Source: Theileria orientalis strain Shintoku
Taxonomy: Eukaryota > Apicomplexa > Aconoidasida > Piroplasmida > Theileriidae
Assembly (NCBI RefSeq): GCF_000740895.1
Contig: NC_025261.1
Span: 2,152,980 to 2,216,979, forward strand
Length of the DNA stretch: 64,000 bases
Direction of reading: 5' to 3'
In this document: one piece after another, positions 1 through 64,000 of the stretch
Numbering within the stretch: the stretch's first letter is position 1
Layout of the letters: every line of letters starts with the position of its first letter
Program-made: the position numbers and the translations under genes
The notes under the pieces: generated by a model
The model's input: the letters and a program-made list of their open reading frames with translations, nothing else
Databases searched by the model: none
Told to the model about the DNA's origin: nothing

Positions 1-3000
1 GATACTGTCGCTGGTAGCAGCAATCATGCTGACAGTTAACAGAAGAATACACGTGGCAAAGTGCATATCGCTGCTGCTGTCGATACTGCAGGCAATAAGA
101 AGGTTCTACAACATGCTCTCGAGTGGAGCAGTGGCGAGTTACGGAAGGCAGGGAGGGCAGGTGTCGACGAAGGAGGAGGAAGTTAACATGCTGAAGTGTG
201 AGATAATAACGTCCTCAAAGCTTCTCTCGGAGAAGCTGAAGGTGTCAAGGCACTACATAAGGTACGAGGAGACCCTGGGAATACAGTTCGACCCGAGGCT
301 GCTGCTCTTCGAGTTCAACTGCGGAATACTGCTCTACAAGAGACAAGTGGAGCTGGTGCAAAACTTCATGAAAAACGCAAAAAGCAACAGCAGCTGCTGC
401 CACCAAATGATCATGGGAGAAGGAAAGACGACAGTAGTAGGGCCGCTGCTGTCGCTGCTGTTGGCGGACGGAGAGAAGCTGTTCGTGCAGGTGTGCCCGA
501 ACTCGCTGCTGGAGTTCACGAGAGCGACGCTGAGAGAGACATTCTCAGCAGTTATCAAGAAGAACGTGTACACCTTCAAGTTCACGCGCTTCGACAAGGC
601 GACGCCGGAGCTGTACCTGAAGCTGCTGCAGGCGAAGCAGACGCGGTCGGTGGTGATAGCGACGCCGACGAGCATCAAGTCGCTCTTCCTGAAGGTGGTC
701 TACTGCTTCCACAAGCTGGAGTCAGGAGAGCTGAAGCAGGACGTGGTGAGGAGAGTTAACAACCTGCACAAGAAGCTGGTGAGCATCTGGAACATGACGA
801 GCACGAAGGTGGTGGACCTGGCGCACACGACGGCAGGAGGCAGCAAGGAAAAGTCGAAGAAGAGCAAAGATGAGAAGAAGGAGAAGACCAAGGAAAAGGG
901 AGGACAGGGCGCGGGGTCGGCAGACGGGAACGATTACGTGTACCACAGAGACGTGCAGCTGGAGATGGACATGTGTCTGCGGATCCTGGAGCTCTTTAAC
1001 AACGCAGTGCTGCTGATGGACGAGATCGACCTGCTGCTGCACCCGCTGAAGAGTGAGCTGCACTGGCCGATGGGACAGAAGGTGCCAATCTCGCACCTGA
1101 ACAACAGCGAGTTCCAAATCAGGTGGCTGCTCCCCTGGCACATCCTGCGAGTGCTCTACGCGAACCCGGAGCAGCAGATGGGCAAGGGCGAAGGGCAGAT
1201 CTACGCGAGAATCAGGTCCTGCATCGAGGAGGCGGTGGCGAACAGCTACCTCTCAAACTTCCCGCACATCATTCTCCTCTCGACGAAGTGGTACCAGAAC
1301 GAGCTGCTGCCGCTGATGGTGGAGTGGGTGTACCAGTTCCTGCGCACGAAGAACCTGCTGACGGAGAGCTACAACGAAGTGTACCAGTACGTGGTCAACA
1401 AGAACGTGAGCAGCAGCCTGAAGACAGTGAAGGTGCTGGTCTTCACGCGCGAGTGGCTCTGCAGCATATTCCCGCACGTCATCGCGAAGGTGAACCAGGT
1501 TAACTACGGCATCCTGAGCCTGAAGCAGATCGAGGACGGGCTGGCGCACAACCCGAACATGCCGCAGACGAGGAGGATGCTGGCAGTGCCCTTCGTGGGC
1601 AAGGGGACGCCAGCAAGAGACTCGGAGTTCTCGCACCCGGACGTGCTGATCGGCTTCACTATCCTGTCCACGGTCTACCAGGGCCTGCGCTTCTCGGACT
1701 TCGTGCTCACGATCAGGAGCCTCTGCAGCAACTTCTACCAGGAGCCGGGCAAGACGGAGTTCAGGCCCTCGTACAAGCTCTTCAACAGATGGCTCAACTC
1801 AGTGGGCTACTACAGCAACGAGACTGCGAGGAGTACAGGAAGCAGAAACAGCTACCACTACATAAGGTACCTGGAGGAGGGCGCGTCGGCGAGAGAGGCG
1901 GAAGGCAGGAAGGTGAACGGCACTACGACGAACGCTGTCAGCGACGTCCTGAGCGGTGGAGGAGCTTCAGTTCTGAACGGTGTCAACGGCGCTAGACTGA
2001 TGAGCGCCACGTCGGAAGGCGCTAAGAAGCAGGGGAAGAGCGAGTTCAGCGAGAGTCTGGAGGACCTGTTTGGGTCGCCAAAGAAGGCTGAGGAGGCGAG
2101 TAACGCAGCGACGCACAGAGTGGAGGAGCAGCCAGCTGAGGTGGAAATGGACAGAATATGGTGCCTGGACGGAATCAACGTCTTCGACAACGAGCAGCTG
2201 CTGGCACTCTACCAGATACTGAAGAGAAGCACGCTCGTGATGGAGTACTACCTCTGCAAGGTGCTCTTCCCGCTGGCGATGGAGTACTGCGAGATGCAAA
2301 TGACGGCGACGGCGCAGGAGCTCGGCTCCAGCATAATGTTCCCGACGAGGCTGGGCTTCTCAGGAACGCCCTCAGACCTGCTGCCGGTGGAGATGAACGG
2401 ATGCAACTTCTCGCCGGGAGTCGACGGGAAGATGATAGCAGTGACGACGGACGAGGCCGTGGTCAGCGGCCCGGTCCTGCTGCCGGTGGGCTGGGACGCG
2501 GACGCAATAATCAACATGGTGGCGACGTGCCCGCAGAAGCCGCTGGCGCTCATAGACACGGGCGCGCTGATAACCAACTACACGAACTACGAAGTGGCGA
2601 AGCTGCTCCTCGTGAGAGGGCTGAGCCACGTGGAGGGCGTGGTCTTCCTGGACGACGAGGACAGGCAGATGATTCTGCTCAGGAACAAGTGGACGGTGAC
2701 GCTGCTGGCGCACTGCGGAATACCGCTCCAGAAGCGCTTCAGCTTCTACGACCAGATACACTCCACGGGGCAGGACATAAAGCAGGCGGCGCGAGCAGTG
2801 GCGTACATCACGATAGGCCCGGACATGACCTTCAGAGACTTCGCGCAGGGCGCGTGGAGGATGAGGGGCATAGGCCAGGGGCAGACGATTAAGATAATAC
2901 AGCCGCCGGAGATCAACCAGCAGATCACGTCGGTGACGAACAACAAGGGAGGTGAGTGTTTTTTATTACGCAATTATGTATCGCGTTTTATGCCTAACCC

Positions 3001-5990
3001 CGTGGTGTGGTAGATAGTTGGTTAGCTATCCAGTTATGTAGCTAGTTATGCCCACCAGCTAGTATTATTAGATTAACCAAAACCATAAACAATGTTTAGT
3101 GCTCGGATGCATATGTTGGTTGCTGATCAGAGGGCTGCTGAACGAAGTGAGGCTGGGAAGGCTGCTGATAGAACAGTGCGTGGAGAACATAGCGAGGAAA
3201 AAGTCGTTTCAAGCGCTGATACAAGACCACCTGAACATAGGAGGGAACGTGCACCTTGGCGCGCACGTGCAGCTGTTCAGAGAGTTCAGAGATTTCTCAA
3301 TACCGAACACTTTCGCGCCAAAGGTGACGCTGAACAGAAGGATCCTGGACTTCAGCGCAAGACACCAGATCTCACACACCCAGCTGCACTCGATCACGTC
3401 GTTCCTGAATCAGCACGACATAACGGACGACAGCGCACACACGAGTAACTCGACAGACTTTGACATCGCGAGAAACAAGGTTAACGTGTCAGGGCCGTCA
3501 TACAGCATGTCAGGACATAGCTCAGCAAGAACGAGCAACATAAGCCAGATGAATAAGATGAACCAAGATCTGTTTGCACTGTCAGATGAAGAGGACATGT
3601 TTGAAACGCAGGACCAGATGGAAGTAGCACCGAGGCAGTCGCACAGCAAGGAAGTAAACGACTACCTGGGAATGGAGATAACAATCGACGACGAGTTCTC
3701 AATGGAGGCGGAACACGAGCAGGAAATGGAAGTGCTGGAGCAGGAGGAAGAAGCTACGCAAATGAGAGAGCAGATGAAGGAGGAGGAGCACACGACGGAG
3801 GAGGAGCTGCCAGTGCCGCACTCGTACAGCAGAAGCGACGAGGACCTGGTGTACTGGCCGCTCGACAGCCTGATCGACGCAAACGCACAGCTGGAGTTCC
3901 TGAGGTGCAGAGACTTCTACCTGTACAGAAAGGACGGGAACAAGTACAGGCTGCCCTTCCCAGAGTACGTGACAATATCGCCGAACTTCTACAAAATACG
4001 CTGGTCGGAGCACACGTACAGAAGAATGAAGAACGTGCTGGTGGTGGTGGACGTGTGCAACGACAAGTCGAACCAAATAATATCGCAGCTGACTGACTTC
4101 GGCCAGTCTCTAGAGCAGGGCTTGGTGTCAAACGGAGGCTACGGACCGAAGCACGGGCAGCAGGGAAACCACCCGCAGGGGTACGCGACAGCGTCAGGGT
4201 CGAACTACAAGCCGCCGGGGCCGTTCAACGCGGCGCCGGCGACCTACAACGGGACGCAGCCACAATACAACGCGGGAATGAATCCACAACATCAGCAGTA
4301 CCAGCAGTATAACGCGGGAATCCATCCATTGCACCAGCAGCAACAATACAACCAACAGTATAACCAGCAACAGCAGCCAGTAGCGGCTGAGGCGGCGATA
4401 CCACAGAACGTGGTGTACGACGTGATGAAGGGCTACGAGGCGCTGGACACGAGCAAGCACGCAGTGGCCGGGCAGGGAGTGGCAGGACTGGTGATGGACA
4501 TAGACACGGTCCTGTCAATACTGCACGCAGTGGACCCGGAGGGCCCTGACGAGTGGGAGTTGATATGCGAGATGGTGACGGCGAACCTGAACAAGTACAG
4601 AGCGGAGAACAAGACGAACATGATAGGAGTCAAGGACTTTTTGAGCTGCATGAACCCGCTCTACGCAGTCGACGCCACGAGGAAGTACATCGTGGTGACG
4701 CTGGCGGAGGCGGAGGCAATAAGAGCGTGGCTGCACAAAAACAAGGCCACGAAGACGAAGATCGCGCTGAGGCACCTGGCGGCCAAGTTCCAGCCCTTCG
4801 ACTCGAGCGCAGTGTACGCCCCCAAGTACTTCGACAAGCTGCAGAGCCTGGTTGGTCTGCAGTCGAGGATCGTCAACAGCTGCCTGCGCTTCTTCAACTC
4901 GGAGATACAGTTCTCGGAGGCGCAAATCGCCATCCTGACTACAGTCTTCAGGAACGTGAGTCCGCAGGACAGACTGATGTTCTACCAGAACCTGCGGGAG
5001 ACGCGCCTGGTGGTGCAGAACATCAAGGTGGCGCTGAGCTGCTGCGAGATCCTGTCGAAGGTATTCACGTCGACCGCAATCGACGACTTCGCAATGCGCC
5101 TGCTGGGCCTGAGGTTCCAGTACCTGATGGACCAGAAGGGAGGCCCGTCGTGCCTGCTCTCAGCAATGAAGTGCGACAGAATGTCATTCGCACACATGGA
5201 GAGGATCCTGAGCCCGAACCCGCAGAAGCCGATCGCGAAGAGCGCGGAGATGAAGGCCTTCTTCACCATGGTCGACACGGACTGCGACGGAGTGATCTCG
5301 CTCGAGGACCTGCAGAACATATACGAGGAGCCCTCAAAGCCCTCAATCACGAAGATCATTGCCTCGGTGCAGTTCACGATGGTCAAGTATAAGCAGATAA
5401 GGCTGGTGGCGAGTTGCGCCGCGCTGGCGGCGTTCACGGCGAAGAGACTGACGCACGTGAAGTCGGAGACGGCCGTGACCTCGCAGTACTTCGTGCTGCT
5501 GAACCCGAAGCAGGCGCCATCGACGCAGGGGAGCTCGCTCGGGTACAACGCGGCGCTCTCGAGCGTTAACGCGGACAGCATCCACATCAACGTGCTCATG
5601 CTGATCAGAGGGAGCGGAATCGAGCTATTCACGAAGCCGCCGAGCGACTTCAGGATGGTCTGGAAGGACGCGCGCGAGCCGAGCCTGGCGCTGTGGGAGC
5701 CCGAGGCGCCGGAGGGCTACACGAGCCTGGGCCTGGTCGCCTCGACCGGGAACAGGCCTCCCAGGAGCTGCGTCCACTGCGTGCCGAAGAAGTGGCTGGA
5801 GGCCGCGGAGAAGTACGAGACGTTCGCGCTCGAGGGCCTGGGCGAGCGCGGCGAGCCTCTGGAGCTGGCGGTTTACTTGTCCGAGGGTGTGCTGAGCCTC
5901 GAGGCGCCGCGCCGCCTGCTCCACGAGAACTTCGCGCTTCAGCAGGACTTCTTCGACGCCACGAACATTCCGGCGGTGCTCCAGCTTTAG
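1..5990 (+). CDS. Helicase-like DUF3638/DUF3645-type giant protein, 5' partial
   Basis: The frame is open from base 2, so the true start lies left of the window. Model: join(2..2951, 3133..5990), removing a 181-nt intron whose phase-1 junction gives a Gly codon and continues into LLNEVRL. Exon 1 holds MGEGKTT near base 415 (P-loop of the SecA/DEAD type), LLMDEIDLLLHP near base 1015 (Walker B-like), GFSGTPSDLL near base 2350 (SGT/motif III-like), and AQGAWRMRGIGQGQT near base 2850, which resembles helicase motif VI. This order matches the DUF3638 family of eukaryotic P-loop proteins, whose function is not established. Exon 2 adds an acidic stretch, a Gln/Asn/Tyr-rich stretch (about 4250-4380), and one canonical EF-hand loop (D-T-D-C-D-G-V-I, near 5270). 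Codons are strongly G/C-ending. The family call is from memory of the motif set. The biochemical role is unknown. Confidence 0.75.
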
Positions 5991-6323
5991 GGAGCGCGCC
6001 CGCAGATAACACGTTAAAATGTCTAAATACACACATGTGCAACTTCTATACATATACACATACATATATATACATATATGCCGTACACGTATACATAGAT
6101 GGTTATACACTTATGCATACATGGTTGCACACACGAATGTATGTATACACTTACGTACACATACATAAATGGTAATATGCATCTACAAAGTATAGCGCAT
6201 ATACACCAGTGCGTATAACCATGTATATACACATGTATAAGGAAACTCGGGTACACAATTTATTTTTACTACATTAAAGCTACAGTACACGGTACAATAG
6301 TTTACAGAAAAATGCTATGAAAT
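5991..6323. other. Intergenic, TA/CA-rich low complexity
   Basis: Convergent gap between the helicase-like gene and the FAINT gene. Bases 6030-6240 are dominated by irregular ATACACATACAT-type short repeats. No gene or RNA was recognised. Confidence 0.6.
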
Positions 6324-7358
6324 CTAGTTTGCAGATGATAAGTTCCACTTTGTGCCGACCTTTTCAGACTTCAATTTAACCTTCTGGCCGTTATCACCCT
6401 CTACCAGTAGTTCATAGCTCACTGTCTCATCGTTCTCCACGTTACCAGTGACTTTGGTACATTTGTCAAACCCAGAGGATTTCCAAATAAGGTTTTTGGG
6501 CTCGTGGTCTCCGTGAGAGACTCTGGAAATGGTGAAACCTTCTGCAGGCTCATAAGTAAAAGTGCCCCTTTTGTTCTGCACATTTCTTGTATATTTGCAA
6601 TTAAAGGCGTTGTCTTTCTTTTTTGTGTTAAGGAAGACGGTATTCTCACTAACCCAAAACTTATCCTCCTGTTTCACCAAAGTTAAATCAGTGGATGTAC
6701 TGCCATCAGTAAGTTTGAGTGTCATTTTTGTATTCTTGTTAGCTTCTCTAGTAAGAGCAACCTCGGTACAGTACCAAGAACCGGTTGCTTTCCAATAAAG
6801 TTTATTTGATCCACATGTTTTTTTCTGGACAATCAGAGTAATCTTGTTTTCCTTTGTAGCCTTATAATTATATTCTCCATCCTTATCGTTACCAGTTTTG
6901 GTAAAGATATAATCATTTGTGGTTTTCTTACAACCAACGTCTAAAGCTATGGTACCTTTTTCATGATAAAAACCAAACTCCTGAGTAAAGGTCTTCTTTT
7001 CGTTGGCACCTACCTCTACAGTGATGGTATTGTTTCCACAATTTGGCAAGTGAGCTCGAACTGCTTTAGGCGATACACCTGGATCTGCGGCCCAAATCAA
7101 GTTATCACCATAATAAACAGAAGCAATTCTTTTATCATTGGGATAGTAGCAATGCCAGTCCTTACCACCTATTTGTTCCTTCTTATATTTAAATTCCACA
7201 TCGCCATATTTCCATTTAACGTCTACAGAAGTATCATTGGAAGATGACGAAAAACCATCTGAAGCTTCACCAACTAATTGATCTATAGTTTCATCGCAAA
7301 TGATGAAGCTATTATAACAAAAAATAATTAAAAAGTATAATTTTAAAATAAAAATCAT
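6324..7358 (-). CDS. Secreted FAINT (DUF529)-like protein
   Basis: A single-exon protein of 344 residues with an N-terminal hydrophobic signal peptide (about residues 1-20, ending near ICDE). The mature part consists of repeated units of roughly 70-80 residues, each closing on a tryptophan motif: DNLIWAAD, KLYWKATG and NLIWKSSG. These alternate with short beta-strand-like Lys/Thr stretches such as KVKLKSEK and TLVKQEDKFW. This is the pattern of the Theileria FAINT domain (frequently associated in Theileria), found in many secreted parasite proteins sent into the host cell. No transmembrane tail or GPI signal is visible. Codon use is less G/C-biased than in the gene to the left. The exact molecular role is unknown. 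Confidence 0.75.
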   Translation of the reverse strand: MIFILKLYFLIIFCYNSFIICDETIDQLVGEASDGFSSSSNDTSVDVKWKYGDVEFKYKKEQIGGKDWHCYYPNDKRIASVYYGDNLIWAADPGVSPKAVRAHLPNCGNNTITVEVGANEKKTFTQEFGFYHEKGTIALDVGCKKTTNDYIFTKTGNDKDGEYNYKATKENKITLIVQKKTCGSNKLYWKATGSWYCTEVALTREANKNTKMTLKLTDGSTSTDLTLVKQEDKFWVSENTVFLNTKKKDNAFNCKYTRNVQNKRGTFTYEPAEGFTISRVSHGDHEPKNLIWKSSGFDKCTKVTGNVENDETVSYELLVEGDNGQKVKLKSEKVGTKWNLSSAN

Positions 7359-8252
7359 GTAAACTGCATTCTTAAATCATATTTATAAGATTTTTATAAG
7401 AATTTCAAAAAATCAAAAATAGCATGGGGCATGTAAAAAAGAAAATAACATCAAAATATCAAATTTTAATAGGGCAAATCACTGAATTAAAAAACCAAAA
7501 ATGGATTCCACACATAAATAACCCTAAAATAATATTAAGAATATAGTTGACCGAGTAGATTTATTAATTTATTAACCCATTATATATACTAAATTTGGAA
7601 AATAAATTTTTTATAAAAATTTAATATAAAATTAAATTTAAAACCACCATTTATATTGTTAATATAATAACACATTAAACTTCAGGTGTGTAGCATTTAA
7701 AGATATTTTTAAGAGGATTTTGTTGTATTTTTATAAACAACAATTTAAAAATTTATATATTTACTTACACATTTGCTTCAATTTAATATATTGAATAATT
7801 TATATAAATTTATCAATGTTTAATCAATGAAATTTAAATAATAACCTGTTATAATATAAATAATATATGAAATATAATTAAATAATTGATAAATTTTTTA
7901 AATTGTTTAATATCAATTAAAAATGAGGAATATTGATAACTAAGTTAATAAATAGAATCATAGGTCATTGTATATATATATAAAGCCATTTAGACTATCA
8001 TTGTCCCCATAGCAGTATATTAAGTATAAAATGTAACAAACACCTAACACATTTCTATTATATTCAGAACTCGAAATTCTTCGACAATGAATATAAAGAA
8101 TCTAATATTTATATAATTCTGTAACACTGTTACACATTTGCACATGTATAATATTTATACATAAAATGTAGTATGTCATATATAATTGAAAAAAGTTATT
8201 CAATTCAATTATAAACGATATAATGAAGCTTTGTATTTGTTGGTAATTAAAT
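7359..8252. other. AT-rich divergent intergenic region
   Basis: About 890 bp of strongly AT-rich DNA between the divergently transcribed FAINT gene and ABC transporter A, so it presumably contains both promoters. A TATATATATAAAG run lies near 7973. No ORF or RNA gene is supported. Confidence 0.6.
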
Positions 8253-11200
8253 ATGAAGGGTGTTTCTAGTGAAAAGGATTATTATCCTGAAAAGGAACCG
8301 GAATATTGCTTCTGGGAAAGCCAATTGTATCTAAAGGTTAAAAGTTGTCGTTTTTTCAAAGATAACCTTTTCAAATACCTCGACCACGGATTTAACTTTT
8401 ATGCCTTTTTTACCTGGGCTAGGAGATGGATTAATCTGGTTGCAAAGCAGTATGTTGAACCATATAAGTTCTATCCTCTGCCCATTTCAGATCAAATATT
8501 ATATTGGCAGCCAATATTTGCAAGGCACGTGAGCGATGCTCTTGTTAGGCTGGACACATACGAGACGTCGAAATCCAAGTCAATAAACAAACCAAAAAAA
8601 CCGTACAAATCAATACTGATGCGTGCCCTGTTTTTAACATATTGGAAAAGAATTTTGTTTATCATATTGGGATTCGTCGTTCTCTTAACGTGTAACATAT
8701 TATTGGCTTTTATTTTCAGGGAAATTTTAGACAATTCAACCGGCCAAATACCAAGGTTGAAATACGTATTGTTATTATCCACTTCTTTGGCCTTTTTACA
8801 GTTTTTAATTGCATTATTACTGGATCATATGAACTTTTACATGTACAGACTAATCCACGTGATACAGTATTCATTCTCCATTACGATATTCCAGCACGGA
8901 ATGTGTCACCGGAGGAAGTTTGCAAATAACATAGAAGGCTCCAACTCCTTGAATGTGTGCAACGAGGTTCTCCATAGTTGCTCACCGGACTCTGAGTGCT
9001 CTAAAAACCCATTGTTCTGCCAGGCATTACGTTATCAAAACAAGGATATCAATTCTAGGATATTTTCTTTCGAGTTTATGGATTCATACTACATTTCTCT
9101 CTTCATAGAATCAACAATCCAGATCGTGCAATTTATTTGTACGTTTACATTTGGATTTTTTGTAGTTACCAAAATCCTCCCAATACATGTTTGGCCATTG
9201 TATGCCTTTTACACATCGGTATCACTTTTGATGATTGTGCTTGAAATTTTCAATACAGTGATATTAAAGTACATTTATGGCTTAAAGGATTATAGAATAA
9301 ATAAATCTAGGGAAATAATAGCAGGTTTGCACCTTATCAATAAGATGTTTATGGATGACATTGCACATAACATCATAACAAAGACAAGGAACAATGAACT
9401 TATATTGCTCTTGATACGATTCGTACTATCATTTATTAATAGATTACTTGTTGCGTTAACTATCTCGTTTTCATTAACATATCTGTTAGACGACTATATT
9501 AATAACGTTCTTAATACGGATGATATTTCTGGATTTAAATCAGGCCATGTTATGTCATCTTTATTGATAATTATTAAATCGGCTGATTCCATGTTATTTG
9601 TTCCGGATTCAATAAAATTTTTGACATATTCACTGATATCGTACTTCAGAGTGGAATACTATATGAATGAATGTTCCCCGAATTTTTATATCAGTGATAA
9701 CAAATACACGGGTTCAGTGAAAACATCCACAAACATAGTTCCGATAACAACTCAACTTCCTAAGGATGTTGTTGTTTATTATAAGGATGCCACATTCACA
9801 TGGGTCAACACACGCAATGACCTGCTCAATAAAAATTATGACACATATTTAAAAAATATAAACTTTGAGTTAAAACGTGGCGAGATGGTTATTGTTACAG
9901 GTTCTCAAGGTTCTGGCAAATCAAATTTTATCAAATCAATGCTTGGTGAGATGACCCTGGTTGGGGGTTCCATGGCCGTTGTACCATTACACACATCAAT
10001 GCCCATATTTTATGCATCACAAGATATATTCCTACAACAGGGTACCATTAGATCCAACATTGTATTTGGTCATCGTTTTGATGAATATTTGTACAACACC
10101 GTGCTTAAGGCTGTGGAACTTGAATTTGACATATCAACCTGGGATAAGGGTGACCTCAGAGTAGTGTCAGATAATGCACATTCACTCAGTGGAGGTCAAC
10201 GTGTAAGAATGGAGTTGGCTCGTGCAGTGTACGCTTATTTGATATTCCATCAAGTAAACACTGAGTACAACAACAGTCAATGTTCATTCTTGATGTGTCT
10301 GGATGCCTCGTTCCACGGTCTAGATCCATATGTGTCCAAAACTATATTCAATAACCTGTTTAACCTTAAAACTGGGCTATTGATAAAGAATGATTTAAGT
10401 GTTGTTTTAACTTCTATAAAAAGAGATCTTAAATCAATATCCATAAACGATGTATCTTACCCCAATATGCCTTTGTACAATATTACCGATAAAACTTTGA
10501 AAAAAATAAAGGATATGAAATATTCACAGATAAATGCTAGTCCAACGACCACAGTACTGAAAACTATTGAACCTGAAGAGATGATGAAAATGTGCGATTC
10601 AGGAGAGAATAGCCGATCAGGAAGAAAGAAATTTGTAATCGAAAAGTATGAGGATTCCCTGATAATAAACCCAGAGTCAAAGGTGACCGTAATAAAACTC
10701 AAGGAATCATTCAAGTCCTACATTATTTACCTGAAATCAATAGGGCCTCTCTTTGCATTGTTCGTCATATTCACATTCACTTATATAGCAATCGAAAATT
10801 TTACGTACGTCAAGGCAGGGGGAATGGGAGACCTTATTATGGAAATCGTAGTTCATGTAAAGTCTGAAATTGAGGCAGTATCATCGTATTCGACTATAAT
10901 CGCTATGTGCAATAGGACCTTAACGAAGATTAAAATCATGACTCTGTTCATAGTTATATTCTGTTTTCTGGCAAATTCGGTTCTAACGTTCTGTTGCCTA
11001 CGCGGTTGTAAAAGAATACACGAATACTGTATTAATTCACTAATAAATAATAACTCGACGGTCGTGAGGATTAAGCAATATAGTAGTGAAATTTTAACGT
11101 TCCTATCATCGGACGTCTTTATGATCGATGAAAACTTCGGGCCTTGCCTATCCTCGTTGCTGATATTGTTCATAGGCGTTGTTGTACAAGCCATGGTAAT

Positions 11201-12791
11201 TGTTTATTCACACCCGATTTGTATACCAGTTGTTTTCTTAAGTCTTTTTGTAATCATTAACTTTGTTTTTAAAAGATTTGTTCATGCATCAAAAAATCTT
11301 CAGATTGCATCCCTAGAATCTCTATCTAGAAATAACTTCGTCTGTCAAAATGCAGTTTCATCTTCGTCAACATATCGTAGCTTCAAGAAGGAATCCACCC
11401 TTTTGGACAACGTAATAGAGTACACTGACTATTGTATAAGGTCGTGGTTCTATTCTAAGTCGTTCCTTTCATGGGCATCCTTCGTCTCAAAATTCGTATT
11501 TTTGGGGATGATGTTGTTTACATTTTTAGCGCCAGTATTATACAAAAAGTACGTAGGCATGGAATCCTTTGTAGGCTTCCAAGGATTAAATGTTATGCAA
11601 AATACGAGAATAATTTTTACATTCACGAACTTTGTGGTTGCAATTGCAAAGCTCGAAATGCTAATGTGCTCCATAAAAAGATTTGAATGTTTTATACCAC
11701 CTGGGCAAAAATGTGTATTCCAAAAATATCGCAATGTACATAAAGAGGATCCAGTGGTGAACATAAAATTAGAGAAAATTCTCAGCATCAATGATGTTAA
11801 AGATGCGTTGATCTTAAGAAGAAAAAAGGAATTTAAGGAAGAAAATAAAAAGTTTTATTGTTTTAGAAGGCTGGGTTTCAGACCCCGAATAAATATAATA
11901 TCACCTAATTTACATTTAAACCAAGAGCATAGCGGTGTTGAGTTAAAAAATGTGTGTGTGTACACCACAACTGACCTTAACCCAGAAGGCATGATCTTGA
12001 AAAATATTACAGTGTCAGCACATAAAGCTGAGATTATAGGTATAGTGGGTAGAACGGGTGCTGGTAAAACAACTCTATTGTCAGTGTTACAGAACATATC
12101 CACTAACAGAACTGGCCAAGTACTATTGGATGGTAAAGATTTGAATGATATCCCCAAGGTTGTCCTTAGACAGATTATAGGCGTCTTGCCACAACTGCCA
12201 TTTGTGTTCAAGGGTTGGACTATTAGGAGGTTCCTTGATCCCAGAAAGCTTTTTAGTGATGATGAAATAAATGATGCGCTTGACCAGTCTGGTCTTTTGA
12301 ACTTTGTTAACGAGCTTCCGGGATCTAAGAAATTGGACAGTGTAATAATACCAGACAACTTAAGTAGTTATATGCCAAACGATAAGAATGATATGGAGTT
12401 AAACACCGAAAACCTTAAAGATTATTACGAACAGTGTGATATGTTACTGTCAAACACACAACTTCGAACATTATCATTTGCTAGACTAGTGCTGTACAGA
12501 AATCTATTTAGGATTATCCTGGTTGATGAACCTCCATCAGAAAATTGCTATGAAAATGAGTACAGTGAAAGCGATACAGGGACATACGATCTTGGAGTGC
12601 CAATATATGAGCTGCTTAAAAAATTCTTCCAGCACTGTACAACATTCGTGACAGCACACGATTCTAATGCCCTGCGTATGTGTAATTCAGTATGGATACT
12701 ACACCAAGGAATGTTCATGGGTAAATGCGGTGTAGACGAAATTTTAAAAGAAAACTCAATAGCCAATATAATACAGAAATTTGTCAAATAG
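8253..12791 (+). CDS. ABC transporter copy A, ABCC/MRP-like full transporter
   Basis: An intronless protein of 1512 residues with the order TMD1-NBD1-TMD2-NBD2. NBD1 has Walker A GSQGSGKS near residue 550, a Q-loop glutamine in YASQDIF, and the canonical signature LSGGQRV near 648, but its Walker B reads MCLDASF with Ala where the catalytic acid should be. The switch histidine is replaced (SVVLTSIK). NBD2 has Walker A GRTGAGKTT near 1266, Q-loop VLPQLPF, Walker B ILVDEPP and switch His in VTAHD, but the signature is degenerate (LLSNTQLRT). One composite site should therefore be catalytic and the other degenerate, as known for ABCC proteins. A Cys-rich segment containing HGMCHRRK and CNEVLHSCSPDSEC lies in TMD1. 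It is a membrane exporter of unknown substrate. Copies B (38929) and C (44049) are paralogues with tracts of identical DNA. Confidence 0.9.
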   Translation: MKGVSSEKDYYPEKEPEYCFWESQLYLKVKSCRFFKDNLFKYLDHGFNFYAFFTWARRWINLVAKQYVEPYKFYPLPISDQILYWQPIFARHVSDALVRLDTYETSKSKSINKPKKPYKSILMRALFLTYWKRILFIILGFVVLLTCNILLAFIFREILDNSTGQIPRLKYVLLLSTSLAFLQFLIALLLDHMNFYMYRLIHVIQYSFSITIFQHGMCHRRKFANNIEGSNSLNVCNEVLHSCSPDSECSKNPLFCQALRYQNKDINSRIFSFEFMDSYYISLFIESTIQIVQFICTFTFGFFVVTKILPIHVWPLYAFYTSVSLLMIVLEIFNTVILKYIYGLKDYRINKSREIIAGLHLINKMFMDDIAHNIITKTRNNELILLLIRFVLSFINRLLVALTISFSLTYLLDDYINNVLNTDDISGFKSGHVMSSLLIIIKSADSMLFVPDSIKFLTYSLISYFRVEYYMNECSPNFYISDNKYTGSVKTSTNIVPITTQLPKDVVVYYKDATFTWVNTRNDLLNKNYDTYLKNINFELKRGEMVIVTGSQGSGKSNFIKSMLGEMTLVGGSMAVVPLHTSMPIFYASQDIFLQQGTIRSNIVFGHRFDEYLYNTVLKAVELEFDISTWDKGDLRVVSDNAHSLSGGQRVRMELARAVYAYLIFHQVNTEYNNSQCSFLMCLDASFHGLDPYVSKTIFNNLFNLKTGLLIKNDLSVVLTSIKRDLKSISINDVSYPNMPLYNITDKTLKKIKDMKYSQINASPTTTVLKTIEPEEMMKMCDSGENSRSGRKKFVIEKYEDSLIINPESKVTVIKLKESFKSYIIYLKSIGPLFALFVIFTFTYIAIENFTYVKAGGMGDLIMEIVVHVKSEIEAVSSYSTIIAMCNRTLTKIKIMTLFIVIFCFLANSVLTFCCLRGCKRIHEYCINSLINNNSTVVRIKQYSSEILTFLSSDVFMIDENFGPCLSSLLILFIGVVVQAMVIVYSHPICIPVVFLSLFVIINFVFKRFVHASKNLQIASLESLSRNNFVCQNAVSSSSTYRSFKKESTLLDNVIEYTDYCIRSWFYSKSFLSWASFVSKFVFLGMMLFTFLAPVLYKKYVGMESFVGFQGLNVMQNTRIIFTFTNFVVAIAKLEMLMCSIKRFECFIPPGQKCVFQKYRNVHKEDPVVNIKLEKILSINDVKDALILRRKKEFKEENKKFYCFRRLGFRPRINIISPNLHLNQEHSGVELKNVCVYTTTDLNPEGMILKNITVSAHKAEIIGIVGRTGAGKTTLLSVLQNISTNRTGQVLLDGKDLNDIPKVVLRQIIGVLPQLPFVFKGWTIRRFLDPRKLFSDDEINDALDQSGLLNFVNELPGSKKLDSVIIPDNLSSYMPNDKNDMELNTENLKDYYEQCDMLLSNTQLRTLSFARLVLYRNLFRIILVDEPPSENCYENEYSESDTGTYDLGVPIYELLKKFFQHCTTFVTAHDSNALRMCNSVWILHQGMFMGKCGVDEILKENSIANIIQKFVK
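8942..9047 (+). repeat. 106-bp tract identical in ABC copies A and C
   Basis: Matches 44735-44840 exactly by eye. Copy B differs at several synonymous positions here (for example GACTCCGAGTGTTC versus GACTCTGAGTGCTC). It encodes the Cys-rich loop. Confidence 0.8.
9682..9955 (+). repeat. 274-bp tract identical in ABC copies A, B and C
   Basis: By eye, this tract has the same sequence as 40385-40658 and 45475-45748. It covers the TMD1-NBD1 junction and Walker A of NBD1. Synonymous sites are also identical, unlike flanking sequence. Confidence 0.85.
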
Positions 12792-13154
12792 ACAATGTAA
12801 ACTAGAGTTTTTAATATCTGTAATATGATATTTAAAACCTACACGATATATAACACACAATGGTTAATATGACTGAATACGATATGGTAAGATTAACGTT
12901 AATAATAGATTGATATATAAATAAAAGAAGACAAATAAATATTCAAAAAAACATAATAACTTAAATGATCAAAAATGTGTGACAATCTTTCTTACAAAAA
13001 ATGTATTTTGTTGTGATTTGTTAACCCAATCATTGTTGAGCAAATGGTAAATCGACCTAATATGACCCTTAAAATATAATGAAAGCCAATGATCCATCTG
13101 TATAGTTAAATGTGTCAATGTTATTTCAACTACATTTATTTAAAACTTTACTCT
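12792..13154. other. AT-rich intergenic region
   Basis: About 360 bp. The first ~40 bases after the ABC A stop (GACAATGTAAACTA...) resemble those after the ABC B stop, so the shared tract runs into the 3' UTR. Nothing else was recognised. Confidence 0.6.
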
Positions 13155-14495
13155 ATGGTAAAATTAATTCTAATATTGGCAATTTACTTATTGATAAATT
13201 CTTGTAAAATAGATTACACTATTGCAGTATTTGTTGGACCTTCCATAAAATTTGTAAGAAATTTAAATAATTATAGCCCAAATTATTATCGCAATTCAAG
13301 TGAAACATGTTTTAATCGTGAACCTTCCACGAATCCGCAAAATATACATAAATCTCCATACAAATTGAGACAAGCAGATAGTTCTCCTAATATTGAAAAA
13401 TGTGATATAAATTCTAAAATATTGAATATTTTGAATGAATTTTATGAGTATTTTACAAGTGTAAGATTGATCACACAGCCTCTTACACACCTAGGACCCA
13501 TGCACGAAACATTCATAAAAAGCACAAATGGATACACTAAATTGACGAATAAAAATAAATTTAACCTGTATTCTAGTTCACTAATCTCAAAATCACTAAT
13601 TCACGAAGATTTGATACAGGAATTAAAAAATGATAAAAACGTAAATATAACTCTACTAAATGAACCTGAAGAACACAGACTCTTTAACGAAGAAGAGGAA
13701 GAAGAGTTGGACGAGGATGAAGATGAATTGGAAGCAGAGTTTATGGAAGAACAGGAAGAAGAGCCCGAAGAGAAGGCGAGTAATAGCGCAGAGGTAGGAG
13801 AGCTATGGAATAAATATAAGCACCTATTTAAGCCTTTGGAGACGAAGGAGGAGAAGGAAGAAAGAATAATGAAGTTGCCAGTGAAAAAGATAAAGGTAGA
13901 AGGAGTGGAAGTGGAAGTAAGAATGGGAACCCTGGGCCTACCATGGTATATCGACGAAGAAAACAAGAAAAAGTTAGAATCGACATACGACCCGGACGTA
14001 CTGGAAGACATAAAGGCAACTCACGGAGGAGAACCATTCCATTTCCCAATAATAAAGGAGGAAAAGGAAGGAGACTGGGTGCCACTGCCAGGAATAGAAG
14101 CAACCTACTTCCCGAAAGTGAAGGTGCTGGACCATAAAGCGAACATCCCGGACTACGAGTACGTGACACTGCTACACGACGCAGGGAGGAATTACACGTG
14201 GACGTACGAGAGTTCGACCGACACCAGAGCAAAATCATACGAAGGAGAAGGACCACTGGAAACATATGAAGTAGTAAAAGGGAAAATAAAGACTAAAGAA
14301 AAAAAGGAAGTGGGAAAATATAGACCATATATACCGAAGGATTATTTTACGTCTCAAAAGGGTAAAATGGAATTTTATCCAAGGAAGAGTCTGGATGTAG
14401 GAATATACAGGCAACCAAAATTGGAAGAATTGTTAAACATAAGTAAGAATGAAAGTGAGCTAAGAATTTTTAGAATTCAGATGCAAATCAAATAG
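13155..14495 (+). CDS. Secretory protein with possible apicoplast-type leader, unknown function
   Basis: The start is placed at the ATG at 13155 rather than 13110, because it puts a clean hydrophobic signal peptide (MVKLILILAIYLLINSC) at the N-terminus. The protein is then 446 residues long. After the signal, about 140 residues are rich in Asn, Ser, Lys and Tyr and poor in acidic residues, which is typical of apicomplexan transit peptides. Next come an acidic low-complexity block (Glu/Asp runs, bases 13690-13780) and a charged C-terminal domain with GTLGLPWYIDEE, FHFPIIKEEKEGDWVPLPG and YRPYIPKDYF. I recognise no family. The leader suggests delivery to the apicoplast, but this is inference and plain secretion is possible. 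Codons are AT-ending in the leader half and become A/C/G-ending after about 13650. Confidence 0.6.
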   Translation: MVKLILILAIYLLINSCKIDYTIAVFVGPSIKFVRNLNNYSPNYYRNSSETCFNREPSTNPQNIHKSPYKLRQADSSPNIEKCDINSKILNILNEFYEYFTSVRLITQPLTHLGPMHETFIKSTNGYTKLTNKNKFNLYSSSLISKSLIHEDLIQELKNDKNVNITLLNEPEEHRLFNEEEEEELDEDEDELEAEFMEEQEEEPEEKASNSAEVGELWNKYKHLFKPLETKEEKEERIMKLPVKKIKVEGVEVEVRMGTLGLPWYIDEENKKKLESTYDPDVLEDIKATHGGEPFHFPIIKEEKEGDWVPLPGIEATYFPKVKVLDHKANIPDYEYVTLLHDAGRNYTWTYESSTDTRAKSYEGEGPLETYEVVKGKIKTKEKKEVGKYRPYIPKDYFTSQKGKMEFYPRKSLDVGIYRQPKLEELLNISKNESELRIFRIQMQIK

Positions 14496-14622
14496 TGATA
14501 TTAAGGAGGGAGAGCTAGGATACCACAGGGAAGAACAGAACTTTTGGAAAAAGGCGGATTACAGGTAGAAGGTTAATTAGATTAAAGAAGATGTGAGTAG
14601 GGATAACGGAGATAAGCCAGGA

Positions 14623-16161
14623 ATGGTGTACAGAGAGTTGGGGAAAACAGGAATGAAGATATCGCAAGTGGGTCTGGGCACGATGATGTTTGGGTCAGCG
14701 CTGACCGAAGAAGAGTCGCACAAGCTGCTGGACTACGCGCACGACAAGTTCGGAGTAAACTTCTTCGTAAGTTAAAAGGCTGTAACGAGGTGTAGGACAC
14801 ATGTGAGCTGTACCCAGTGCCATTCTCACATAAAAGTTACGGAATGGCGGAGGTAATCTTGGGAAACTGGATAAGGAAGAGAGGCCCCGAGGTTAGATCT
14901 GAGATAGTGGTGTCGACAAGGATAGCGTGCAGAAACGAAAACCTGAAGCTGATAAGGAATTCAAGGTAGGGGTAAGAGAGTGAGATAAGTTCAGAGACAC
15001 GAGTCTATCAAAGGAGAATATAATCAAGGCGGTGAATTCGTCGCTCGAGAGGATGGGTCTGGAGTACATAGACCTGTTGCAGTTCAGCTGGCCGGACAGA
15101 TACGTGCCAATGCAGGAGAGCGGCGACTACGAACAGATGTTTTTCGACACAGAAGTAAGCACATACTCCTATTTCAAATAAGTTCCAGCATTATTGCTTC
15201 TGTTGCGTTGTTACACATAAGCAACTAAATATGACTACTGGCATTGATATGAGTGTTATTCCTACCGGTTAATAAATATGTGCAGTCTATGAAGAAGATA
15301 ACGCCAGTTAAAATGGAGGAACAGCTGGAAGCAATAGATGAGTTGATGAAACAAGGAAAGGTTAGCTTTAAATGAAAATGAATAGTGTAGATAAGGGCTT
15401 GGGGACTTTCAAATGAAACGCCCTGGGGACTGTTGAGTTTTTATCACCTAGCGAAGGTATGAAGAATTAAGAAAGAACATTGAACAATGGGAAATTAGGA
15501 GATGGGAGTGGAGCCGCCGTGTTCAGTGCAATTAAACTATAATTTGTTGAGTCGAAACGAAGTGGAAAAGGGATTTGTGGAGATAGTAAGGCCGCAGAAC
15601 ACAGGTACACAAACAAGAGATAGTGGTTGTCTTAGGAATAGGAATTATCGCATACGGACCCTTGGCAGGAGGAATACTGACGGGAAAGTATCTGGAGTAC
15701 ATAGAGTCGACGACCTCAGCAAGGCTCCTTAAGTTCCCTTCCTACATGAAGAGATATAGGTAAGCTGGAGAAGAGATAGAGTAACCTCAGGGGATCACTG
15801 GCTGCAAGAGCAGTGAAGGAGTACAACGAGGTGGCAATGGAGTTCAAGCACCCGAACATGACGACGATGGCGCTGAAATGGGTTTATTCAAGGCCTTTTA
15901 TACTCTCCACGGTAAGATAAGGGATCTCCATATGAGATAGCACCTAAGAACAATTGACAGATAATTGACATAAGTTAACAGCACTTGTATAAAAACATAA
16001 CACGTAACAATAATTGGTAGATAATTGGAGCAAGTGACCTGTACCAACTTAGGGAAAACCTGTACAGCATGGACGAAGATCTGCCAATAACAGACCTGAT
16101 GGAGAGAAGAATAAATCAAATACACTGGAAGTGGAGAGACCCAGTGAGAATAATACAATAG
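14623..16161 (+). CDS. Aldo-keto reductase, Tas/YghZ-like, nine exons
   Basis: Model: join(14623..14766, 14796..14965, 14995..15154, 15286..15360, 15391..15456, 15499..15604, 15636..15759, 15791..15911, 16021..16161), 368 residues. The start is the ATG giving MVYRELGKTGMKISQVGLGT, the classical AKR N-terminus; an upstream ATG at 14591 is followed at once by TGA. Family landmarks in order: NFF/DTCELYPVPFS (catalytic Asp and Tyr), IVVSTRIA, YIDLLQFSWPD, LSNETPWGLLSFYHLA, QLNYNLLSRNEVE, IIAYGPLAGGILTGKY, and a C-terminal IIGASDLYQL. It should be a soluble NADPH-dependent oxidoreductase of TIM-barrel fold. Two catalytic tetrad positions look replaced (Lys to Arg in STRIA, His to Ser in QFSWP), so activity is uncertain. 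Six introns are 29-42 nt. Its stop lies only 37 bp from the stop of the convergent ENT-like gene. Confidence 0.85.
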
Positions 16162-16198
16162 TAAATAAGCAAGTAAACTAATGTAGTAAAAATTTATG

Positions 16199-17648
16199 TT
16201 AACCTAGCAGCGAATCCCTTAGGCCCCTGTAGAAAGAAGTCTCCTGATGCCGTTCCAAAAGAGTAGCGAGATAAGAAACTATGGCGAAAACGATAACCCA
16301 CAAAAACTTTATGAAAAAAGTGTTCAAGTCATTGACGTAGCTATAGTAGTGTTTGTCCTCATCGGGAAACATAGGAGACCCCTGGTCGTCGAACTGTTGA
16401 CTAAAGTAGTCGAGAATGGGAATGCACCCGTTCATACCACGAGTGGAACAGTAGCCAAGAGCGAAGCAAATAACAATAGCAGCAATAAGAATGGGAACGA
16501 AGAGAACAAAAAACCTAACACTGAGAGTCCAAGTAGCCCAAACGAAAAAAGAAGAAGCGATCCAGCAAATAAGAGGAACAGCAATGAACAAAAGGTTCCG
16601 CTTAAACAAAAACTTCCTGTGATTGAGCACAGGACCCTTGGAAACAACAGTGTCGTCAGCAGAGCTAGCAATAGAGCGTCCAAGAAGGTCACAGAGATTG
16701 TCGACGAAGAAGACAACAGTGACCTGCTTATCGTTGAGAAGCATCCGATAAGGAATGAAAACCTGAAAGAAAGCACACTTGCACAAGTCAGACAGAATAA
16801 AAACGATAAAGCGCGGAGAGTACTTGGGCACGGACCTGAAGATGCGGTACATGCCCCGGAGCTTCTTCACGCAAGAAGCGCCGAACTTAGCGCGAGGCAA
16901 GCTGGCGCTCCTGAAATAGCGAGTGTTCGAGTAGATCACAGTTTGAGCCACTATAGTGCAGAAGACGATGAAAGTGAAGCTGCCGTGCGTGATGATTAAG
17001 CAAAGCCGAGCCTGATGCTGATTGTTAGTGCCGACGACGAGCTGCACCAAGGTTTGAATGAGAGAAAAGATAGCGAGCCCGCCATAGTATCCAGAATACA
17101 AGTTCGAAAAGATGGAAGAAGAGTAAAAGTTTGAAACGACAAAAGAGTCTAAAAATGAGTGAAAGAGCGCGTTTAAATAACCGTCTAAGTGATTAACCGA
17201 GTAAGCAAAGAAAATTACAAAAAAGAAACGTACTTGATTGAATCACCAGAGCCTCAAGAACGCCGATGGCGGCGAACATGGAGGTGTACAAGTACCGTCC
17301 AACGTCGCCACTGGCGAAGGAGACAATGAAGGTGATAGAAAGGTGGACGGCCAGACACAGCCACCCACTGACAACGGCCTTGAGGTAGCTGCATTCAATC
17401 AACAGGAGAACAAACAGGAACGCAGCCAAATTAACGTAAACAAAGACCGAAAAACAGTCTGAAATGAAAAAGGGAGTGTCAAAGGCCTTGGAAGTGAGAC
17501 GCCCAGTGGAAGCAATGCAAGTCACCGAGGAGCCAACCAAAAAGAAAAGGCACTTGTTCAGGAAGGAGCTGAGCGAGGCTCGACACTTGGCGCTCCCAGA
17601 GGGGCAAGGGCTCCGACCGTTATCGCCGACGGGAACAACTACGTCCAT
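16199..17648 (-). CDS. Multi-pass membrane transporter, ENT-like (nucleoside transporter)
   Basis: Model: complement(join(16199..17148, 17234..17648)), 454 residues, one 85-nt intron with a phase-1 junction. The start is the ATG at 17648; the frame also opens from a GTG at 17669. About ten to eleven hydrophobic helices are visible, for example CLFFLVGSSVTCIAS, VYVNLAAFLFVLLLIECSYL, KFLWVIVFAIVSYLATLLE. Across the splice junction the text reads IGVLEALVIQSNSF...SGYYGGLAIFSLIQTLV, which resembles the Gly-rich fourth and fifth helices of equilibrative nucleoside transporters (GxxxALxQ... then SGQxxAG). Length and topology also fit that family. Theileria salvage purines, so a nucleoside/nucleobase carrier would make sense. 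Family assignment is moderate; another major-facilitator-like carrier is possible. Confidence 0.55.
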
Positions 17649-18085
17649 GGAATACACATTTAAAGCCACAGCAAGTTGAAAAAACTAATTCAGACTCGAA
17701 TTCAGCAAAAGAAGGTTCAGTGTACTTGCAAGTACAAGTGTACGCGAAACAGGAAGTTGAAAAGGGAGCTACACAGGAGGTCAGATTTCGACCAACGAAA
17801 AAAAACAATATAATACAGCTAATTTACAAAATAATATACATAATATACATGAGAAAAGTGGAAGCGGTAGCGGATTCCGCAATATGACAGCCCTATAATA
17901 AGTGCAGGAAAAAAATTTTTTAAAAATAACGTTTTGAACTACAAATAGCAATAAAAAATGTATAATAAATTAATTGAGCGGATTCTTATAAAAATGAACG
18001 CCGATATACACGAATTTGCTATAAATACAATTTACACACCTAGATAGATAGAACATAAATGTTAACATAATTACATTAAAGTGAG
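17649..18085. other. Intergenic region
   Basis: About 440 bp between the start of the ENT-like gene and the 3' end of the FCP1-like gene, both on the minus strand. It must hold the ENT-like promoter. No other feature was seen. Confidence 0.5.
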
Positions 18086-20377
18086 TCAGAAGGCATACTT
18101 GTTAGGGTTAGCCGCGTTAGTGAAAGGAGCCGACTCAATCTTATCCCTCCTAGAGGTGTGTTTGGTGGTGTCCGGAATCGAGTTCTGCAGAAGCTTCGTC
18201 TTGCTGGGATCCCACTTGATGACAATGCGTTCGACGGACGAAAACACCTCAGTGCCGTTGCTGTATGATCCAGTTCCCATGAAAATCCTCGTCGGAAGCT
18301 CGTCCTTGCCTTTAGAGTCGTACCCAGAGTCGGAGGAGAGCCGGTCGGCCTTGGTGGCAGAAGCCAAAAACCTCCAGTGGTCCTTGTTAGGGAGCTGAGG
18401 AGGCTCGTTAGAGTAAATGTTGCAGACCTCGTCGACGTCAAAGAGCGACTCGTCAACCTTGGTGAAAGTGGCCCTGCAGCTGTAGAGCCAGAGAGTGTGA
18501 ATCTTGTGCACGTGGTTGAACTGAGAGTCGCGGCTTTTGGTGATGTTGTCAGTGCAGTTCTTGCCGGCCATAATGTGCGTTAGCTTCGAGTCGTTCAGGC
18601 GCAGAACCACGGAGGCGCCCATCTCAACCAAGTTCTCCTTCTGCCTCTGCTCGCAGTCGGCGTGGAGGACTGAGTTGGAGGCCTTGGCGTTCTTCCGGTA
18701 GCCGGTGAGCAGGACGCCGAGGCCCTGGAGAACCTGGCTCTGCAAGGACTCCAGAATGGCGCCGACGTCGTTCCTGAAGGGGTCGTCGAAAAAGCGCTTG
18801 TGAATCTCCAGGAAAACGCGAACCATGTACTTTAGGTGCCTGTCGTAGTCGACGATGCGGACCTTCTCGGGAGAGGATTCAGGCTCACTCTCAGACTGCT
18901 CCACGTTGAAGGTGTAGTCGTTGCCAGATTTGAGGTGATGAGTAGCGGGAGCGCTAGTGTTGGTGGAGCCTTCGCCGTTCGCCTTATTGAAATCGGATCC
19001 AGAACTTGTGTAGTTATTGTTGAGCTCAGTCAAGTAGGACTCAAAAAAGTCGTAGTGCTCGGCCCTGACGACCTGCTTGTGAGGAATGTCAGACCAGACG
19101 TCGCGCCTGTCGTCGAAGGCCAAGATAAATCTCGGATCAAGGTCGGGGTAGAGCCTTGAGGCGCTCTTGAGCAAGTCCTTCTCGTCGACGCTGTTCCTGG
19201 CAACGATGCGGTCCATGAAAAGCGACCTGTCAGGGTCGAGGATGCTGATGACAACATCGGCATACTCCTTGGTGGCGTTCGTATAAATCGACATTTCGTA
19301 GTAAAGCGAAAGAATCTGCAAAAACTCCCGTATGCAGGGCCGAAGCTTCATGTAGTAGGTGATGTTGGGAAAGTTCGGGAGCGTGAACCTGTACAGTTCG
19401 GGGTCGCCCAGGCAGTCCACGAAGTCGCCCGGGTCAATGTCCAGCATGTCCAGCCTACTCTGCGAGGCAGTGTGCAGCAGTGTGTTATCGAGGTCGAGAA
19501 GGAGAACGAGCTTTCCGTTCCTGACGGGTCCTGTCTCGAATCCAGAAGAAAGCTTCGGGTCGAGAGCCATGTTCTTGACGTAGGCCTTGACGCCCAGGGG
19601 CAGAAAAGCCTTCAGCTCGTGCAGCTCATAGCCAGCCTTGTAGCGCTCCGGCGCCTTCGGGAGGAAGGGCGTGAAGAACTTTATGTCAAAAGTGCTCAAG
19701 GGGCCGATGTTCGGCGAGTCCGATTTCTCCTTGGCCGACGAGTCAGATTCGTGCTCGTCCGAAATCTCACTCATGGTCTCGAAGTTCCTCTTGGGCCTCT
19801 TCATGTCAAAGCCCTTGACCTGAGAAAGGTTTACATAACCCAGGTAGGCGGGGTTATGAACGGGCGGGTCCTTATAAATGATGCCGTGAACGGGAGGCTC
19901 CTTGTAGTATGGCCCCCGGAACACGGGCTTGCTGTACTTGTCGTGGACTGGCGGCTTGGCGTCCACCCCAACGTTGGACATCGGCACGAACTGGGACACG
20001 TAGGAGGGCGGAGGCACGCCCACCATGTGACCCATGTACGTGGGAGGCGGGAACTTCGGCTTAGGATTCTTGTCAGTCTTGTCGTCCTTCATAACCATGT
20101 TAGGATAAACGACAGGATTCGAAGGGTAGTAGTGCATCAGCTGGACAGGCTGCTTAGGCACAACAGGCGGCATACCGGGAACCATTTTGAAAATGGGAGG
20201 CGACTTGGGAGGGGCAGGCTTGTTAGGCCAGTCGGAGCCAGCCGAGTTAAACCCGTCCCTTTGGCGCGTCCTGCGGACCCACGCCTTGCCGGTGAAGTTG
20301 CGATTGGACTCAGACTTGGGAGTGGGCCCAGGGGGGCTTGGCGGGACAGGCTCGCCAGTAAATCTAGGCCGAGACAT
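18086..20377 (-). CDS. FCP1-like RNA polymerase II CTD phosphatase (FCPH + BRCT)
   Basis: An intronless protein of 763 residues starting MSRPRFTGE. The catalytic DxDxT motif is LLLDLDNTLLHT near residue 293. It is followed by FCPH-domain text YYMKLRPCIREFLQ, MSIYTNATKEYADVV and FILAFDDRRDVWSD, the last being the DD motif of the HAD-type active site. The C-terminal third contains a BRCT domain (LQGLGVLLTGYRK, VEMGASVVLRL, THIMAG, HTLWLYSC). This arrangement is that of FCP1, which removes phosphates from the RNA polymerase II C-terminal repeat in the nucleus. The N-terminal ~210 residues are rich in Pro, Gly, Tyr and Met and carry three PPVH repeats (KPPVHDKYSK, EPPVHGIIYK, DPPVHNPAYL). This extension is not part of the standard family. 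Codons are strongly G/C-ending. Confidence 0.88.
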   Translation of the reverse strand: MSRPRFTGEPVPPSPPGPTPKSESNRNFTGKAWVRRTRQRDGFNSAGSDWPNKPAPPKSPPIFKMVPGMPPVVPKQPVQLMHYYPSNPVVYPNMVMKDDKTDKNPKPKFPPPTYMGHMVGVPPPSYVSQFVPMSNVGVDAKPPVHDKYSKPVFRGPYYKEPPVHGIIYKDPPVHNPAYLGYVNLSQVKGFDMKRPKRNFETMSEISDEHESDSSAKEKSDSPNIGPLSTFDIKFFTPFLPKAPERYKAGYELHELKAFLPLGVKAYVKNMALDPKLSSGFETGPVRNGKLVLLLDLDNTLLHTASQSRLDMLDIDPGDFVDCLGDPELYRFTLPNFPNITYYMKLRPCIREFLQILSLYYEMSIYTNATKEYADVVISILDPDRSLFMDRIVARNSVDEKDLLKSASRLYPDLDPRFILAFDDRRDVWSDIPHKQVVRAEHYDFFESYLTELNNNYTSSGSDFNKANGEGSTNTSAPATHHLKSGNDYTFNVEQSESEPESSPEKVRIVDYDRHLKYMVRVFLEIHKRFFDDPFRNDVGAILESLQSQVLQGLGVLLTGYRKNAKASNSVLHADCEQRQKENLVEMGASVVLRLNDSKLTHIMAGKNCTDNITKSRDSQFNHVHKIHTLWLYSCRATFTKVDESLFDVDEVCNIYSNEPPQLPNKDHWRFLASATKADRLSSDSGYDSKGKDELPTRIFMGTGSYSNGTEVFSSVERIVIKWDPSKTKLLQNSIPDTTKHTSRRDKIESAPFTNAANPNKYAF

Positions 20378-21103
20378 CTATTAATATATATTTATATTAA
20401 GCACATGTCGTTCCGGAGATAAAAATACCAGTTAAGTATGTATTAACGAGTATTTCACTATATAAGTTGATATCCTAGAAGAACCCCAAATAAGTAAAGT
20501 ATTTTGTAACAGTGCGAGACGATAAAGCGGTAAATAGTTAAAATATATACCTCGTAATGCTAGTTCAATTTTTAAACTAAAGGGATAGAATACGGCGGTA
20601 GAAGTACAGAGGGGCTGCAATTCTACTAATATTTTTAATTAATCAAATTATCCATGAAATAATTTTGATTAAATAGTCCTCAAGTCGACCTATTTTTAGT
20701 CCTAAGTGTAGCAGGTGGTTCAAGTGAAACCAATAAGTGATTGTACAATGCAATAAATATTTAATACTTATTATAGTATTTATTCGTGAATATACACTGT
20801 GTTGATAAGAGCAGCGCTTTCTATTCACACCGTTTATCAGGAATAAATACGGTGTTATGTGATTTATACAGTAACCTTCTAAATAAATATGGTAGGTGAC
20901 TTAGTATTTTATTAAATCTACTGTAACTAAAATAATTAAAGGTAAGCAGTAAAACGTTTGTGAAAAAAAATCAATGAATTTGACTAGTATGGGGATACAA
21001 AGGATCATAAGCATGGCCGCATAAAAGAAAAAATAGCGTAAAAGTTAAAAATTAGTCCATTCAGAACTTTTTCAAGGAGATAATTATTTACATGGAGAAT
21101 AAG
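20378..21103. other. AT-rich intergenic region
   Basis: About 725 bp upstream of the FCP1-like gene and downstream of the PP5 gene. Short ORFs here have no coding character. It presumably contains the FCP1-like promoter; no motif was recognised. Confidence 0.5.
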
Positions 21104-22933
21104 TTAGAAGATTCCACTGAAAAGCGGGTTTGCGTAGTGCATGGCCTTAATCGGAGGATGTTCCACCGCCTCAAACTGCGTAAACTTGGGTTCCAGCGTG
21201 TCTCCCTTTATCCTGTATAAAAATGTTAATTTCCCCAACCAGAGTGACTAGGAATTTACCTTATGAAAGCGCCCTTGTTGCCCATCTGATCGCAGTAGTT
21301 GGGGGCACTGAAGATGGTAATCACCTTCCCGTCGTGCTCCACCTCATAGCCGTTCTGTTTCACCTCGTGTGAGCGAATAATGTACCAAAGGTCGTTGTTT
21401 GAGACAAATGTGTGAGTGATGTCAGGCCCAAACTCGAAGCCGACACCCCGCTTCGAAGGAGACAAGCCCGTCGAAGGCTTGGGGTCGGACCAGAGCATGT
21501 CAGTCATGAGTCCAGATTCCGGAGGTTCCCTGAACCTGTCAATCCTCCTGAGGTCGTCAATGGTCACGTTTTCTGCCCCGAAAAGGCCCCCGTGGACGAT
21601 GAGAACCTTGCCGTTCAACAAATAGCCCAGCGGGAGACACCGGAAGCTCTCGCAGAAGAGAGTGTAGACCCTCTCGTCGTACTTGTTCAGAATCTCGCCA
21701 GTGAACCCGTAGCACCGGTTGAGAGTCTCAGTCTCATGGTTGCCCCTGACAACGTGGAAGGAGCTCGGGAATAGAACCTTGGCCAGGAAGAGCGTGATGA
21801 CGCACTCGAAGGAGAACGAGCCCCTGTCCACGAAGTCGCCGTTGAACAGATACTTGTTCGTCTCACTGGGCAGGCCGTTGATGCTGAAAATGTTCAGCAG
21901 GTCGTAAAACTGCCCGTGAATGTCGCCGCAAACCGTCAGCTCCTCCTCGGCGCCCAGAGTAATGTCAACCACAGATTCATACTACACGTATCCATGAAAA
22001 TATGTACATACCTGTTTAACGATCTTGATAACCTCAATAATAATAGTACAAACAAATTTCTTCGGAAACTTATTGGACGGAACCTGAGAAAGGTTAACAG
22101 GTAGGGGGCGTACCTTCAGGAAGTCCAGCACCTGAGAAAGGAATGCAGTCTTGTCCGATAAGCTAGTCAGCAAGTCAGTTGAAAAAACTGCAAAAAATTA
22201 ACAAATGAGCCAGTACCTGGTCCACTGTAGGTTTCGTCAACGACAATTGATTCCAAGTTGATAGTTTCATGAAGAGGGGGCGGCGACTCTGAATAGGGTT
22301 GGATGATCTTACGAGTACCTCTCATAATGGCCTCGGAAAACTTCTTCTCGCGAAGAATCTTCTTGCACTCCTTCAGCTTCATGCGAGCAGTAGGGTCGTT
22401 GCAAAGAGAAAGGACCTTCATGAAGTCTACAGAAAGTTAAAAGGGCGCTAAAATACCGGTTTCGGCATCCTGGAACTTGAGAAGACAAAGATAGGCGCAG
22501 CCTCTACGATAATAAGCCTTAAAAAAGTCAGGTTGCAGCTGGATGGCAGTACTGGCATCCATAATCGCAGAACCTAAACAGGAAGTGAAAGGGGAACAAA
22601 TCAAGCGAAGTTAGGGGCAGATTTAACTAGAAAATAAAAAAATAATTAAGGAGTACCGTAGTTTTCTATCTTAATGTTGCAAATGGCACGATTGGAGTAG
22701 TATTGGTGAAGATTTGTCTTCCTAAGCTCGGGAGTGATCCAATTATCAGAATCCCTCTTGGTATAGGAATCCAAATATGAGTCTTCAACTATCCGGATGG
22801 ACTCAGTATAGTGTTCAAGAGCAGATTGAAAATCATTTTGACTGAACAGCCTGTTTCCTTCCAATTTAATGTTTTCGGCCCTCTCCAAGGCCTGAGTTTT
22901 GTTGTTTTTCGAAAAACGAAAAATTTCAACCAT
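21104..22933 (-). CDS. Serine/threonine protein phosphatase 5 (TPR-PP5)
   Basis: Model: complement(join(21104..21212, 21260..21981, 22012..22083, 22114..22187, 22217..22426, 22457..22573, 22657..22933)), 526 residues. The N-terminal exons encode TPR units (AENIKLEGNRLFSQNDF, HQYYSNRAICNIKIENYG, PDFFKAYYRRGCAYL). The PPP catalytic domain keeps all metal and phosphate ligands: CGDIHGQFYDLL, FNGDFVDRGSFSFE, RGNHETETLNRCYGF, LIVHGGLF, IIRSHEVKQNGYEV, and FSAPNYCDQMGNKGAF. The last exon reads KFTQFEAVEHPPIKAMHYANP, matching the end of PP5. Known PP5 binds Hsp90 through its TPRs, and the C-terminus and TPR part restrain activity. The 30-nt intron at 22084-22113 is in frame and free of stops; removing it restores the family spacing between LDFLK and KFPKKF. 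It starts 618 bp from the divergent TXNDC9-like gene. Confidence 0.93.
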
Positions 22934-23551
22934 ATCGATTTTAACACTAATAATGAAACAAAAGGATAAATTATATAAAAAGGATCAATAAAATATAAAA
23001 TAATAAGATTTTGGTGACCAAATGTGGTGTATTAAAATACAAAACAATATTCATAAATTAAGATCATTTATTATTAATATTAACAAATTTTGTCTATTTA
23101 ACTGATCCCTAAAGTTTGTCAATGCTCTAAACCTTGAGATATCAACAATCCTGTATATATGAAGGTTATACAGAGATGCGATCCTTTATAGTTATCCTTT
23201 CTCGAGTAAATATGTAGTTCAGATTGTGTCGTTAGTTGTTTTATATATTTGATACCATTTTGGTCTGTTGTTTGTACCTGTGTGAGCTTCACATACCTCG
23301 ATAATCATTATTCTATCCTTTTCAGAATCCATCTACATATGAATACAGATTCTTTATCCTTAGTGATTATTTTATACCCTCATAACTTTGTTGTTTAAAT
23401 AGCTAAATTGTATAAAATATTAGGCGTACTCTGCTGTTTCTTTTAGAGTTCTAGTGTATATTATATATATATATTTGTTTATCTGTATTTTTATACTCTT
23501 TTTATATTGTAACAAATTTTATTATATTTGTAATTTACGTTATAATACGAA
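22934..23551. promoter_or_regulatory. Divergent promoter region, PP5 / TXNDC9-like
   Basis: 618 bp of AT-rich DNA between two genes transcribed away from each other, so both promoters should lie here. I see no recognisable core motif. Assigned by position only. Confidence 0.45.
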
Positions 23552-24500
23552 ATGATTTCAAACAACGAAAGGCTGGCCGAAGCCAACAGATCGTACTTGA
23601 TGGTAATTTCAATATCCATATTGAATCAATTAAATATTAATTTATCTAAGATGTTGAAAAATGTAGATATGAGTTCCTGAAAATTTTCAATATTTTTCAG
23701 GATGTGGCAAAGTCAAAAACGAGAGAAGGACATGACTCAGAATCATATCAGTCAACAACAGATGAGGATTATCATTTTCTAGACTCATGGAAGGCAAATA
23801 AACTAAAGAGAATGAGGGTTAGTGTGATGTGTGAGTTTATAAAAACAAATTAGAATATATACGGAAAAAGAAGGGAATATTTGGATAAAGGCGCAGGGAA
23901 TCTAGAAGTAGTCACAGATGAAAAGGAACTCATAAACATCACAAAAGATAATCCCAGAGTGGTAAAAAGAATGAGTTTTTGAAAAAATCTGTTCAGATAT
24001 GTCACTTTTATGAAGAAGGCTTTGAAAGGTGTAACCTCCTAGATCGTCTACTAACGTCACTAGCATCAAGGTTTTTAGACACAAAATTTGTAAAGTAAGT
24101 TGCAAATAAGTGAAAAGGCTAAAACAAAACTAATTTAGAATCAAGGCAAGCAACTCTCCGTTCTTCACAGACAGGATCGGAATAAAGATCCTTCCCACCC
24201 TCTTGACACTAATAGAAGGAAACATTGCAAAAATATACGTGGGATTCGAAGAGTTTGGAAGTAAGAACAGTATTATATAGAATGTGAATAAGTAGTTGTG
24301 CCTTTTATATAGGGGTGCCAATATAAGGTAATAAATGAAACGTTTAGAAGATAATATCAACCTCAATAAACTGAGAAGCACGTTGTGTAGAGACAAATTG
24401 TTGACAGATGAAGTAAGTAAACAGTAAAATAAAAAGTGTGTAGTGTTGCATCTTGGATGGAAACTCGGAAGGAGAAGAAGAATCCGACCCCAATAATTAA
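23552..24500 (+). CDS. Phosducin-like / TXNDC9 (PLP3) family protein
   Basis: Model: join(23552..23602, 23701..23817, 23854..23961, 23997..24094, 24139..24260, 24348..24412, 24444..24500), 205 residues. The thioredoxin-fold core reads ICHFYEEGFERCNLLDRLL, ASRFLDTKFVKIKASNSPFF, IKILPTLLTLIEGNIA and VGFEEFG, followed by a Leu-rich helix and an acidic tail (GEEEESDPNN). This matches TXNDC9/PLP3 nearly position for position, including the CHFY start and the cis-Pro in ILPT. The redox CxxC of true thioredoxins is absent, as in the family. PLP3 proteins work with the CCT chaperonin in tubulin and actin folding in the cytosol. The 87-nt intron at 24261-24347 was chosen because it alone keeps the frame into DNINLNKLRS. 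The gene is followed 104 bp later by another plus-strand gene. Confidence 0.88.
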
Positions 24501-24604
24501 AAAGGAAAGCGAACCAGAAACTAATGTTGAAATATTAAAATGATATACACAAATATGTAATATATACCGGAGTAAATTTGATTTAAGTGTGTTTTAAGGA
24601 GGAG

Positions 24605-25129
24605 ATGATAACGCGAATAGGGGAGGAGGTGTTTTTAGAAATATTTAATGCAATATCGAAAGGAAAAGGCAGAATACCACTCAGTAAAGCATTGAACGGA
24701 CTAAATTCGTTTTTTAATTCCGAGGAAAACCCATATAGAAAACACATGTGCCACGATTCCTCAGGTAAGTGACACACACGTAAGTATATAGGTAACTACA
24801 AACATGACAAAGACAAAATGAGTTCTATGCAGATAAGTATATGACAAGCGAGGAGTTTATGAACAATTTTTATACGAGAAACGTGGACAGGAGACACGGA
24901 ATAAGATCGCAAATACTGATGGCAGGAGGACCTAAGAACATAAGAGGGAACCCAGGAGGACACCTAGACTCATCGCTATCGTTCCCACAAATAACATTTG
25001 AGCAGTTTTTTGGAATAGCAAAGGTAAAAGGGAGTTTAGGTAGAAAAATAAGTGAATATTCAGGACATGGAAACAATGTACCTTGAAAAATTGATACCAG
25101 GGTTAACAAATAGGAAGTTAAAGAAATAA
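24605..25129 (+). CDS. Small conserved-looking protein, unknown
   Basis: Model: join(24605..24764, 24833..25023, 25064..25129), 138 residues. The start is the first ATG in a frame that otherwise opens at a GTG (24587). Exon 1 encodes a helical segment (EEVFLEIFNAISKGKGRIPL, then LNGLNSFFNSEEN). Exon 2 continues with KYMTSEEFMNNFYTRNVDRR and a Gly-rich stretch (MAGGPKNIRGNPGGHLD), then ITFEQFFGIA. The spacing of acidic and hydrophobic residues recalls degenerate EF-hand helices, but no complete calcium loop is present. A retained last intron would end the protein at a stop near 25085 instead; I prefer splicing because it yields a helical ending. I do not recognise the family. It is convergent with the Ran-binding gene, stop to stop 102 bp. 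Confidence 0.55.
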
Positions 25130-25231
25130 TATATGGGAGTAAAAAAAAGTAAACTGGAGTAAGAGGTATTGAATAAATTAAAGTAAATTTATAATACCAG
25201 CTAAACCAAAGAAAAAGGGGAACTGAGGCAT

Positions 25232-26380
25232 TTACTCAGAATAGAGTTTATGGAAGCCGTCCCTGGCAGAAGTGTCAGAAAAGAGTAGGCGGTGAGGAAT
25301 GAGAGAAGGAGTCTCACCTAAATGAAATAATGTGCTGAGCTCTGTGTTACGTGCGTACCTAGAGTCTGACCGGTGAAAATTATCGACTTGCCCTTCAGCT
25401 TATTAAAGGACATGGAAGGAAGCAGAACAGTGTTGAGAAGAAGGCGACCAGTGCCGAGCTGAAAACAAACGAGCCTTTTGACGGAAGTGTCCTGAGATAA
25501 ATAAGGCGACCAGGGAATAGAGCGTAAAGTACCTGGTTTAGTATGAGGTGAGTGACGACGGGTATGGGAAGGCTCCACTCGGAATCCTTGTAGAAAGATA
25601 GTTTACAGCCGCGCTAAAGAAAATGAAAGTGAAGGAACGCACCAATTCAGTGAGAAGCTTCTCGCTCTCGGAGAGAGATGATTCGAGCACCACCTGGTTG
25701 TCCTCGGCGCCCTCGCCGTCGGCCTCGAGAGTGAGGCCCGCAGCAGGATCGAGGCTCGAGGGAACCTCAGGCTTGGGAATGTCGAAGAAGCTCCTTCCGG
25801 AATCCATCTTGGCCTAAGGAGATCAGTGAGAAGTGAGAGCGTACCAGCCTGGCCATGGGACAGTCAAACTCCTTGGTGTGAGTCAAAACGTCGAAAATGG
25901 GCCTTTCCTCCCCAGGTTCCTTAGCCTAGGTGAAAATAAAAGTCAGTGAAAAAAAGGGGCATAATACCTCTGATTTAGCATCGTCTGAAGCAGGAAGTTT
26001 GCTATCACCAGGTGGTGTGGATTTGGTGTCATCCGATGGAGCAATATTGGAGGCACCGTCAGGTCGCTTTCGCCTAAAAAGAGGTAATATAATTAGATAG
26101 TGGCAAACTTGATATTGACCTCCTCAACTTCATCGTCGCCAGATTTCTTACGTCTAAAAAGTTGGTATAACTAGTAGGTAACAAACTTTAAATTGACACC
26201 TTCAGTGTCATCAGGATCAGATTTGACCGGACTTGAAACTTCCTCAGAAGAATCTTCGGTTTTTTGGGGATTTTCGGGAGTTTTGTTGGCATCACCGGGT
26301 TCGTGAGAAAGCACGGAGTTTGAATTATCAACATCAGGATCCTCGCCCTTTGGTAATGGAACAGGTTCCGAATCAGACAT
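25232..26380 (-). CDS. Ran-binding-domain protein (Nup50/RanBP-like), eight exons
   Basis: Model: complement(join(25232..25317, 25359..25491, 25533..25613, 25643..25813, 25845..25925, 25968..26073, 26109..26153, 26187..26380)), 298 residues. The N-terminal half is acidic and Ser/Pro-rich (MSDSEPVPLPKGEDPDVDNS) with two basic patches, KRKK and KRKR, encoded at exon junctions, which look like nuclear localisation signals. The C-terminal half contains RGCKLSFYKDSEW, THLILNQDTSVKRLV, GTGRLLLNTVLLPSMSF, KGKSIIFTG and a final SARDGFHKLYSE. This matches the strand order of the Ran-binding (PH-like) domain of Nup50; the stretch from THLI to LLLN has the same length as in Nup50. It should bind Ran-GTP in nuclear transport. 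Exons 2 and 3 look like products of a small duplication. The family call rests on memory of the domain. Confidence 0.7.
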
Positions 26381-26935
26381 GATAATATAAGAATTAAATA
26401 AAAAGAGAAAAAAACTGAATTTATAACTGATTAACAATAAGTGGGACAAACAACATGTGTAAACAAAAATTATGAAATGAAGGCTATTATGAATAAACTA
26501 AAGTCCAATTTATGAAAATATGTATTCATACAAAATAAATGATGAATTGTAAACCATTAATATTATTAAAATATATAAAAATATAGTAGAAGGAATATAT
26601 AACAGAGTAAGCTGTGAGATTTTTTAAAAGTTATTAACTCAAATATCCTTATCAAGTCAAAATAATAAATACAATAAGATGTGTGTTATATTATGGAATA
26701 TGTGAAGACAAATAATAAGGAATCTACAAAAAACTCAGTCGTATAACAAATCGATGGGGAAGATAATGGGGGACGAAATAAAGAATTAGTTTCATAAAGA
26801 TATAGTTCAAATCTGTAGTAATTAAATATTTTCTTTATTTAATATTCTTTCCTGTTTTGTTCAGAGCAATATAGGCGTTTGGCCCTACATAAAAGTTTAG
26901 TAGCACTACTTCATATTTATCAGTAATACTCCAAA
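26381..26935. promoter_or_regulatory. Divergent promoter region, Ran-binding gene / RPS8
   Basis: 555 bp of AT-rich DNA between divergent genes, presumably containing both promoters. A short pyrimidine-rich stretch (TTTCTTTATTTAATATTCTTTCCTG..., near 26830) lies about 100 bp upstream of the RPS8 start. No other element was recognised. Confidence 0.45.
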
Positions 26936-27654
26936 ATGGGTATTTCGCGCGACAGCCGCCACAAGCGCCGCCTTACAGGCGGACGCTTCCCAATACATAA
27001 AAAGAAACGCAAGTATGAACTAGGAAGACCATCCTCTAACACGAAGTTGGGCTCCAGGTTGGTACGCAAAGTCAGATGCAGAGGCGGAAACTTGAAATTC
27101 AGAGCCCTGCGCCTGGATTCTGGAAACTTCTCATGGGGAACGCAAAGTAAGTTTGAGTTTGAGGCTGTATGATGAAAGTTGATGATCTGATGTTTCTACA
27201 ATGTAGATACACAGCTGGAATTACCGACTGAAGCCTGAAAAATGACAAAAATTAATAAATATGTAGATGTAACAAGAAAAACGAGAATAATGGACGTTGT
27301 CTACAACGCAAGCAGTAACGAATTGGTGCGCACGAAGACGCTGGTGAAAAACGCAATCATCACAATTGACCCAACGCCATACAAAATGTGGTTCAAGACA
27401 CACTACGGACTGGAACTAGGTAAGAAAAGTAAAATAAATAAATCGATGTAGGAAAATCATCTGAGGACCCACAGGCAGCAGAGAAGGTAGCAAAGCTGGT
27501 GCCGAAAGCACTGCTGGACCAGTTTTCGTCAGGACGACTCCTGGCATGTGTGAGCTCAAGGCCAGGCCAGTGCGGCAGATGCGACGGATACGTGCTGGAA
27601 GGAGAGGAACTGGCATTCTATCGTAGACGCATGGATAAGAAGAAGAGAGTATAA
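26936..27654 (+). CDS. RPS8: 40S ribosomal protein S8
   Basis: Model: join(26936..27146, 27267..27419, 27452..27654), 188 residues. The N-terminus [17 protein letters not shown], the block [38 protein letters not shown], and the C-terminal [19 protein letters not shown] are the hallmark segments of eukaryotic eS8. The protein sits in the small ribosomal subunit. The first intron is 120 nt; its junction gives WGTQ-NVTRKTR. The second is 32 nt and phase 1. Compared with many eukaryotes the insert between the second and third blocks is short, which is common in piroplasms. Very strong identification; the gene marks conserved core genome between two blocks of lineage-specific genes. Confidence 0.96.
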
Positions 27655-28106
27655 AGGTCAGGCAGAGGCGAAAGCAAAAGTTAATCACTTGAAACAATAA
27701 TACATAGTCAGTTAGTGTATGCTTCTGTGTATGTGTAAATTGGCAGTAAATACGTATTAAATAGATAGTGAAAATAGACGAAATGTATTTAAACAATAGA
27801 GAAGGATAATGTGATGAGAAAAAAATAATAATAGATAAATTGAATAAAATAAAAAAAAGAATTAAAAAAAGAATAAAAAAAAATAAAAATAATAAAAAAA
27901 AGAATAAAAATAAAGAGTAAAGAATTTAATATACTATTTGGTCAAATGACAATGATAATGATATATATGTACAATAAAAAATATTAGGAAAATTTAATTA
28001 TTTAAAACAATGAGTTAAATTAAAATGTAAATAAGTATAAAGCGTAAAAATGTTTAAATAATGGGAGTTTAAGAAGAAAAAAGAACAATTTTTTTAGATT
28101 TAGGTG
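27655..28106. other. Intergenic region with A-rich purine tract
   Basis: About 450 bp. Bases 27825-27920 are an almost pure adenine tract interrupted by single T or G residues (AAATAAAAAAAAGAATT... type). No gene was seen. Confidence 0.6.
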
Positions 28107-30629
28107 ATGATGATATGTAAAAAAATGAAAATCATGTACACATTGGTAATATGTGCGACCATAGGCTTGTTCGTAGGTAAAGTAGAAAGTTTTGAGCTGG
28201 ATATCAGCCAAGTCCTGGACTACTCCAGAGGAGCCTCCACAGTGTCAGTGACGAAGACGCGAGAACTTCAGAACCTGTACACACATAAGTTCAACGACCC
28301 AGCAACGCTGAAGGAAATATACAACGGAGACGAAAGACTGTATTTCGACCAGCTGCTTGTGAGCGACCAACTTTTGTTATCTGCATCTGTCGTATGGTCG
28401 TTTGAAACGCCGTCCATTATCCAATTAAATTTGGAACAATCTTCTGTATTACTTATAAATGAAAAAGAATCATTGGATGTTCAGGCTATTTTTTCTAAAA
28501 AATTAGTTACAAACATAAAGCCCAGAATCCATTCAGATATTGATGCAATTGTTGATATAGATTTGTCTAATATTTCTGATTATGACAGTAATAATTCTAA
28601 AGTTTACGTTACAAATATTAAATTTGCAGAAGATAGGTTTAAAAAATACACATTAAGAAATTATAACTTGGAGTCAACAAGATTAGGTAAAATATTGTAT
28701 AATAATACAGAATTGAAAACTAAATTTGAAAATAATCCTGAAAAATCTACTGAGTCAAATTTGGACATTCCATACAAAAACAATGTATATTCAATACAGG
28801 TTTATGCATATAATAATTTTCCTCTTTTAATAGAATTTTTGTACACATTTAACAAAAGACAATTTTATGGCTACACACCTGAGGAAAAATGGCATCACGT
28901 GGTTTTCCCGACCGTTGAATACCCGGCGTTCTCAGATTTGCTGTACAATAGGCTGAACTACTACGGCTGCAAAAATGGATTCAAATATACCATAGACATC
29001 AATCAGAAAACGGATACGGACAGCCACCCGTACAAAATTAATACCTACTGCAACCTGCTGGACGAGGTGGAGACTATAGAAAACGAAGTGAAGCTGCCGT
29101 TTTACACGGACAGGAACTACAATGAAGGAAAATATAGGTGTTTCGAGCACACGCCGATCAACGACACGCGATTCTTTGTGGACCACCTGATGGAGGGAAA
29201 CTTAGTGTTACAGCTGCCAGCAATACCGAAAGTAATTAAGACCGTAAGAGTCTACCACCACCTGGACAGAAGACCGTACCTGATCGTGTTTGTCGACAGT
29301 GCAGACGTGTTGTACTACTACATTTACGAGGACAAAGTCTGGAGGAGAGACAAAACTGTGGAAAACGTGGACTTTGGCGAAAGATTTAACGACGACATAA
29401 GAGCACTGCTACACCAGTAAGTAGCGGATTAGAATTGATTTTAGATTGATAAAAAAATTCTGTTTAGATTGATAAATATATGCCCTTTAGACTAATAGAT
29501 AGCTGTCGTTGGTTATTGGTTTAAATAGACTATCATTAACACAAATGTATTAGGCTATACCAGGACGATATTAGGGAGGGTAAAAGAGTCCACAAACTTG
29601 TAATAAACGAAGAGGCAATAAGTCTCATGACCGACTCAGTGAGGATACTGACCTGGTTCGACAGCGAGGCGACAATAGATACGTACAAGAAGGATAGAGA
29701 GTCGAAGAATAACAATCTACTCAAAATAAGCGAGTTCGACATCTGGTGGTACGGCTACTACAGCGACACGACGACGATAGGAGGAGAGGGGCTGCTGAAA
29801 AAGATGCTGCTCGTGCAAAACAAGCAGAACTGCGCAATAAAGCCAGCAAAATACTACGGGTACACCATACACGACTTCGACGAAGGAATATACGTGCATA
29901 GAATAGACTACTACCACGACAAGAGCACGGGGGACATGACAGTGTACCTGTACACAAACACACTGTTCGTATTCGTGTTCAGGAAAAACTCCAGAGAAGC
30001 GTCGGAAGTTAACTGGAAATTCCTGGAAGTGAAGCCAGTAAAAGTGCTGGAAATGTACGACACGTACACGAAGTACTACGAGTTGATGAAGAAGCTGAAC
30101 AATTTTAACTTCAACGTTAGCGAAGTGGTGGCAAGCCCAGTCAACCTGCTGCCAGAGACGATTGGCATCAAGTTCTCCCAGACGGAAACGAGGTCGATGC
30201 CCACGTTGAAAGGAGATAACTTGAACAAGAACCTGCAGAGGGTGGAGTATGACGTCGCGAAGCACGCAGAGCAAAGCGAGGCGGCGACGAGCGAGGGAGG
30301 GAGACCTTGAAACAATGGTGACGATAGTGACGAAGCCGAACTTCGGAATAAAAACCGTAAAGCACGACGGATTTGTGGTGAAGCAGTTCGCCGACGAGAG
30401 GACTCTGGTGCACGTGATCAAGTACTCGGTGGACAAGCTGTGGAGGAACGTGAAGATAGAGCTGTACACGAACACGCTGTACCACTACACGTACAAAAGA
30501 AACGAGCACATCAGGCTGGACGAGGGCTGGACGTTCATCAGCAAGAAGGCTGCAGTGACCACGAAGGATAAGGAGCTGGAAAAGTACTTTCAGATCACGG
30601 CGAAGTTCGAAAACTTCAACTTCGGATAG
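28107..30629 (+). CDS. Large secreted FAINT-repeat protein, three exons
   Basis: Model: join(28107..29416, 29554..30246, 30296..30629), 778 residues. The start is the first ATG of three close ones; a GTG lies just before. The signal peptide contains MYTLVICATIGLFVG. Exon 1 to 2 junction completes a Gln codon and continues LYQDDIREG. The second intron (49 nt, phase 2) is inferred because a stop follows in the exon 2 frame while the next frame continues the same kind of sequence; a frameshift is the alternative. Repeated FAINT-like units are visible: VYHHLDRRPYLIVFVDSADV, YYHDKSTGDMTVYLYTNTLF and IKYSVDKLWRNVKIELYTNT share the same layout. A stretch from about 28375 to 28880 is AT-rich with A/T-ending codons while both flanks use G/C-ending codons. 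It is a likely secreted parasite effector of unknown target. Confidence 0.68.
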
Positions 30630-31309
30630 CCTCAATAGGGTCACCGAAGATGCAAATGCTGCAAATACGTGAACAGAACAAGTGAGATACAAGTTCGTAT
30701 TTCCAAAGAAATAACTATGTTAAAAGGCATTAAAATATTATATGTAATATATTTGTTTACAGAAATATATAAAAAATTAGGGGAACATTGTAAAAACACT
30801 GTTAAATATCTTGTGAGTGAGGAATGGAACTAATAGGCGGGATAGAGCTAAAAAAGTGGGACCAAATCACATTTTAAATTTATATCAAAATATATTATAA
30901 CTTTATGGCTCTAAATAAACTATCTTCTAAACAGAAGTTGATTTTTAAAATTTGTATATATAACAAAATCACACAGGGGTCAAGGGATAGCGCATTTATA
31001 GATTATAAGATTAGGTAACTTTATATCAATACTTATGTTAATTCAATAGTCCAAAACTCCATTTATAATCAGTAATTTTGATAAAATATTTGTCTTAAAT
31101 AAACAAAATAGAAAAAATGCATATCGATATAATTCACCCATAGAATACTGTTTTAGAATAAATTTGGTTCTAAAAAAACACAGTAAAATTTATTTAATTT
31201 TTTATCAATGTATGCCAAGAACAAAATTTAAAAAATAATTTTTTTTAATGGAATCCTCCCCCATCCATTAAAGAATAATTAGACTACTTTTTGTACTATA
31301 GAGTCATGA
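30630..31309. other. AT-rich intergenic region
   Basis: About 680 bp between two FAINT genes in the same orientation. It contains A/T runs only; the promoter of the next gene is presumably here. Confidence 0.5.
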
Positions 31310-33400
31310 ATGAAACTATGTATTATATTTAGACCATTATTGTTTTATTTATTGTTGTGTTACGGCAAAAAATTTGCCCTTTCTACTGACCAAGCTGCAA
31401 CAACTACAACTCCACAACAGCAACCCTTACTCTATTCAATAGAGGTTGATATCGCACAAAGAGAGTCTACTAGTGAAATCATATACAATGTGGAGTTCGA
31501 TGGAGCTGAAACTTTCGTTTGTCGAAAGGGCTACGTGATTAGAGAGGTATGGAAACGCGATAAACTCCTATGGAAATATGAAAAAGATGCGTATCCTGAT
31601 AAAGTATACATTATAACTGGTTCTGATGGAAAAAGGACAGCTAATGTTCGCTACCCATATGACGAACTTGTAGTTGAAGTTGACCTATCAGTCAAGCAGT
31701 CTAATGACTGGGTTATTTATCAGAGATATGATCAAGAGGATATTGACTTATTCATTTGTAAAACTGGTTACTTAATTTCAAAGGTTAAGAAAGGACAGGC
31801 TGTAGTATGGCAGTGGCAACAAGGTTTGGACTACCCTAATAGAGTTATCATCCACAAGGACGAACACGGAAAAAAAATGGCAACTGTTAAGTTCCCAGGA
31901 GATGAACATATTTTGCTAATCTTAGATGTTGCAGTTAGGCAATCCACGAACGAAGTTGACTATGTAAAGGATCAACACGGCATTGACGCCTTTATTCCCA
32001 AGCCAGGTTACAGAATACACAGGGTGGTAAAGAATGGTAAATTCGTCTGGGAGTGTCAAGACGGGATTTATCCTGACAGGATCAATATTGTCTATGACGA
32101 AAATGGAAGACCTATTGCCAGGTTTAAGTTCCCCGATGCCGTTCCAGAAGCAGCGCCTCCGGTTGCCGCTCCTCCTCCAGAGGTGGCCCCGCCACCACCT
32201 CCGCCACCCGAAATAAAAGAAAGATCTGGTATGCAATTAGATTTAATGGCTAAAGAACCCACTCAATATTACAATTACGAAGATCAAGGCAATGTCGGAA
32301 CTTATACGCCCTATGATACAGTTGCCTTCAATTCTATCATGAAGAAAAACAGTACTATATGGTCTACTCGTGACAAAAAGAAATACGCAACACTTGTAGT
32401 TCGAGATGGTGTTAAAAAGTGTAAAAGTTTCAATAACGTGTCACTCCAGCATCTCGATGGTAGTTATACTCATTTAACATACGACAAAGGCAATTGGGTT
32501 GAAATTTCAAAGGAATTGATCCTTAACATTAAGTTTCAAAATACTGTACGCTACGATTACTCAGAAGAACACGATTTGGGTATATTTACACCCAAACACG
32601 ACTGTGTATTCAAGAATGTGAGGTTGCAAAGGAGCTGTAGTTGTGGTCGCCGTACAGGAGACCGCGATTTCTGGCACGGCGGAAAGGAAAAAATTACACG
32701 GCGAGTAGTAACTAATTATCACTTTAACATGGACCGTGAAAAGTATTTAAGTATTTTCGTTGAAGGTGGCGAAGTTTTCCATTACCGTTCACCCACTGGC
32801 CAGTACGGATGGGATCAAATCTCAAACGAAATGGTTTTAGACTTAAAGAAGAAAGATAATACTTATCGATTCTACTACGCAGCATATGATCAACTCCCTA
32901 CCTACGTTGGCAACTATAACTTTGTTTTCACGGCAATAGTAAACGGCAACGAGCACATATGGCAAGGGGAAAAAGGCCAATACGCAAATCTCGTATATAC
33001 CGACTGTTCAGATCAAAAAGAGGATCCCGATAACCTGGCCATTGTTTTAACAGACGAAACCAAGATTTTGCTCCAAAAATCCGGTGGTCGATGGGTGAAG
33101 AGCGACGAATTCCCAGGATTCGACCTCGACATCCTGGAACAGTACTCAACCACAACGATTAGTTACGCACAAAACACGGATGCAACTGCTCACAGTTTCA
33201 CTACCAAAAACATATTCCTGATTAAAAGGGTTTTAGATGAATGTAAAGAAATATGGAAGGCCGAGAATAAGTCTCAATACGCGCGAAAGGTTATTTTATT
33301 CGGCGATCAGCTAATCATAAAGCCGCATTTGGGTCAGAGAATCGAATATGAAAAGAAAGATCGTAAATGGGTTAAGAAGGTCCTCGAACAACAAAATTAA
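31310..33400 (+). CDS. Secreted FAINT-repeat protein with Pro-rich hinge
   Basis: A single exon of 696 residues with signal peptide MKLCIIFRPLLFYLLLCYG. Residues ~45-270 form three tandem units of about 70 residues. Each has a VD-start, an F-x-C/P-K-x-GY core (FVCRKGYVIREVWK, FICKTGYLISKVKK, FIPKPGYRIHRVVK), a VW/LW motif, and a closing YPDKVYI, YPNRVII or YPDRINI block. A proline hinge (APPPEVAPPPPPPPE) follows near residue 290. The second half has four more diverged units with TIWSTRD, FWHGGKEK, HIWQGEKGQYA and EIWKAENKSQYA. This is a seven-unit FAINT protein, presumably exported by the parasite. The two halves use clearly different subfamilies of the repeat, so it may be a fusion of two FAINT proteins. 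Confidence 0.8.
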   Translation: MKLCIIFRPLLFYLLLCYGKKFALSTDQAATTTTPQQQPLLYSIEVDIAQRESTSEIIYNVEFDGAETFVCRKGYVIREVWKRDKLLWKYEKDAYPDKVYIITGSDGKRTANVRYPYDELVVEVDLSVKQSNDWVIYQRYDQEDIDLFICKTGYLISKVKKGQAVVWQWQQGLDYPNRVIIHKDEHGKKMATVKFPGDEHILLILDVAVRQSTNEVDYVKDQHGIDAFIPKPGYRIHRVVKNGKFVWECQDGIYPDRINIVYDENGRPIARFKFPDAVPEAAPPVAAPPPEVAPPPPPPPEIKERSGMQLDLMAKEPTQYYNYEDQGNVGTYTPYDTVAFNSIMKKNSTIWSTRDKKKYATLVVRDGVKKCKSFNNVSLQHLDGSYTHLTYDKGNWVEISKELILNIKFQNTVRYDYSEEHDLGIFTPKHDCVFKNVRLQRSCSCGRRTGDRDFWHGGKEKITRRVVTNYHFNMDREKYLSIFVEGGEVFHYRSPTGQYGWDQISNEMVLDLKKKDNTYRFYYAAYDQLPTYVGNYNFVFTAIVNGNEHIWQGEKGQYANLVYTDCSDQKEDPDNLAIVLTDETKILLQKSGGRWVKSDEFPGFDLDILEQYSTTTISYAQNTDATAHSFTTKNIFLIKRVLDECKEIWKAENKSQYARKVILFGDQLIIKPHLGQRIEYEKKDRKWVKKVLEQQN

Positions 33401-35125
33401 CAACAATGATTTAAAGTTAATGTCAAAGTAGCCAAGATCTTATTATGAAATGCGATTTATTAGAAAAATTGTGACTCCTTTGGTTAAAATTTCTTGTACT
33501 TTTAAAATTTAGGTTTATCCCAAAACTCATTAACACTGTGAACAATTCTCTTTCATAAATTGGCGTATCATGCGATGGTTTCATAAGTTGTGCTCCGAGC
33601 GCCGAGCCTCGTAGAATAGCTGTAGAGCATGATAACACACAAGGTTTAATACACGCAAACCTGCCAATGAAAACTTTTTAGAACGTGGCCCAAAACTTGG
33701 AAAGCCTAAAGGAAGATTTAACGTACCATAGTTTCCCCAGAATCGAACACCATTCACGACAATGTCCAGCACTATCTACATAGCCTAAGCCGAGTATGCT
33801 ACACACCGCGGATTTACATTCCATACGACGCGAAAAGGCTATGGAATCCCATACACCGGGGATCGAATCAAGTTAGGTAAAATCGGAGCCCCTCTTGATT
33901 TCGCCGAATAATGTATTATACCTTTAAAACACAAAATACATGTTAAAAATAATTTATATTTCATAACCGAATATTTTATGGAAAAAATGGTGAAATCATA
34001 AGGCCATTAAGTTGATAGGATTGTACAGCACCACTCCACGAAGCCACGAACGTATAATCCATGAAAACTTACACATTTATAAAAAAGGCGTAAATCCAAT
34101 GTAGACAGTAAAAGTTATTGATGGATTAAGCCATAATTGACTTAAATATGGACTACAATCCCATATCTCAAGGATACCGAACCATCATAAATCGATTATA
34201 GACTAAAAATAAATTATTTCCAGGCTATAGACTATACATTTTACATTTTTTTTATTTTATTTTTTATGAATTTATAATACACATTCGCTTGGATTTTGAT
34301 ATTATTTGGACTTTAAACTGTTGCCTTCCAATATATGTTGCCTGGCCATATATAAATCATTAAACACACTCATACTATAACAATACTGATTATCTTTTAT
34401 ACTTTTTATGTTTATCTTACACCGTTGTCATTTTGTATAGAATAAGATTCTATAAATAATTCAAGGAATATATCTACCATTTTAACATCATTTTCATTAT
34501 TTATATATCTTAATTCGTATATATAATCTGTTTAAGAATATTGACACAAATGTAGTTTGGAATGGTGAATTTATTATAAAGATAAATTGGTAGATATGTA
34601 TGTTTATATTATACGATATTAAAAGTTGATATAAAAGGTGTAACACATTAATCGAATTTTGATGTAAAGTGCAATAACAGTAATTAATACTTGTGCTTTG
34701 GCAATTTAGAAGCCATATCCCTCAAAGGTGTAAGATTATTAGTGCCTCTAAAAAGCATAAACCAAACGAAAGAGTTAAAAAGAGATACTAAGAAATTCAA
34801 TCGTTCAAAAGAAGTGAGATTTATAATCACCTTGAAAAGTGAAACTAAAAAAAGATATTTGTTTAATTTTAAGTTATTTGTAAAAGTTAGTTCAAAGAGA
34901 TAAAGGAAATAAAAAACTAGTGTAAAAAGCATAAAAGTGAAATCCAATAAATTAGAATAATAGTACAAATCATCAGAAAAATACATATTGGGAAACAAAA
35001 ACAATTACACAAATAAAATTAATTTTGTTATTAAAATTGTGAGGAAGCTATGAATAGTGACAAATTTGTAAAATATTTGATTTTGTTATTTAATATTTTG
35101 AATTAATTGTATATAAAATGTATAG
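33401..35125. other. Long intergenic region with an unexplained GC-raised patch
   Basis: About 1.7 kb. Most is AT-rich and featureless. Bases 33560-33900 are less AT-rich and contain overlapping stop-free stretches on both strands, but I could not join them into a gene. The small ORF on the minus strand near 34684-35004 is low-complexity hydrophobic and not convincing. Confidence 0.5.
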
Positions 35126-36414
35126 ATGAAGAAAAGGAAGGAAAATTTAAAGATAATAGACGAGGATGATTATCTAGGCTCAGTCCCAGTGGAGGATGAA
35201 CATATTAAGGAATTGGACGGTTACGAAGACTCAGAAGATGATCTTCCAGTGGTAGTAAACGAAGAGGAATTCTTAAAGGAGTTAAAATCAAGTATGTGAG
35301 AAAAACAATAAAAAGTTGTAGATATAAGGGCAGAATCTCGATCAAACTCACCGTCGCCTCCAAGAACAACAGTAGAGTATCAAATTAGATAATTAAGTAG
35401 AAGATTTAAAACTATTACAATGTTTCAGTTATCAAAGCGATGACGAGGTAGTATACCGTGATAAGTCAGGAAAAAGAATCACCAGAGACCAGTGGCTACT
35501 GCTGAACCAAGTAAGTTAATTATAAATTAAACAAATAAGTCATGGTTTAAGAAAATTAGAGAAATGTGTGAGCATTGGAGATAGTTATTAATGAATAAGT
35601 AAAATATTAGTTAAATCTGCAGTAATAAATTCGTCGTTTTTAGAAGGATAAAAGGAAGAAAAATGAAAGAGTAAAACAGGTGAGTATACCATAGGTCACG
35701 GATAGTTATCCGTATTGTGATAAGTAGTATAAGTGTGCAAGTAGCATAATTAATGATAGGAGCTGGTTTGGGGAAAAGGACTGGTACAAAAGGACGAGGA
35801 GAAGGAGAGAATAGAGCACGAAGAGAGAGTAAAAAAGCAATCGTTTCAAAAGTATAAAGAAACTAGTATTAATAGTAGCTAGTGACAAGTTATAGATGCC
35901 TAGCGTATTAAAATAAGATGCGACTAAGTGTTAACTATATTAAAAACAGAGCATAACCATTTTCAGTCACGACATCGACGAATATTACGATAAAGAGCTG
36001 AAGGACAGGAGGAGATGGGAAGACCCAATTAACAAGGAGACTGAAAGGACGAGAGACTATGTTTCCGATAAAGGTAATGGAATAGCAATAGCAGATAATA
36101 CTGAGAATATGACCAAGACGGCTACACACTACGCATCATCACATTTAACCATAAATGATTAAATACACACTTAGAGGTGCCGAAGTGTAGATTCCCTGGT
36201 GTCCCGAATAGATTTAACATAGAACCAGGGTATAGATGGGACGGAGTGATTAGAGGAAACGGTTACGAGCAGAGGTGGTTCCAGGTTAGTTGGAGAGTGC
36301 AATATAGGAACATATACGAGTACAAATACTATAGTAACATAAACAAATTAGGCGAGAGCAGACAGAGCTGCCAAGGAGAAGGAATATTACTTACAAAACA
36401 TAGCAGACCTGTAA
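35126..36414 (+). CDS. Bud13-family pre-mRNA splicing factor (RES complex)
   Basis: Model: join(35126..35291, 35334..35376, 35429..35510, 35644..35679, 35760..35851, 35967..36073, 36175..36284, 36352..36414), 232 residues. The decisive block is [20 protein letters not shown] followed by NGYEQRWFQ, the near-invariant C-terminal signature of Bud13. Upstream are [12 protein letters not shown] and [16 protein letters not shown], which also match the family. Bud13 with Snu17 and Pml1 forms the RES complex that supports splicing and nuclear retention of unspliced RNA. The protein is short compared with animal and plant homologues because the long Arg/Ser-rich N-terminal region is missing. The last intron was chosen so that the end reads [20 protein letters not shown], similar to the family's end. 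A splicing factor fits a genome with this many tiny introns. Confidence 0.85.
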
Positions 36415-36612
36415 ACAGAGTAACCAATGTATAATATTGTAAGGGATGTATAAGTGCGTAAGTAGGTGGTAGGAAGATAAGTACACGTAAAAAGTATCAC
36501 ATTACAAAATTGTGACTATCACAACAGGTTAACATTTGTTAACAAACATTGTAATGGAACGTTGATTTAGACTTCTAGAATGACAAATTATCATCCTTTG
36601 TAATGATACCGC

Positions 36613-37158
36613 TTATGACAACTTGGAATGAAGAGCATGAGTGAAGACGTGTGCAGACAACCCCTTCCTTACCAGATCAGAGAAAACGGACTTCAGAGCT
36701 AAATCAACGTGCACGTGGACGAAGTCGACCAGCTCACTTAGTGATGAAAGTGAGGAGGCCCCCTTGTCTTTCTCCCATGAAAGGAACTTGGTGAAAACAG
36801 ATGATGAAGCTGAGCTGAAAAAGCTAACTACAGCTGCATGGAACTTGGAGCAGTCGGAAAGTCCCAACAGCTCGACAAGTTTTTCATCTGAATCGGGTTT
36901 GAGGGGCGGGTGGACCTTAGGTGATCCTGAGAAGTGGGCGGATGCTAGGCCCTCCGAAAAGGCTGAGAGGTGGTCAGCAGCCGGAACCAGGTGAAGGAAT
37001 CGCAGCTTTGAAGCAAGTGACCCACTTCCACTGGAACTTGAGACGTGGTGAAACACTGAGAGCTTGGGACTTCCGTCTTTCACGAGGTGGTCGTCAAAAA
37101 CGAAAGGTGACGCTGAAACGGTTGCGACAGCAAATAAAGCTACAAACAATGAGTTCAT
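36613..37158 (-). CDS. Small secreted protein, unknown
   Basis: The start is placed at 37158 (MNSLFVALFAVATVSASP), which gives a textbook signal peptide; the frame is open further upstream but with a poor N-terminus. The mature protein is about 165 residues, rich in Ser, Leu, His and Val, with SSSSGSGSLASKLRFLHLVP and a C-terminal helical part ending FTHALHSKLS. No membrane segment, GPI tail or FAINT pattern is visible. It could be a small piroplasm or merozoite surface/secreted protein, but I do not recognise it. It is convergent with the Bud13 gene, stop to stop 198 bp. Confidence 0.65.
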   Translation of the reverse strand: MNSLFVALFAVATVSASPFVFDDHLVKDGSPKLSVFHHVSSSSGSGSLASKLRFLHLVPAADHLSAFSEGLASAHFSGSPKVHPPLKPDSDEKLVELLGLSDCSKFHAAVVSFFSSASSSVFTKFLSWEKDKGASSLSSLSELVDFVHVHVDLALKSVFSDLVRKGLSAHVFTHALHSKLS

Positions 37159-38928
37159 TATACCAAAATTACAAATATATATAGTAAAAATAATTAAAAT
37201 TATACTAAATGACCAAGGTACGGAGGAGAAGCTGTGTGTGGAGCAAAATATCCCCCATCGCTGTGAAGGATGTCGAGTCATTTGAACGATTAGGAGGTTG
37301 AAAGCGAGTGTTGACGAAGGAGCCTGGATGCCAGCGATTTTTACTTGTTGAGTGAAACTGGAAGGTTTAAAATTTACCCTAAATAGATTTTTTATTGCCA
37401 GTGAAGTCAGAGTAAAGTAACATTGACGTTTATTGGTCCCTCGATTCTTTTTTAAAAAATATATAGGTTATGATAAATATTCACAGTACACATGTCTATT
37501 GACTTTACATACAACATTGATAAACAGTTGGAAATTGTAGTGTTGGTAAAATAAGTAACCCTAAAATAAAAGTGGTTAATGATAATAATTTTCTAAATCA
37601 TATACAACAATGAAATATATATGAGTACAGGATGTTGTTTAAATATAATTTTAAAATATGTGTAAGGTAATATATGATTAATCGTTCATTGTTGTAAAGA
37701 GTATACGTTTAGAATTATATACTTTGCATTTACAATCTAAGATCAATTCAAAAGGAATCCAAGATTATATACTATTATAAACATATGGACACGAATATGT
37801 AAGTATGTTTCATAAAATAGCAGCAAAAATAGAGAATTCCAAATTTCCCCATGGAAAGTAAAAGTATATCCTTTTTATGTTATATAAGTAACTATACAAA
37901 ATATATGAAGGTCTATATATGTATAATAATAGTTGATCAGAAGAGGTGTAATATTTATAATGGCATCAAAGGACAAATAAAAAATAAAAAGAGTCGGACA
38001 ACTGACTCTACCCACACCATTGTCGGTATTGTGAACCACTGGGTTGTATAATATTCAACATTAATTTATAATTCACATTTAATTTGTTTGGGGGGAATTT
38101 TTAACCAAAAAACAGCTCATTGTAACATAATAAAGGTCACATCAGACAAAACCACAATCCAGAAGTAAAAAATAGTACGTTAACGTAATTTTAAAATAAG
38201 AGGTCCACGATACTAACATATTTACTGTATAAAAAATAGATATAAATCTGACTTTGAGAAAGGGACTCATATGTATATATAAACAAGGAATAAAAGTCAT
38301 TTTAAGTTAACAAACATAACGCCGAAGAACCCTCCGGTCGTTTTTATTTAAAGGTGTATTCAGAGTAAGCTAATATTTAATAGTTTTAATAACTAAATTG
38401 TGAATAGAGGCTTTTTAGGGACTTTAAATCATATAACTGAGAATGTTACGAAAATAAATATTATTTACAAGACAAAACTAGTAAATAAATAAAAATAAAT
38501 AAGGATTATTATATTTGTATCTAAATTGATGAGTAGATGGTGTTTATACCTAACTATATTCGTATATAGCTGATATTCTGTTTATAAAACTCGTTCAGAA
38601 AGGTGCTTCGAAATTCCTTAAGCCAGATTTGAAGATACGAACGGGAAGCATAATTTCATTCGGTATATGAGAAATGTGTTCCCCTCTGAATTTTATCAGT
38701 GGCTAAACAAGAGTATTAGGAGTCCAAATGGGGAAATTGCACTTTGAAACGATGTAGAAAAGGGTTTAGGGGAGTTTTAAAAAACCCTTAAATATTTCTG
38801 AGGTCTCTAATAGTTTGTAAGGATTAGAAAGCAAGAACTGGTTGCAATCCACCTATTATATAGACTGTGATCCAGTGATCAAATATGTTTATTACAACTT
38901 AACTGAGGAACCACAAAAATAGTAAACC
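37159..38928. other. Long AT-rich intergenic region before the ABC pair
   Basis: About 1.8 kb with no supportable gene. A small ORF at 37851-38051 has AT-driven composition and no landmarks. The region lies where conserved core genes give way to an unbroken run of subtelomeric gene families, so it may be a synteny boundary. That is inference. Confidence 0.5.
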
Positions 38929-41900
38929 ATGAGTAAATCTGATAAATCCCTAGATATGGATCGCCAACCTAGCGATAGTTTTAATGACAGTGAAAAGGAA
39001 CCGGAATACTGTTTCTGGGAAAGCCAATTGTATCTAAAGGTTAAAAGTTGTCGTTTTTTCAAAGATAACCTTTTCAAATACCTCGACCACGGATTTAACT
39101 TTTATGCCTTTTTTACCTGGGCTAGGAGATGGATTAATCTGGTTGCAAAGCAGTATGTTGAACCATATAAGTTCTATCCTCTGCCCATTTCAGATCAAAT
39201 ATTATATTGGCAGCCAATATTTGCAAGGCACGTGAGCGATGCTCTTGTTAGGCTGGACACATACGAGACGTCGAAATCCAAGTCAATAAACAAACCAAAA
39301 AAACCGTACAAATCAATACTGATGCGTGCCCTGTTTTTGACATATTGGAAACGGCTTCTTATAATTTTATTTTGTTTCATGTTCCTGTACAGTGTCAACA
39401 TGCTCCTCATTTTTATAGTGATGAAAATACTAGTATTATTGAGTGAAGAGTCGCACAGAGCAGGGTACATATTTTTCCTAGCGTTTGTTTTAGCCATTTT
39501 ACAGTTCCTAATCGCAATATTTCTGGATCACACGAACTTTTACATGTACAGACTAATCCACGTGATACAGTATTCATTCTCCATTACGATATTCCAGCAC
39601 GGAATGTGTCACCGGAGGAAGTTTGCAAATAACATAGAAGGCGTCAACTCCTTGAATGTGTGCAACGAGGTTCTCCATAGTTGCTCACCGGACTCCGAGT
39701 GTTCTAAAAATCCTCTGTTCTGCCAGGCTTTGCGTTATCAAAACAAGGATATCAATTCTAGGATCTTTTCTTTCGAGTTTATGGATTCATACTACATTTC
39801 CCTCTTTTGTGAGTCAATAGTGTATATTGTCCAATTTTTGTTCAATTACCTTGTGGGATTTTGTGTTATTTATGAGTGTATATTAATCCCTGTCTGGCCA
39901 TTGTATGTTTGCTACGTAATCGCAACATTTGCAATGGTTGTCATTGAATTTTTTAATACCTTGATCTTGAAATACATTTATGGCTTGAAGGATTATAGAA
40001 TAAATAAATCGAGGGAAATAATATCAGGATTGGATTTAATAGATAAAATGTGCATGGACGACATTGCGCACAACATAATAACAAAGACAAGGAACGATGA
40101 ACTAATATTGCTTTTCATTAGATTCGTACTATCATTCGTTAATAGGCTATTCATAAGTATTTGTCCATCATACGCTATACTATACGTATTGGACAATTTT
40201 GTTGAAGAGTCCTTTAAAGAGAACGATATACACAAATTTAAAACAGCCCGTATGATGTCATCAATGATAGCATTGTTAAAAGTTTCGGATTCTATGTTAT
40301 TTGTTCCCGATGCAATGAAATTTTTGACATATTCACTGATATCGTACTTCAGAGTGGAATACTATATGAATGAATGTTCCCCGAATTTTTATATCAGTGA
40401 TAACAAATACACGGGTTCAGTGAAAACATCCACAAACATAGTTCCGATAACAACTCAACTTCCTAAGGATGTTGTTGTTTATTATAAGGATGCCACATTC
40501 ACATGGGTCAACACACGCAATGACCTGCTCAATAAAAATTATGACACATATTTAAAAAATATAAACTTTGAGTTAAAACGTGGCGAGATGGTTATTGTTA
40601 CAGGTTCTCAAGGTTCTGGCAAATCAAATTTTATCAAATCAATGCTTGGTGAGATGACTCTGGTCGGTGGATCTATGGCAATTGTACCACTACACACATC
40701 AATGCCCATATTTTATGCTTCACAAGATATTTGGTTACAGCACGGCACCATCAGGTCAAATATCACGTTCGGATATAAGTTTGACGAGCATCTGTACAAC
40801 ACCGTGCTTAAGGCTGTGGAACTTGAATTTGACATATCAACCTGGGATAAGGGTGACCTCAGAGTAGTGTCAGATAATGCCCATTCACTCAGTGGAGGTC
40901 AACGTGTAAGAATGGAGTTGGCTCGTGCAGTGTATGCTTATTTGGTGTTTCATCAAGTAAACACTGAGTACAACAACAGTCAATGTTCGTTCTTGATGTG
41001 TTTGGATGCCTCGTTCCATGGTTTGGACCCATATGTGTCCAAAACTATATTCAATAACCTGTTTAATGTAAAAACTGGGCTATTGGTTAAGGATGATTTA
41101 AGTGTCGTTTTGACATCCATAAAACGATATCTGAGGCTATTTTCCTTGACTGAACAGTCTTATCCTAATATGTCCTTGTACCATATCACAGATAAAACTT
41201 TGAAAAAGGTTAGTGGTGCACATATTTCAGAAATAACCAGTCCTTCACGATCTTACGGGTTGGAAACTATAGCCACTGGTGAAATTATGAAACTATGTGG
41301 ATCTGGGGATAATCTAGGTGCAGGTAGAGCCAAAGTTGTGATTGGCAAGTATGAGGATTCCCTCATCATAAACCCAGAGTCGAAGTTGACCAAAAGGAGC
41401 ATTTTAGACTCTTTAAGGCCTTATTTGATTTATTTGAAGTCGATAGGATTCCCGTTTTTGTTATTTGTGATAACTACTGTGTTTTATGAGGCAGTGGAAA
41501 CCTTTAAGTACACACTTTCGGGAGAACTGGGAGATAAGATAATGGATATTGTTGTCGAAACAATTGATCCGAAGGATTTCGTACCGGCCCTTAAAAAAAT
41601 TAGAAAATTGTGTGATGATACTCTGTTGAAAATTAAAAAGTTAACAGGGATCATCGTAGCCTTTAATTTTACTTCAAACTTTATTCTAACGTTCTGTTGC
41701 CTACGCGGTTGTAAAAGAATACACGAATACTGTATTAATTCACTAATAAATAATAACTCAACGGTCGTGAGGATTAAGCAATATAGTAGTGAAATTTTAA
41801 CATTCCTATCATCCGACGTCTTTATGATCGATGAAAACTTCGGGCCTTGTATATCTTCTTTGTTTATTTTGTTTATAGAAGTGTCAATCAAAGCAATAAT

Positions 41901-43497
41901 TCTAGCATACTATTTTCCCATTTGCATCCCTGTTATAATTATATGTGTATCCGTAATTGCAATGTTTGTTTTCAAAAAATTCGTATTGGCATCAAAAAAT
42001 CTTCAGATTGCATCCCTAGAATCTCTATCTAGAAATAACTTCGTCTGTCAAAATGCAGTTTCATCTTCGTCAACATATCGTAGCTTCAAGAAGGAATCCA
42101 CCCTTTTGGACAACGTAATAGAGTACACTGACTATTGTATAAGGTCGTGGTTCTATTCTAAGTCGTTCCTTTCATGGGCCTCCTTCGTCTCAAAATTCAT
42201 ATTTTTTATAATGACGTTATCGGCATTCGTTATTCCACTAATTTACAAAGAATTTGTTAAGATCAAATCATTTATCGGGTTTTACGGCTTAAACATTATG
42301 CAAAATATAAGGATCATGTTCACATTTACTAACTTTGTAGTCACTATTGCAAAGCTCGAAATGTTAATGTGTTCCATCAAGAGGTTTGAATGTTTCATTC
42401 CTCCTGGTCAAAAGTGTAAATTTCAAAAATATCGCAATGTCAACAAAGAATATTTGGTTATGAATCTTGAATCCTACAAAGGACGTGATATTACTGAGCG
42501 TGAAGTCAAGAAATCATTAATATCCAGGCGCAAAAGGGAATTTAAAGATGAAAACAAAAGGTTTTATTGTTTTAGAAGGCTGGGTTTCAGACCCCGAATA
42601 AATATAATATCAGCTAATTTACATCTAAACCAAGAGCATAGCGGTGTTGAGTTAAAAAATGTGTGTGTGTACACAACTCCTGAACACACTCCAGAAAGTA
42701 TGATATTGAAGAATATCACAGTGACAGCACATAAAGCTGAGATTATAGGTATAGTGGGTAGAACGGGTGCTGGTAAAACCACTCTCTTGTCAGTGTTACA
42801 GAACATATCCACTAACAGAACTGGCCAAGTACTATTGGATGGTATAGATTTGAATGATATCCCCAAGGTTGTCCTTCGACAGATTATAGGTGTGTTGCCA
42901 CAACTGCCATTTGTGTTCAAGGGTTGGACTATTAGGAGGTTCCTTGATCCGAGAAAGCTGTTTAGTGACGACGAGATCAACCAGGCTTTGAGTAAATGTG
43001 GTTTACTCAATTTTGTTAACGAGCTTCCTGGATCTAAGAAGCTCGATAGTGTAATAATACCAGACAATCTGAGCCTGTACATGCCAACGAAGAAGAACTT
43101 GATGAAATTAAACGCCGAAAATCTCAAGGATTATTATGAAGAATGTGATATGCTATTGTCTTACACACAACTTCGAACATTATCATTTGCTAGACTAGTG
43201 CTGTACAGAAATCTATTTAGGATTATCCTGGTCGATGAACCTCCTGAAAACCTGTACGAAGATGAATTTGAAGAAAATGACGCCGAAATAAAGGAAGGAA
43301 ACGTACCTATATATCAGTTGCTTAAGATGTATTTCCCACATTGTACAACCTTCGTAACAGCACACAACTCAAATTCCCTGCGTATGTGTAATTCAGTATG
43401 GATACTACACCAAGGAATGTTCATGGGTAAATGCGGAATAGACGAAATTTTAAAAGAAAACTCAATAGCCAATATAATACAGAAATTTGTCAAGTAG
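38929..43497 (+). CDS. ABC transporter copy B, ABCC/MRP-like full transporter
   Basis: An intronless 1522-residue paralogue of copy A with the same TMD1-NBD1-TMD2-NBD2 order. Walker A sits near residue 559 in NBD1 and 1277 in NBD2. The NBD1 signature LSGGQRV is intact, its Walker B is again MCLDASF, and the NBD2 signature is degenerate (LLSYTQLRT) beside an intact ILVDEPP. The first 20 residues differ from copy A (MSKSDKSLDM...). After that the DNA is identical to A over 39013-39338, then diverges in the first membrane helices (RLLIILFCFMFLYSVNMLL). Bases 40385-40934 are identical to copy C. TMD2 contains tracts matching A. It sits head-to-tail with copy C, 551 bp apart. It should be a membrane exporter; substrate unknown. 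Confidence 0.9.
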   Translation: MSKSDKSLDMDRQPSDSFNDSEKEPEYCFWESQLYLKVKSCRFFKDNLFKYLDHGFNFYAFFTWARRWINLVAKQYVEPYKFYPLPISDQILYWQPIFARHVSDALVRLDTYETSKSKSINKPKKPYKSILMRALFLTYWKRLLIILFCFMFLYSVNMLLIFIVMKILVLLSEESHRAGYIFFLAFVLAILQFLIAIFLDHTNFYMYRLIHVIQYSFSITIFQHGMCHRRKFANNIEGVNSLNVCNEVLHSCSPDSECSKNPLFCQALRYQNKDINSRIFSFEFMDSYYISLFCESIVYIVQFLFNYLVGFCVIYECILIPVWPLYVCYVIATFAMVVIEFFNTLILKYIYGLKDYRINKSREIISGLDLIDKMCMDDIAHNIITKTRNDELILLFIRFVLSFVNRLFISICPSYAILYVLDNFVEESFKENDIHKFKTARMMSSMIALLKVSDSMLFVPDAMKFLTYSLISYFRVEYYMNECSPNFYISDNKYTGSVKTSTNIVPITTQLPKDVVVYYKDATFTWVNTRNDLLNKNYDTYLKNINFELKRGEMVIVTGSQGSGKSNFIKSMLGEMTLVGGSMAIVPLHTSMPIFYASQDIWLQHGTIRSNITFGYKFDEHLYNTVLKAVELEFDISTWDKGDLRVVSDNAHSLSGGQRVRMELARAVYAYLVFHQVNTEYNNSQCSFLMCLDASFHGLDPYVSKTIFNNLFNVKTGLLVKDDLSVVLTSIKRYLRLFSLTEQSYPNMSLYHITDKTLKKVSGAHISEITSPSRSYGLETIATGEIMKLCGSGDNLGAGRAKVVIGKYEDSLIINPESKLTKRSILDSLRPYLIYLKSIGFPFLLFVITTVFYEAVETFKYTLSGELGDKIMDIVVETIDPKDFVPALKKIRKLCDDTLLKIKKLTGIIVAFNFTSNFILTFCCLRGCKRIHEYCINSLINNNSTVVRIKQYSSEILTFLSSDVFMIDENFGPCISSLFILFIEVSIKAIILAYYFPICIPVIIICVSVIAMFVFKKFVLASKNLQIASLESLSRNNFVCQNAVSSSSTYRSFKKESTLLDNVIEYTDYCIRSWFYSKSFLSWASFVSKFIFFIMTLSAFVIPLIYKEFVKIKSFIGFYGLNIMQNIRIMFTFTNFVVTIAKLEMLMCSIKRFECFIPPGQKCKFQKYRNVNKEYLVMNLESYKGRDITEREVKKSLISRRKREFKDENKRFYCFRRLGFRPRINIISANLHLNQEHSGVELKNVCVYTTPEHTPESMILKNITVTAHKAEIIGIVGRTGAGKTTLLSVLQNISTNRTGQVLLDGIDLNDIPKVVLRQIIGVLPQLPFVFKGWTIRRFLDPRKLFSDDEINQALSKCGLLNFVNELPGSKKLDSVIIPDNLSLYMPTKKNLMKLNAENLKDYYEECDMLLSYTQLRTLSFARLVLYRNLFRIILVDEPPENLYEDEFEENDAEIKEGNVPIYQLLKMYFPHCTTFVTAHNSNSLRMCNSVWILHQGMFMGKCGIDEILKENSIANIIQKFVK
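39013..39338 (+). repeat. 326-bp tract identical in ABC copies A and B
   Basis: Matches 8310-8635 exactly by eye. It encodes the N-terminal cytoplasmic region and stops at the edge of the first diverged membrane helix. Confidence 0.8.
40385..40934 (+). repeat. 550-bp tract identical in ABC copies B and C
   Basis: Matches 45475-46024 exactly by eye, including positions where copy A differs (from the base after 9955 onwards). It spans most of NBD1. Confidence 0.8.
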
Positions 43498-44048
43498 ACA
43501 ATGTAAACTATAGTTTTAACCCCTTTTTAATAAGTGTAATATAGTATTCTTAATTCATAATATAAATAAATAACTTATGGTCCTCACATGATTGTACTGT
43601 GTTAATGATTGTAAATATAAAATGTTAGATGGTGCAACAGCTCATCAAACCAGAACAAATATAAAGATAAAATAATTAAAAATGAAAGTTTACTTCCAAG
43701 ATAAAACAATGGCATCATACATGGTTAAATATACTTGTAAATTTGTATATAAAAAAATTGTATGTGTAAACATATTTATAATAAATAATAAAATTTTTTA
43801 GACTCCCCATAGGTAAAAATGTATAAAAAAGGGTGTAACAGAAGACACATATTTAAAATATTTAGTACCTTTAATTTGTTTATAATGTATATGTATAATT
43901 TAAAATATATATAAATTTTAAAATTTGTTTAATAAGAACATATGTACAGCATATACACAGAAAATGTACTATGTCGACAATAATTGAAAACAATTATGCA
44001 AATTAACAAATAAACTCATATGATTCTTATTTACACTAATTTTTCAAT
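43498..44048. other. Intergenic spacer between ABC copies B and C
   Basis: 551 bp, AT-rich. The first ~40 bases match the 3' flank of copy A. It must contain the promoter of copy C; no motif was recognised. Confidence 0.5.
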
Positions 44049-47000
44049 ATGAATCAACCTTCCATGAGTATAAAGTATTGTAACTACGAACCGGAAAACT
44101 GTTTCTGGGAAAGTGAAGAGTATAGCAAATCGTATTTTGAAACTAAAAAGAACAAGTATATTAAATATCATGACAGTTCTGGAATTTTAAAGTATCTGTT
44201 CTTTTACTGGGTCAACAAATGGGCCCTAGTACTCTCAAAAAAGTACCTAGAGCCGTACAAGCTACACCCGCTGCCTGTGTCAGACCAAATATTAGTCTGG
44301 GAACCAGTATTTTCGAAGCATATCAGCGACGGAATAATAAGGCTGGAATCATACGAACAAGATAAGGCGAGATCGAAAGACAAACTCAAAAGGCCGTACA
44401 AGTCGATACTGTTTCACGCCCTGCTGATGACATTCTGGAAAAAATTTCTTGTTTTGACGTTTGGCTTGATATGCACAAACGTCATGACGATGAGTATCGC
44501 AATCCTGGTCAAGAGCCTACTGGGACTCCTGAACGACAAATCTATCAGCTTCACAAGAACGTTTTTCTTGTTACTAGTCATAATACTGTTTCAAGTATTA
44601 GATGGGCTGATAATGGAAAACATATCGTTCTACATGTATAGAATCATCGCAACGATACACGGCTTGTTCATGATAAGCGTGTTTAGGCACGGGATGTGTC
44701 ACCGGAGGAAGTTTGCAAATAACATAGAAGGCATCAACTCCTTGAATGTGTGCAACGAGGTTCTCCATAGTTGCTCACCGGACTCTGAGTGCTCTAAAAA
44801 CCCATTGTTCTGCCAGGCATTACGTTATCAAAACAAGGATGTTAACCCACAAATGTTCAATTTCGTCTTTAATGACTCGTACTACATCTCGATGTCCCTG
44901 GAGCCGATAAAATTTATAATAGAGTTTGTGGCAAACTTCATATACGGGATATTCCTCATATCAGTGCAAATGAAGGTCAATATATGGGTGTTATACGTGG
45001 TAGGAGTGCTCTTCGTGGTTCTCATAGTAACAGTCGAGATTGTTAACACAATTCTGCTAAAATTTATGCTACACCTCAGAGATTGTAGGATATCTAAGTC
45101 AAACCATATCATAATGGGACTGTCACTGGTAAAAAAGGTTATGTACGACGATATCGCAACAAACATTATTACAAAAAGTAGAAACAAGGAACTCTCAATT
45201 TTATTCATAAGGATTTCAATGCTGTTTTTCAACCTGGTGCTGTATTCATTTTGCATTAACACGTCGTTCTACATAATTAAGCACCACTTTGTAGAATTGG
45301 TTAGAAAAGCATCTGTAGTCACTGATATAGATACTACAGCATTCATGACCACCTTCTACATATTTCTAAGGATTGTCACCTCCATGTTTTTGATACCGAG
45401 CTCAGTAAAGGCAATCGGAGTGGCGTACATATCATTCAAAAGGGCGGATGAATGCTTCAGAGACTCTTCCCCTAATTTTTATATCAGTGATAACAAATAC
45501 ACGGGTTCAGTGAAAACATCCACAAACATAGTTCCGATAACAACTCAACTTCCTAAGGATGTTGTTGTTTATTATAAGGATGCCACATTCACATGGGTCA
45601 ACACACGCAATGACCTGCTCAATAAAAATTATGACACATATTTAAAAAATATAAACTTTGAGTTAAAACGTGGCGAGATGGTTATTGTTACAGGTTCTCA
45701 AGGTTCTGGCAAATCAAATTTTATCAAATCAATGCTTGGTGAGATGACTCTGGTCGGTGGATCTATGGCAATTGTACCACTACACACATCAATGCCCATA
45801 TTTTATGCTTCACAAGATATTTGGTTACAGCACGGCACCATCAGGTCAAATATCACGTTCGGATATAAGTTTGACGAGCATCTGTACAACACCGTGCTTA
45901 AGGCTGTGGAACTTGAATTTGACATATCAACCTGGGATAAGGGTGACCTCAGAGTAGTGTCAGATAATGCCCATTCACTCAGTGGAGGTCAACGTGTAAG
46001 AATGGAGTTGGCTCGTGCAGTGTACGCTTATATGGTATTCCATCAGGTAAACAAGGAGTATAACAACAGCCAATGTTCGTTCTTGATGTGTTTGGATGCC
46101 TCGTTCCATGGTTTGGACCCATATGTGTCCAAAACTATATTCAATAACCTGTTTAATGTAAAAACTGGGCTATTGGTTAAGAATGATTTAAGTGTTGTTT
46201 TAACATCGTCGAAACAGGGTCTTCAAACATGTCTGAATCCATCCGATGCCAATCAATTCCATAACTTGCCAATTTTTAACGTTAAAAACAAGGAATTGAA
46301 GTTCTGTAGTAACTTGCACGACTTTATGAAGAACAATAAAGTAGAAAGTGAAGATTACAAATACATATCGACTAGCGACGGTGTCCCATATAACATGAGT
46401 TATATAAGCAATGATAAATTGGCACTATGCTCCTCTGATGATAACACGAGAGAAGGTAGAACGGAAGTAACAAAAGCAATCTACAGCAAGCTGTTCAACC
46501 TAAGATCAACCAATCAACTGTCAGACGTAACTTTGAGTACGTATTTCGTGTTCATGAAACCAGCACTGGTTACATTCATGATATTCATAGTCCTAAACGT
46601 CGTGGCGACAATTTTGGATAGCGTAAAACTTGTCCTCTCAACGAACCTGTCAGAATACATAACCAAAAGGATAAACCAGTATAAGCAAGGAGAGCTGGTG
46701 AATTTGTACGAAATAAAGTCAAGAGCAAACATATCGTATCAAATAGTATACATCCTTATAATAATAATAATCGTAACGTCAACAATATCAATAGCCATGT
46801 TCTCAATATCATGCATAAAGTCGTCTAGGAAGCTGCACGAGTACGTACTCGATTCAATATTTAAAAACAGCGCAGCAATAATAAAGGTGAAAAGACAAAT
46901 AAGTCAAATAATCACGTACCTATCATGCGATACCACAATGATCGACGACGGCATAGGAATGTTTCTGTCATTGGTTTTGATACACCTCATACAAATGCTG

Positions 47001-48617
47001 ATACACCTAGTAACACTGATCTGGCTAGTGCCGGTTTCCCTGCCAGCTGTCTTTATAACGCTGCTCATAATATACATTTTTGTTCTAAAGAGATACGTAG
47101 ACTCCTCAAAGAGCATACACCTAGTGTATTTAGAATCATCCTCACGAATCAACGCAGGATGCGAAAATGCGATTTCAGGCTCATCGATATACAGAAGCTT
47201 TAAAATGGAGTCAGAACTTATGACAAAAATCATAGAGCACTCGGAGTACAAATCTAGAACAAGATTCATGTACAGATCAGTGTTAACATGGTCAGCAGTG
47301 TCGTTTAATTGGATATTCTCAGTGACAACACTGTTGATACTTATCATACCAATACTGCTGGACAGATGCACAGATTACGATATGAATGTGGGCTATTTCG
47401 GATTGTCTCTGTCGCTGTGCATGAGCATTACGAAATCGTACTCGAAATTTTCATCAAATTTTTCATTGCTAGAAATGTTTATGTGCTCCATCAGAAGGTT
47501 CGAATGTTTCATACCCCCAGGTGATAAGTTAAAATTTAAAAAGTGCCATAACACCCATGAAGAACATGTAGCTAACCCGGTTAGTATCAACCTCACTAAC
47601 GAAGACAAGACCCGCTTATTAAGAAGGAGATCTATTGAATTTAAAGATGAAAACAAAAAATTCTATGCTTTGAGAAGACTGTTCTACCATCCTAAACTAC
47701 ACATCATGGATGTCAACGATTACCTAAACCCCGATCGCACAGGTGTCCAGCTAAAAGACGTGTGTGTGTACACAACACCTCAACACAACCCAGAGAGTAT
47801 GATTCTAAAGCACATAACAGTGCCAGCTGGTAAATCTGAAATCATTGGTATAGTGGGTAGAACGGGTGCTGGTAAAACGACGCTGTTGTCAGTGTTACAG
47901 AACATATCCACTAATAGAACTGGACAAGTACTGTTGGATGGTAAAGATTTGAATGATATCCCCAAGGTTGTCCTTCGACAGATTATAGGTGTGTTGCCAC
48001 AACTGCCATTTGTGTTCAAGGGTTGGACTATTAGGAGGTTCCTTGATCCGAGAAAGCTGTTTAGTGACGACGAGATCAACCAGGCTTTGAGTAAATGTGG
48101 TTTACTCAATTTTGTTAACGAGCTTCCTGGATCTAAGAAGCTGGATAGTGTAATATTACAAGATGAAGTTGCTTCAAATAATGCTAAACAAAATTTATCA
48201 AATCTCCAAGTAAATAAATCATATGAAAAGACAGTTAATACAGAATATAATAAGCACGGTTATGTTAGTGATATGTTACTATCCAATACTCAACTAAGAA
48301 CCCTGTCATTGGCAAGATTGGTATTGTACAAGCACTTCTTTAGGCTTATTGTAGTTGATGAGCCTCCTGAGGAAGATCCCGAAACAGCCAGTATCAGAAA
48401 AAATGACCTTTCAGTTCCGATTTATGATATTTTACAGAAACATTTTAGTCATTGTACCACGTTTGTCACAGCACATGATGTTAACGTATTAAAATCTTGT
48501 ACCTCTGTATGGGTGATACATGAGGGGTGTGTAGTAAAAACTTGTAAAGCCAGTGATGTATCAGCAAATGAGTCAATAGCAGCGATCATTGAAGAAAGTG
48601 TAAAATATTCAAAATAG
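44049..48617 (+). CDS. ABC transporter copy C, ABCC/MRP-like full transporter
   Basis: An intronless 1522-residue paralogue, the most diverged of the three outside shared tracts. Walker A near residue 549 (GSQGSGKS) and 1270 (GRTGAGKTT); NBD1 signature LSGGQRV intact; NBD1 Walker B MCLDASF lacks the acid; NBD2 signature is LLSNTQLRT with VVDEPP following. The N-terminus (MNQPSMSIKY) and both membrane domains are different in sequence from A and B but keep the same layout, including the Cys-rich HGMCHRRK block, which is shared. Private segments (for example 44160-44690, 44845-45440 and 46480-47500) use C/G/A-ending codons, while the shared NBD tracts use T/A-ending codons. This contrast marks imported tracts. 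Substrate unknown. Confidence 0.9.
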   Translation: MNQPSMSIKYCNYEPENCFWESEEYSKSYFETKKNKYIKYHDSSGILKYLFFYWVNKWALVLSKKYLEPYKLHPLPVSDQILVWEPVFSKHISDGIIRLESYEQDKARSKDKLKRPYKSILFHALLMTFWKKFLVLTFGLICTNVMTMSIAILVKSLLGLLNDKSISFTRTFFLLLVIILFQVLDGLIMENISFYMYRIIATIHGLFMISVFRHGMCHRRKFANNIEGINSLNVCNEVLHSCSPDSECSKNPLFCQALRYQNKDVNPQMFNFVFNDSYYISMSLEPIKFIIEFVANFIYGIFLISVQMKVNIWVLYVVGVLFVVLIVTVEIVNTILLKFMLHLRDCRISKSNHIIMGLSLVKKVMYDDIATNIITKSRNKELSILFIRISMLFFNLVLYSFCINTSFYIIKHHFVELVRKASVVTDIDTTAFMTTFYIFLRIVTSMFLIPSSVKAIGVAYISFKRADECFRDSSPNFYISDNKYTGSVKTSTNIVPITTQLPKDVVVYYKDATFTWVNTRNDLLNKNYDTYLKNINFELKRGEMVIVTGSQGSGKSNFIKSMLGEMTLVGGSMAIVPLHTSMPIFYASQDIWLQHGTIRSNITFGYKFDEHLYNTVLKAVELEFDISTWDKGDLRVVSDNAHSLSGGQRVRMELARAVYAYMVFHQVNKEYNNSQCSFLMCLDASFHGLDPYVSKTIFNNLFNVKTGLLVKNDLSVVLTSSKQGLQTCLNPSDANQFHNLPIFNVKNKELKFCSNLHDFMKNNKVESEDYKYISTSDGVPYNMSYISNDKLALCSSDDNTREGRTEVTKAIYSKLFNLRSTNQLSDVTLSTYFVFMKPALVTFMIFIVLNVVATILDSVKLVLSTNLSEYITKRINQYKQGELVNLYEIKSRANISYQIVYILIIIIIVTSTISIAMFSISCIKSSRKLHEYVLDSIFKNSAAIIKVKRQISQIITYLSCDTTMIDDGIGMFLSLVLIHLIQMLIHLVTLIWLVPVSLPAVFITLLIIYIFVLKRYVDSSKSIHLVYLESSSRINAGCENAISGSSIYRSFKMESELMTKIIEHSEYKSRTRFMYRSVLTWSAVSFNWIFSVTTLLILIIPILLDRCTDYDMNVGYFGLSLSLCMSITKSYSKFSSNFSLLEMFMCSIRRFECFIPPGDKLKFKKCHNTHEEHVANPVSINLTNEDKTRLLRRRSIEFKDENKKFYALRRLFYHPKLHIMDVNDYLNPDRTGVQLKDVCVYTTPQHNPESMILKHITVPAGKSEIIGIVGRTGAGKTTLLSVLQNISTNRTGQVLLDGKDLNDIPKVVLRQIIGVLPQLPFVFKGWTIRRFLDPRKLFSDDEINQALSKCGLLNFVNELPGSKKLDSVILQDEVASNNAKQNLSNLQVNKSYEKTVNTEYNKHGYVSDMLLSNTQLRTLSLARLVLYKHFFRLIVVDEPPEEDPETASIRKNDLSVPIYDILQKHFSHCTTFVTAHDVNVLKSCTSVWVIHEGCVVKTCKASDVSANESIAAIIEESVKYSK

Positions 48618-48985
48618 TTCAACGAAATGTAGTCAATCGGAACGTACAACGCATTCTAGTGGCACCCTAATGTAATATGTGTGTAGTATGTGACTCAAAC
48701 TTTTATTTACCATTATACACATTAAAAATAAAATTTGTTTGTAATTATAAAAGTTAAAGTATGATTTAGGGAAATTATAAAATTATTCCATTAATAAACA
48801 TGAGTGTATTGAGTATAATATTAATTTCATATGGGTTTTAATATATAAAACCTGATAATAATATTAAATATCAACTGTACTAATATATAATTTAATGTGC
48901 AAACTACATTATTCTATACATTTATTATATAAAATGGTTTCCTTTAAACACGCTTATCGGACCAAATAGAAGTCTTTTTAAAAAC
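48618..48985. other. Intergenic, convergent
   Basis: About 370 bp of AT-rich DNA between the ABC C stop and the stop of a minus-strand FAINT gene. No feature recognised. Confidence 0.5.
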
Positions 48986-50452
48986 TTATCGATCTTTAAA
49001 ATTGTACATATAGGCCTTCCACTCACCATTAACTAACCTCAACACGACAACCTCCTTCCCGAAATTAACGGTAAACCTATTTGAAGATTTATAATAGCAA
49101 ATGTACTTTGGATAGTCATCGTGAGATTTTTTCCAAATTGTTTTGTCATCAAGCTTCATTTCAATACAATCGGAAGTTTCACCTAAAATGAACATCAGAA
49201 CATTGGCTGAATCATTAATTCTGTATTGATTTGTCTCTAACTTCCTCAATTTATTGACATCATAATCATCATATGTAAACAATGTAATGGATGACTTATT
49301 GAAATGTAAGTCATAGTTTGAGTCTACTTGTGGAATTTTTGGCTTTGTTGTAAAACGGTAATAGTACACATTTGACTCCCATACATTTTTTTTTGTGCAA
49401 ATAAGGAATTTTTTATTGAAACGTATAACGGCTCTTTTTGTGCTTTTATAATACGACAGAGATATGGGATAATCTAATTTTGATGATTCAGATTGATTGC
49501 CAACTTTGTTTTTACTGACCTTTTCATTGCAATCTCCATAGGCATGTCCACTACCCCCAACTGGATATTTTTTATCTATGTTCCATATAGTTTCATTTAT
49601 ATAATTAATTGCTACACATCTTATTCCTTGATGAATTTTAATGTGGATGGCACAAAAATAAACTTCTACATCATAATTGGACTCATCAATTTCTACTAGT
49701 TTATCCCTCGAATCTTTAATGAAGAGTTTGACATCATATGGAGATGTTTTTTCTAAACCCTCGGATGTTTCTTCCCTTTCATCATTATTCAATTCTGATT
49801 CACATTGATCACTAGATTCAGTTAAATTCTCCTCCAAATTTTCTAAATTGTTTTCATTATTCTCAAAGAAATTCATATCATTTGGATCTACTATTGGTTG
49901 AACTTCCGAAAACACTTCAACAGATTGGCTGGAATGGCTTTCCTTTTTCTTGGACTCTTTTTGAGATACTTTTTTAGGTGTTCTTGTACGTTCAATTTGC
50001 CTATTCGGATTAGTTCCTTTTGTGTTTGGTGTAATACACCCTGTTTTATTGGTACTAACTTTTTTCTCTAGCCATGTATAATTGGATTTAAAGTAAGACT
50101 TTTTTTCTCCATTATTAAAAAATAAGGTAGCATGTTTTGTAGTTTGGAAAATGTTTGCACCTTCGAATTCAACCATCACACAAAAATAATTTTTGTTACC
50201 TTTATCGCTTTTCCAGATGCAATTATTTAAGTGCTTAACAGATTTAAAACCGTATCCGGCTTTTGCTTTTATCGTTCCAATGTTGTTGTTCTTAACATAT
50301 GTGTATTTATTGGTTGTGATTCTATTGGACTTGATATCAATATCAACTGTTTCAGTAATCTTTGAATTCGGTTCTTTGTTATTGTCAGAACTAAAAATGT
50401 TCTGTGTGTAAAAAATATAACATATTAATTTTAACCAATTAAAAACTTTCAT
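48986..50452 (-). CDS. Secreted FAINT-like protein, 488 aa
   Basis: A single exon with signal peptide MKVFNWLKLICYIFYTQNIF. Three FAINT-like units can be seen, each with a tryptophan motif: NNCIWKSDKG, ETIWNIDKKYP and KTIWKKSHDDYP, followed by Tyr/Lys strands such as YCFT-like or ICYYKSSNRFTVNFG. Between units 1 and 2 lies a low-complexity linker with basic (TPKKVSQKESKKKES) and then Asn/Glu-rich acidic text (NNENNLENLEENLTESS). The protein ends in a final FAINT strand (EVVVLRLVNGEWKAYMYNFK). No membrane anchor was found. It is probably released by the parasite. Codons are AT-ending, typical of this subtelomeric block. Confidence 0.72.
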   Translation of the reverse strand: MKVFNWLKLICYIFYTQNIFSSDNNKEPNSKITETVDIDIKSNRITTNKYTYVKNNNIGTIKAKAGYGFKSVKHLNNCIWKSDKGNKNYFCVMVEFEGANIFQTTKHATLFFNNGEKKSYFKSNYTWLEKKVSTNKTGCITPNTKGTNPNRQIERTRTPKKVSQKESKKKESHSSQSVEVFSEVQPIVDPNDMNFFENNENNLENLEENLTESSDQCESELNNDEREETSEGLEKTSPYDVKLFIKDSRDKLVEIDESNYDVEVYFCAIHIKIHQGIRCVAINYINETIWNIDKKYPVGGSGHAYGDCNEKVSKNKVGNQSESSKLDYPISLSYYKSTKRAVIRFNKKFLICTKKNVWESNVYYYRFTTKPKIPQVDSNYDLHFNKSSITLFTYDDYDVNKLRKLETNQYRINDSANVLMFILGETSDCIEMKLDDKTIWKKSHDDYPKYICYYKSSNRFTVNFGKEVVVLRLVNGEWKAYMYNFKDR

Positions 50453-51975
50453 TTTATTTTTGGTTTATTATAATTACTCATTAAGAAGTATTGATAGTTA
50501 ATAAGTGAAATTATTGAGAACAAGTAATTGGATTTTTTAGTCCTTTATTAAATTGCCTTTGTATTATACTGCTTTTAAATGGGTTTAAGAAAATAGAAAT
50601 AACAAAAACAATTATAAAAGATCATAATGTTTAGTACAAACTAAAAATTCAATAGTACTTAAAATTTTAAATGTAAACTAGAGAATGTAAATGTGTAAAG
50701 TGGCACAAAGAGAATATTAATATTCAATATTAAACGAAAGTTATGTGTAAATTTCTTATTATAGAAATTCACAGGAACCAAACTAGACAAAATAATTGTA
50801 AAAATGTTTGAAAACAAAACACATGAAACCTAAATTAATTGGTTACTAAATAATATATAGACTATATCAATATAGATCCCCTACATATATTCTATCCATG
50901 TAAAACGTTGAATTATCGACCAAACAAAAAAAAATTAATCGTGTAAGATGAAGTTCATATTGAAATTTCTGAATGATAAACAATAAATTCAATTAGATTT
51001 ATTAATAAAAATAAATATAATTAAAATGTGTAGTTAAATTAACAAATTTTTAAACGAAAAACTATTAATAGAATTAAATATATAGAACATAAAATAAAAT
51101 TTAACAAATTATATAATATTATAAAAATAAATTATTATTAAATCAAGAAAATAAAATTTGTCAAAGATTATACAATATATTTTTTTCAAATTATAAAGAG
51201 TGAATAGAACAACGTCATAATGATGATTCTTTGTATGTATACAAGATTTATGTGTTAACAACTTAACAAATCACTAGAAATTTATGAAAATTGAAAGACC
51301 AAAATGTTATAGATATGATATATAGATAAATATATAAAAAAAAGTAAAATTGGATTACACATAAATATTTAAAAACACAATAAGGAAATACAAAAATGAT
51401 ATACAAAAAAGAAATATATAAATTCAATATTTTGTTCTATGATTTATTGGATTTTATTTATTTTCAACAATAACTATTTAAAATTAAAGATATAATATCA
51501 AAATTGTACTCACAAAATAATAAAACTATAATTCAAAAAATTGTCACAAATATAAATACATACATAAATATATACCAATATATATAATATGTTTATATAA
51601 AATTAATTTCAATTATTAAACTTTTTTAAGTAATTAATTTATAAGATGGGGGAGATTAATGGATGTGTATAATGTAATACATTATTAAATTGTTTTTGAT
51701 TTTATAATTTCGCATTTGTATGTAATGATTTTTAATAATCTATAAATATTTGATAATAAATTTATTATGTCAATATTATACCACTATATATTTTATAAGC
51801 TATAAATGTATTTAAGTGTAAACTTTAGTATTTAAAATGGTTATATTTATTTTTGTTATTTATTTATACACTGAAGTGTTTTAAAATTAATAATATTATT
51901 TGTTGTTTGTCTAACCTTCCTAAATTTATATTTACATGATTTTATTCAAAGCTGAATTCATTCATGTTTTGATTA
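50453..51975. other. Very AT-rich intergenic region
   Basis: About 1.5 kb, one of the most AT-rich parts of the window, with no ORF of substance on either strand. It separates two minus-strand FAINT genes. Confidence 0.55.
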
Positions 51976-52569
51976 TCAATAAGTTGTATTTGAACTTTTT
52001 ACACTCATGATATGTTCAATTGGACCTTTATCATTAATCATCTTTTGTTCAATTTTTTGACACCTTTTTCCAAATTGATTTTCTTTATCGCCCTCGTCTT
52101 CCACTGTATGATTATTGATATTTGAATTATTTAAATCATACTGATTGAACTTTCGTTTTTTGGTTAATGTTCTTTCTTTCGATATTCGTATAACCCACTT
52201 GTTATCGATACACACAAAACCATAACACATTGACTCCATAATGACCCACATAACTTTGCTTGTAACATTTAAAATTAATTTTTCTGGGTAGTTATTGCAA
52301 TTTGTAATGGGATCATGTTTCCATATTGATTCTTCTTTATATTTAACCTCTACACATTTGACACTATCCCCAAATTTATGGCCGTAAATATGATTCTTTC
52401 GTCCATACCTTATAACCCTAAGTTGAGTAATGTTCTTTTCATCTATTGTACCCTCATTTCCTAATGTACATATTTTTATTTCCTTTAAATTTAAGTTATT
52501 TTTATCTGTGGGAATAGAATCTGACAACTTCCCACATAATATTATAAAACACACAAATATATAATTCAT
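51976..52569 (-). CDS. Short secreted single-FAINT protein with basic cluster
   Basis: A single exon of 197 residues with signal peptide MNYIFVCFIILCGKLSDS. One FAINT-like unit is present, with KCVEVKYKEESIWKHDP and NCNNYPEKLILNVTSKVMW. It is followed by a basic cluster (RTLTKKRKFNQYD) and an Asn/Glu/Lys-rich tail without hydrophobic segments. The TKKRK patch could act as a nuclear localisation signal in the host cell, as proposed for some FAINT/AT-hook proteins of transforming Theileria, but no AT-hook is present. Role unknown. Confidence 0.62.
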   Translation of the reverse strand: MNYIFVCFIILCGKLSDSIPTDKNNLNLKEIKICTLGNEGTIDEKNITQLRVIRYGRKNHIYGHKFGDSVKCVEVKYKEESIWKHDPITNCNNYPEKLILNVTSKVMWVIMESMCYGFVCIDNKWVIRISKERTLTKKRKFNQYDLNNSNINNHTVEDEGDKENQFGKRCQKIEQKMINDKGPIEHIMSVKSSNTTY

Positions 52570-53261
52570 TTTAATTAGCAGACTAAATTTAATTTCTTTT
52601 TTATATTATATGTTGGATGGGGACTTAAAATAATATTTTAAAATTTGTTTATTTAATAAATTTGAATTACATTAAATAAAGTTATTCTATAATGAATTGA
52701 TATTTTCTACAATATTTGAATTATTTATTTGTTTTATTTTACACACCCATATTTTATAAATTTATTAGATCTGTTTTGTGTCATATTTTAGATTGAAAAT
52801 TAATATTAAAATTTAATCATAAAATTATGTAATTATTATAAGGATGTTTTAATATATAACATAGAAACATGAAACTATACTACATTGAAATTACACTGTT
52901 ACTACATTGTTGAGTAATTATGTAATAACTTATAAGGCACTCCTTTGATGCCTCGTACAACAAGGGGATGCTGTTATCTCATACGGATGTTAATGATACA
53001 TTTATTAGAGTTTGTTACTAATGTTACCGTTTTTAGGCTGTCTATTAAAATGATGGTACTATTACTGATGTGATTGGTTATATATAACGTAAACACCCAA
53101 AACAATAAAGTAACACATATTTATAATTAGTATATTACAATTTGAAATCTCAACAAATTTGGTATCATAATTGTATTATTAACTGTCCTTCATATTGGCA
53201 ACAGTCAATGATAGATTATGATCCAAATTTTCAGACTGCAATAAAAAACGATAATATTTTA
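52570..53261. other. Intergenic region holding one copy of the 132-bp repeat
   Basis: About 690 bp, AT-rich except for the repeat at 52877-53008, listed separately. Confidence 0.6.
52877..53008. repeat. 132-bp dispersed repeat, copy 1
   Basis: Nearly identical to 56982-57113 (about three mismatches by eye, same length). It contains a 5-bp inverted pair AGGCA/TGCCT (52935-52939 and 52949-52953) around a 9-nt loop. It lies about 250 bp downstream of the stop of the minus-strand gene at 53262-56015. Confidence 0.85.
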
Positions 53262-56015
53262 TTATAAAGGGTATAATGAAGAAATTGCTTGGCTAGATTC
53301 AACCTTTTGTACTTGAGAACGACCAAATCTTAATTTTCTAACAACGCTTTCCACTTTTGCTCTTTTATAAATATTAACTTGGTATATAAAATAACGGGGT
53401 ACTGCTTTGTCGTCTATTAAGGTTACAATTTCTGGGAAACCGTTACTATTTTTATATACAACAGCACTTATGAATTTACCCTCTGGTTCAATTTTGGGAT
53501 GATAATAATCACCAAGGACCACAAAGCAAATATCAGTGAATTCTGGGAACTTGTGAACGTATTTAGTGTAATTTCCTTCAATCAATTTATCTTCAACAAC
53601 TTCAACCTCAAATCCATAATCATGTTTGTTGTAGTAGTTAGAAGTTTGATCTAATCTCAGGTACATTAACGCAAAATTATATTGTACCAAGTTCCTTAGG
53701 TTGTCGTTTAATGAAGTTAAAAAGGCTGGGTCCTTTTTAATAGGGTGTTTCTTTTTAATTGCATAAACGACATCGGTAGTGCCTTTAAGAACGACAGCTA
53801 TGGGAATATCCTTGTGTTCATTAAAGAAGTAAGCGTCCACACTTGTTAATTCAGGGTCATCAAAACTAATATCAACACCATTCAATGCAAGTAATTTGAA
53901 ATTAGATACACTGTCGTTTACCTTAAAACTGTGAGAAAACTTAGAAAATTCCTTAAATTCGTTCTTGACGACTGATACCAACTTAGTGGGATCTGGTAAT
54001 GAAGAGGCATCTGAAGCATTAGAGTAATGATAATCGGCTGATTTTGATACGTCAATTGTAATATAATTGTAATTATAATATGCCAAATTTTTTAAGGTGT
54101 TCTCTAAATTAACGAAAAGGTTGTCCAACTTGACATATTTATCGTTCTCGAGCTTATAAAAACTCTGCTTGGTGGATCCATACATAATGAACAAAAGAGG
54201 CTTCTTTAAATTTTTATTTTGAAAATATGTTTCAACGGACGAAACTTTGGTTAAATCTACATTCAGGTTAATCTCGTTGACAAAACGTAGGACGTTAAAT
54301 GGTTTATTAACACCCTCTACAGTAAGGGTATGAACACATCTCCTGAAACCCTTAAATGGTGAATTGTCATGACGTTTCACAGTTATTAGGTTTGAAGTTG
54401 AATGAGCTGAAATGCCACCCTCGAAATCGTAAGATTCATGTCTTGCTAGGTTAATAACTACAGCATTATTAATTTCAAAGTTAGTAAGAGCCAAGAAATA
54501 ACGGAACATAGAAACATCGGTTTGTAGATGGTAATTAGGATATCCAAAATAATTCAAAATAGCATGGTCTGCAAATGATCTTATATATAGCGGTTTCGTT
54601 AATTCTTTATCCCAGAAATAAACGTTTACTTTACGTACCCACAGATTACGTACAAAACCCTTAAAAAGAGTATTTTCAAATTTGTACCTGTGAACCTTAG
54701 CACTGGCGAAGTCACTGTTGTATTCTGAATTGTAGTAAATCGTGTGAATATATGCCTTAAATCCTTCTTGTACTTCAATAACATTTACGCCAGGCTCAGT
54801 CACTTCTATTTTGTATTTACCAATCACGTAATGACCTGATTTTTTGGAAAAATCAATCAATATGATATCATCTCTTAAAGCAACGTAGTGTTTATCAAGA
54901 ACATTTGAATCCAAGTATGGAACATAAGCAGCTTCCCACTTGTTGTCTCCTTTATGGATGTAGGTCTTCCATCCTGTTGAATCTTTCAATCTAACCAACA
55001 ATGGTTCATCATATTCACCAACGTATAGTTCAAAATCGGAAACGTTTTCATCATTGAGTTGGAAATTAGAAAGTAAATGCCTAATTTGTGGTTTAAATGA
55101 CCTTGCGTCACTAAGAGAACAGGTGTACTTCTTAAAAACATCATCAAAATTATGTTTCCTAATTGTCAATTCATCATCTCCCTGTATAATCTTGTATGGA
55201 GTATCCTCGGTAGCAAGAGTAATAACTGAAAGATCGAGAACTAAATCTTCTTTAGTTAAATTCATTTCAGGAAGAACATTGACAAATGTAACAGGTTTTT
55301 CAACAACGTCGACATTATCATGCCATCCCGAAGGAAACCCGTGAACGGGATCAAAACTAATACTTTCAATCTCTGGTTCTTTTGGCTCTTCAACTACATC
55401 TCTACCATGCCAGCCGGTAGGAAAACCACTTGCGGGATCAAAATCTATATCATCACGTTCAGAAATTCTTGTTGGTATTTTAAGACGCCGTGGATGGATT
55501 GATTCATCTCCATTGGCAAATGGAAAGGCTCCAACTGAAATAAGTTCGCCGGAGTTAGTGTAGTGATGAAAGTCGCCATCATGCCAAATTGTTACAAAAT
55601 CACCTGCATCTTGATTATTTAACACAGAGAAACCAGAAATGGGAGTAATCTTTGAAACGGCAACCTCATTGGATCCAACAACAAATTTCCGTATCCTGAG
55701 AGGGAGTTGAAAGGTGTGAGTCCAACCAGTGAGTTTAGCCGTGGGAAAATCGTGATTAAAACTGTTGACACTGGCATTATTTCCACCTACGGAGTAGTTT
55801 TCTCTTTTTAAAAAGTCAATCTTAATAATGTCATCGCTAGTATCCTTGACTTTCAAGTCGGCATCGTTTGCTAAGCGTACAGGCGAAATACTAACATTAG
55901 CGACTGTACCACCTGTACCCTTCCTTTTCTTGAGCAGGAATCCAACAGTCAAGCCGATAGATAAACAAATAGCAATTGCAACGACAACTGATGCGATAAT
56001 CCAAACATTTCGCAT
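53262..56015 (-). CDS. Membrane-anchored FAINT-repeat protein, 917 aa
   Basis: A single exon. The N-terminus MRNVWIIASVVVAIAICLSI continues through GLTVGFLL to KKRKG, a single hydrophobic helix followed by basic residues. This looks like a signal anchor rather than a cleaved signal peptide, although the orientation is uncertain. The rest is a long series of FAINT-like units, for example DLKVKDTSDDIIKIDFLK, YTCSLSDARSFKPQIRHLL, FKAYIHTIYYNSEYNSDFA, YKFENTLFKGFVRNLWVR and VYAIKKK. Two short repeats with GFPTGWHGRDVVEEP and GFPSGWHDNVDVVEKP lie near residues 195-235. A similar GFPxGWH motif recurs in the next gene at 57559-59874. The tail is basic. It is probably on the surface or in the secretory pathway of the parasite. 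Confidence 0.72.
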   Translation of the reverse strand: MRNVWIIASVVVAIAICLSIGLTVGFLLKKRKGTGGTVANVSISPVRLANDADLKVKDTSDDIIKIDFLKRENYSVGGNNASVNSFNHDFPTAKLTGWTHTFQLPLRIRKFVVGSNEVAVSKITPISGFSVLNNQDAGDFVTIWHDGDFHHYTNSGELISVGAFPFANGDESIHPRRLKIPTRISERDDIDFDPASGFPTGWHGRDVVEEPKEPEIESISFDPVHGFPSGWHDNVDVVEKPVTFVNVLPEMNLTKEDLVLDLSVITLATEDTPYKIIQGDDELTIRKHNFDDVFKKYTCSLSDARSFKPQIRHLLSNFQLNDENVSDFELYVGEYDEPLLVRLKDSTGWKTYIHKGDNKWEAAYVPYLDSNVLDKHYVALRDDIILIDFSKKSGHYVIGKYKIEVTEPGVNVIEVQEGFKAYIHTIYYNSEYNSDFASAKVHRYKFENTLFKGFVRNLWVRKVNVYFWDKELTKPLYIRSFADHAILNYFGYPNYHLQTDVSMFRYFLALTNFEINNAVVINLARHESYDFEGGISAHSTSNLITVKRHDNSPFKGFRRCVHTLTVEGVNKPFNVLRFVNEINLNVDLTKVSSVETYFQNKNLKKPLLFIMYGSTKQSFYKLENDKYVKLDNLFVNLENTLKNLAYYNYNYITIDVSKSADYHYSNASDASSLPDPTKLVSVVKNEFKEFSKFSHSFKVNDSVSNFKLLALNGVDISFDDPELTSVDAYFFNEHKDIPIAVVLKGTTDVVYAIKKKHPIKKDPAFLTSLNDNLRNLVQYNFALMYLRLDQTSNYYNKHDYGFEVEVVEDKLIEGNYTKYVHKFPEFTDICFVVLGDYYHPKIEPEGKFISAVVYKNSNGFPEIVTLIDDKAVPRYFIYQVNIYKRAKVESVVRKLRFGRSQVQKVESSQAISSLYPL

Positions 56016-56981
56016 AAAGATTGATAACCTATCTTATTGAACCAACCATGTCGTTATTTAGGTTTACAATCAAGCAGTTACAAAATATAAATTTATCCAT
56101 GAACCTCATTGTTCATTATGTGCTTGAATGTAACTGATTGGCCTCAAAAATCGAGTTTTTTAATTTAGCAATGGGGAGATTCTTTCATACAAATATTACT
56201 AAGAAATTCTTTTGGCCTCTACCTACCTTATTTATCCGATGCTTTAAAATCACCTTGATTTTTTATGCAATTGTTTATGTCATACTCGGTCAAATGTGTG
56301 TCCATCCTCCGATTTTATTCGTTTGTGAATCTCATATTCATTATAACTTAGTCGTATTACAACACCCTTTTAAGTGCTCTTTCCATTTTATATATTTATT
56401 TACTTACTTTATTTTTATATATTTTAAGAAAAATTAAATCCATACTCTTTTTCATATTTGTACATACACTCCAATTCATATCATGATTTATACAATATAT
56501 TTTTTAATTTGTTAACAATTTTGAATTACAAGCCCATACTGTGAAATCTCCAAATGCCTGTAAATAATGTGATTCAAACCCTAGATTTAATGTCATATGT
56601 CAAATAAATTATTGAGTGTAACAGGTTATATATGTAGATTTATTATACTGAAATTACCATTCTTCCTAACATTTATTGTTGTGAAATTAATAAACTTAAA
56701 TTATAATTTATTATTATTTTAAAAATTGGTGTTTATTTTTCTACTTTGTACCATGTTTCTGTTACTCCAAATAATTTAACATTAGCTGATTGTTATCCAT
56801 TTACTAACACATATTTATTACTTTGTATTTGTTTTGTCAATTTTATTCATTTGTTAAGTAAAATAGTATATGTGCAAACATATAAGGTTGCTACATTTAA
56901 CAATTAGTCGATGAACTGTCAATCTTCTAGCACACAACTGCGAACACACATATTATCCTAGGCTATTAACACATATAAACA

Positions 56982-57113
56982 ATACTACATTGAAATTACA
57001 CTGTTACTACATTGTTGAGTAATTATGTAATAACTTAAAAGGCACTCCTTTGATGCCTCGTACAACAAGGGGATGCTGTTATCTCATACGGATGTTAATG
57101 GTACTTTTATTAG
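56982..57113. repeat. 132-bp dispersed repeat, copy 2
   Basis: Second copy of the element at 52877-53008, in the same orientation. It lies about 445 bp downstream of the stop of the minus-strand gene at 57559-59874. Confidence 0.85.
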
Positions 57114-57222
57114 TGGTAGCTACTGACTGAAAACATAGCCTTAATCAAGCCCCCAAAAGTACAATTATTCAATATGGATAATAGTCCCTTCTACTGATGA
57201 TATTTACCAGTAGCTGTAATAG

Positions 57223-57324
57223 TAACATAGGCTTTACCATAACATGGCTATTGTCATAACATAGTCTTTACCACGACATGGCTGTTATCGTAACATAGGC
57301 TTTACCATAACATGGATATTGCCC
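57223..57324. repeat. 34-bp tandem repeat, three copies
   Basis: The unit TAACATAGGCTTTACCATAA plus 14 more bases is repeated three times with a few substitutions. Confidence 0.8.
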
Positions 57325-57558
57325 TAACTTTTAAGTGTTTGACCATTCTAATGCCCAAACACCAGTCTATCATGGTTAATTATCCTTTGGTTATTAGTGG
57401 TTATATTAATGTTTATGGTTGTTCGTGGTTATTAGTTGCTCCATGGCTGTTATTGACCAATTATTGCCATTGTTTTTTATTGGCTACTCCATGGCTGTTA
57501 ATGACTGACTGTACCATGGTTGTTATAGGCTATTCCATGACTACAACTGTGTATTGAC

Positions 57559-59874
57559 CTAATGTGCTCTTGGTGATGCTGATGCTGATCCTCTTAAGGT
57601 CGTTGTACTAGCTGAGCCAGCTGACCCTGATCCAGATGTATCTTCCTCTACTTCCTTGAGATTGGCAACGTCCTCTGTTCCAGTAGATTTACCTTCGTCA
57701 GATCCTGTTGTTGAGCCGGCACTAAGGTTCGTCACTGATCCTCCTAATTTAGCGCTAGCACTGGCAAGGTTCGTAGTTGATCCACCAGTGGCAGTTCTTG
57801 CCATTCCTGGTGATGCTAGTCCTGTTCTAGTCATTGTGGTTGCTGCGGTACTGCCAGATCCAGTTTTTGCAGCTCTCGTTATGGTAGTATCATAAGCCCA
57901 TGTATTATCCTGTTTCTTCTTATAAGCCACTGACTTGGTATCATCGCGTACTACAATTGCATTGTACGTATCTCTATATGATACTGAAACAGGTGCGTCA
58001 ACACTTTGATCTCCCTTCTTCCATACCTCATTACCATCAAATGTTACCTTTACACATGGACTAGATGCATTAAACTCGTATTTGTCATCACCAGTTACTT
58101 TTTTCTTTGTATAGTCAGTGTTTTCCACTAACTCTACGATGTTACCATCTGCTCCCTCCTTGAAAAATTTAACACCTGTTGATGCTGTCCGAGCCTCATG
58201 CTTGACTGGAGGAGCTGCTTGACCGTCAACCTTGGTTACGTGTGTTTCGACGGCTGGAGGTGCAACATGACCTGCCTCTTCCGGCTTGGTCTCCGGAACT
58301 GCAGCAGCCTCTGCCTTGTCTTCAGCAGATTCTTCCACGGGTTTAGCTTCAGTTGAACCGGGAACTGGAACAGCAGGGGCTGCACCCGAACCCTCAGCGA
58401 CATGGGCTTCCGACTTAGCTTGTGCGGCTACATGGGCTGTAAAAAGTGGATGTTCAGAAAAGTTGTCAGCCGGATTAATCTCGCCTATGTATTTATGTTC
58501 TACCGGACTTTTAGCTTCTGATAAAGGAACTGTAGCTTCTGGTAAAGGAACTGTAGATGCAGCTGACGCAAAATGAGCCTCGTACACAGCCGAGTCATTG
58601 TAAACCTCTTGCTTATCCCATTTGTGTCCATGTACATAAACAAGCTTTGCGTTCACTACTCTATATTCTCTATCCAGTTTGCTGTCTTCCTGTTTGATTG
58701 TATTATACTCTCCTTCAAGTTTTGCGTGTTCGTCGTCTAGCTTCCTCTTCTCCACATCAAGTACAATGAGTTCTCTATTAAGTGTACTATGCTCACTTGC
58801 TATATTTCTGGCTTCCCCCTCTAGATTTTTCAAGTCCTTTTGGAGCTCTTTAATCAATTCTTTCAGGTCAGTTACTTCTTGTTTTTTTTCTGTTAATTCT
58901 TCAAGTTTTTCATCTACCTCTTCCTTTTTAACCAGTATTTGAGTACTTTTAACGTCTATTTTTCCTTCATTTTCTGCTATTTGTTTTCGTTTGTCATCAA
59001 TTTCTTTACCTTTGGCCTCCTTGTCCCTCTTATATTTGTCTTCTCTGTATTTTTCAGCTTCTGCAAATAGGACAGGATCCTGGAAGTGCCATCCCTCAGG
59101 GAAGCCATCTCTATACATTTCATTATTGGCCCTTCTGTGTTGAGCGTACATTTTCTCCAAAACTTTATGATCAGCACGGTGATGATGACCGTCAGGGAAG
59201 CCATCGTAATAAGTCAAATCGAGTGGTTTGGACACATTGGCGGCTTCTGTCCTTTCTACGGCCACATTATAGACAGCTGCATCAATTTTAGCATTGAGTT
59301 CATCAATATTGTATGGTTTTTCAATTTCTTCCGATAATTGATCGGCTTCTTTGATCAATTTATCTGCAGCTTTCTTGAGTTTCTCTGCAGTTTTTCTTAC
59401 ATCTTCAGCTACAAGCCTAGCTTCTTCTCTTTTAGCTTTTAGCTTTGGGTCTGGACCTACCATGTCAACATGCCATCCAGATGTATAGGAGTCAGGGTAC
59501 AAGCCATTAAGTAACACAGTTTCAGTTGCCGGGGCTGCCTGTCCAGATGAGCCATCTTCACCTGATGATGATGTTCCATCAGCTGATGCTGATGAGCTAC
59601 CGTCAGCTCCACTGGCTGGTGTTGCTAGACTGGCATTGGCATCACCGGATGTCGAACCTTCGTTGGCTGGAGATGCAACAGTACCGTCAGCTTCTAAAGT
59701 TGAAACTTCGGCTACATCACTACCGGCCGTTGAGCCTGCTTTACTACCGGCTGTCGAGCCTGCATCACTGCCGCCTGTTGAACCTCCATCTGCTTTGACT
59801 GGGACCATGAGATTCCAGTGGCCGTTTGTCAAGAGGTATACCAACACGTACGTACTAATGGTATTAATCTTCAT
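57559..59874 (-). CDS. Secreted Ser/Gly-rich coiled-coil FAINT protein, 771 aa
   Basis: The start is the ATG at 59874 (MKINTISTYVLVYLLTNG), because the longer frame would begin with TTG. In order: signal peptide; Gly/Ser/Thr/Ala-rich stretch (GSTGGSDAGSTAGS...) to about residue 110; three GFPxGWH-type motifs (SYTSGWH, DGFPDGHHH, DGFPEGWHFQD) separated by heptad-like helices; a long coiled coil (DKRKQIAENEGKI to EYRVVNAKL); an Ala/Pro/Glu-rich part; one FAINT unit (VKFFKEGADGNIVELVEN to VEVWKKG-like NEVWKKGDQ, then SVAYKKKQDNTWAYD); and a second Ser/Gly/Thr-rich tail. No membrane helix is seen after the signal. It is the FAINT gene closest to the telomere. Function unknown. Confidence 0.72.
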   Translation of the reverse strand: MKINTISTYVLVYLLTNGHWNLMVPVKADGGSTGGSDAGSTAGSKAGSTAGSDVAEVSTLEADGTVASPANEGSTSGDANASLATPASGADGSSSASADGTSSSGEDGSSGQAAPATETVLLNGLYPDSYTSGWHVDMVGPDPKLKAKREEARLVAEDVRKTAEKLKKAADKLIKEADQLSEEIEKPYNIDELNAKIDAAVYNVAVERTEAANVSKPLDLTYYDGFPDGHHHRADHKVLEKMYAQHRRANNEMYRDGFPEGWHFQDPVLFAEAEKYREDKYKRDKEAKGKEIDDKRKQIAENEGKIDVKSTQILVKKEEVDEKLEELTEKKQEVTDLKELIKELQKDLKNLEGEARNIASEHSTLNRELIVLDVEKRKLDDEHAKLEGEYNTIKQEDSKLDREYRVVNAKLVYVHGHKWDKQEVYNDSAVYEAHFASAASTVPLPEATVPLSEAKSPVEHKYIGEINPADNFSEHPLFTAHVAAQAKSEAHVAEGSGAAPAVPVPGSTEAKPVEESAEDKAEAAAVPETKPEEAGHVAPPAVETHVTKVDGQAAPPVKHEARTASTGVKFFKEGADGNIVELVENTDYTKKKVTGDDKYEFNASSPCVKVTFDGNEVWKKGDQSVDAPVSVSYRDTYNAIVVRDDTKSVAYKKKQDNTWAYDTTITRAAKTGSGSTAATTMTRTGLASPGMARTATGGSTTNLASASAKLGGSVTNLSAGSTTGSDEGKSTGTEDVANLKEVEEDTSGSGSAGSASTTTLRGSASASPRAH

Positions 59875-60674
59875 GGAATAGAATGTCACTGAGATCAGGG
59901 TAGCAAGGATCAACCATGGGTGGTGCTGGGGTCAGTCCACTACGACTACGCCAATTAACAGGTACATACACTGGCAGTGTATTGCATTTACCGACTACGA
60001 AAAAGGGTCCTGCAGAGTCTCATGCGATTCATGTTCTTGTCGAAACACCAGGTATAGCGACAGGCGCCTACAACAGCCAGTAGATGACACATGTTGTCTA
60101 TGGCATGGGTCAAGGCATTAGTGCATACCGTGTCGGCTGTGTTATGTTAACAGTTGCTGTGCGTTTGTTAATGTTATGAGCGATTGTTGAAGAGTGTTTT
60201 TCTGTGGTTTTGACCAGGATAATGTGTGATAACCTGGTGTATCGGTGCTATGAGATGGTCAACCTGTTGATGATGGTTGGCCAGGTTCATGTTATTGATG
60301 TGTTATGAACATAAGTGTTGATAGTCGGTGATGGCAGTGATTGTGACTTAATGTATGAGTATCTACAGCCGTTGATATGTGTAACATGGTTGATATGTTG
60401 ACGCCTTGTTGAGGTGTATCCAATCCGGTTCGTAGGTGTGACTGGTCTGTTGTGTATACTGGCTTTATGTGTTATGACATGGGTGTTATGTAATAATTGA
60501 TGGTTCAACATACTACTGTATTGTGATTATATGATCAAATTTGTTAAGACATTATGTATGTCAAGGTTCAAGAATTATGGTATACAGTCAATTGTGACTT
60601 CATGATGAGTTTGAGGAACAACAGCAAAAACAAGTACATCAGCAAAAACAAGTACATCAACAAAAACAAGAACA
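59875..60674. other. Subtelomeric intergenic region
   Basis: About 800 bp, less AT-rich, with many TGTTATG/GTTGAT-type short words but no convincing gene. The 18-bp tandem repeat begins at 60623. Confidence 0.55.
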
Positions 60675-60690
60675 TCAGCAAAAACAACTG
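60623..60690. repeat. 18-bp tandem repeat, about 3.8 copies
   Basis: Unit AGCAAAAACAAGTACATC. In one plus-strand frame it encodes Gln/Lys/His-rich repeats (QQKQVH), which recalls Gln-rich subtelomeric secreted proteins, but no full gene surrounds it. It overlaps the last codons of the gene at 60675-61187 by a few bases. Confidence 0.8.
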
Positions 60691-61187
60691 GAACGACCTG
60701 GAGACATATCTTCACTATAACTATCAGTGATTTCCTCTTTACAATTACGTACTAGTTTGCAAACAAATTTCATTAAGGAACACTTTGGTCTTTTAGCACG
60801 GCCTCCAAACAACGAGGAAAATTCAGATCTCGAACGTTCACCAGTCGCTAAAGTGAAAGACAAATTTGCATTGGTGTCATAAGTTTTATTGCATAAACCG
60901 CCTGCAGATTCGAGTCTAGATTTCTTATCATGGTTTGTGTCAGTTGAACCAGTTTCTGATTTATGTCCAACTTCATCTAATAATCTCGGTCCAACAGCTT
61001 TCAATTTGTGTTCAACATCATCAGTCGATTATCCATGTAGTAAGTTGTTATCAACCTATCTCGAATCAATTGATTCGTTACTCCGAGTATCAGTAGACGA
61101 TGTATCAGTGGAGTATTCAATAGTCAAATTATCATATGTTATTGAATATAGAAATACAAAAATTAGAAATTTGACATAAATTATCAT
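60675..61187 (-). CDS. Small secreted Cys-rich protein, two exons, last gene before telomere
   Basis: Model: complement(join(60675..60997, 61082..61187)), 142 residues. Exon 1 starts at an ATG followed by a clear signal peptide (MIIYVKFLIFVFLYSITYD) and a Ser/Thr/Asp stretch (YSTDTSSTDTR). Exon 1 frame otherwise stops 10 codons on; a GT-AG intron of 84 nt (donor GTAACG, phase 1) joins it to a longer frame: TVGPRLLDEVGHKSETGS, then RSEFSSLFGGRAKRPKCSLM, KFVCKLVRNCKEE and a tail GRSSCFC. The mature protein has seven or so cysteines in its last half. I recognise no family and see no FAINT motif. If the intron is not used, this would be a pseudogene with an internal stop. Position and signal peptide suggest a subtelomeric secreted protein. 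Confidence 0.5.
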
Positions 61188-61648
61188 TTAAATCGAGTGC
61201 TTTATTAAATCCATTTTTGTCTGTATTGACCATTTTAAAACTTTTTAGCTACAGAAATGTGAGTACTAGGACTAGGTGTGTATAATATATAATAGGGGCT
61301 TAAAAACTACAGAAATACTACACTTATATATTTTACATAACATTAGTTAGATGTGTAGGTTCACTAACTACATTCGTGTATATTTGAATATGGAAGTTCG
61401 TGTTTGGGTATTATGATTCCTCAACCATGGGGTCAATTATCACTTTGATTTATTATCTGTTTATTATTATATTAGTAATTTTCAATGAAATTATAATAAA
61501 TCTCGTCCTAATAACCTCGAAACACTAAAAAACTAAAATGTATTGTCAGTGTTTACTATCAAAACCCCTATAACCAGCTTCATCAGGCATACTCGTCTGA
61601 CCCATTTATGTGTCAACATTAACACCTCAATATTACTAAAGTTTTAGT

Positions 61649-61800
61649 ACGTTAACCCTTGGTAGTACGTCTACCCTTGGTAGTACTATGGCCACTGCTA
61701 CTACGTTAACCCTTGGTAGTACTATGGCCACTGCTACTACGTTAACCCTTGATAGTACGTTAACCCTTGCTACTACGTTGACCACTGTTAATACGTGGAC
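61649..61800. repeat. 36-bp tandem repeat array
   Basis: Unit ACGTTAACCCTTGGTAGTAC plus TATGGCCACTGCTACT. Units at 61667-61702 and 61703-61738 are nearly identical; partial and decayed units flank them. Confidence 0.8.
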
Positions 61801-62501
61801 CCCCCTACTTTTTTCTCTAACTATTCCTAGTAAACGTGGCCACAAATGCCCTTTTACATGTCCTATTTTCGTTTTTCCAGGCCCCGTTATTTGATGTTCG
61901 CCATGTCGTATTTTACTACTTGTTCTAGTGGCCACCGTACCGTAGTAATCGGTGCCCTGGTGATGACCTTACTTATATTGTAACTTGCCTACCCGTCTCC
62001 TTACCCTAGTAGTCAGTGTCATAGTGTTACCGTTTCTCTATTGTAACTGCCCTGGTGTTACCCTGTCCCTAGTAGTCGGTGCCCTGCCGTCCAGCTTACC
62101 CTAGTAGCCAGTTCTATAGTGCCACCGGGTAGGCCATAAGCCACCTCCGTGCCCATCCATACCCAGTACTACCCTGCCACAACCAGTGTTATGGCCTGGT
62201 GGCACCTTATCAGCTACCACCGACCCTCGTCGCCTCTTCAGTCACCTTTGTAGACCCTGTTGCCACCAGCACAGGCTTCCATGTTTATCAACGTCCATAA
62301 TTTTTATCAATTCTTATCAATGTTTGTCAACATCAACGTTTATCATTGCTTGTCAACGCCTATCAACCATCAACGTCTATCAATTCTTATCAACGTTTGT
62401 CAATTCTTAACAACGTTTATAAATTGCCCTTAAACGTTCAATAATTGTTGTTCAACTGCCCATTTGCCATTGTCAACAACAGTCAGTCTGCCACCGTATC
62501 A

Positions 62502-62573
62502 GCTGGGTCATGATAGCTCTGGCTAAGTCATGATAGCTCTGGCTAAGTCATGATAGCTCTGGCTGGGTCATGG
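62502..62573. repeat. 20-bp tandem repeat, about 3.6 copies
   Basis: Unit GCTAAGTCATGATAGCTCTG, with GCTGGG in place of GCTAAG in the first and last copies. Confidence 0.85.
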
Positions 62574-63195
62574 TCGATATCCTAAAGTTTATTGTCAATA
62601 TCAGCTTGTTAATGTCATTGAACAGCTCCGTTATGTCCACAATAACCGTAACTTAATCCACTAAGTCCCTTGTTATGTTTATACACCCTGGCCATCTCTT
62701 ACCCTCGTGTATATACAGGGTCGACCAGCTACTCGCCACCTCCATATATATACAAGGGGTATGTCATGTCACATGGCCGCCTGGCACCCTGATGTATATG
62801 CCACCGGGTACCCAGGGTGTGTCAGGGCCATGTTGTCACCTCGTATATACGGGTGAGTGGTCATGGCACCTGGTAGCCAGGGTGTGTCACAGGGCCATGC
62901 GTGTTATGGGCATGCCAGACCGTAACTACACATGCCTGAGTCGAACTAAACATGCCGGACCCCAGCCAAGGGAGTCGTTGGTGAGTGTGATTATAATATG
63001 AGTGTGAGTTGATTTATGTTGATGATTTATGTGAGCGAGGGAGATGTGGGTGATGGAGTGGGTATCACTGCCACTCAGATATCATTGTAACAGTGTACCT
63101 TCTACCCTGATAAGGTACCTTTAACAGACACAACGTTCAGTTATCATTGTAACAGTGTACCTACCACCCTGGTACGGCACTTACAAGGTACCTAC

Positions 63196-63382
63196 TACCC
63201 TGTTATCAGTCCATCAAGGTACCTACTACCCTCATAAGGTACCGTCAACACACATAACTTTTACCAAGGGCATTGACACGGCACTGATAGCACACATAGG
63301 GCACTGGTACTACACAGACATGGTAGCTATTACCCTGTTATCAGTCCATCAAGGTACCTACGACCCTCATAAGGTACCGTCA
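63196..63382. repeat. 52-bp direct repeat pair rich in GGTACC
   Basis: Copies at 63196-63247 and 63331-63382 differ by one base. GGTACC palindromes recur from about 63110 to 63380. Confidence 0.75.
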
Positions 63383-63783
63383 CCATGTGCAAGGGTTGTA
63401 TATCATGCCGACAGCACCCATAACCTTCAGATATCATGTCGACAGGGTACAAAACACCATGATACGACACTGACATTACCTGTAAGGCGCTGCTACGGTA
63501 CCGACACGTCACACATCTTTCTCCAACCATGCCCAAACCTTACCAAACACTCTGGTATCATAGCAACAGGGTACATAACACACCGATACCATTATAACAG
63601 AATACATAACACACCGATAGCAAGACAACATCACCCATAAGGTTCTGATTCCATGGCTAATACCTTACCAAACACTCTGATAACATGCCCAAACCTTACC
63701 AAACACCCTGATACCATACCGAATAGACACATAACCATAGCCAACGAGCCGATATCACTCGAACAACCTGACACATGACCTCT

Positions 63784-64000
63784 AGGGCTTTTTTAGGGTT
63801 TAGGGTTTAGGGTTTAGGGTTTAGGGTTTAGGGTTTTAGGGTTTAGGGTTTAGGGTTTTAGGGTTTAGGGTTTAGGGTTTAGGGTTTAGGGTTTTAGGGT
63901 TTTGGTTTTAGGGTTTAGGTTTTAGGGTTTAGGGTTTTAGGGTTTAGGGTTTAGGGTTTTTAGGGTTTAGGGTTTAGGGTTTAGGGTTTAGGGTTTAGGG
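63784..64000 (+). repeat. Telomere repeats, TTTAGGG / TTTTAGGG
   Basis: About 217 bp of G-strand repeats running to the window end, mostly TTTAGGG with interspersed TTTTAGGG and a few variants (for example TTTTGG and TTTAGG near 63900). The G-rich strand reads 5' to 3' towards 64000, so this is the right-hand chromosome end. This telomere type is used by Theileria. Confidence 0.97.

What the first reader, a model, noticed from the sequence alone, without database searches (positions are those of the whole stretch)
8253..48617. Three ABC transporters are mosaics of identical tracts with changing partners
Seen directly: copies A (8253), B (38929) and C (44049) share blocks of identical DNA, but the matching pair changes along the gene. 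A=B over 8310-8635/39013-39338. A=C over 8942-9047/44735-44840, where B differs at synonymous sites. A=B=C over 274 bp at 9682/40385/45475. B=C over 550 bp at 40385/45475. A=B again in TMD2 (about 11287-11475/41990-42178). Between these blocks the membrane helices are strongly diverged. Identical synonymous sites next to diverged sequence point to repeated segmental gene conversion that keeps NBDs and loops uniform while membrane segments diversify, possibly changing substrate range.
Basis: partly seen in the sequence, partly recalled or inferred. Interest (0 to 1): 0.82.

Follow-up and report, generated by a model that had tools for sequence, protein, structure and literature searches.

The report
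Parasite transporter genes swapping engine parts
Neighbouring transporter genes in the cattle parasite Theileria orientalis appear to keep copying their ATP-burning "engine" segment from one another while their membrane channels stay distinct, so one gene carries two different histories.

Summary
A (8253), B (38929) and C (44049) are single-ORF, MRP/ABCC-like ABC exporters at the right end of Theileria orientalis Shintoku chromosome 2. Synonymous difference among them swings between 0 and saturation, and the matching partner changes.

The pattern is general. Among 30 intact family members, 12 of 12 neighbouring pairs carry significant silent-site tracts. Median NBD1 synonymous difference is 0.17 in neighbours, 0.60-0.64 otherwise; TMD1 does not differ. 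Three separate loci share the same three blocks: the TM2-TM3 loop, the end of TM6 through NBD1, and the front of NBD2.

Compared with the Chitose and Buffeli genotypes, membrane domains group with orthologs (8 of 8 groups, support 100), but NBD1 groups with the neighbour in the same genome (9 of 11 pairs). This is concerted evolution by ectopic gene conversion, strongest between neighbours and mainly in segments that stay similar enough to recombine.

"Membrane segments diversify" is not: membrane domains are conserved between orthologs, and NBD1 turns over. The closest precedent is tandem ABC pumps of Candida krusei (recalled). New variant of a known kind.

The parts
8253..12791 (+). Copy A: 1512-aa full-length ABC exporter (class 1 membrane domains; groups with T. 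annulata P0009)
38929..43497 (+). Copy B: 1522-aa ABC exporter (class 1); TMD orthologs P0003 (Fish Creek) and P0008 (Goon Nure)
44049..48617 (+). Copy C: 1522-aa ABC exporter (class 2), tandem neighbour of B; TMD orthologs P0013 and P0015
8310..8635 (+). 326-bp tract identical to B 39013-39338; here A sits in the B clade, so the donor was probably B
39013..39338 (+). B partner (probable donor) of the 326-bp tract in A
8942..9047 (+). 106-bp A=C tract (with 44735-44840) in the loop between TM2 and TM3; B differs at synonymous sites between 8993 and 9029
44735..44840 (+). C partner of the A=C loop tract
9681..10418 (+). A: post-TM6 linker plus NBD1 (aa 477-722), the most homogenised module; first 275 bp identical in A, B and C
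40384..41121 (+). B: linker plus NBD1; 551 bp (40384-40934) and 111 bp (40981-41091) identical to C
45474..46211 (+). C: linker plus NBD1; partner of the B tracts
11286..11476 (+). 191-bp A=B tract in the second membrane domain (with 41989-42179)
41989..42179 (+). B partner of the 191-bp tract
42846..43043 (+). 198-bp B=C tract in the front half of NBD2 (with 47945-48142)
47945..48142 (+). C partner of the NBD2 tract

Best explanation
A, B and C are old members of the Theileria subtelomeric ABC (MRP-like) transporter family. Ectopic gene conversion, mostly non-crossover, repeatedly overwrites short stretches (blocks of 60 to about 1100 bp; 60 is the scan's floor), most strongly between neighbouring genes and sometimes between chromosomes. 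It acts mainly where paralogs stay about 70% or more alike in DNA: the TM2-TM3 loop, linker plus NBD1, and the front of NBD2. Most membrane-spanning segments have diverged too far to recombine and keep their ancestral identity. Shown here: the mosaic, its excess over permutation, the shared block pattern, the ortholog/paralog conflict for NBD1 in three genotypes, and the dependence on proximity and baseline identity. Inferred: that homologous-recombination repair or meiotic conversion is the agent, and that homology rather than selection sets the edges.
For: Silent-codon run test: 60 of 435 pairs pass an approximate Bonferroni bound: 12 of 12 neighbouring, 14 of 122 same-chromosome, 34 of 301 different-chromosome pairs; the longest run lies in NBD1 in 35 of 60, NBD2 14, N-terminus 6, membrane/loop parts 5. 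NBD1 pS median is 0.17 in neighbours against 0.64 and 0.60 (p 5e-9); TMD1 0.81 against 0.82 and 0.83 (p 0.13). Trees: TMD 8 of 8 ortholog groups at support 100; NBD1 9 of 11 within-genome sister pairs. NBD1 is nearer to an own-genome paralog than to the TMD-defined ortholog in 17 of 19 Shintoku, 12 of 16 Fish Creek and 12 of 13 Goon Nure genes that had such an ortholog. T. annulata P0009: membrane domains nearest to A among those compared (61%), yet NBD1 84-91% identical to 11 of the 15 other T. annulata sequences and 73% to A. Same blocks at three separate loci. Tract occupancy rises from 2-8% of neighbouring pairs below 70% baseline identity to 27-66% above. In the 8 genes of the four tandem sets, TMD1 and TMD2 best-match the same FC and the same GN protein. 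T. parva conversion tracts have medians of 108-426 bp (PMC3575351, passages); classical end joining is reported lost in Theileria (PMC6635534, passages).
Against: No recombination event was seen directly. Other genotypes were compared as proteins only. The homolog collection is clustered at 90% identity, so the FC (23) and GN (19) sets are incomplete, and some models are truncated (P0008). Permuting silent sites ignores local codon constraint; tracts of about 22-30 codons are weak, the bound is approximate (L024/L035 passes it without exceeding its permutation maximum), and pairs are not independent. NBD2 does not show the family-wide reversal that NBD1 shows. Tandem pairs also differ mildly from the rest in TMD2 (p 0.02), NBD2 (p 0.04) and C-terminus (p 0.004). 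Identity alone does not explain all: NBD1 exceeds NBD2 at equal baseline, and aa 481-500 is shared in 42% of neighbouring pairs at a baseline of 0.53. In 6 of the 18 genes TMD1 and TMD2 best-match different GN proteins (2 of them also different FC proteins), which may reflect missing orthologs or some crossovers.
Confidence: 0.9

Rival explanations
1. Purifying selection or codon constraint alone keeps NBD DNA alike; no conversion.
For: Family-wide median pS is lower in NBD1 (windows aa 541-720: 0.48-0.67) than elsewhere (about 0.8), also between pairs that are not neighbours.
Against: Some neighbouring pairs have NBD1 pS of 0.01-0.10 while other pairs sit near 0.6 over the same codons. A/B windows with pN of 0.06-0.07 have pS of 0.55-0.83. 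NBD1 differs more between orthologs than between neighbours in the tandem sets.
Confidence: 0.03
2. Young duplicates whose membrane domains diverged rapidly under positive selection.
For: Near-identical NBD1 beside 30-38% identical membrane domains in B and C.
Against: Membrane synonymous sites are near saturation. B-type and C-type membrane domains each have an ortholog in both other genotypes, and A's type groups with T. annulata (support 99).
Confidence: 0.02
3. Assembly artefact: repeats collapsed or mis-joined.
For: Identical tracts up to 551 bp are hard for short reads. The Illumina-based Robertson B allele (P0002) shows an internal duplication and differences almost only in NBD regions. 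The Shintoku reads were not examined.
Against: A is distinct from B and C inside NBD1 (pS 0.57-0.66 in windows aa 563-622). Independent long-read assemblies of two genotypes show the same effect with different residues (methods in PMC9323827).
Confidence: 0.03
4. Unequal crossing-over or shuffling of whole halves rather than non-crossover conversion.
For: Copy number differs between genotypes (38, 55 and 43 reported, PMC9323827). In 6 of 18 genes TMD1 and TMD2 best-match different GN proteins; for this I raised the odds from 0.05 to 0.08.
Against: In the 8 genes of the four tandem sets the membrane domains on both sides of NBD1 keep the same best match, and several short tracts occur per gene.
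Confidence: 0.08
5. Conversion occurs, but selection for matched loop/NBD1 engines, not lost homology, sets the block edges.
For: The first two blocks match the TM2-TM3 loop and everything after TM6 in a moderate-confidence model. NBD1 is converted more than NBD2 at equal baseline identity.
Against: Occupancy follows baseline DNA identity (Spearman 0.57); the NBD1 homology block is also longer than that of NBD2.
Confidence: 0.2

Closest known systems
Candida krusei ABC1/ABC11 tandem PDR pumps (Lamping et al. 2017, Genetics 205:1619; seen only as a title in reference lists; content recalled; paper not held)
   Same: Tandem ABC drug pumps in concerted evolution by ectopic gene conversion, with membrane patches kept distinct (recalled).
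   Different: There more than 90% of the pair is identical (recalled) and the pumps are ABCG type. Here mainly a loop and NBD modules are shared, membrane domains of class 1/class 2 pairs are about 28-48% identical, the family has at least 31 full-length copies, and the proteins are MRP/ABCC-like.
Zebrafish NLR-B30.2 family (PMC4852459, passages)
   Same: Gene conversion acts differently on the domains of one protein, so domain histories conflict.
   Different: An immune receptor family with reported positive selection in the recognition domain; no such selection is shown here.
Theileria subtelomeric ABC transporter family (PMC2826314 and PMC4583173, passages; PMC9323827, sections)
   Same: This is that family; several T. 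annulata members are named '(Subtelomeric) ABC-transporter protein family member'.
   Different: The parts read do not describe NBD conversion or domain-specific concerted evolution. PMC4583173 does report a high non-synonymous SNP density (7.3%) in predicted intracellular regions of one T. parva member, which may be a related sign (inference).
[quoted passage not shown] parva (Bishop et al. 1997, title in reference lists only)
   Same: Concerted evolution in a Theileria multicopy family.
   Different: The Tpr family, not transporters (recalled).

Membership tests
Type IV (ABCC/MRP-like) ABC exporter | Two TMD-NBD halves in one chain | tested here: met
   One PF00664 and two PF00005 stretches in each of A, B and C; first-half model of A has long helices then an NBD
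Type IV (ABCC/MRP-like) ABC exporter | Nearest solved relatives are ABCC proteins | tested here: met
   C by phmmer: MRP4/ABCC4, then CFTR and MRP2; fold search of the A half led by MRP4 and MRP2, but TMq is only about 0.44 and mean pLDDT 66.9
Type IV (ABCC/MRP-like) ABC exporter | Asymmetric ATP sites: NBD1 without catalytic Glu, NBD2 with degenerate signature (criterion recalled) | tested here: met
   NBD1 Walker B reads LDA, LDS or LDF in 30 of 30; NBD2 has no LSGGQ in 30 of 30 and keeps DE in 30 of 30; NBD1 LSGGQ in 29 of 30
Type IV (ABCC/MRP-like) ABC exporter | Passes the curated NCBIfam MRP cut-off | tested here: not met
   TIGR00957 scores 151, 159 and 182 bits against a cut-off of 1470: MRP-like, not an MRP equivalog
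Ectopic gene conversion / concerted evolution | Silent sites identical in blocks between paralogs | tested here: met
Ectopic gene conversion / concerted evolution | Within-genome paralogs closer than orthologs in the converted part only | tested here: met
   Met for NBD1; NBD2 reverses in B/C but not in L016/L024 or L017/L018 nor family-wide; the T. annulata set as a whole is uninformative
Ectopic gene conversion / concerted evolution | Flanking markers retained (non-crossover) | tested here: met
   8 of 8 genes in the four tandem sets; but 6 of 18 genes examined have different best GN partners for TMD1 and TMD2. A and B flanks match only over 20 bp just after the stop codon
Ectopic gene conversion / concerted evolution | Tract polymorphism between isolates | tested here: inconclusive
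   Robertson B allele differs from Shintoku B at 10 residues in NBD regions and 1 near its truncated start, plus an inserted NBD2 duplication; short-read assembly

The most novel reading that the evidence does not exclude
Theileria runs a shared-engine system: selection favours exchange of a loop plus NBD1 cassette among neighbouring transporters, so an ATPase improvement in one pump spreads to its neighbours and, more slowly, across the family, while each keeps its own membrane domain.
Probability: 0.18. Interest if true: 0.75.

Novelty: new variant of a known kind. Interest (0 to 1): 0.55.

Why it matters
One gene carries two phylogenies, so orthology calls, counts of genotype-specific ABC genes (PMC9323827 reports 43 and 36 unique to the benign isolates) and selection scans on whole genes could mislead; membrane domains look safer for orthology. 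The class 1/class 2 tandem pairs (membrane domains about 28-48% identical, NBD1 90-99.6%, replicated in three genotypes) also let the identity limit of ectopic conversion be measured in a natural eukaryote.

Tried and rejected
GC-biased conversion: GC3 is not consistently raised in NBD1 (windows aa 541-720: 0.34-0.60; elsewhere 0.34-0.55). Conversion reaching far into flanks: A and B match only over 20 bp after the stop codon; A and C upstream share 157 bp at 67.5% and 27 bp more. T. annulata set-wide window test: paralogs were closer in every window, so it does not discriminate, and the set may mix strains. P0009 was compared instead; four of its 15 T. annulata comparisons fall below the 84-91% range (P0029 75.5%, P0030 77.6%, P0071 80.0%, P0087 63.5%). 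Robertson B allele as proof of moving tracts: inconclusive. PDB search of A at 1e-50 found nothing. The profile search is not used, because alignment A1 already held four distant MRP-like rows (P0090, P0093, P0094, P0097). PF00005 search listed 19 scored of 84 candidates, the protein search 31 scored of 38, so copy counts are lower bounds. Literature: searches (8 papers; 0; 27, 20 listed; 5; 2; 18, 15 listed; 0; 14; 50, 15 listed), 67 (10). I opened 15 papers, one by sections and the others by passages; of the 8 only 2. PMC7296165, which holds all three terms, could not be opened. Nothing I opened reports NBD conversion in Theileria ABC genes; most subscription papers are not held, so it may be in print elsewhere.
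Full report
What it is. The window is G000 contig C2:2152980-2216979, the right end of that contig, finishing in TTTAGGG repeats. The four contigs seen (2,746,313; 2,216,979; 2,000,793; 2,019,511) equal the T. orientalis Shintoku chromosomes in Table 2 of PMC9323827. A, B and C are single-ORF ABC exporters of 1512, 1522 and 1522 aa. A protein search finds 31 full-length copies (38 candidates, 31 scored), one with an in-frame TAG; the other 30 were aligned as codons.

Observation. Synonymous difference runs from 0 to 0.9-1.06 along the pairs. Partner switching exceeds permutation: 83 runs against a minimum of 126 in 5000 shuffles, and each of the three patterns has a run longer than any of 2000 shuffles gave.

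Family-wide test. Using only degenerate codons with the same amino acid in both genes, 60 of 435 pairs pass an approximate Bonferroni bound: 12 of 12 neighbouring pairs (under 15 kb; some share a gene, so they are not independent), 14 of 122 on the same chromosome, 34 of 301 on different chromosomes; 77 pairs exceed all of their own 1000 shuffles. Among the 60, the longest run lies in NBD1 in 35, NBD2 in 14, the N-terminus in 6 and membrane or loop parts in 5; the longest is 282 codons (L019/L034). Tracts of about 22-30 codons are weak, because codon constraint may help them. Median NBD1 pS is 0.17 in neighbours against 0.64 (same chromosome) and 0.60 (different); TMD1 is 0.81 against 0.82 and 0.83 (p 0.13). 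TMD2, NBD2 and the C-terminus differ mildly (p 0.02, 0.04, 0.004).

Anatomy. Blocks of at least 95% identity (60-base windows) at the class 1/class 2 pairs B/C, L016/L024 and L017/L018 fall in the same three places (A numbering): about aa 212-272 (214-253 in B/C), 467/473 to 712-728 (with short breaks in B/C and L017/L018), and 1254-1263 onward, with 47-51% identity elsewhere. Other neighbouring pairs mainly share NBD1; L028/L036 also share the N-terminus and C-terminus, and L019/L034 extends to aa 830. A/B, not neighbours, share 11 blocks. A model of A 1-740 (mean pLDDT 66.9, pTM 0.56, so moderate; 220-237 and 479-500 below 50) puts TM2 ending at 216, TM3 starting at 268, TM6 ending at 472 and NBD1 at about 506-731. 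Thus the first block is the TM2-TM3 loop, cytoplasmic by the usual exporter topology (recalled), and the second is everything after TM6. The TMD2 half was not modelled. NBD1 lacks the catalytic Glu in 30 of 30 and NBD2 lacks LSGGQ in 30 of 30, with DE kept in NBD2, so one canonical ATP site is expected, as in MRP proteins (recalled).

Three genotypes. Fish Creek (Chitose, MACJ) and Goon Nure (Buffeli, MACK) have chromosome-level long-read assemblies (PMC9323827); the accession prefixes, and MACL for Robertson, are in PMC5921998. For B/C, NBD1 identity between neighbours is 98.4% (Shintoku), 98.8% (FC) and 98.0% (GN), while orthologs are 92.7-94.7%; for membrane domains neighbours are 31-45% and orthologs 78-91%. 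L016/L024 and L017/L018 in all three genotypes, and L019/L034 in two, repeat this for NBD1. NBD2 reverses in B/C but not in L016/L024 or L017/L018. The TMD tree gives 8 of 8 ortholog groups at support 100. The NBD1 tree gives 9 of 11 within-genome sister pairs (support 79-100); the exceptions are Shintoku B/C, which groups with A (support 90 for the trio), and Shintoku L017/L018, which is not a pair. Over all genes with a TMD-defined ortholog, NBD1 is closer to an own-genome paralog in 17 of 19 Shintoku, 12 of 16 FC and 12 of 13 GN genes; 11 of 30, 7 of 23 and 6 of 19 had no clear ortholog and were not counted. The collection is clustered at 90%, so genes are missing. In 50-residue windows the balance shifts towards paralogs across aa 501-700 in all three genotypes, GN least clearly (at 501-550 9 against 8, at 551-600 2 against 5 with 12 ties), while membrane windows favour orthologs; NBD2 does not shift consistently.

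Depth and direction. Outside the tracts A groups with T. annulata P0009 (support 99), so the A and B lineages predate that species split. Yet over 108 residues of the N-terminal tract A and B are identical and group with the FC and GN orthologs of B (91.7% identity, support 94), against 59.6% to P0009. The simplest reading is that B overwrote A after the genotypes split. No clear ortholog of A was found among the 23 FC and 19 GN proteins (best 64% and 59%). P0009 has an NBD1 84-91% identical to 11 of 15 other T. annulata sequences but 73% to A, although its membrane domains are nearest to A among those compared.

Mechanism. Tract occupancy in neighbouring pairs depends on the identity seen between paralogs on different chromosomes: 2-8% below 0.70, 27% at 0.70-0.75, 52% at 0.75-0.80, 66% above 0.80 (Spearman 0.57, p 1e-7). 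Exceptions: aa 481-500 (baseline 0.53, occupancy 0.42), which lies inside the NBD1 tract, and NBD1 above NBD2 at the same identity; its homology block is longer, but selection is not excluded. T. parva shows 52 and 56 non-crossover conversions in two clones with median tracts of 108 and 207 bp, and 277 and 426 bp at crossovers (PMC3575351, passages). Classical end joining is reported lost in Theileria (PMC6635534, passages). In the 8 genes of the four tandem sets the membrane domains on both sides of NBD1 best-match the same protein, which fits non-crossover conversion; in 6 of the 18 genes examined the best GN partners of TMD1 and TMD2 differ, so some crossovers or missing orthologs are possible.

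Membrane domains are not clearly the fast part: between genotypes they can be more conserved than NBD1 (L016 TMD1 91-92%, NBD1 85-88%), though elsewhere less (C TMD2 78-84%, NBD1 93-95%). No test of positive selection was made here. T. annulata ABC transporters are listed among families with below-average dN/dS (PMC2826314, passage). Substrate change is untested.

Verdict. Real, statistically strong, and more general than reported: domain-restricted concerted evolution of an apicomplexan ABC family. Precedent exists in yeast PDR pumps (recalled) and zebrafish NLRs (PMC4852459, passages), so it is a new variant of a known kind.

Noticed in passing
L030 (G000:C1:1471155-1475669): A 31st full-length family member has one in-frame TAG and may be a pseudogene; left out and not read through.
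   Followed up: no
window 52877-52995 and 56982-57100: A stretch of about 119 bp is repeated with one mismatch 4.1 kb away, near two large minus-strand ORFs (53262-56015, 57559-59913) without Pfam matches.
   Followed up: no
window 63790-64000: Telomere of TTTAGGG units with irregular variants, preceded by subtelomeric sequence with short repeats.
   Followed up: no
window 6324-7358, 31310-33400, 48986-50452, 51976-52569: ORFs with FAINT/DUF529 matches lie on both sides of the ABC genes; only 31310-33400 is a strong match.
   Followed up: partly
P0057 (T. orientalis Shintoku, 2399 aa): A deposited protein named cell division control protein / DNA helicase carries ABC transporter domains, probably two neighbouring genes fused in annotation.
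   Followed up: no
P0002 (Robertson, MACL_00002020): B allele of a second Ikeda isolate: membrane domains 99-100% identical to B, 10 of 11 substitutions in NBD regions, plus an internal NBD2 duplication; conversion polymorphism or short-read chimera.
   Followed up: partly
window 8901-9053 (A aa 217-267): The loop between TM2 and TM3 carries a Cys-rich stretch, with C236, C249 and C256 nearly invariant in alignment A1.
   Followed up: partly
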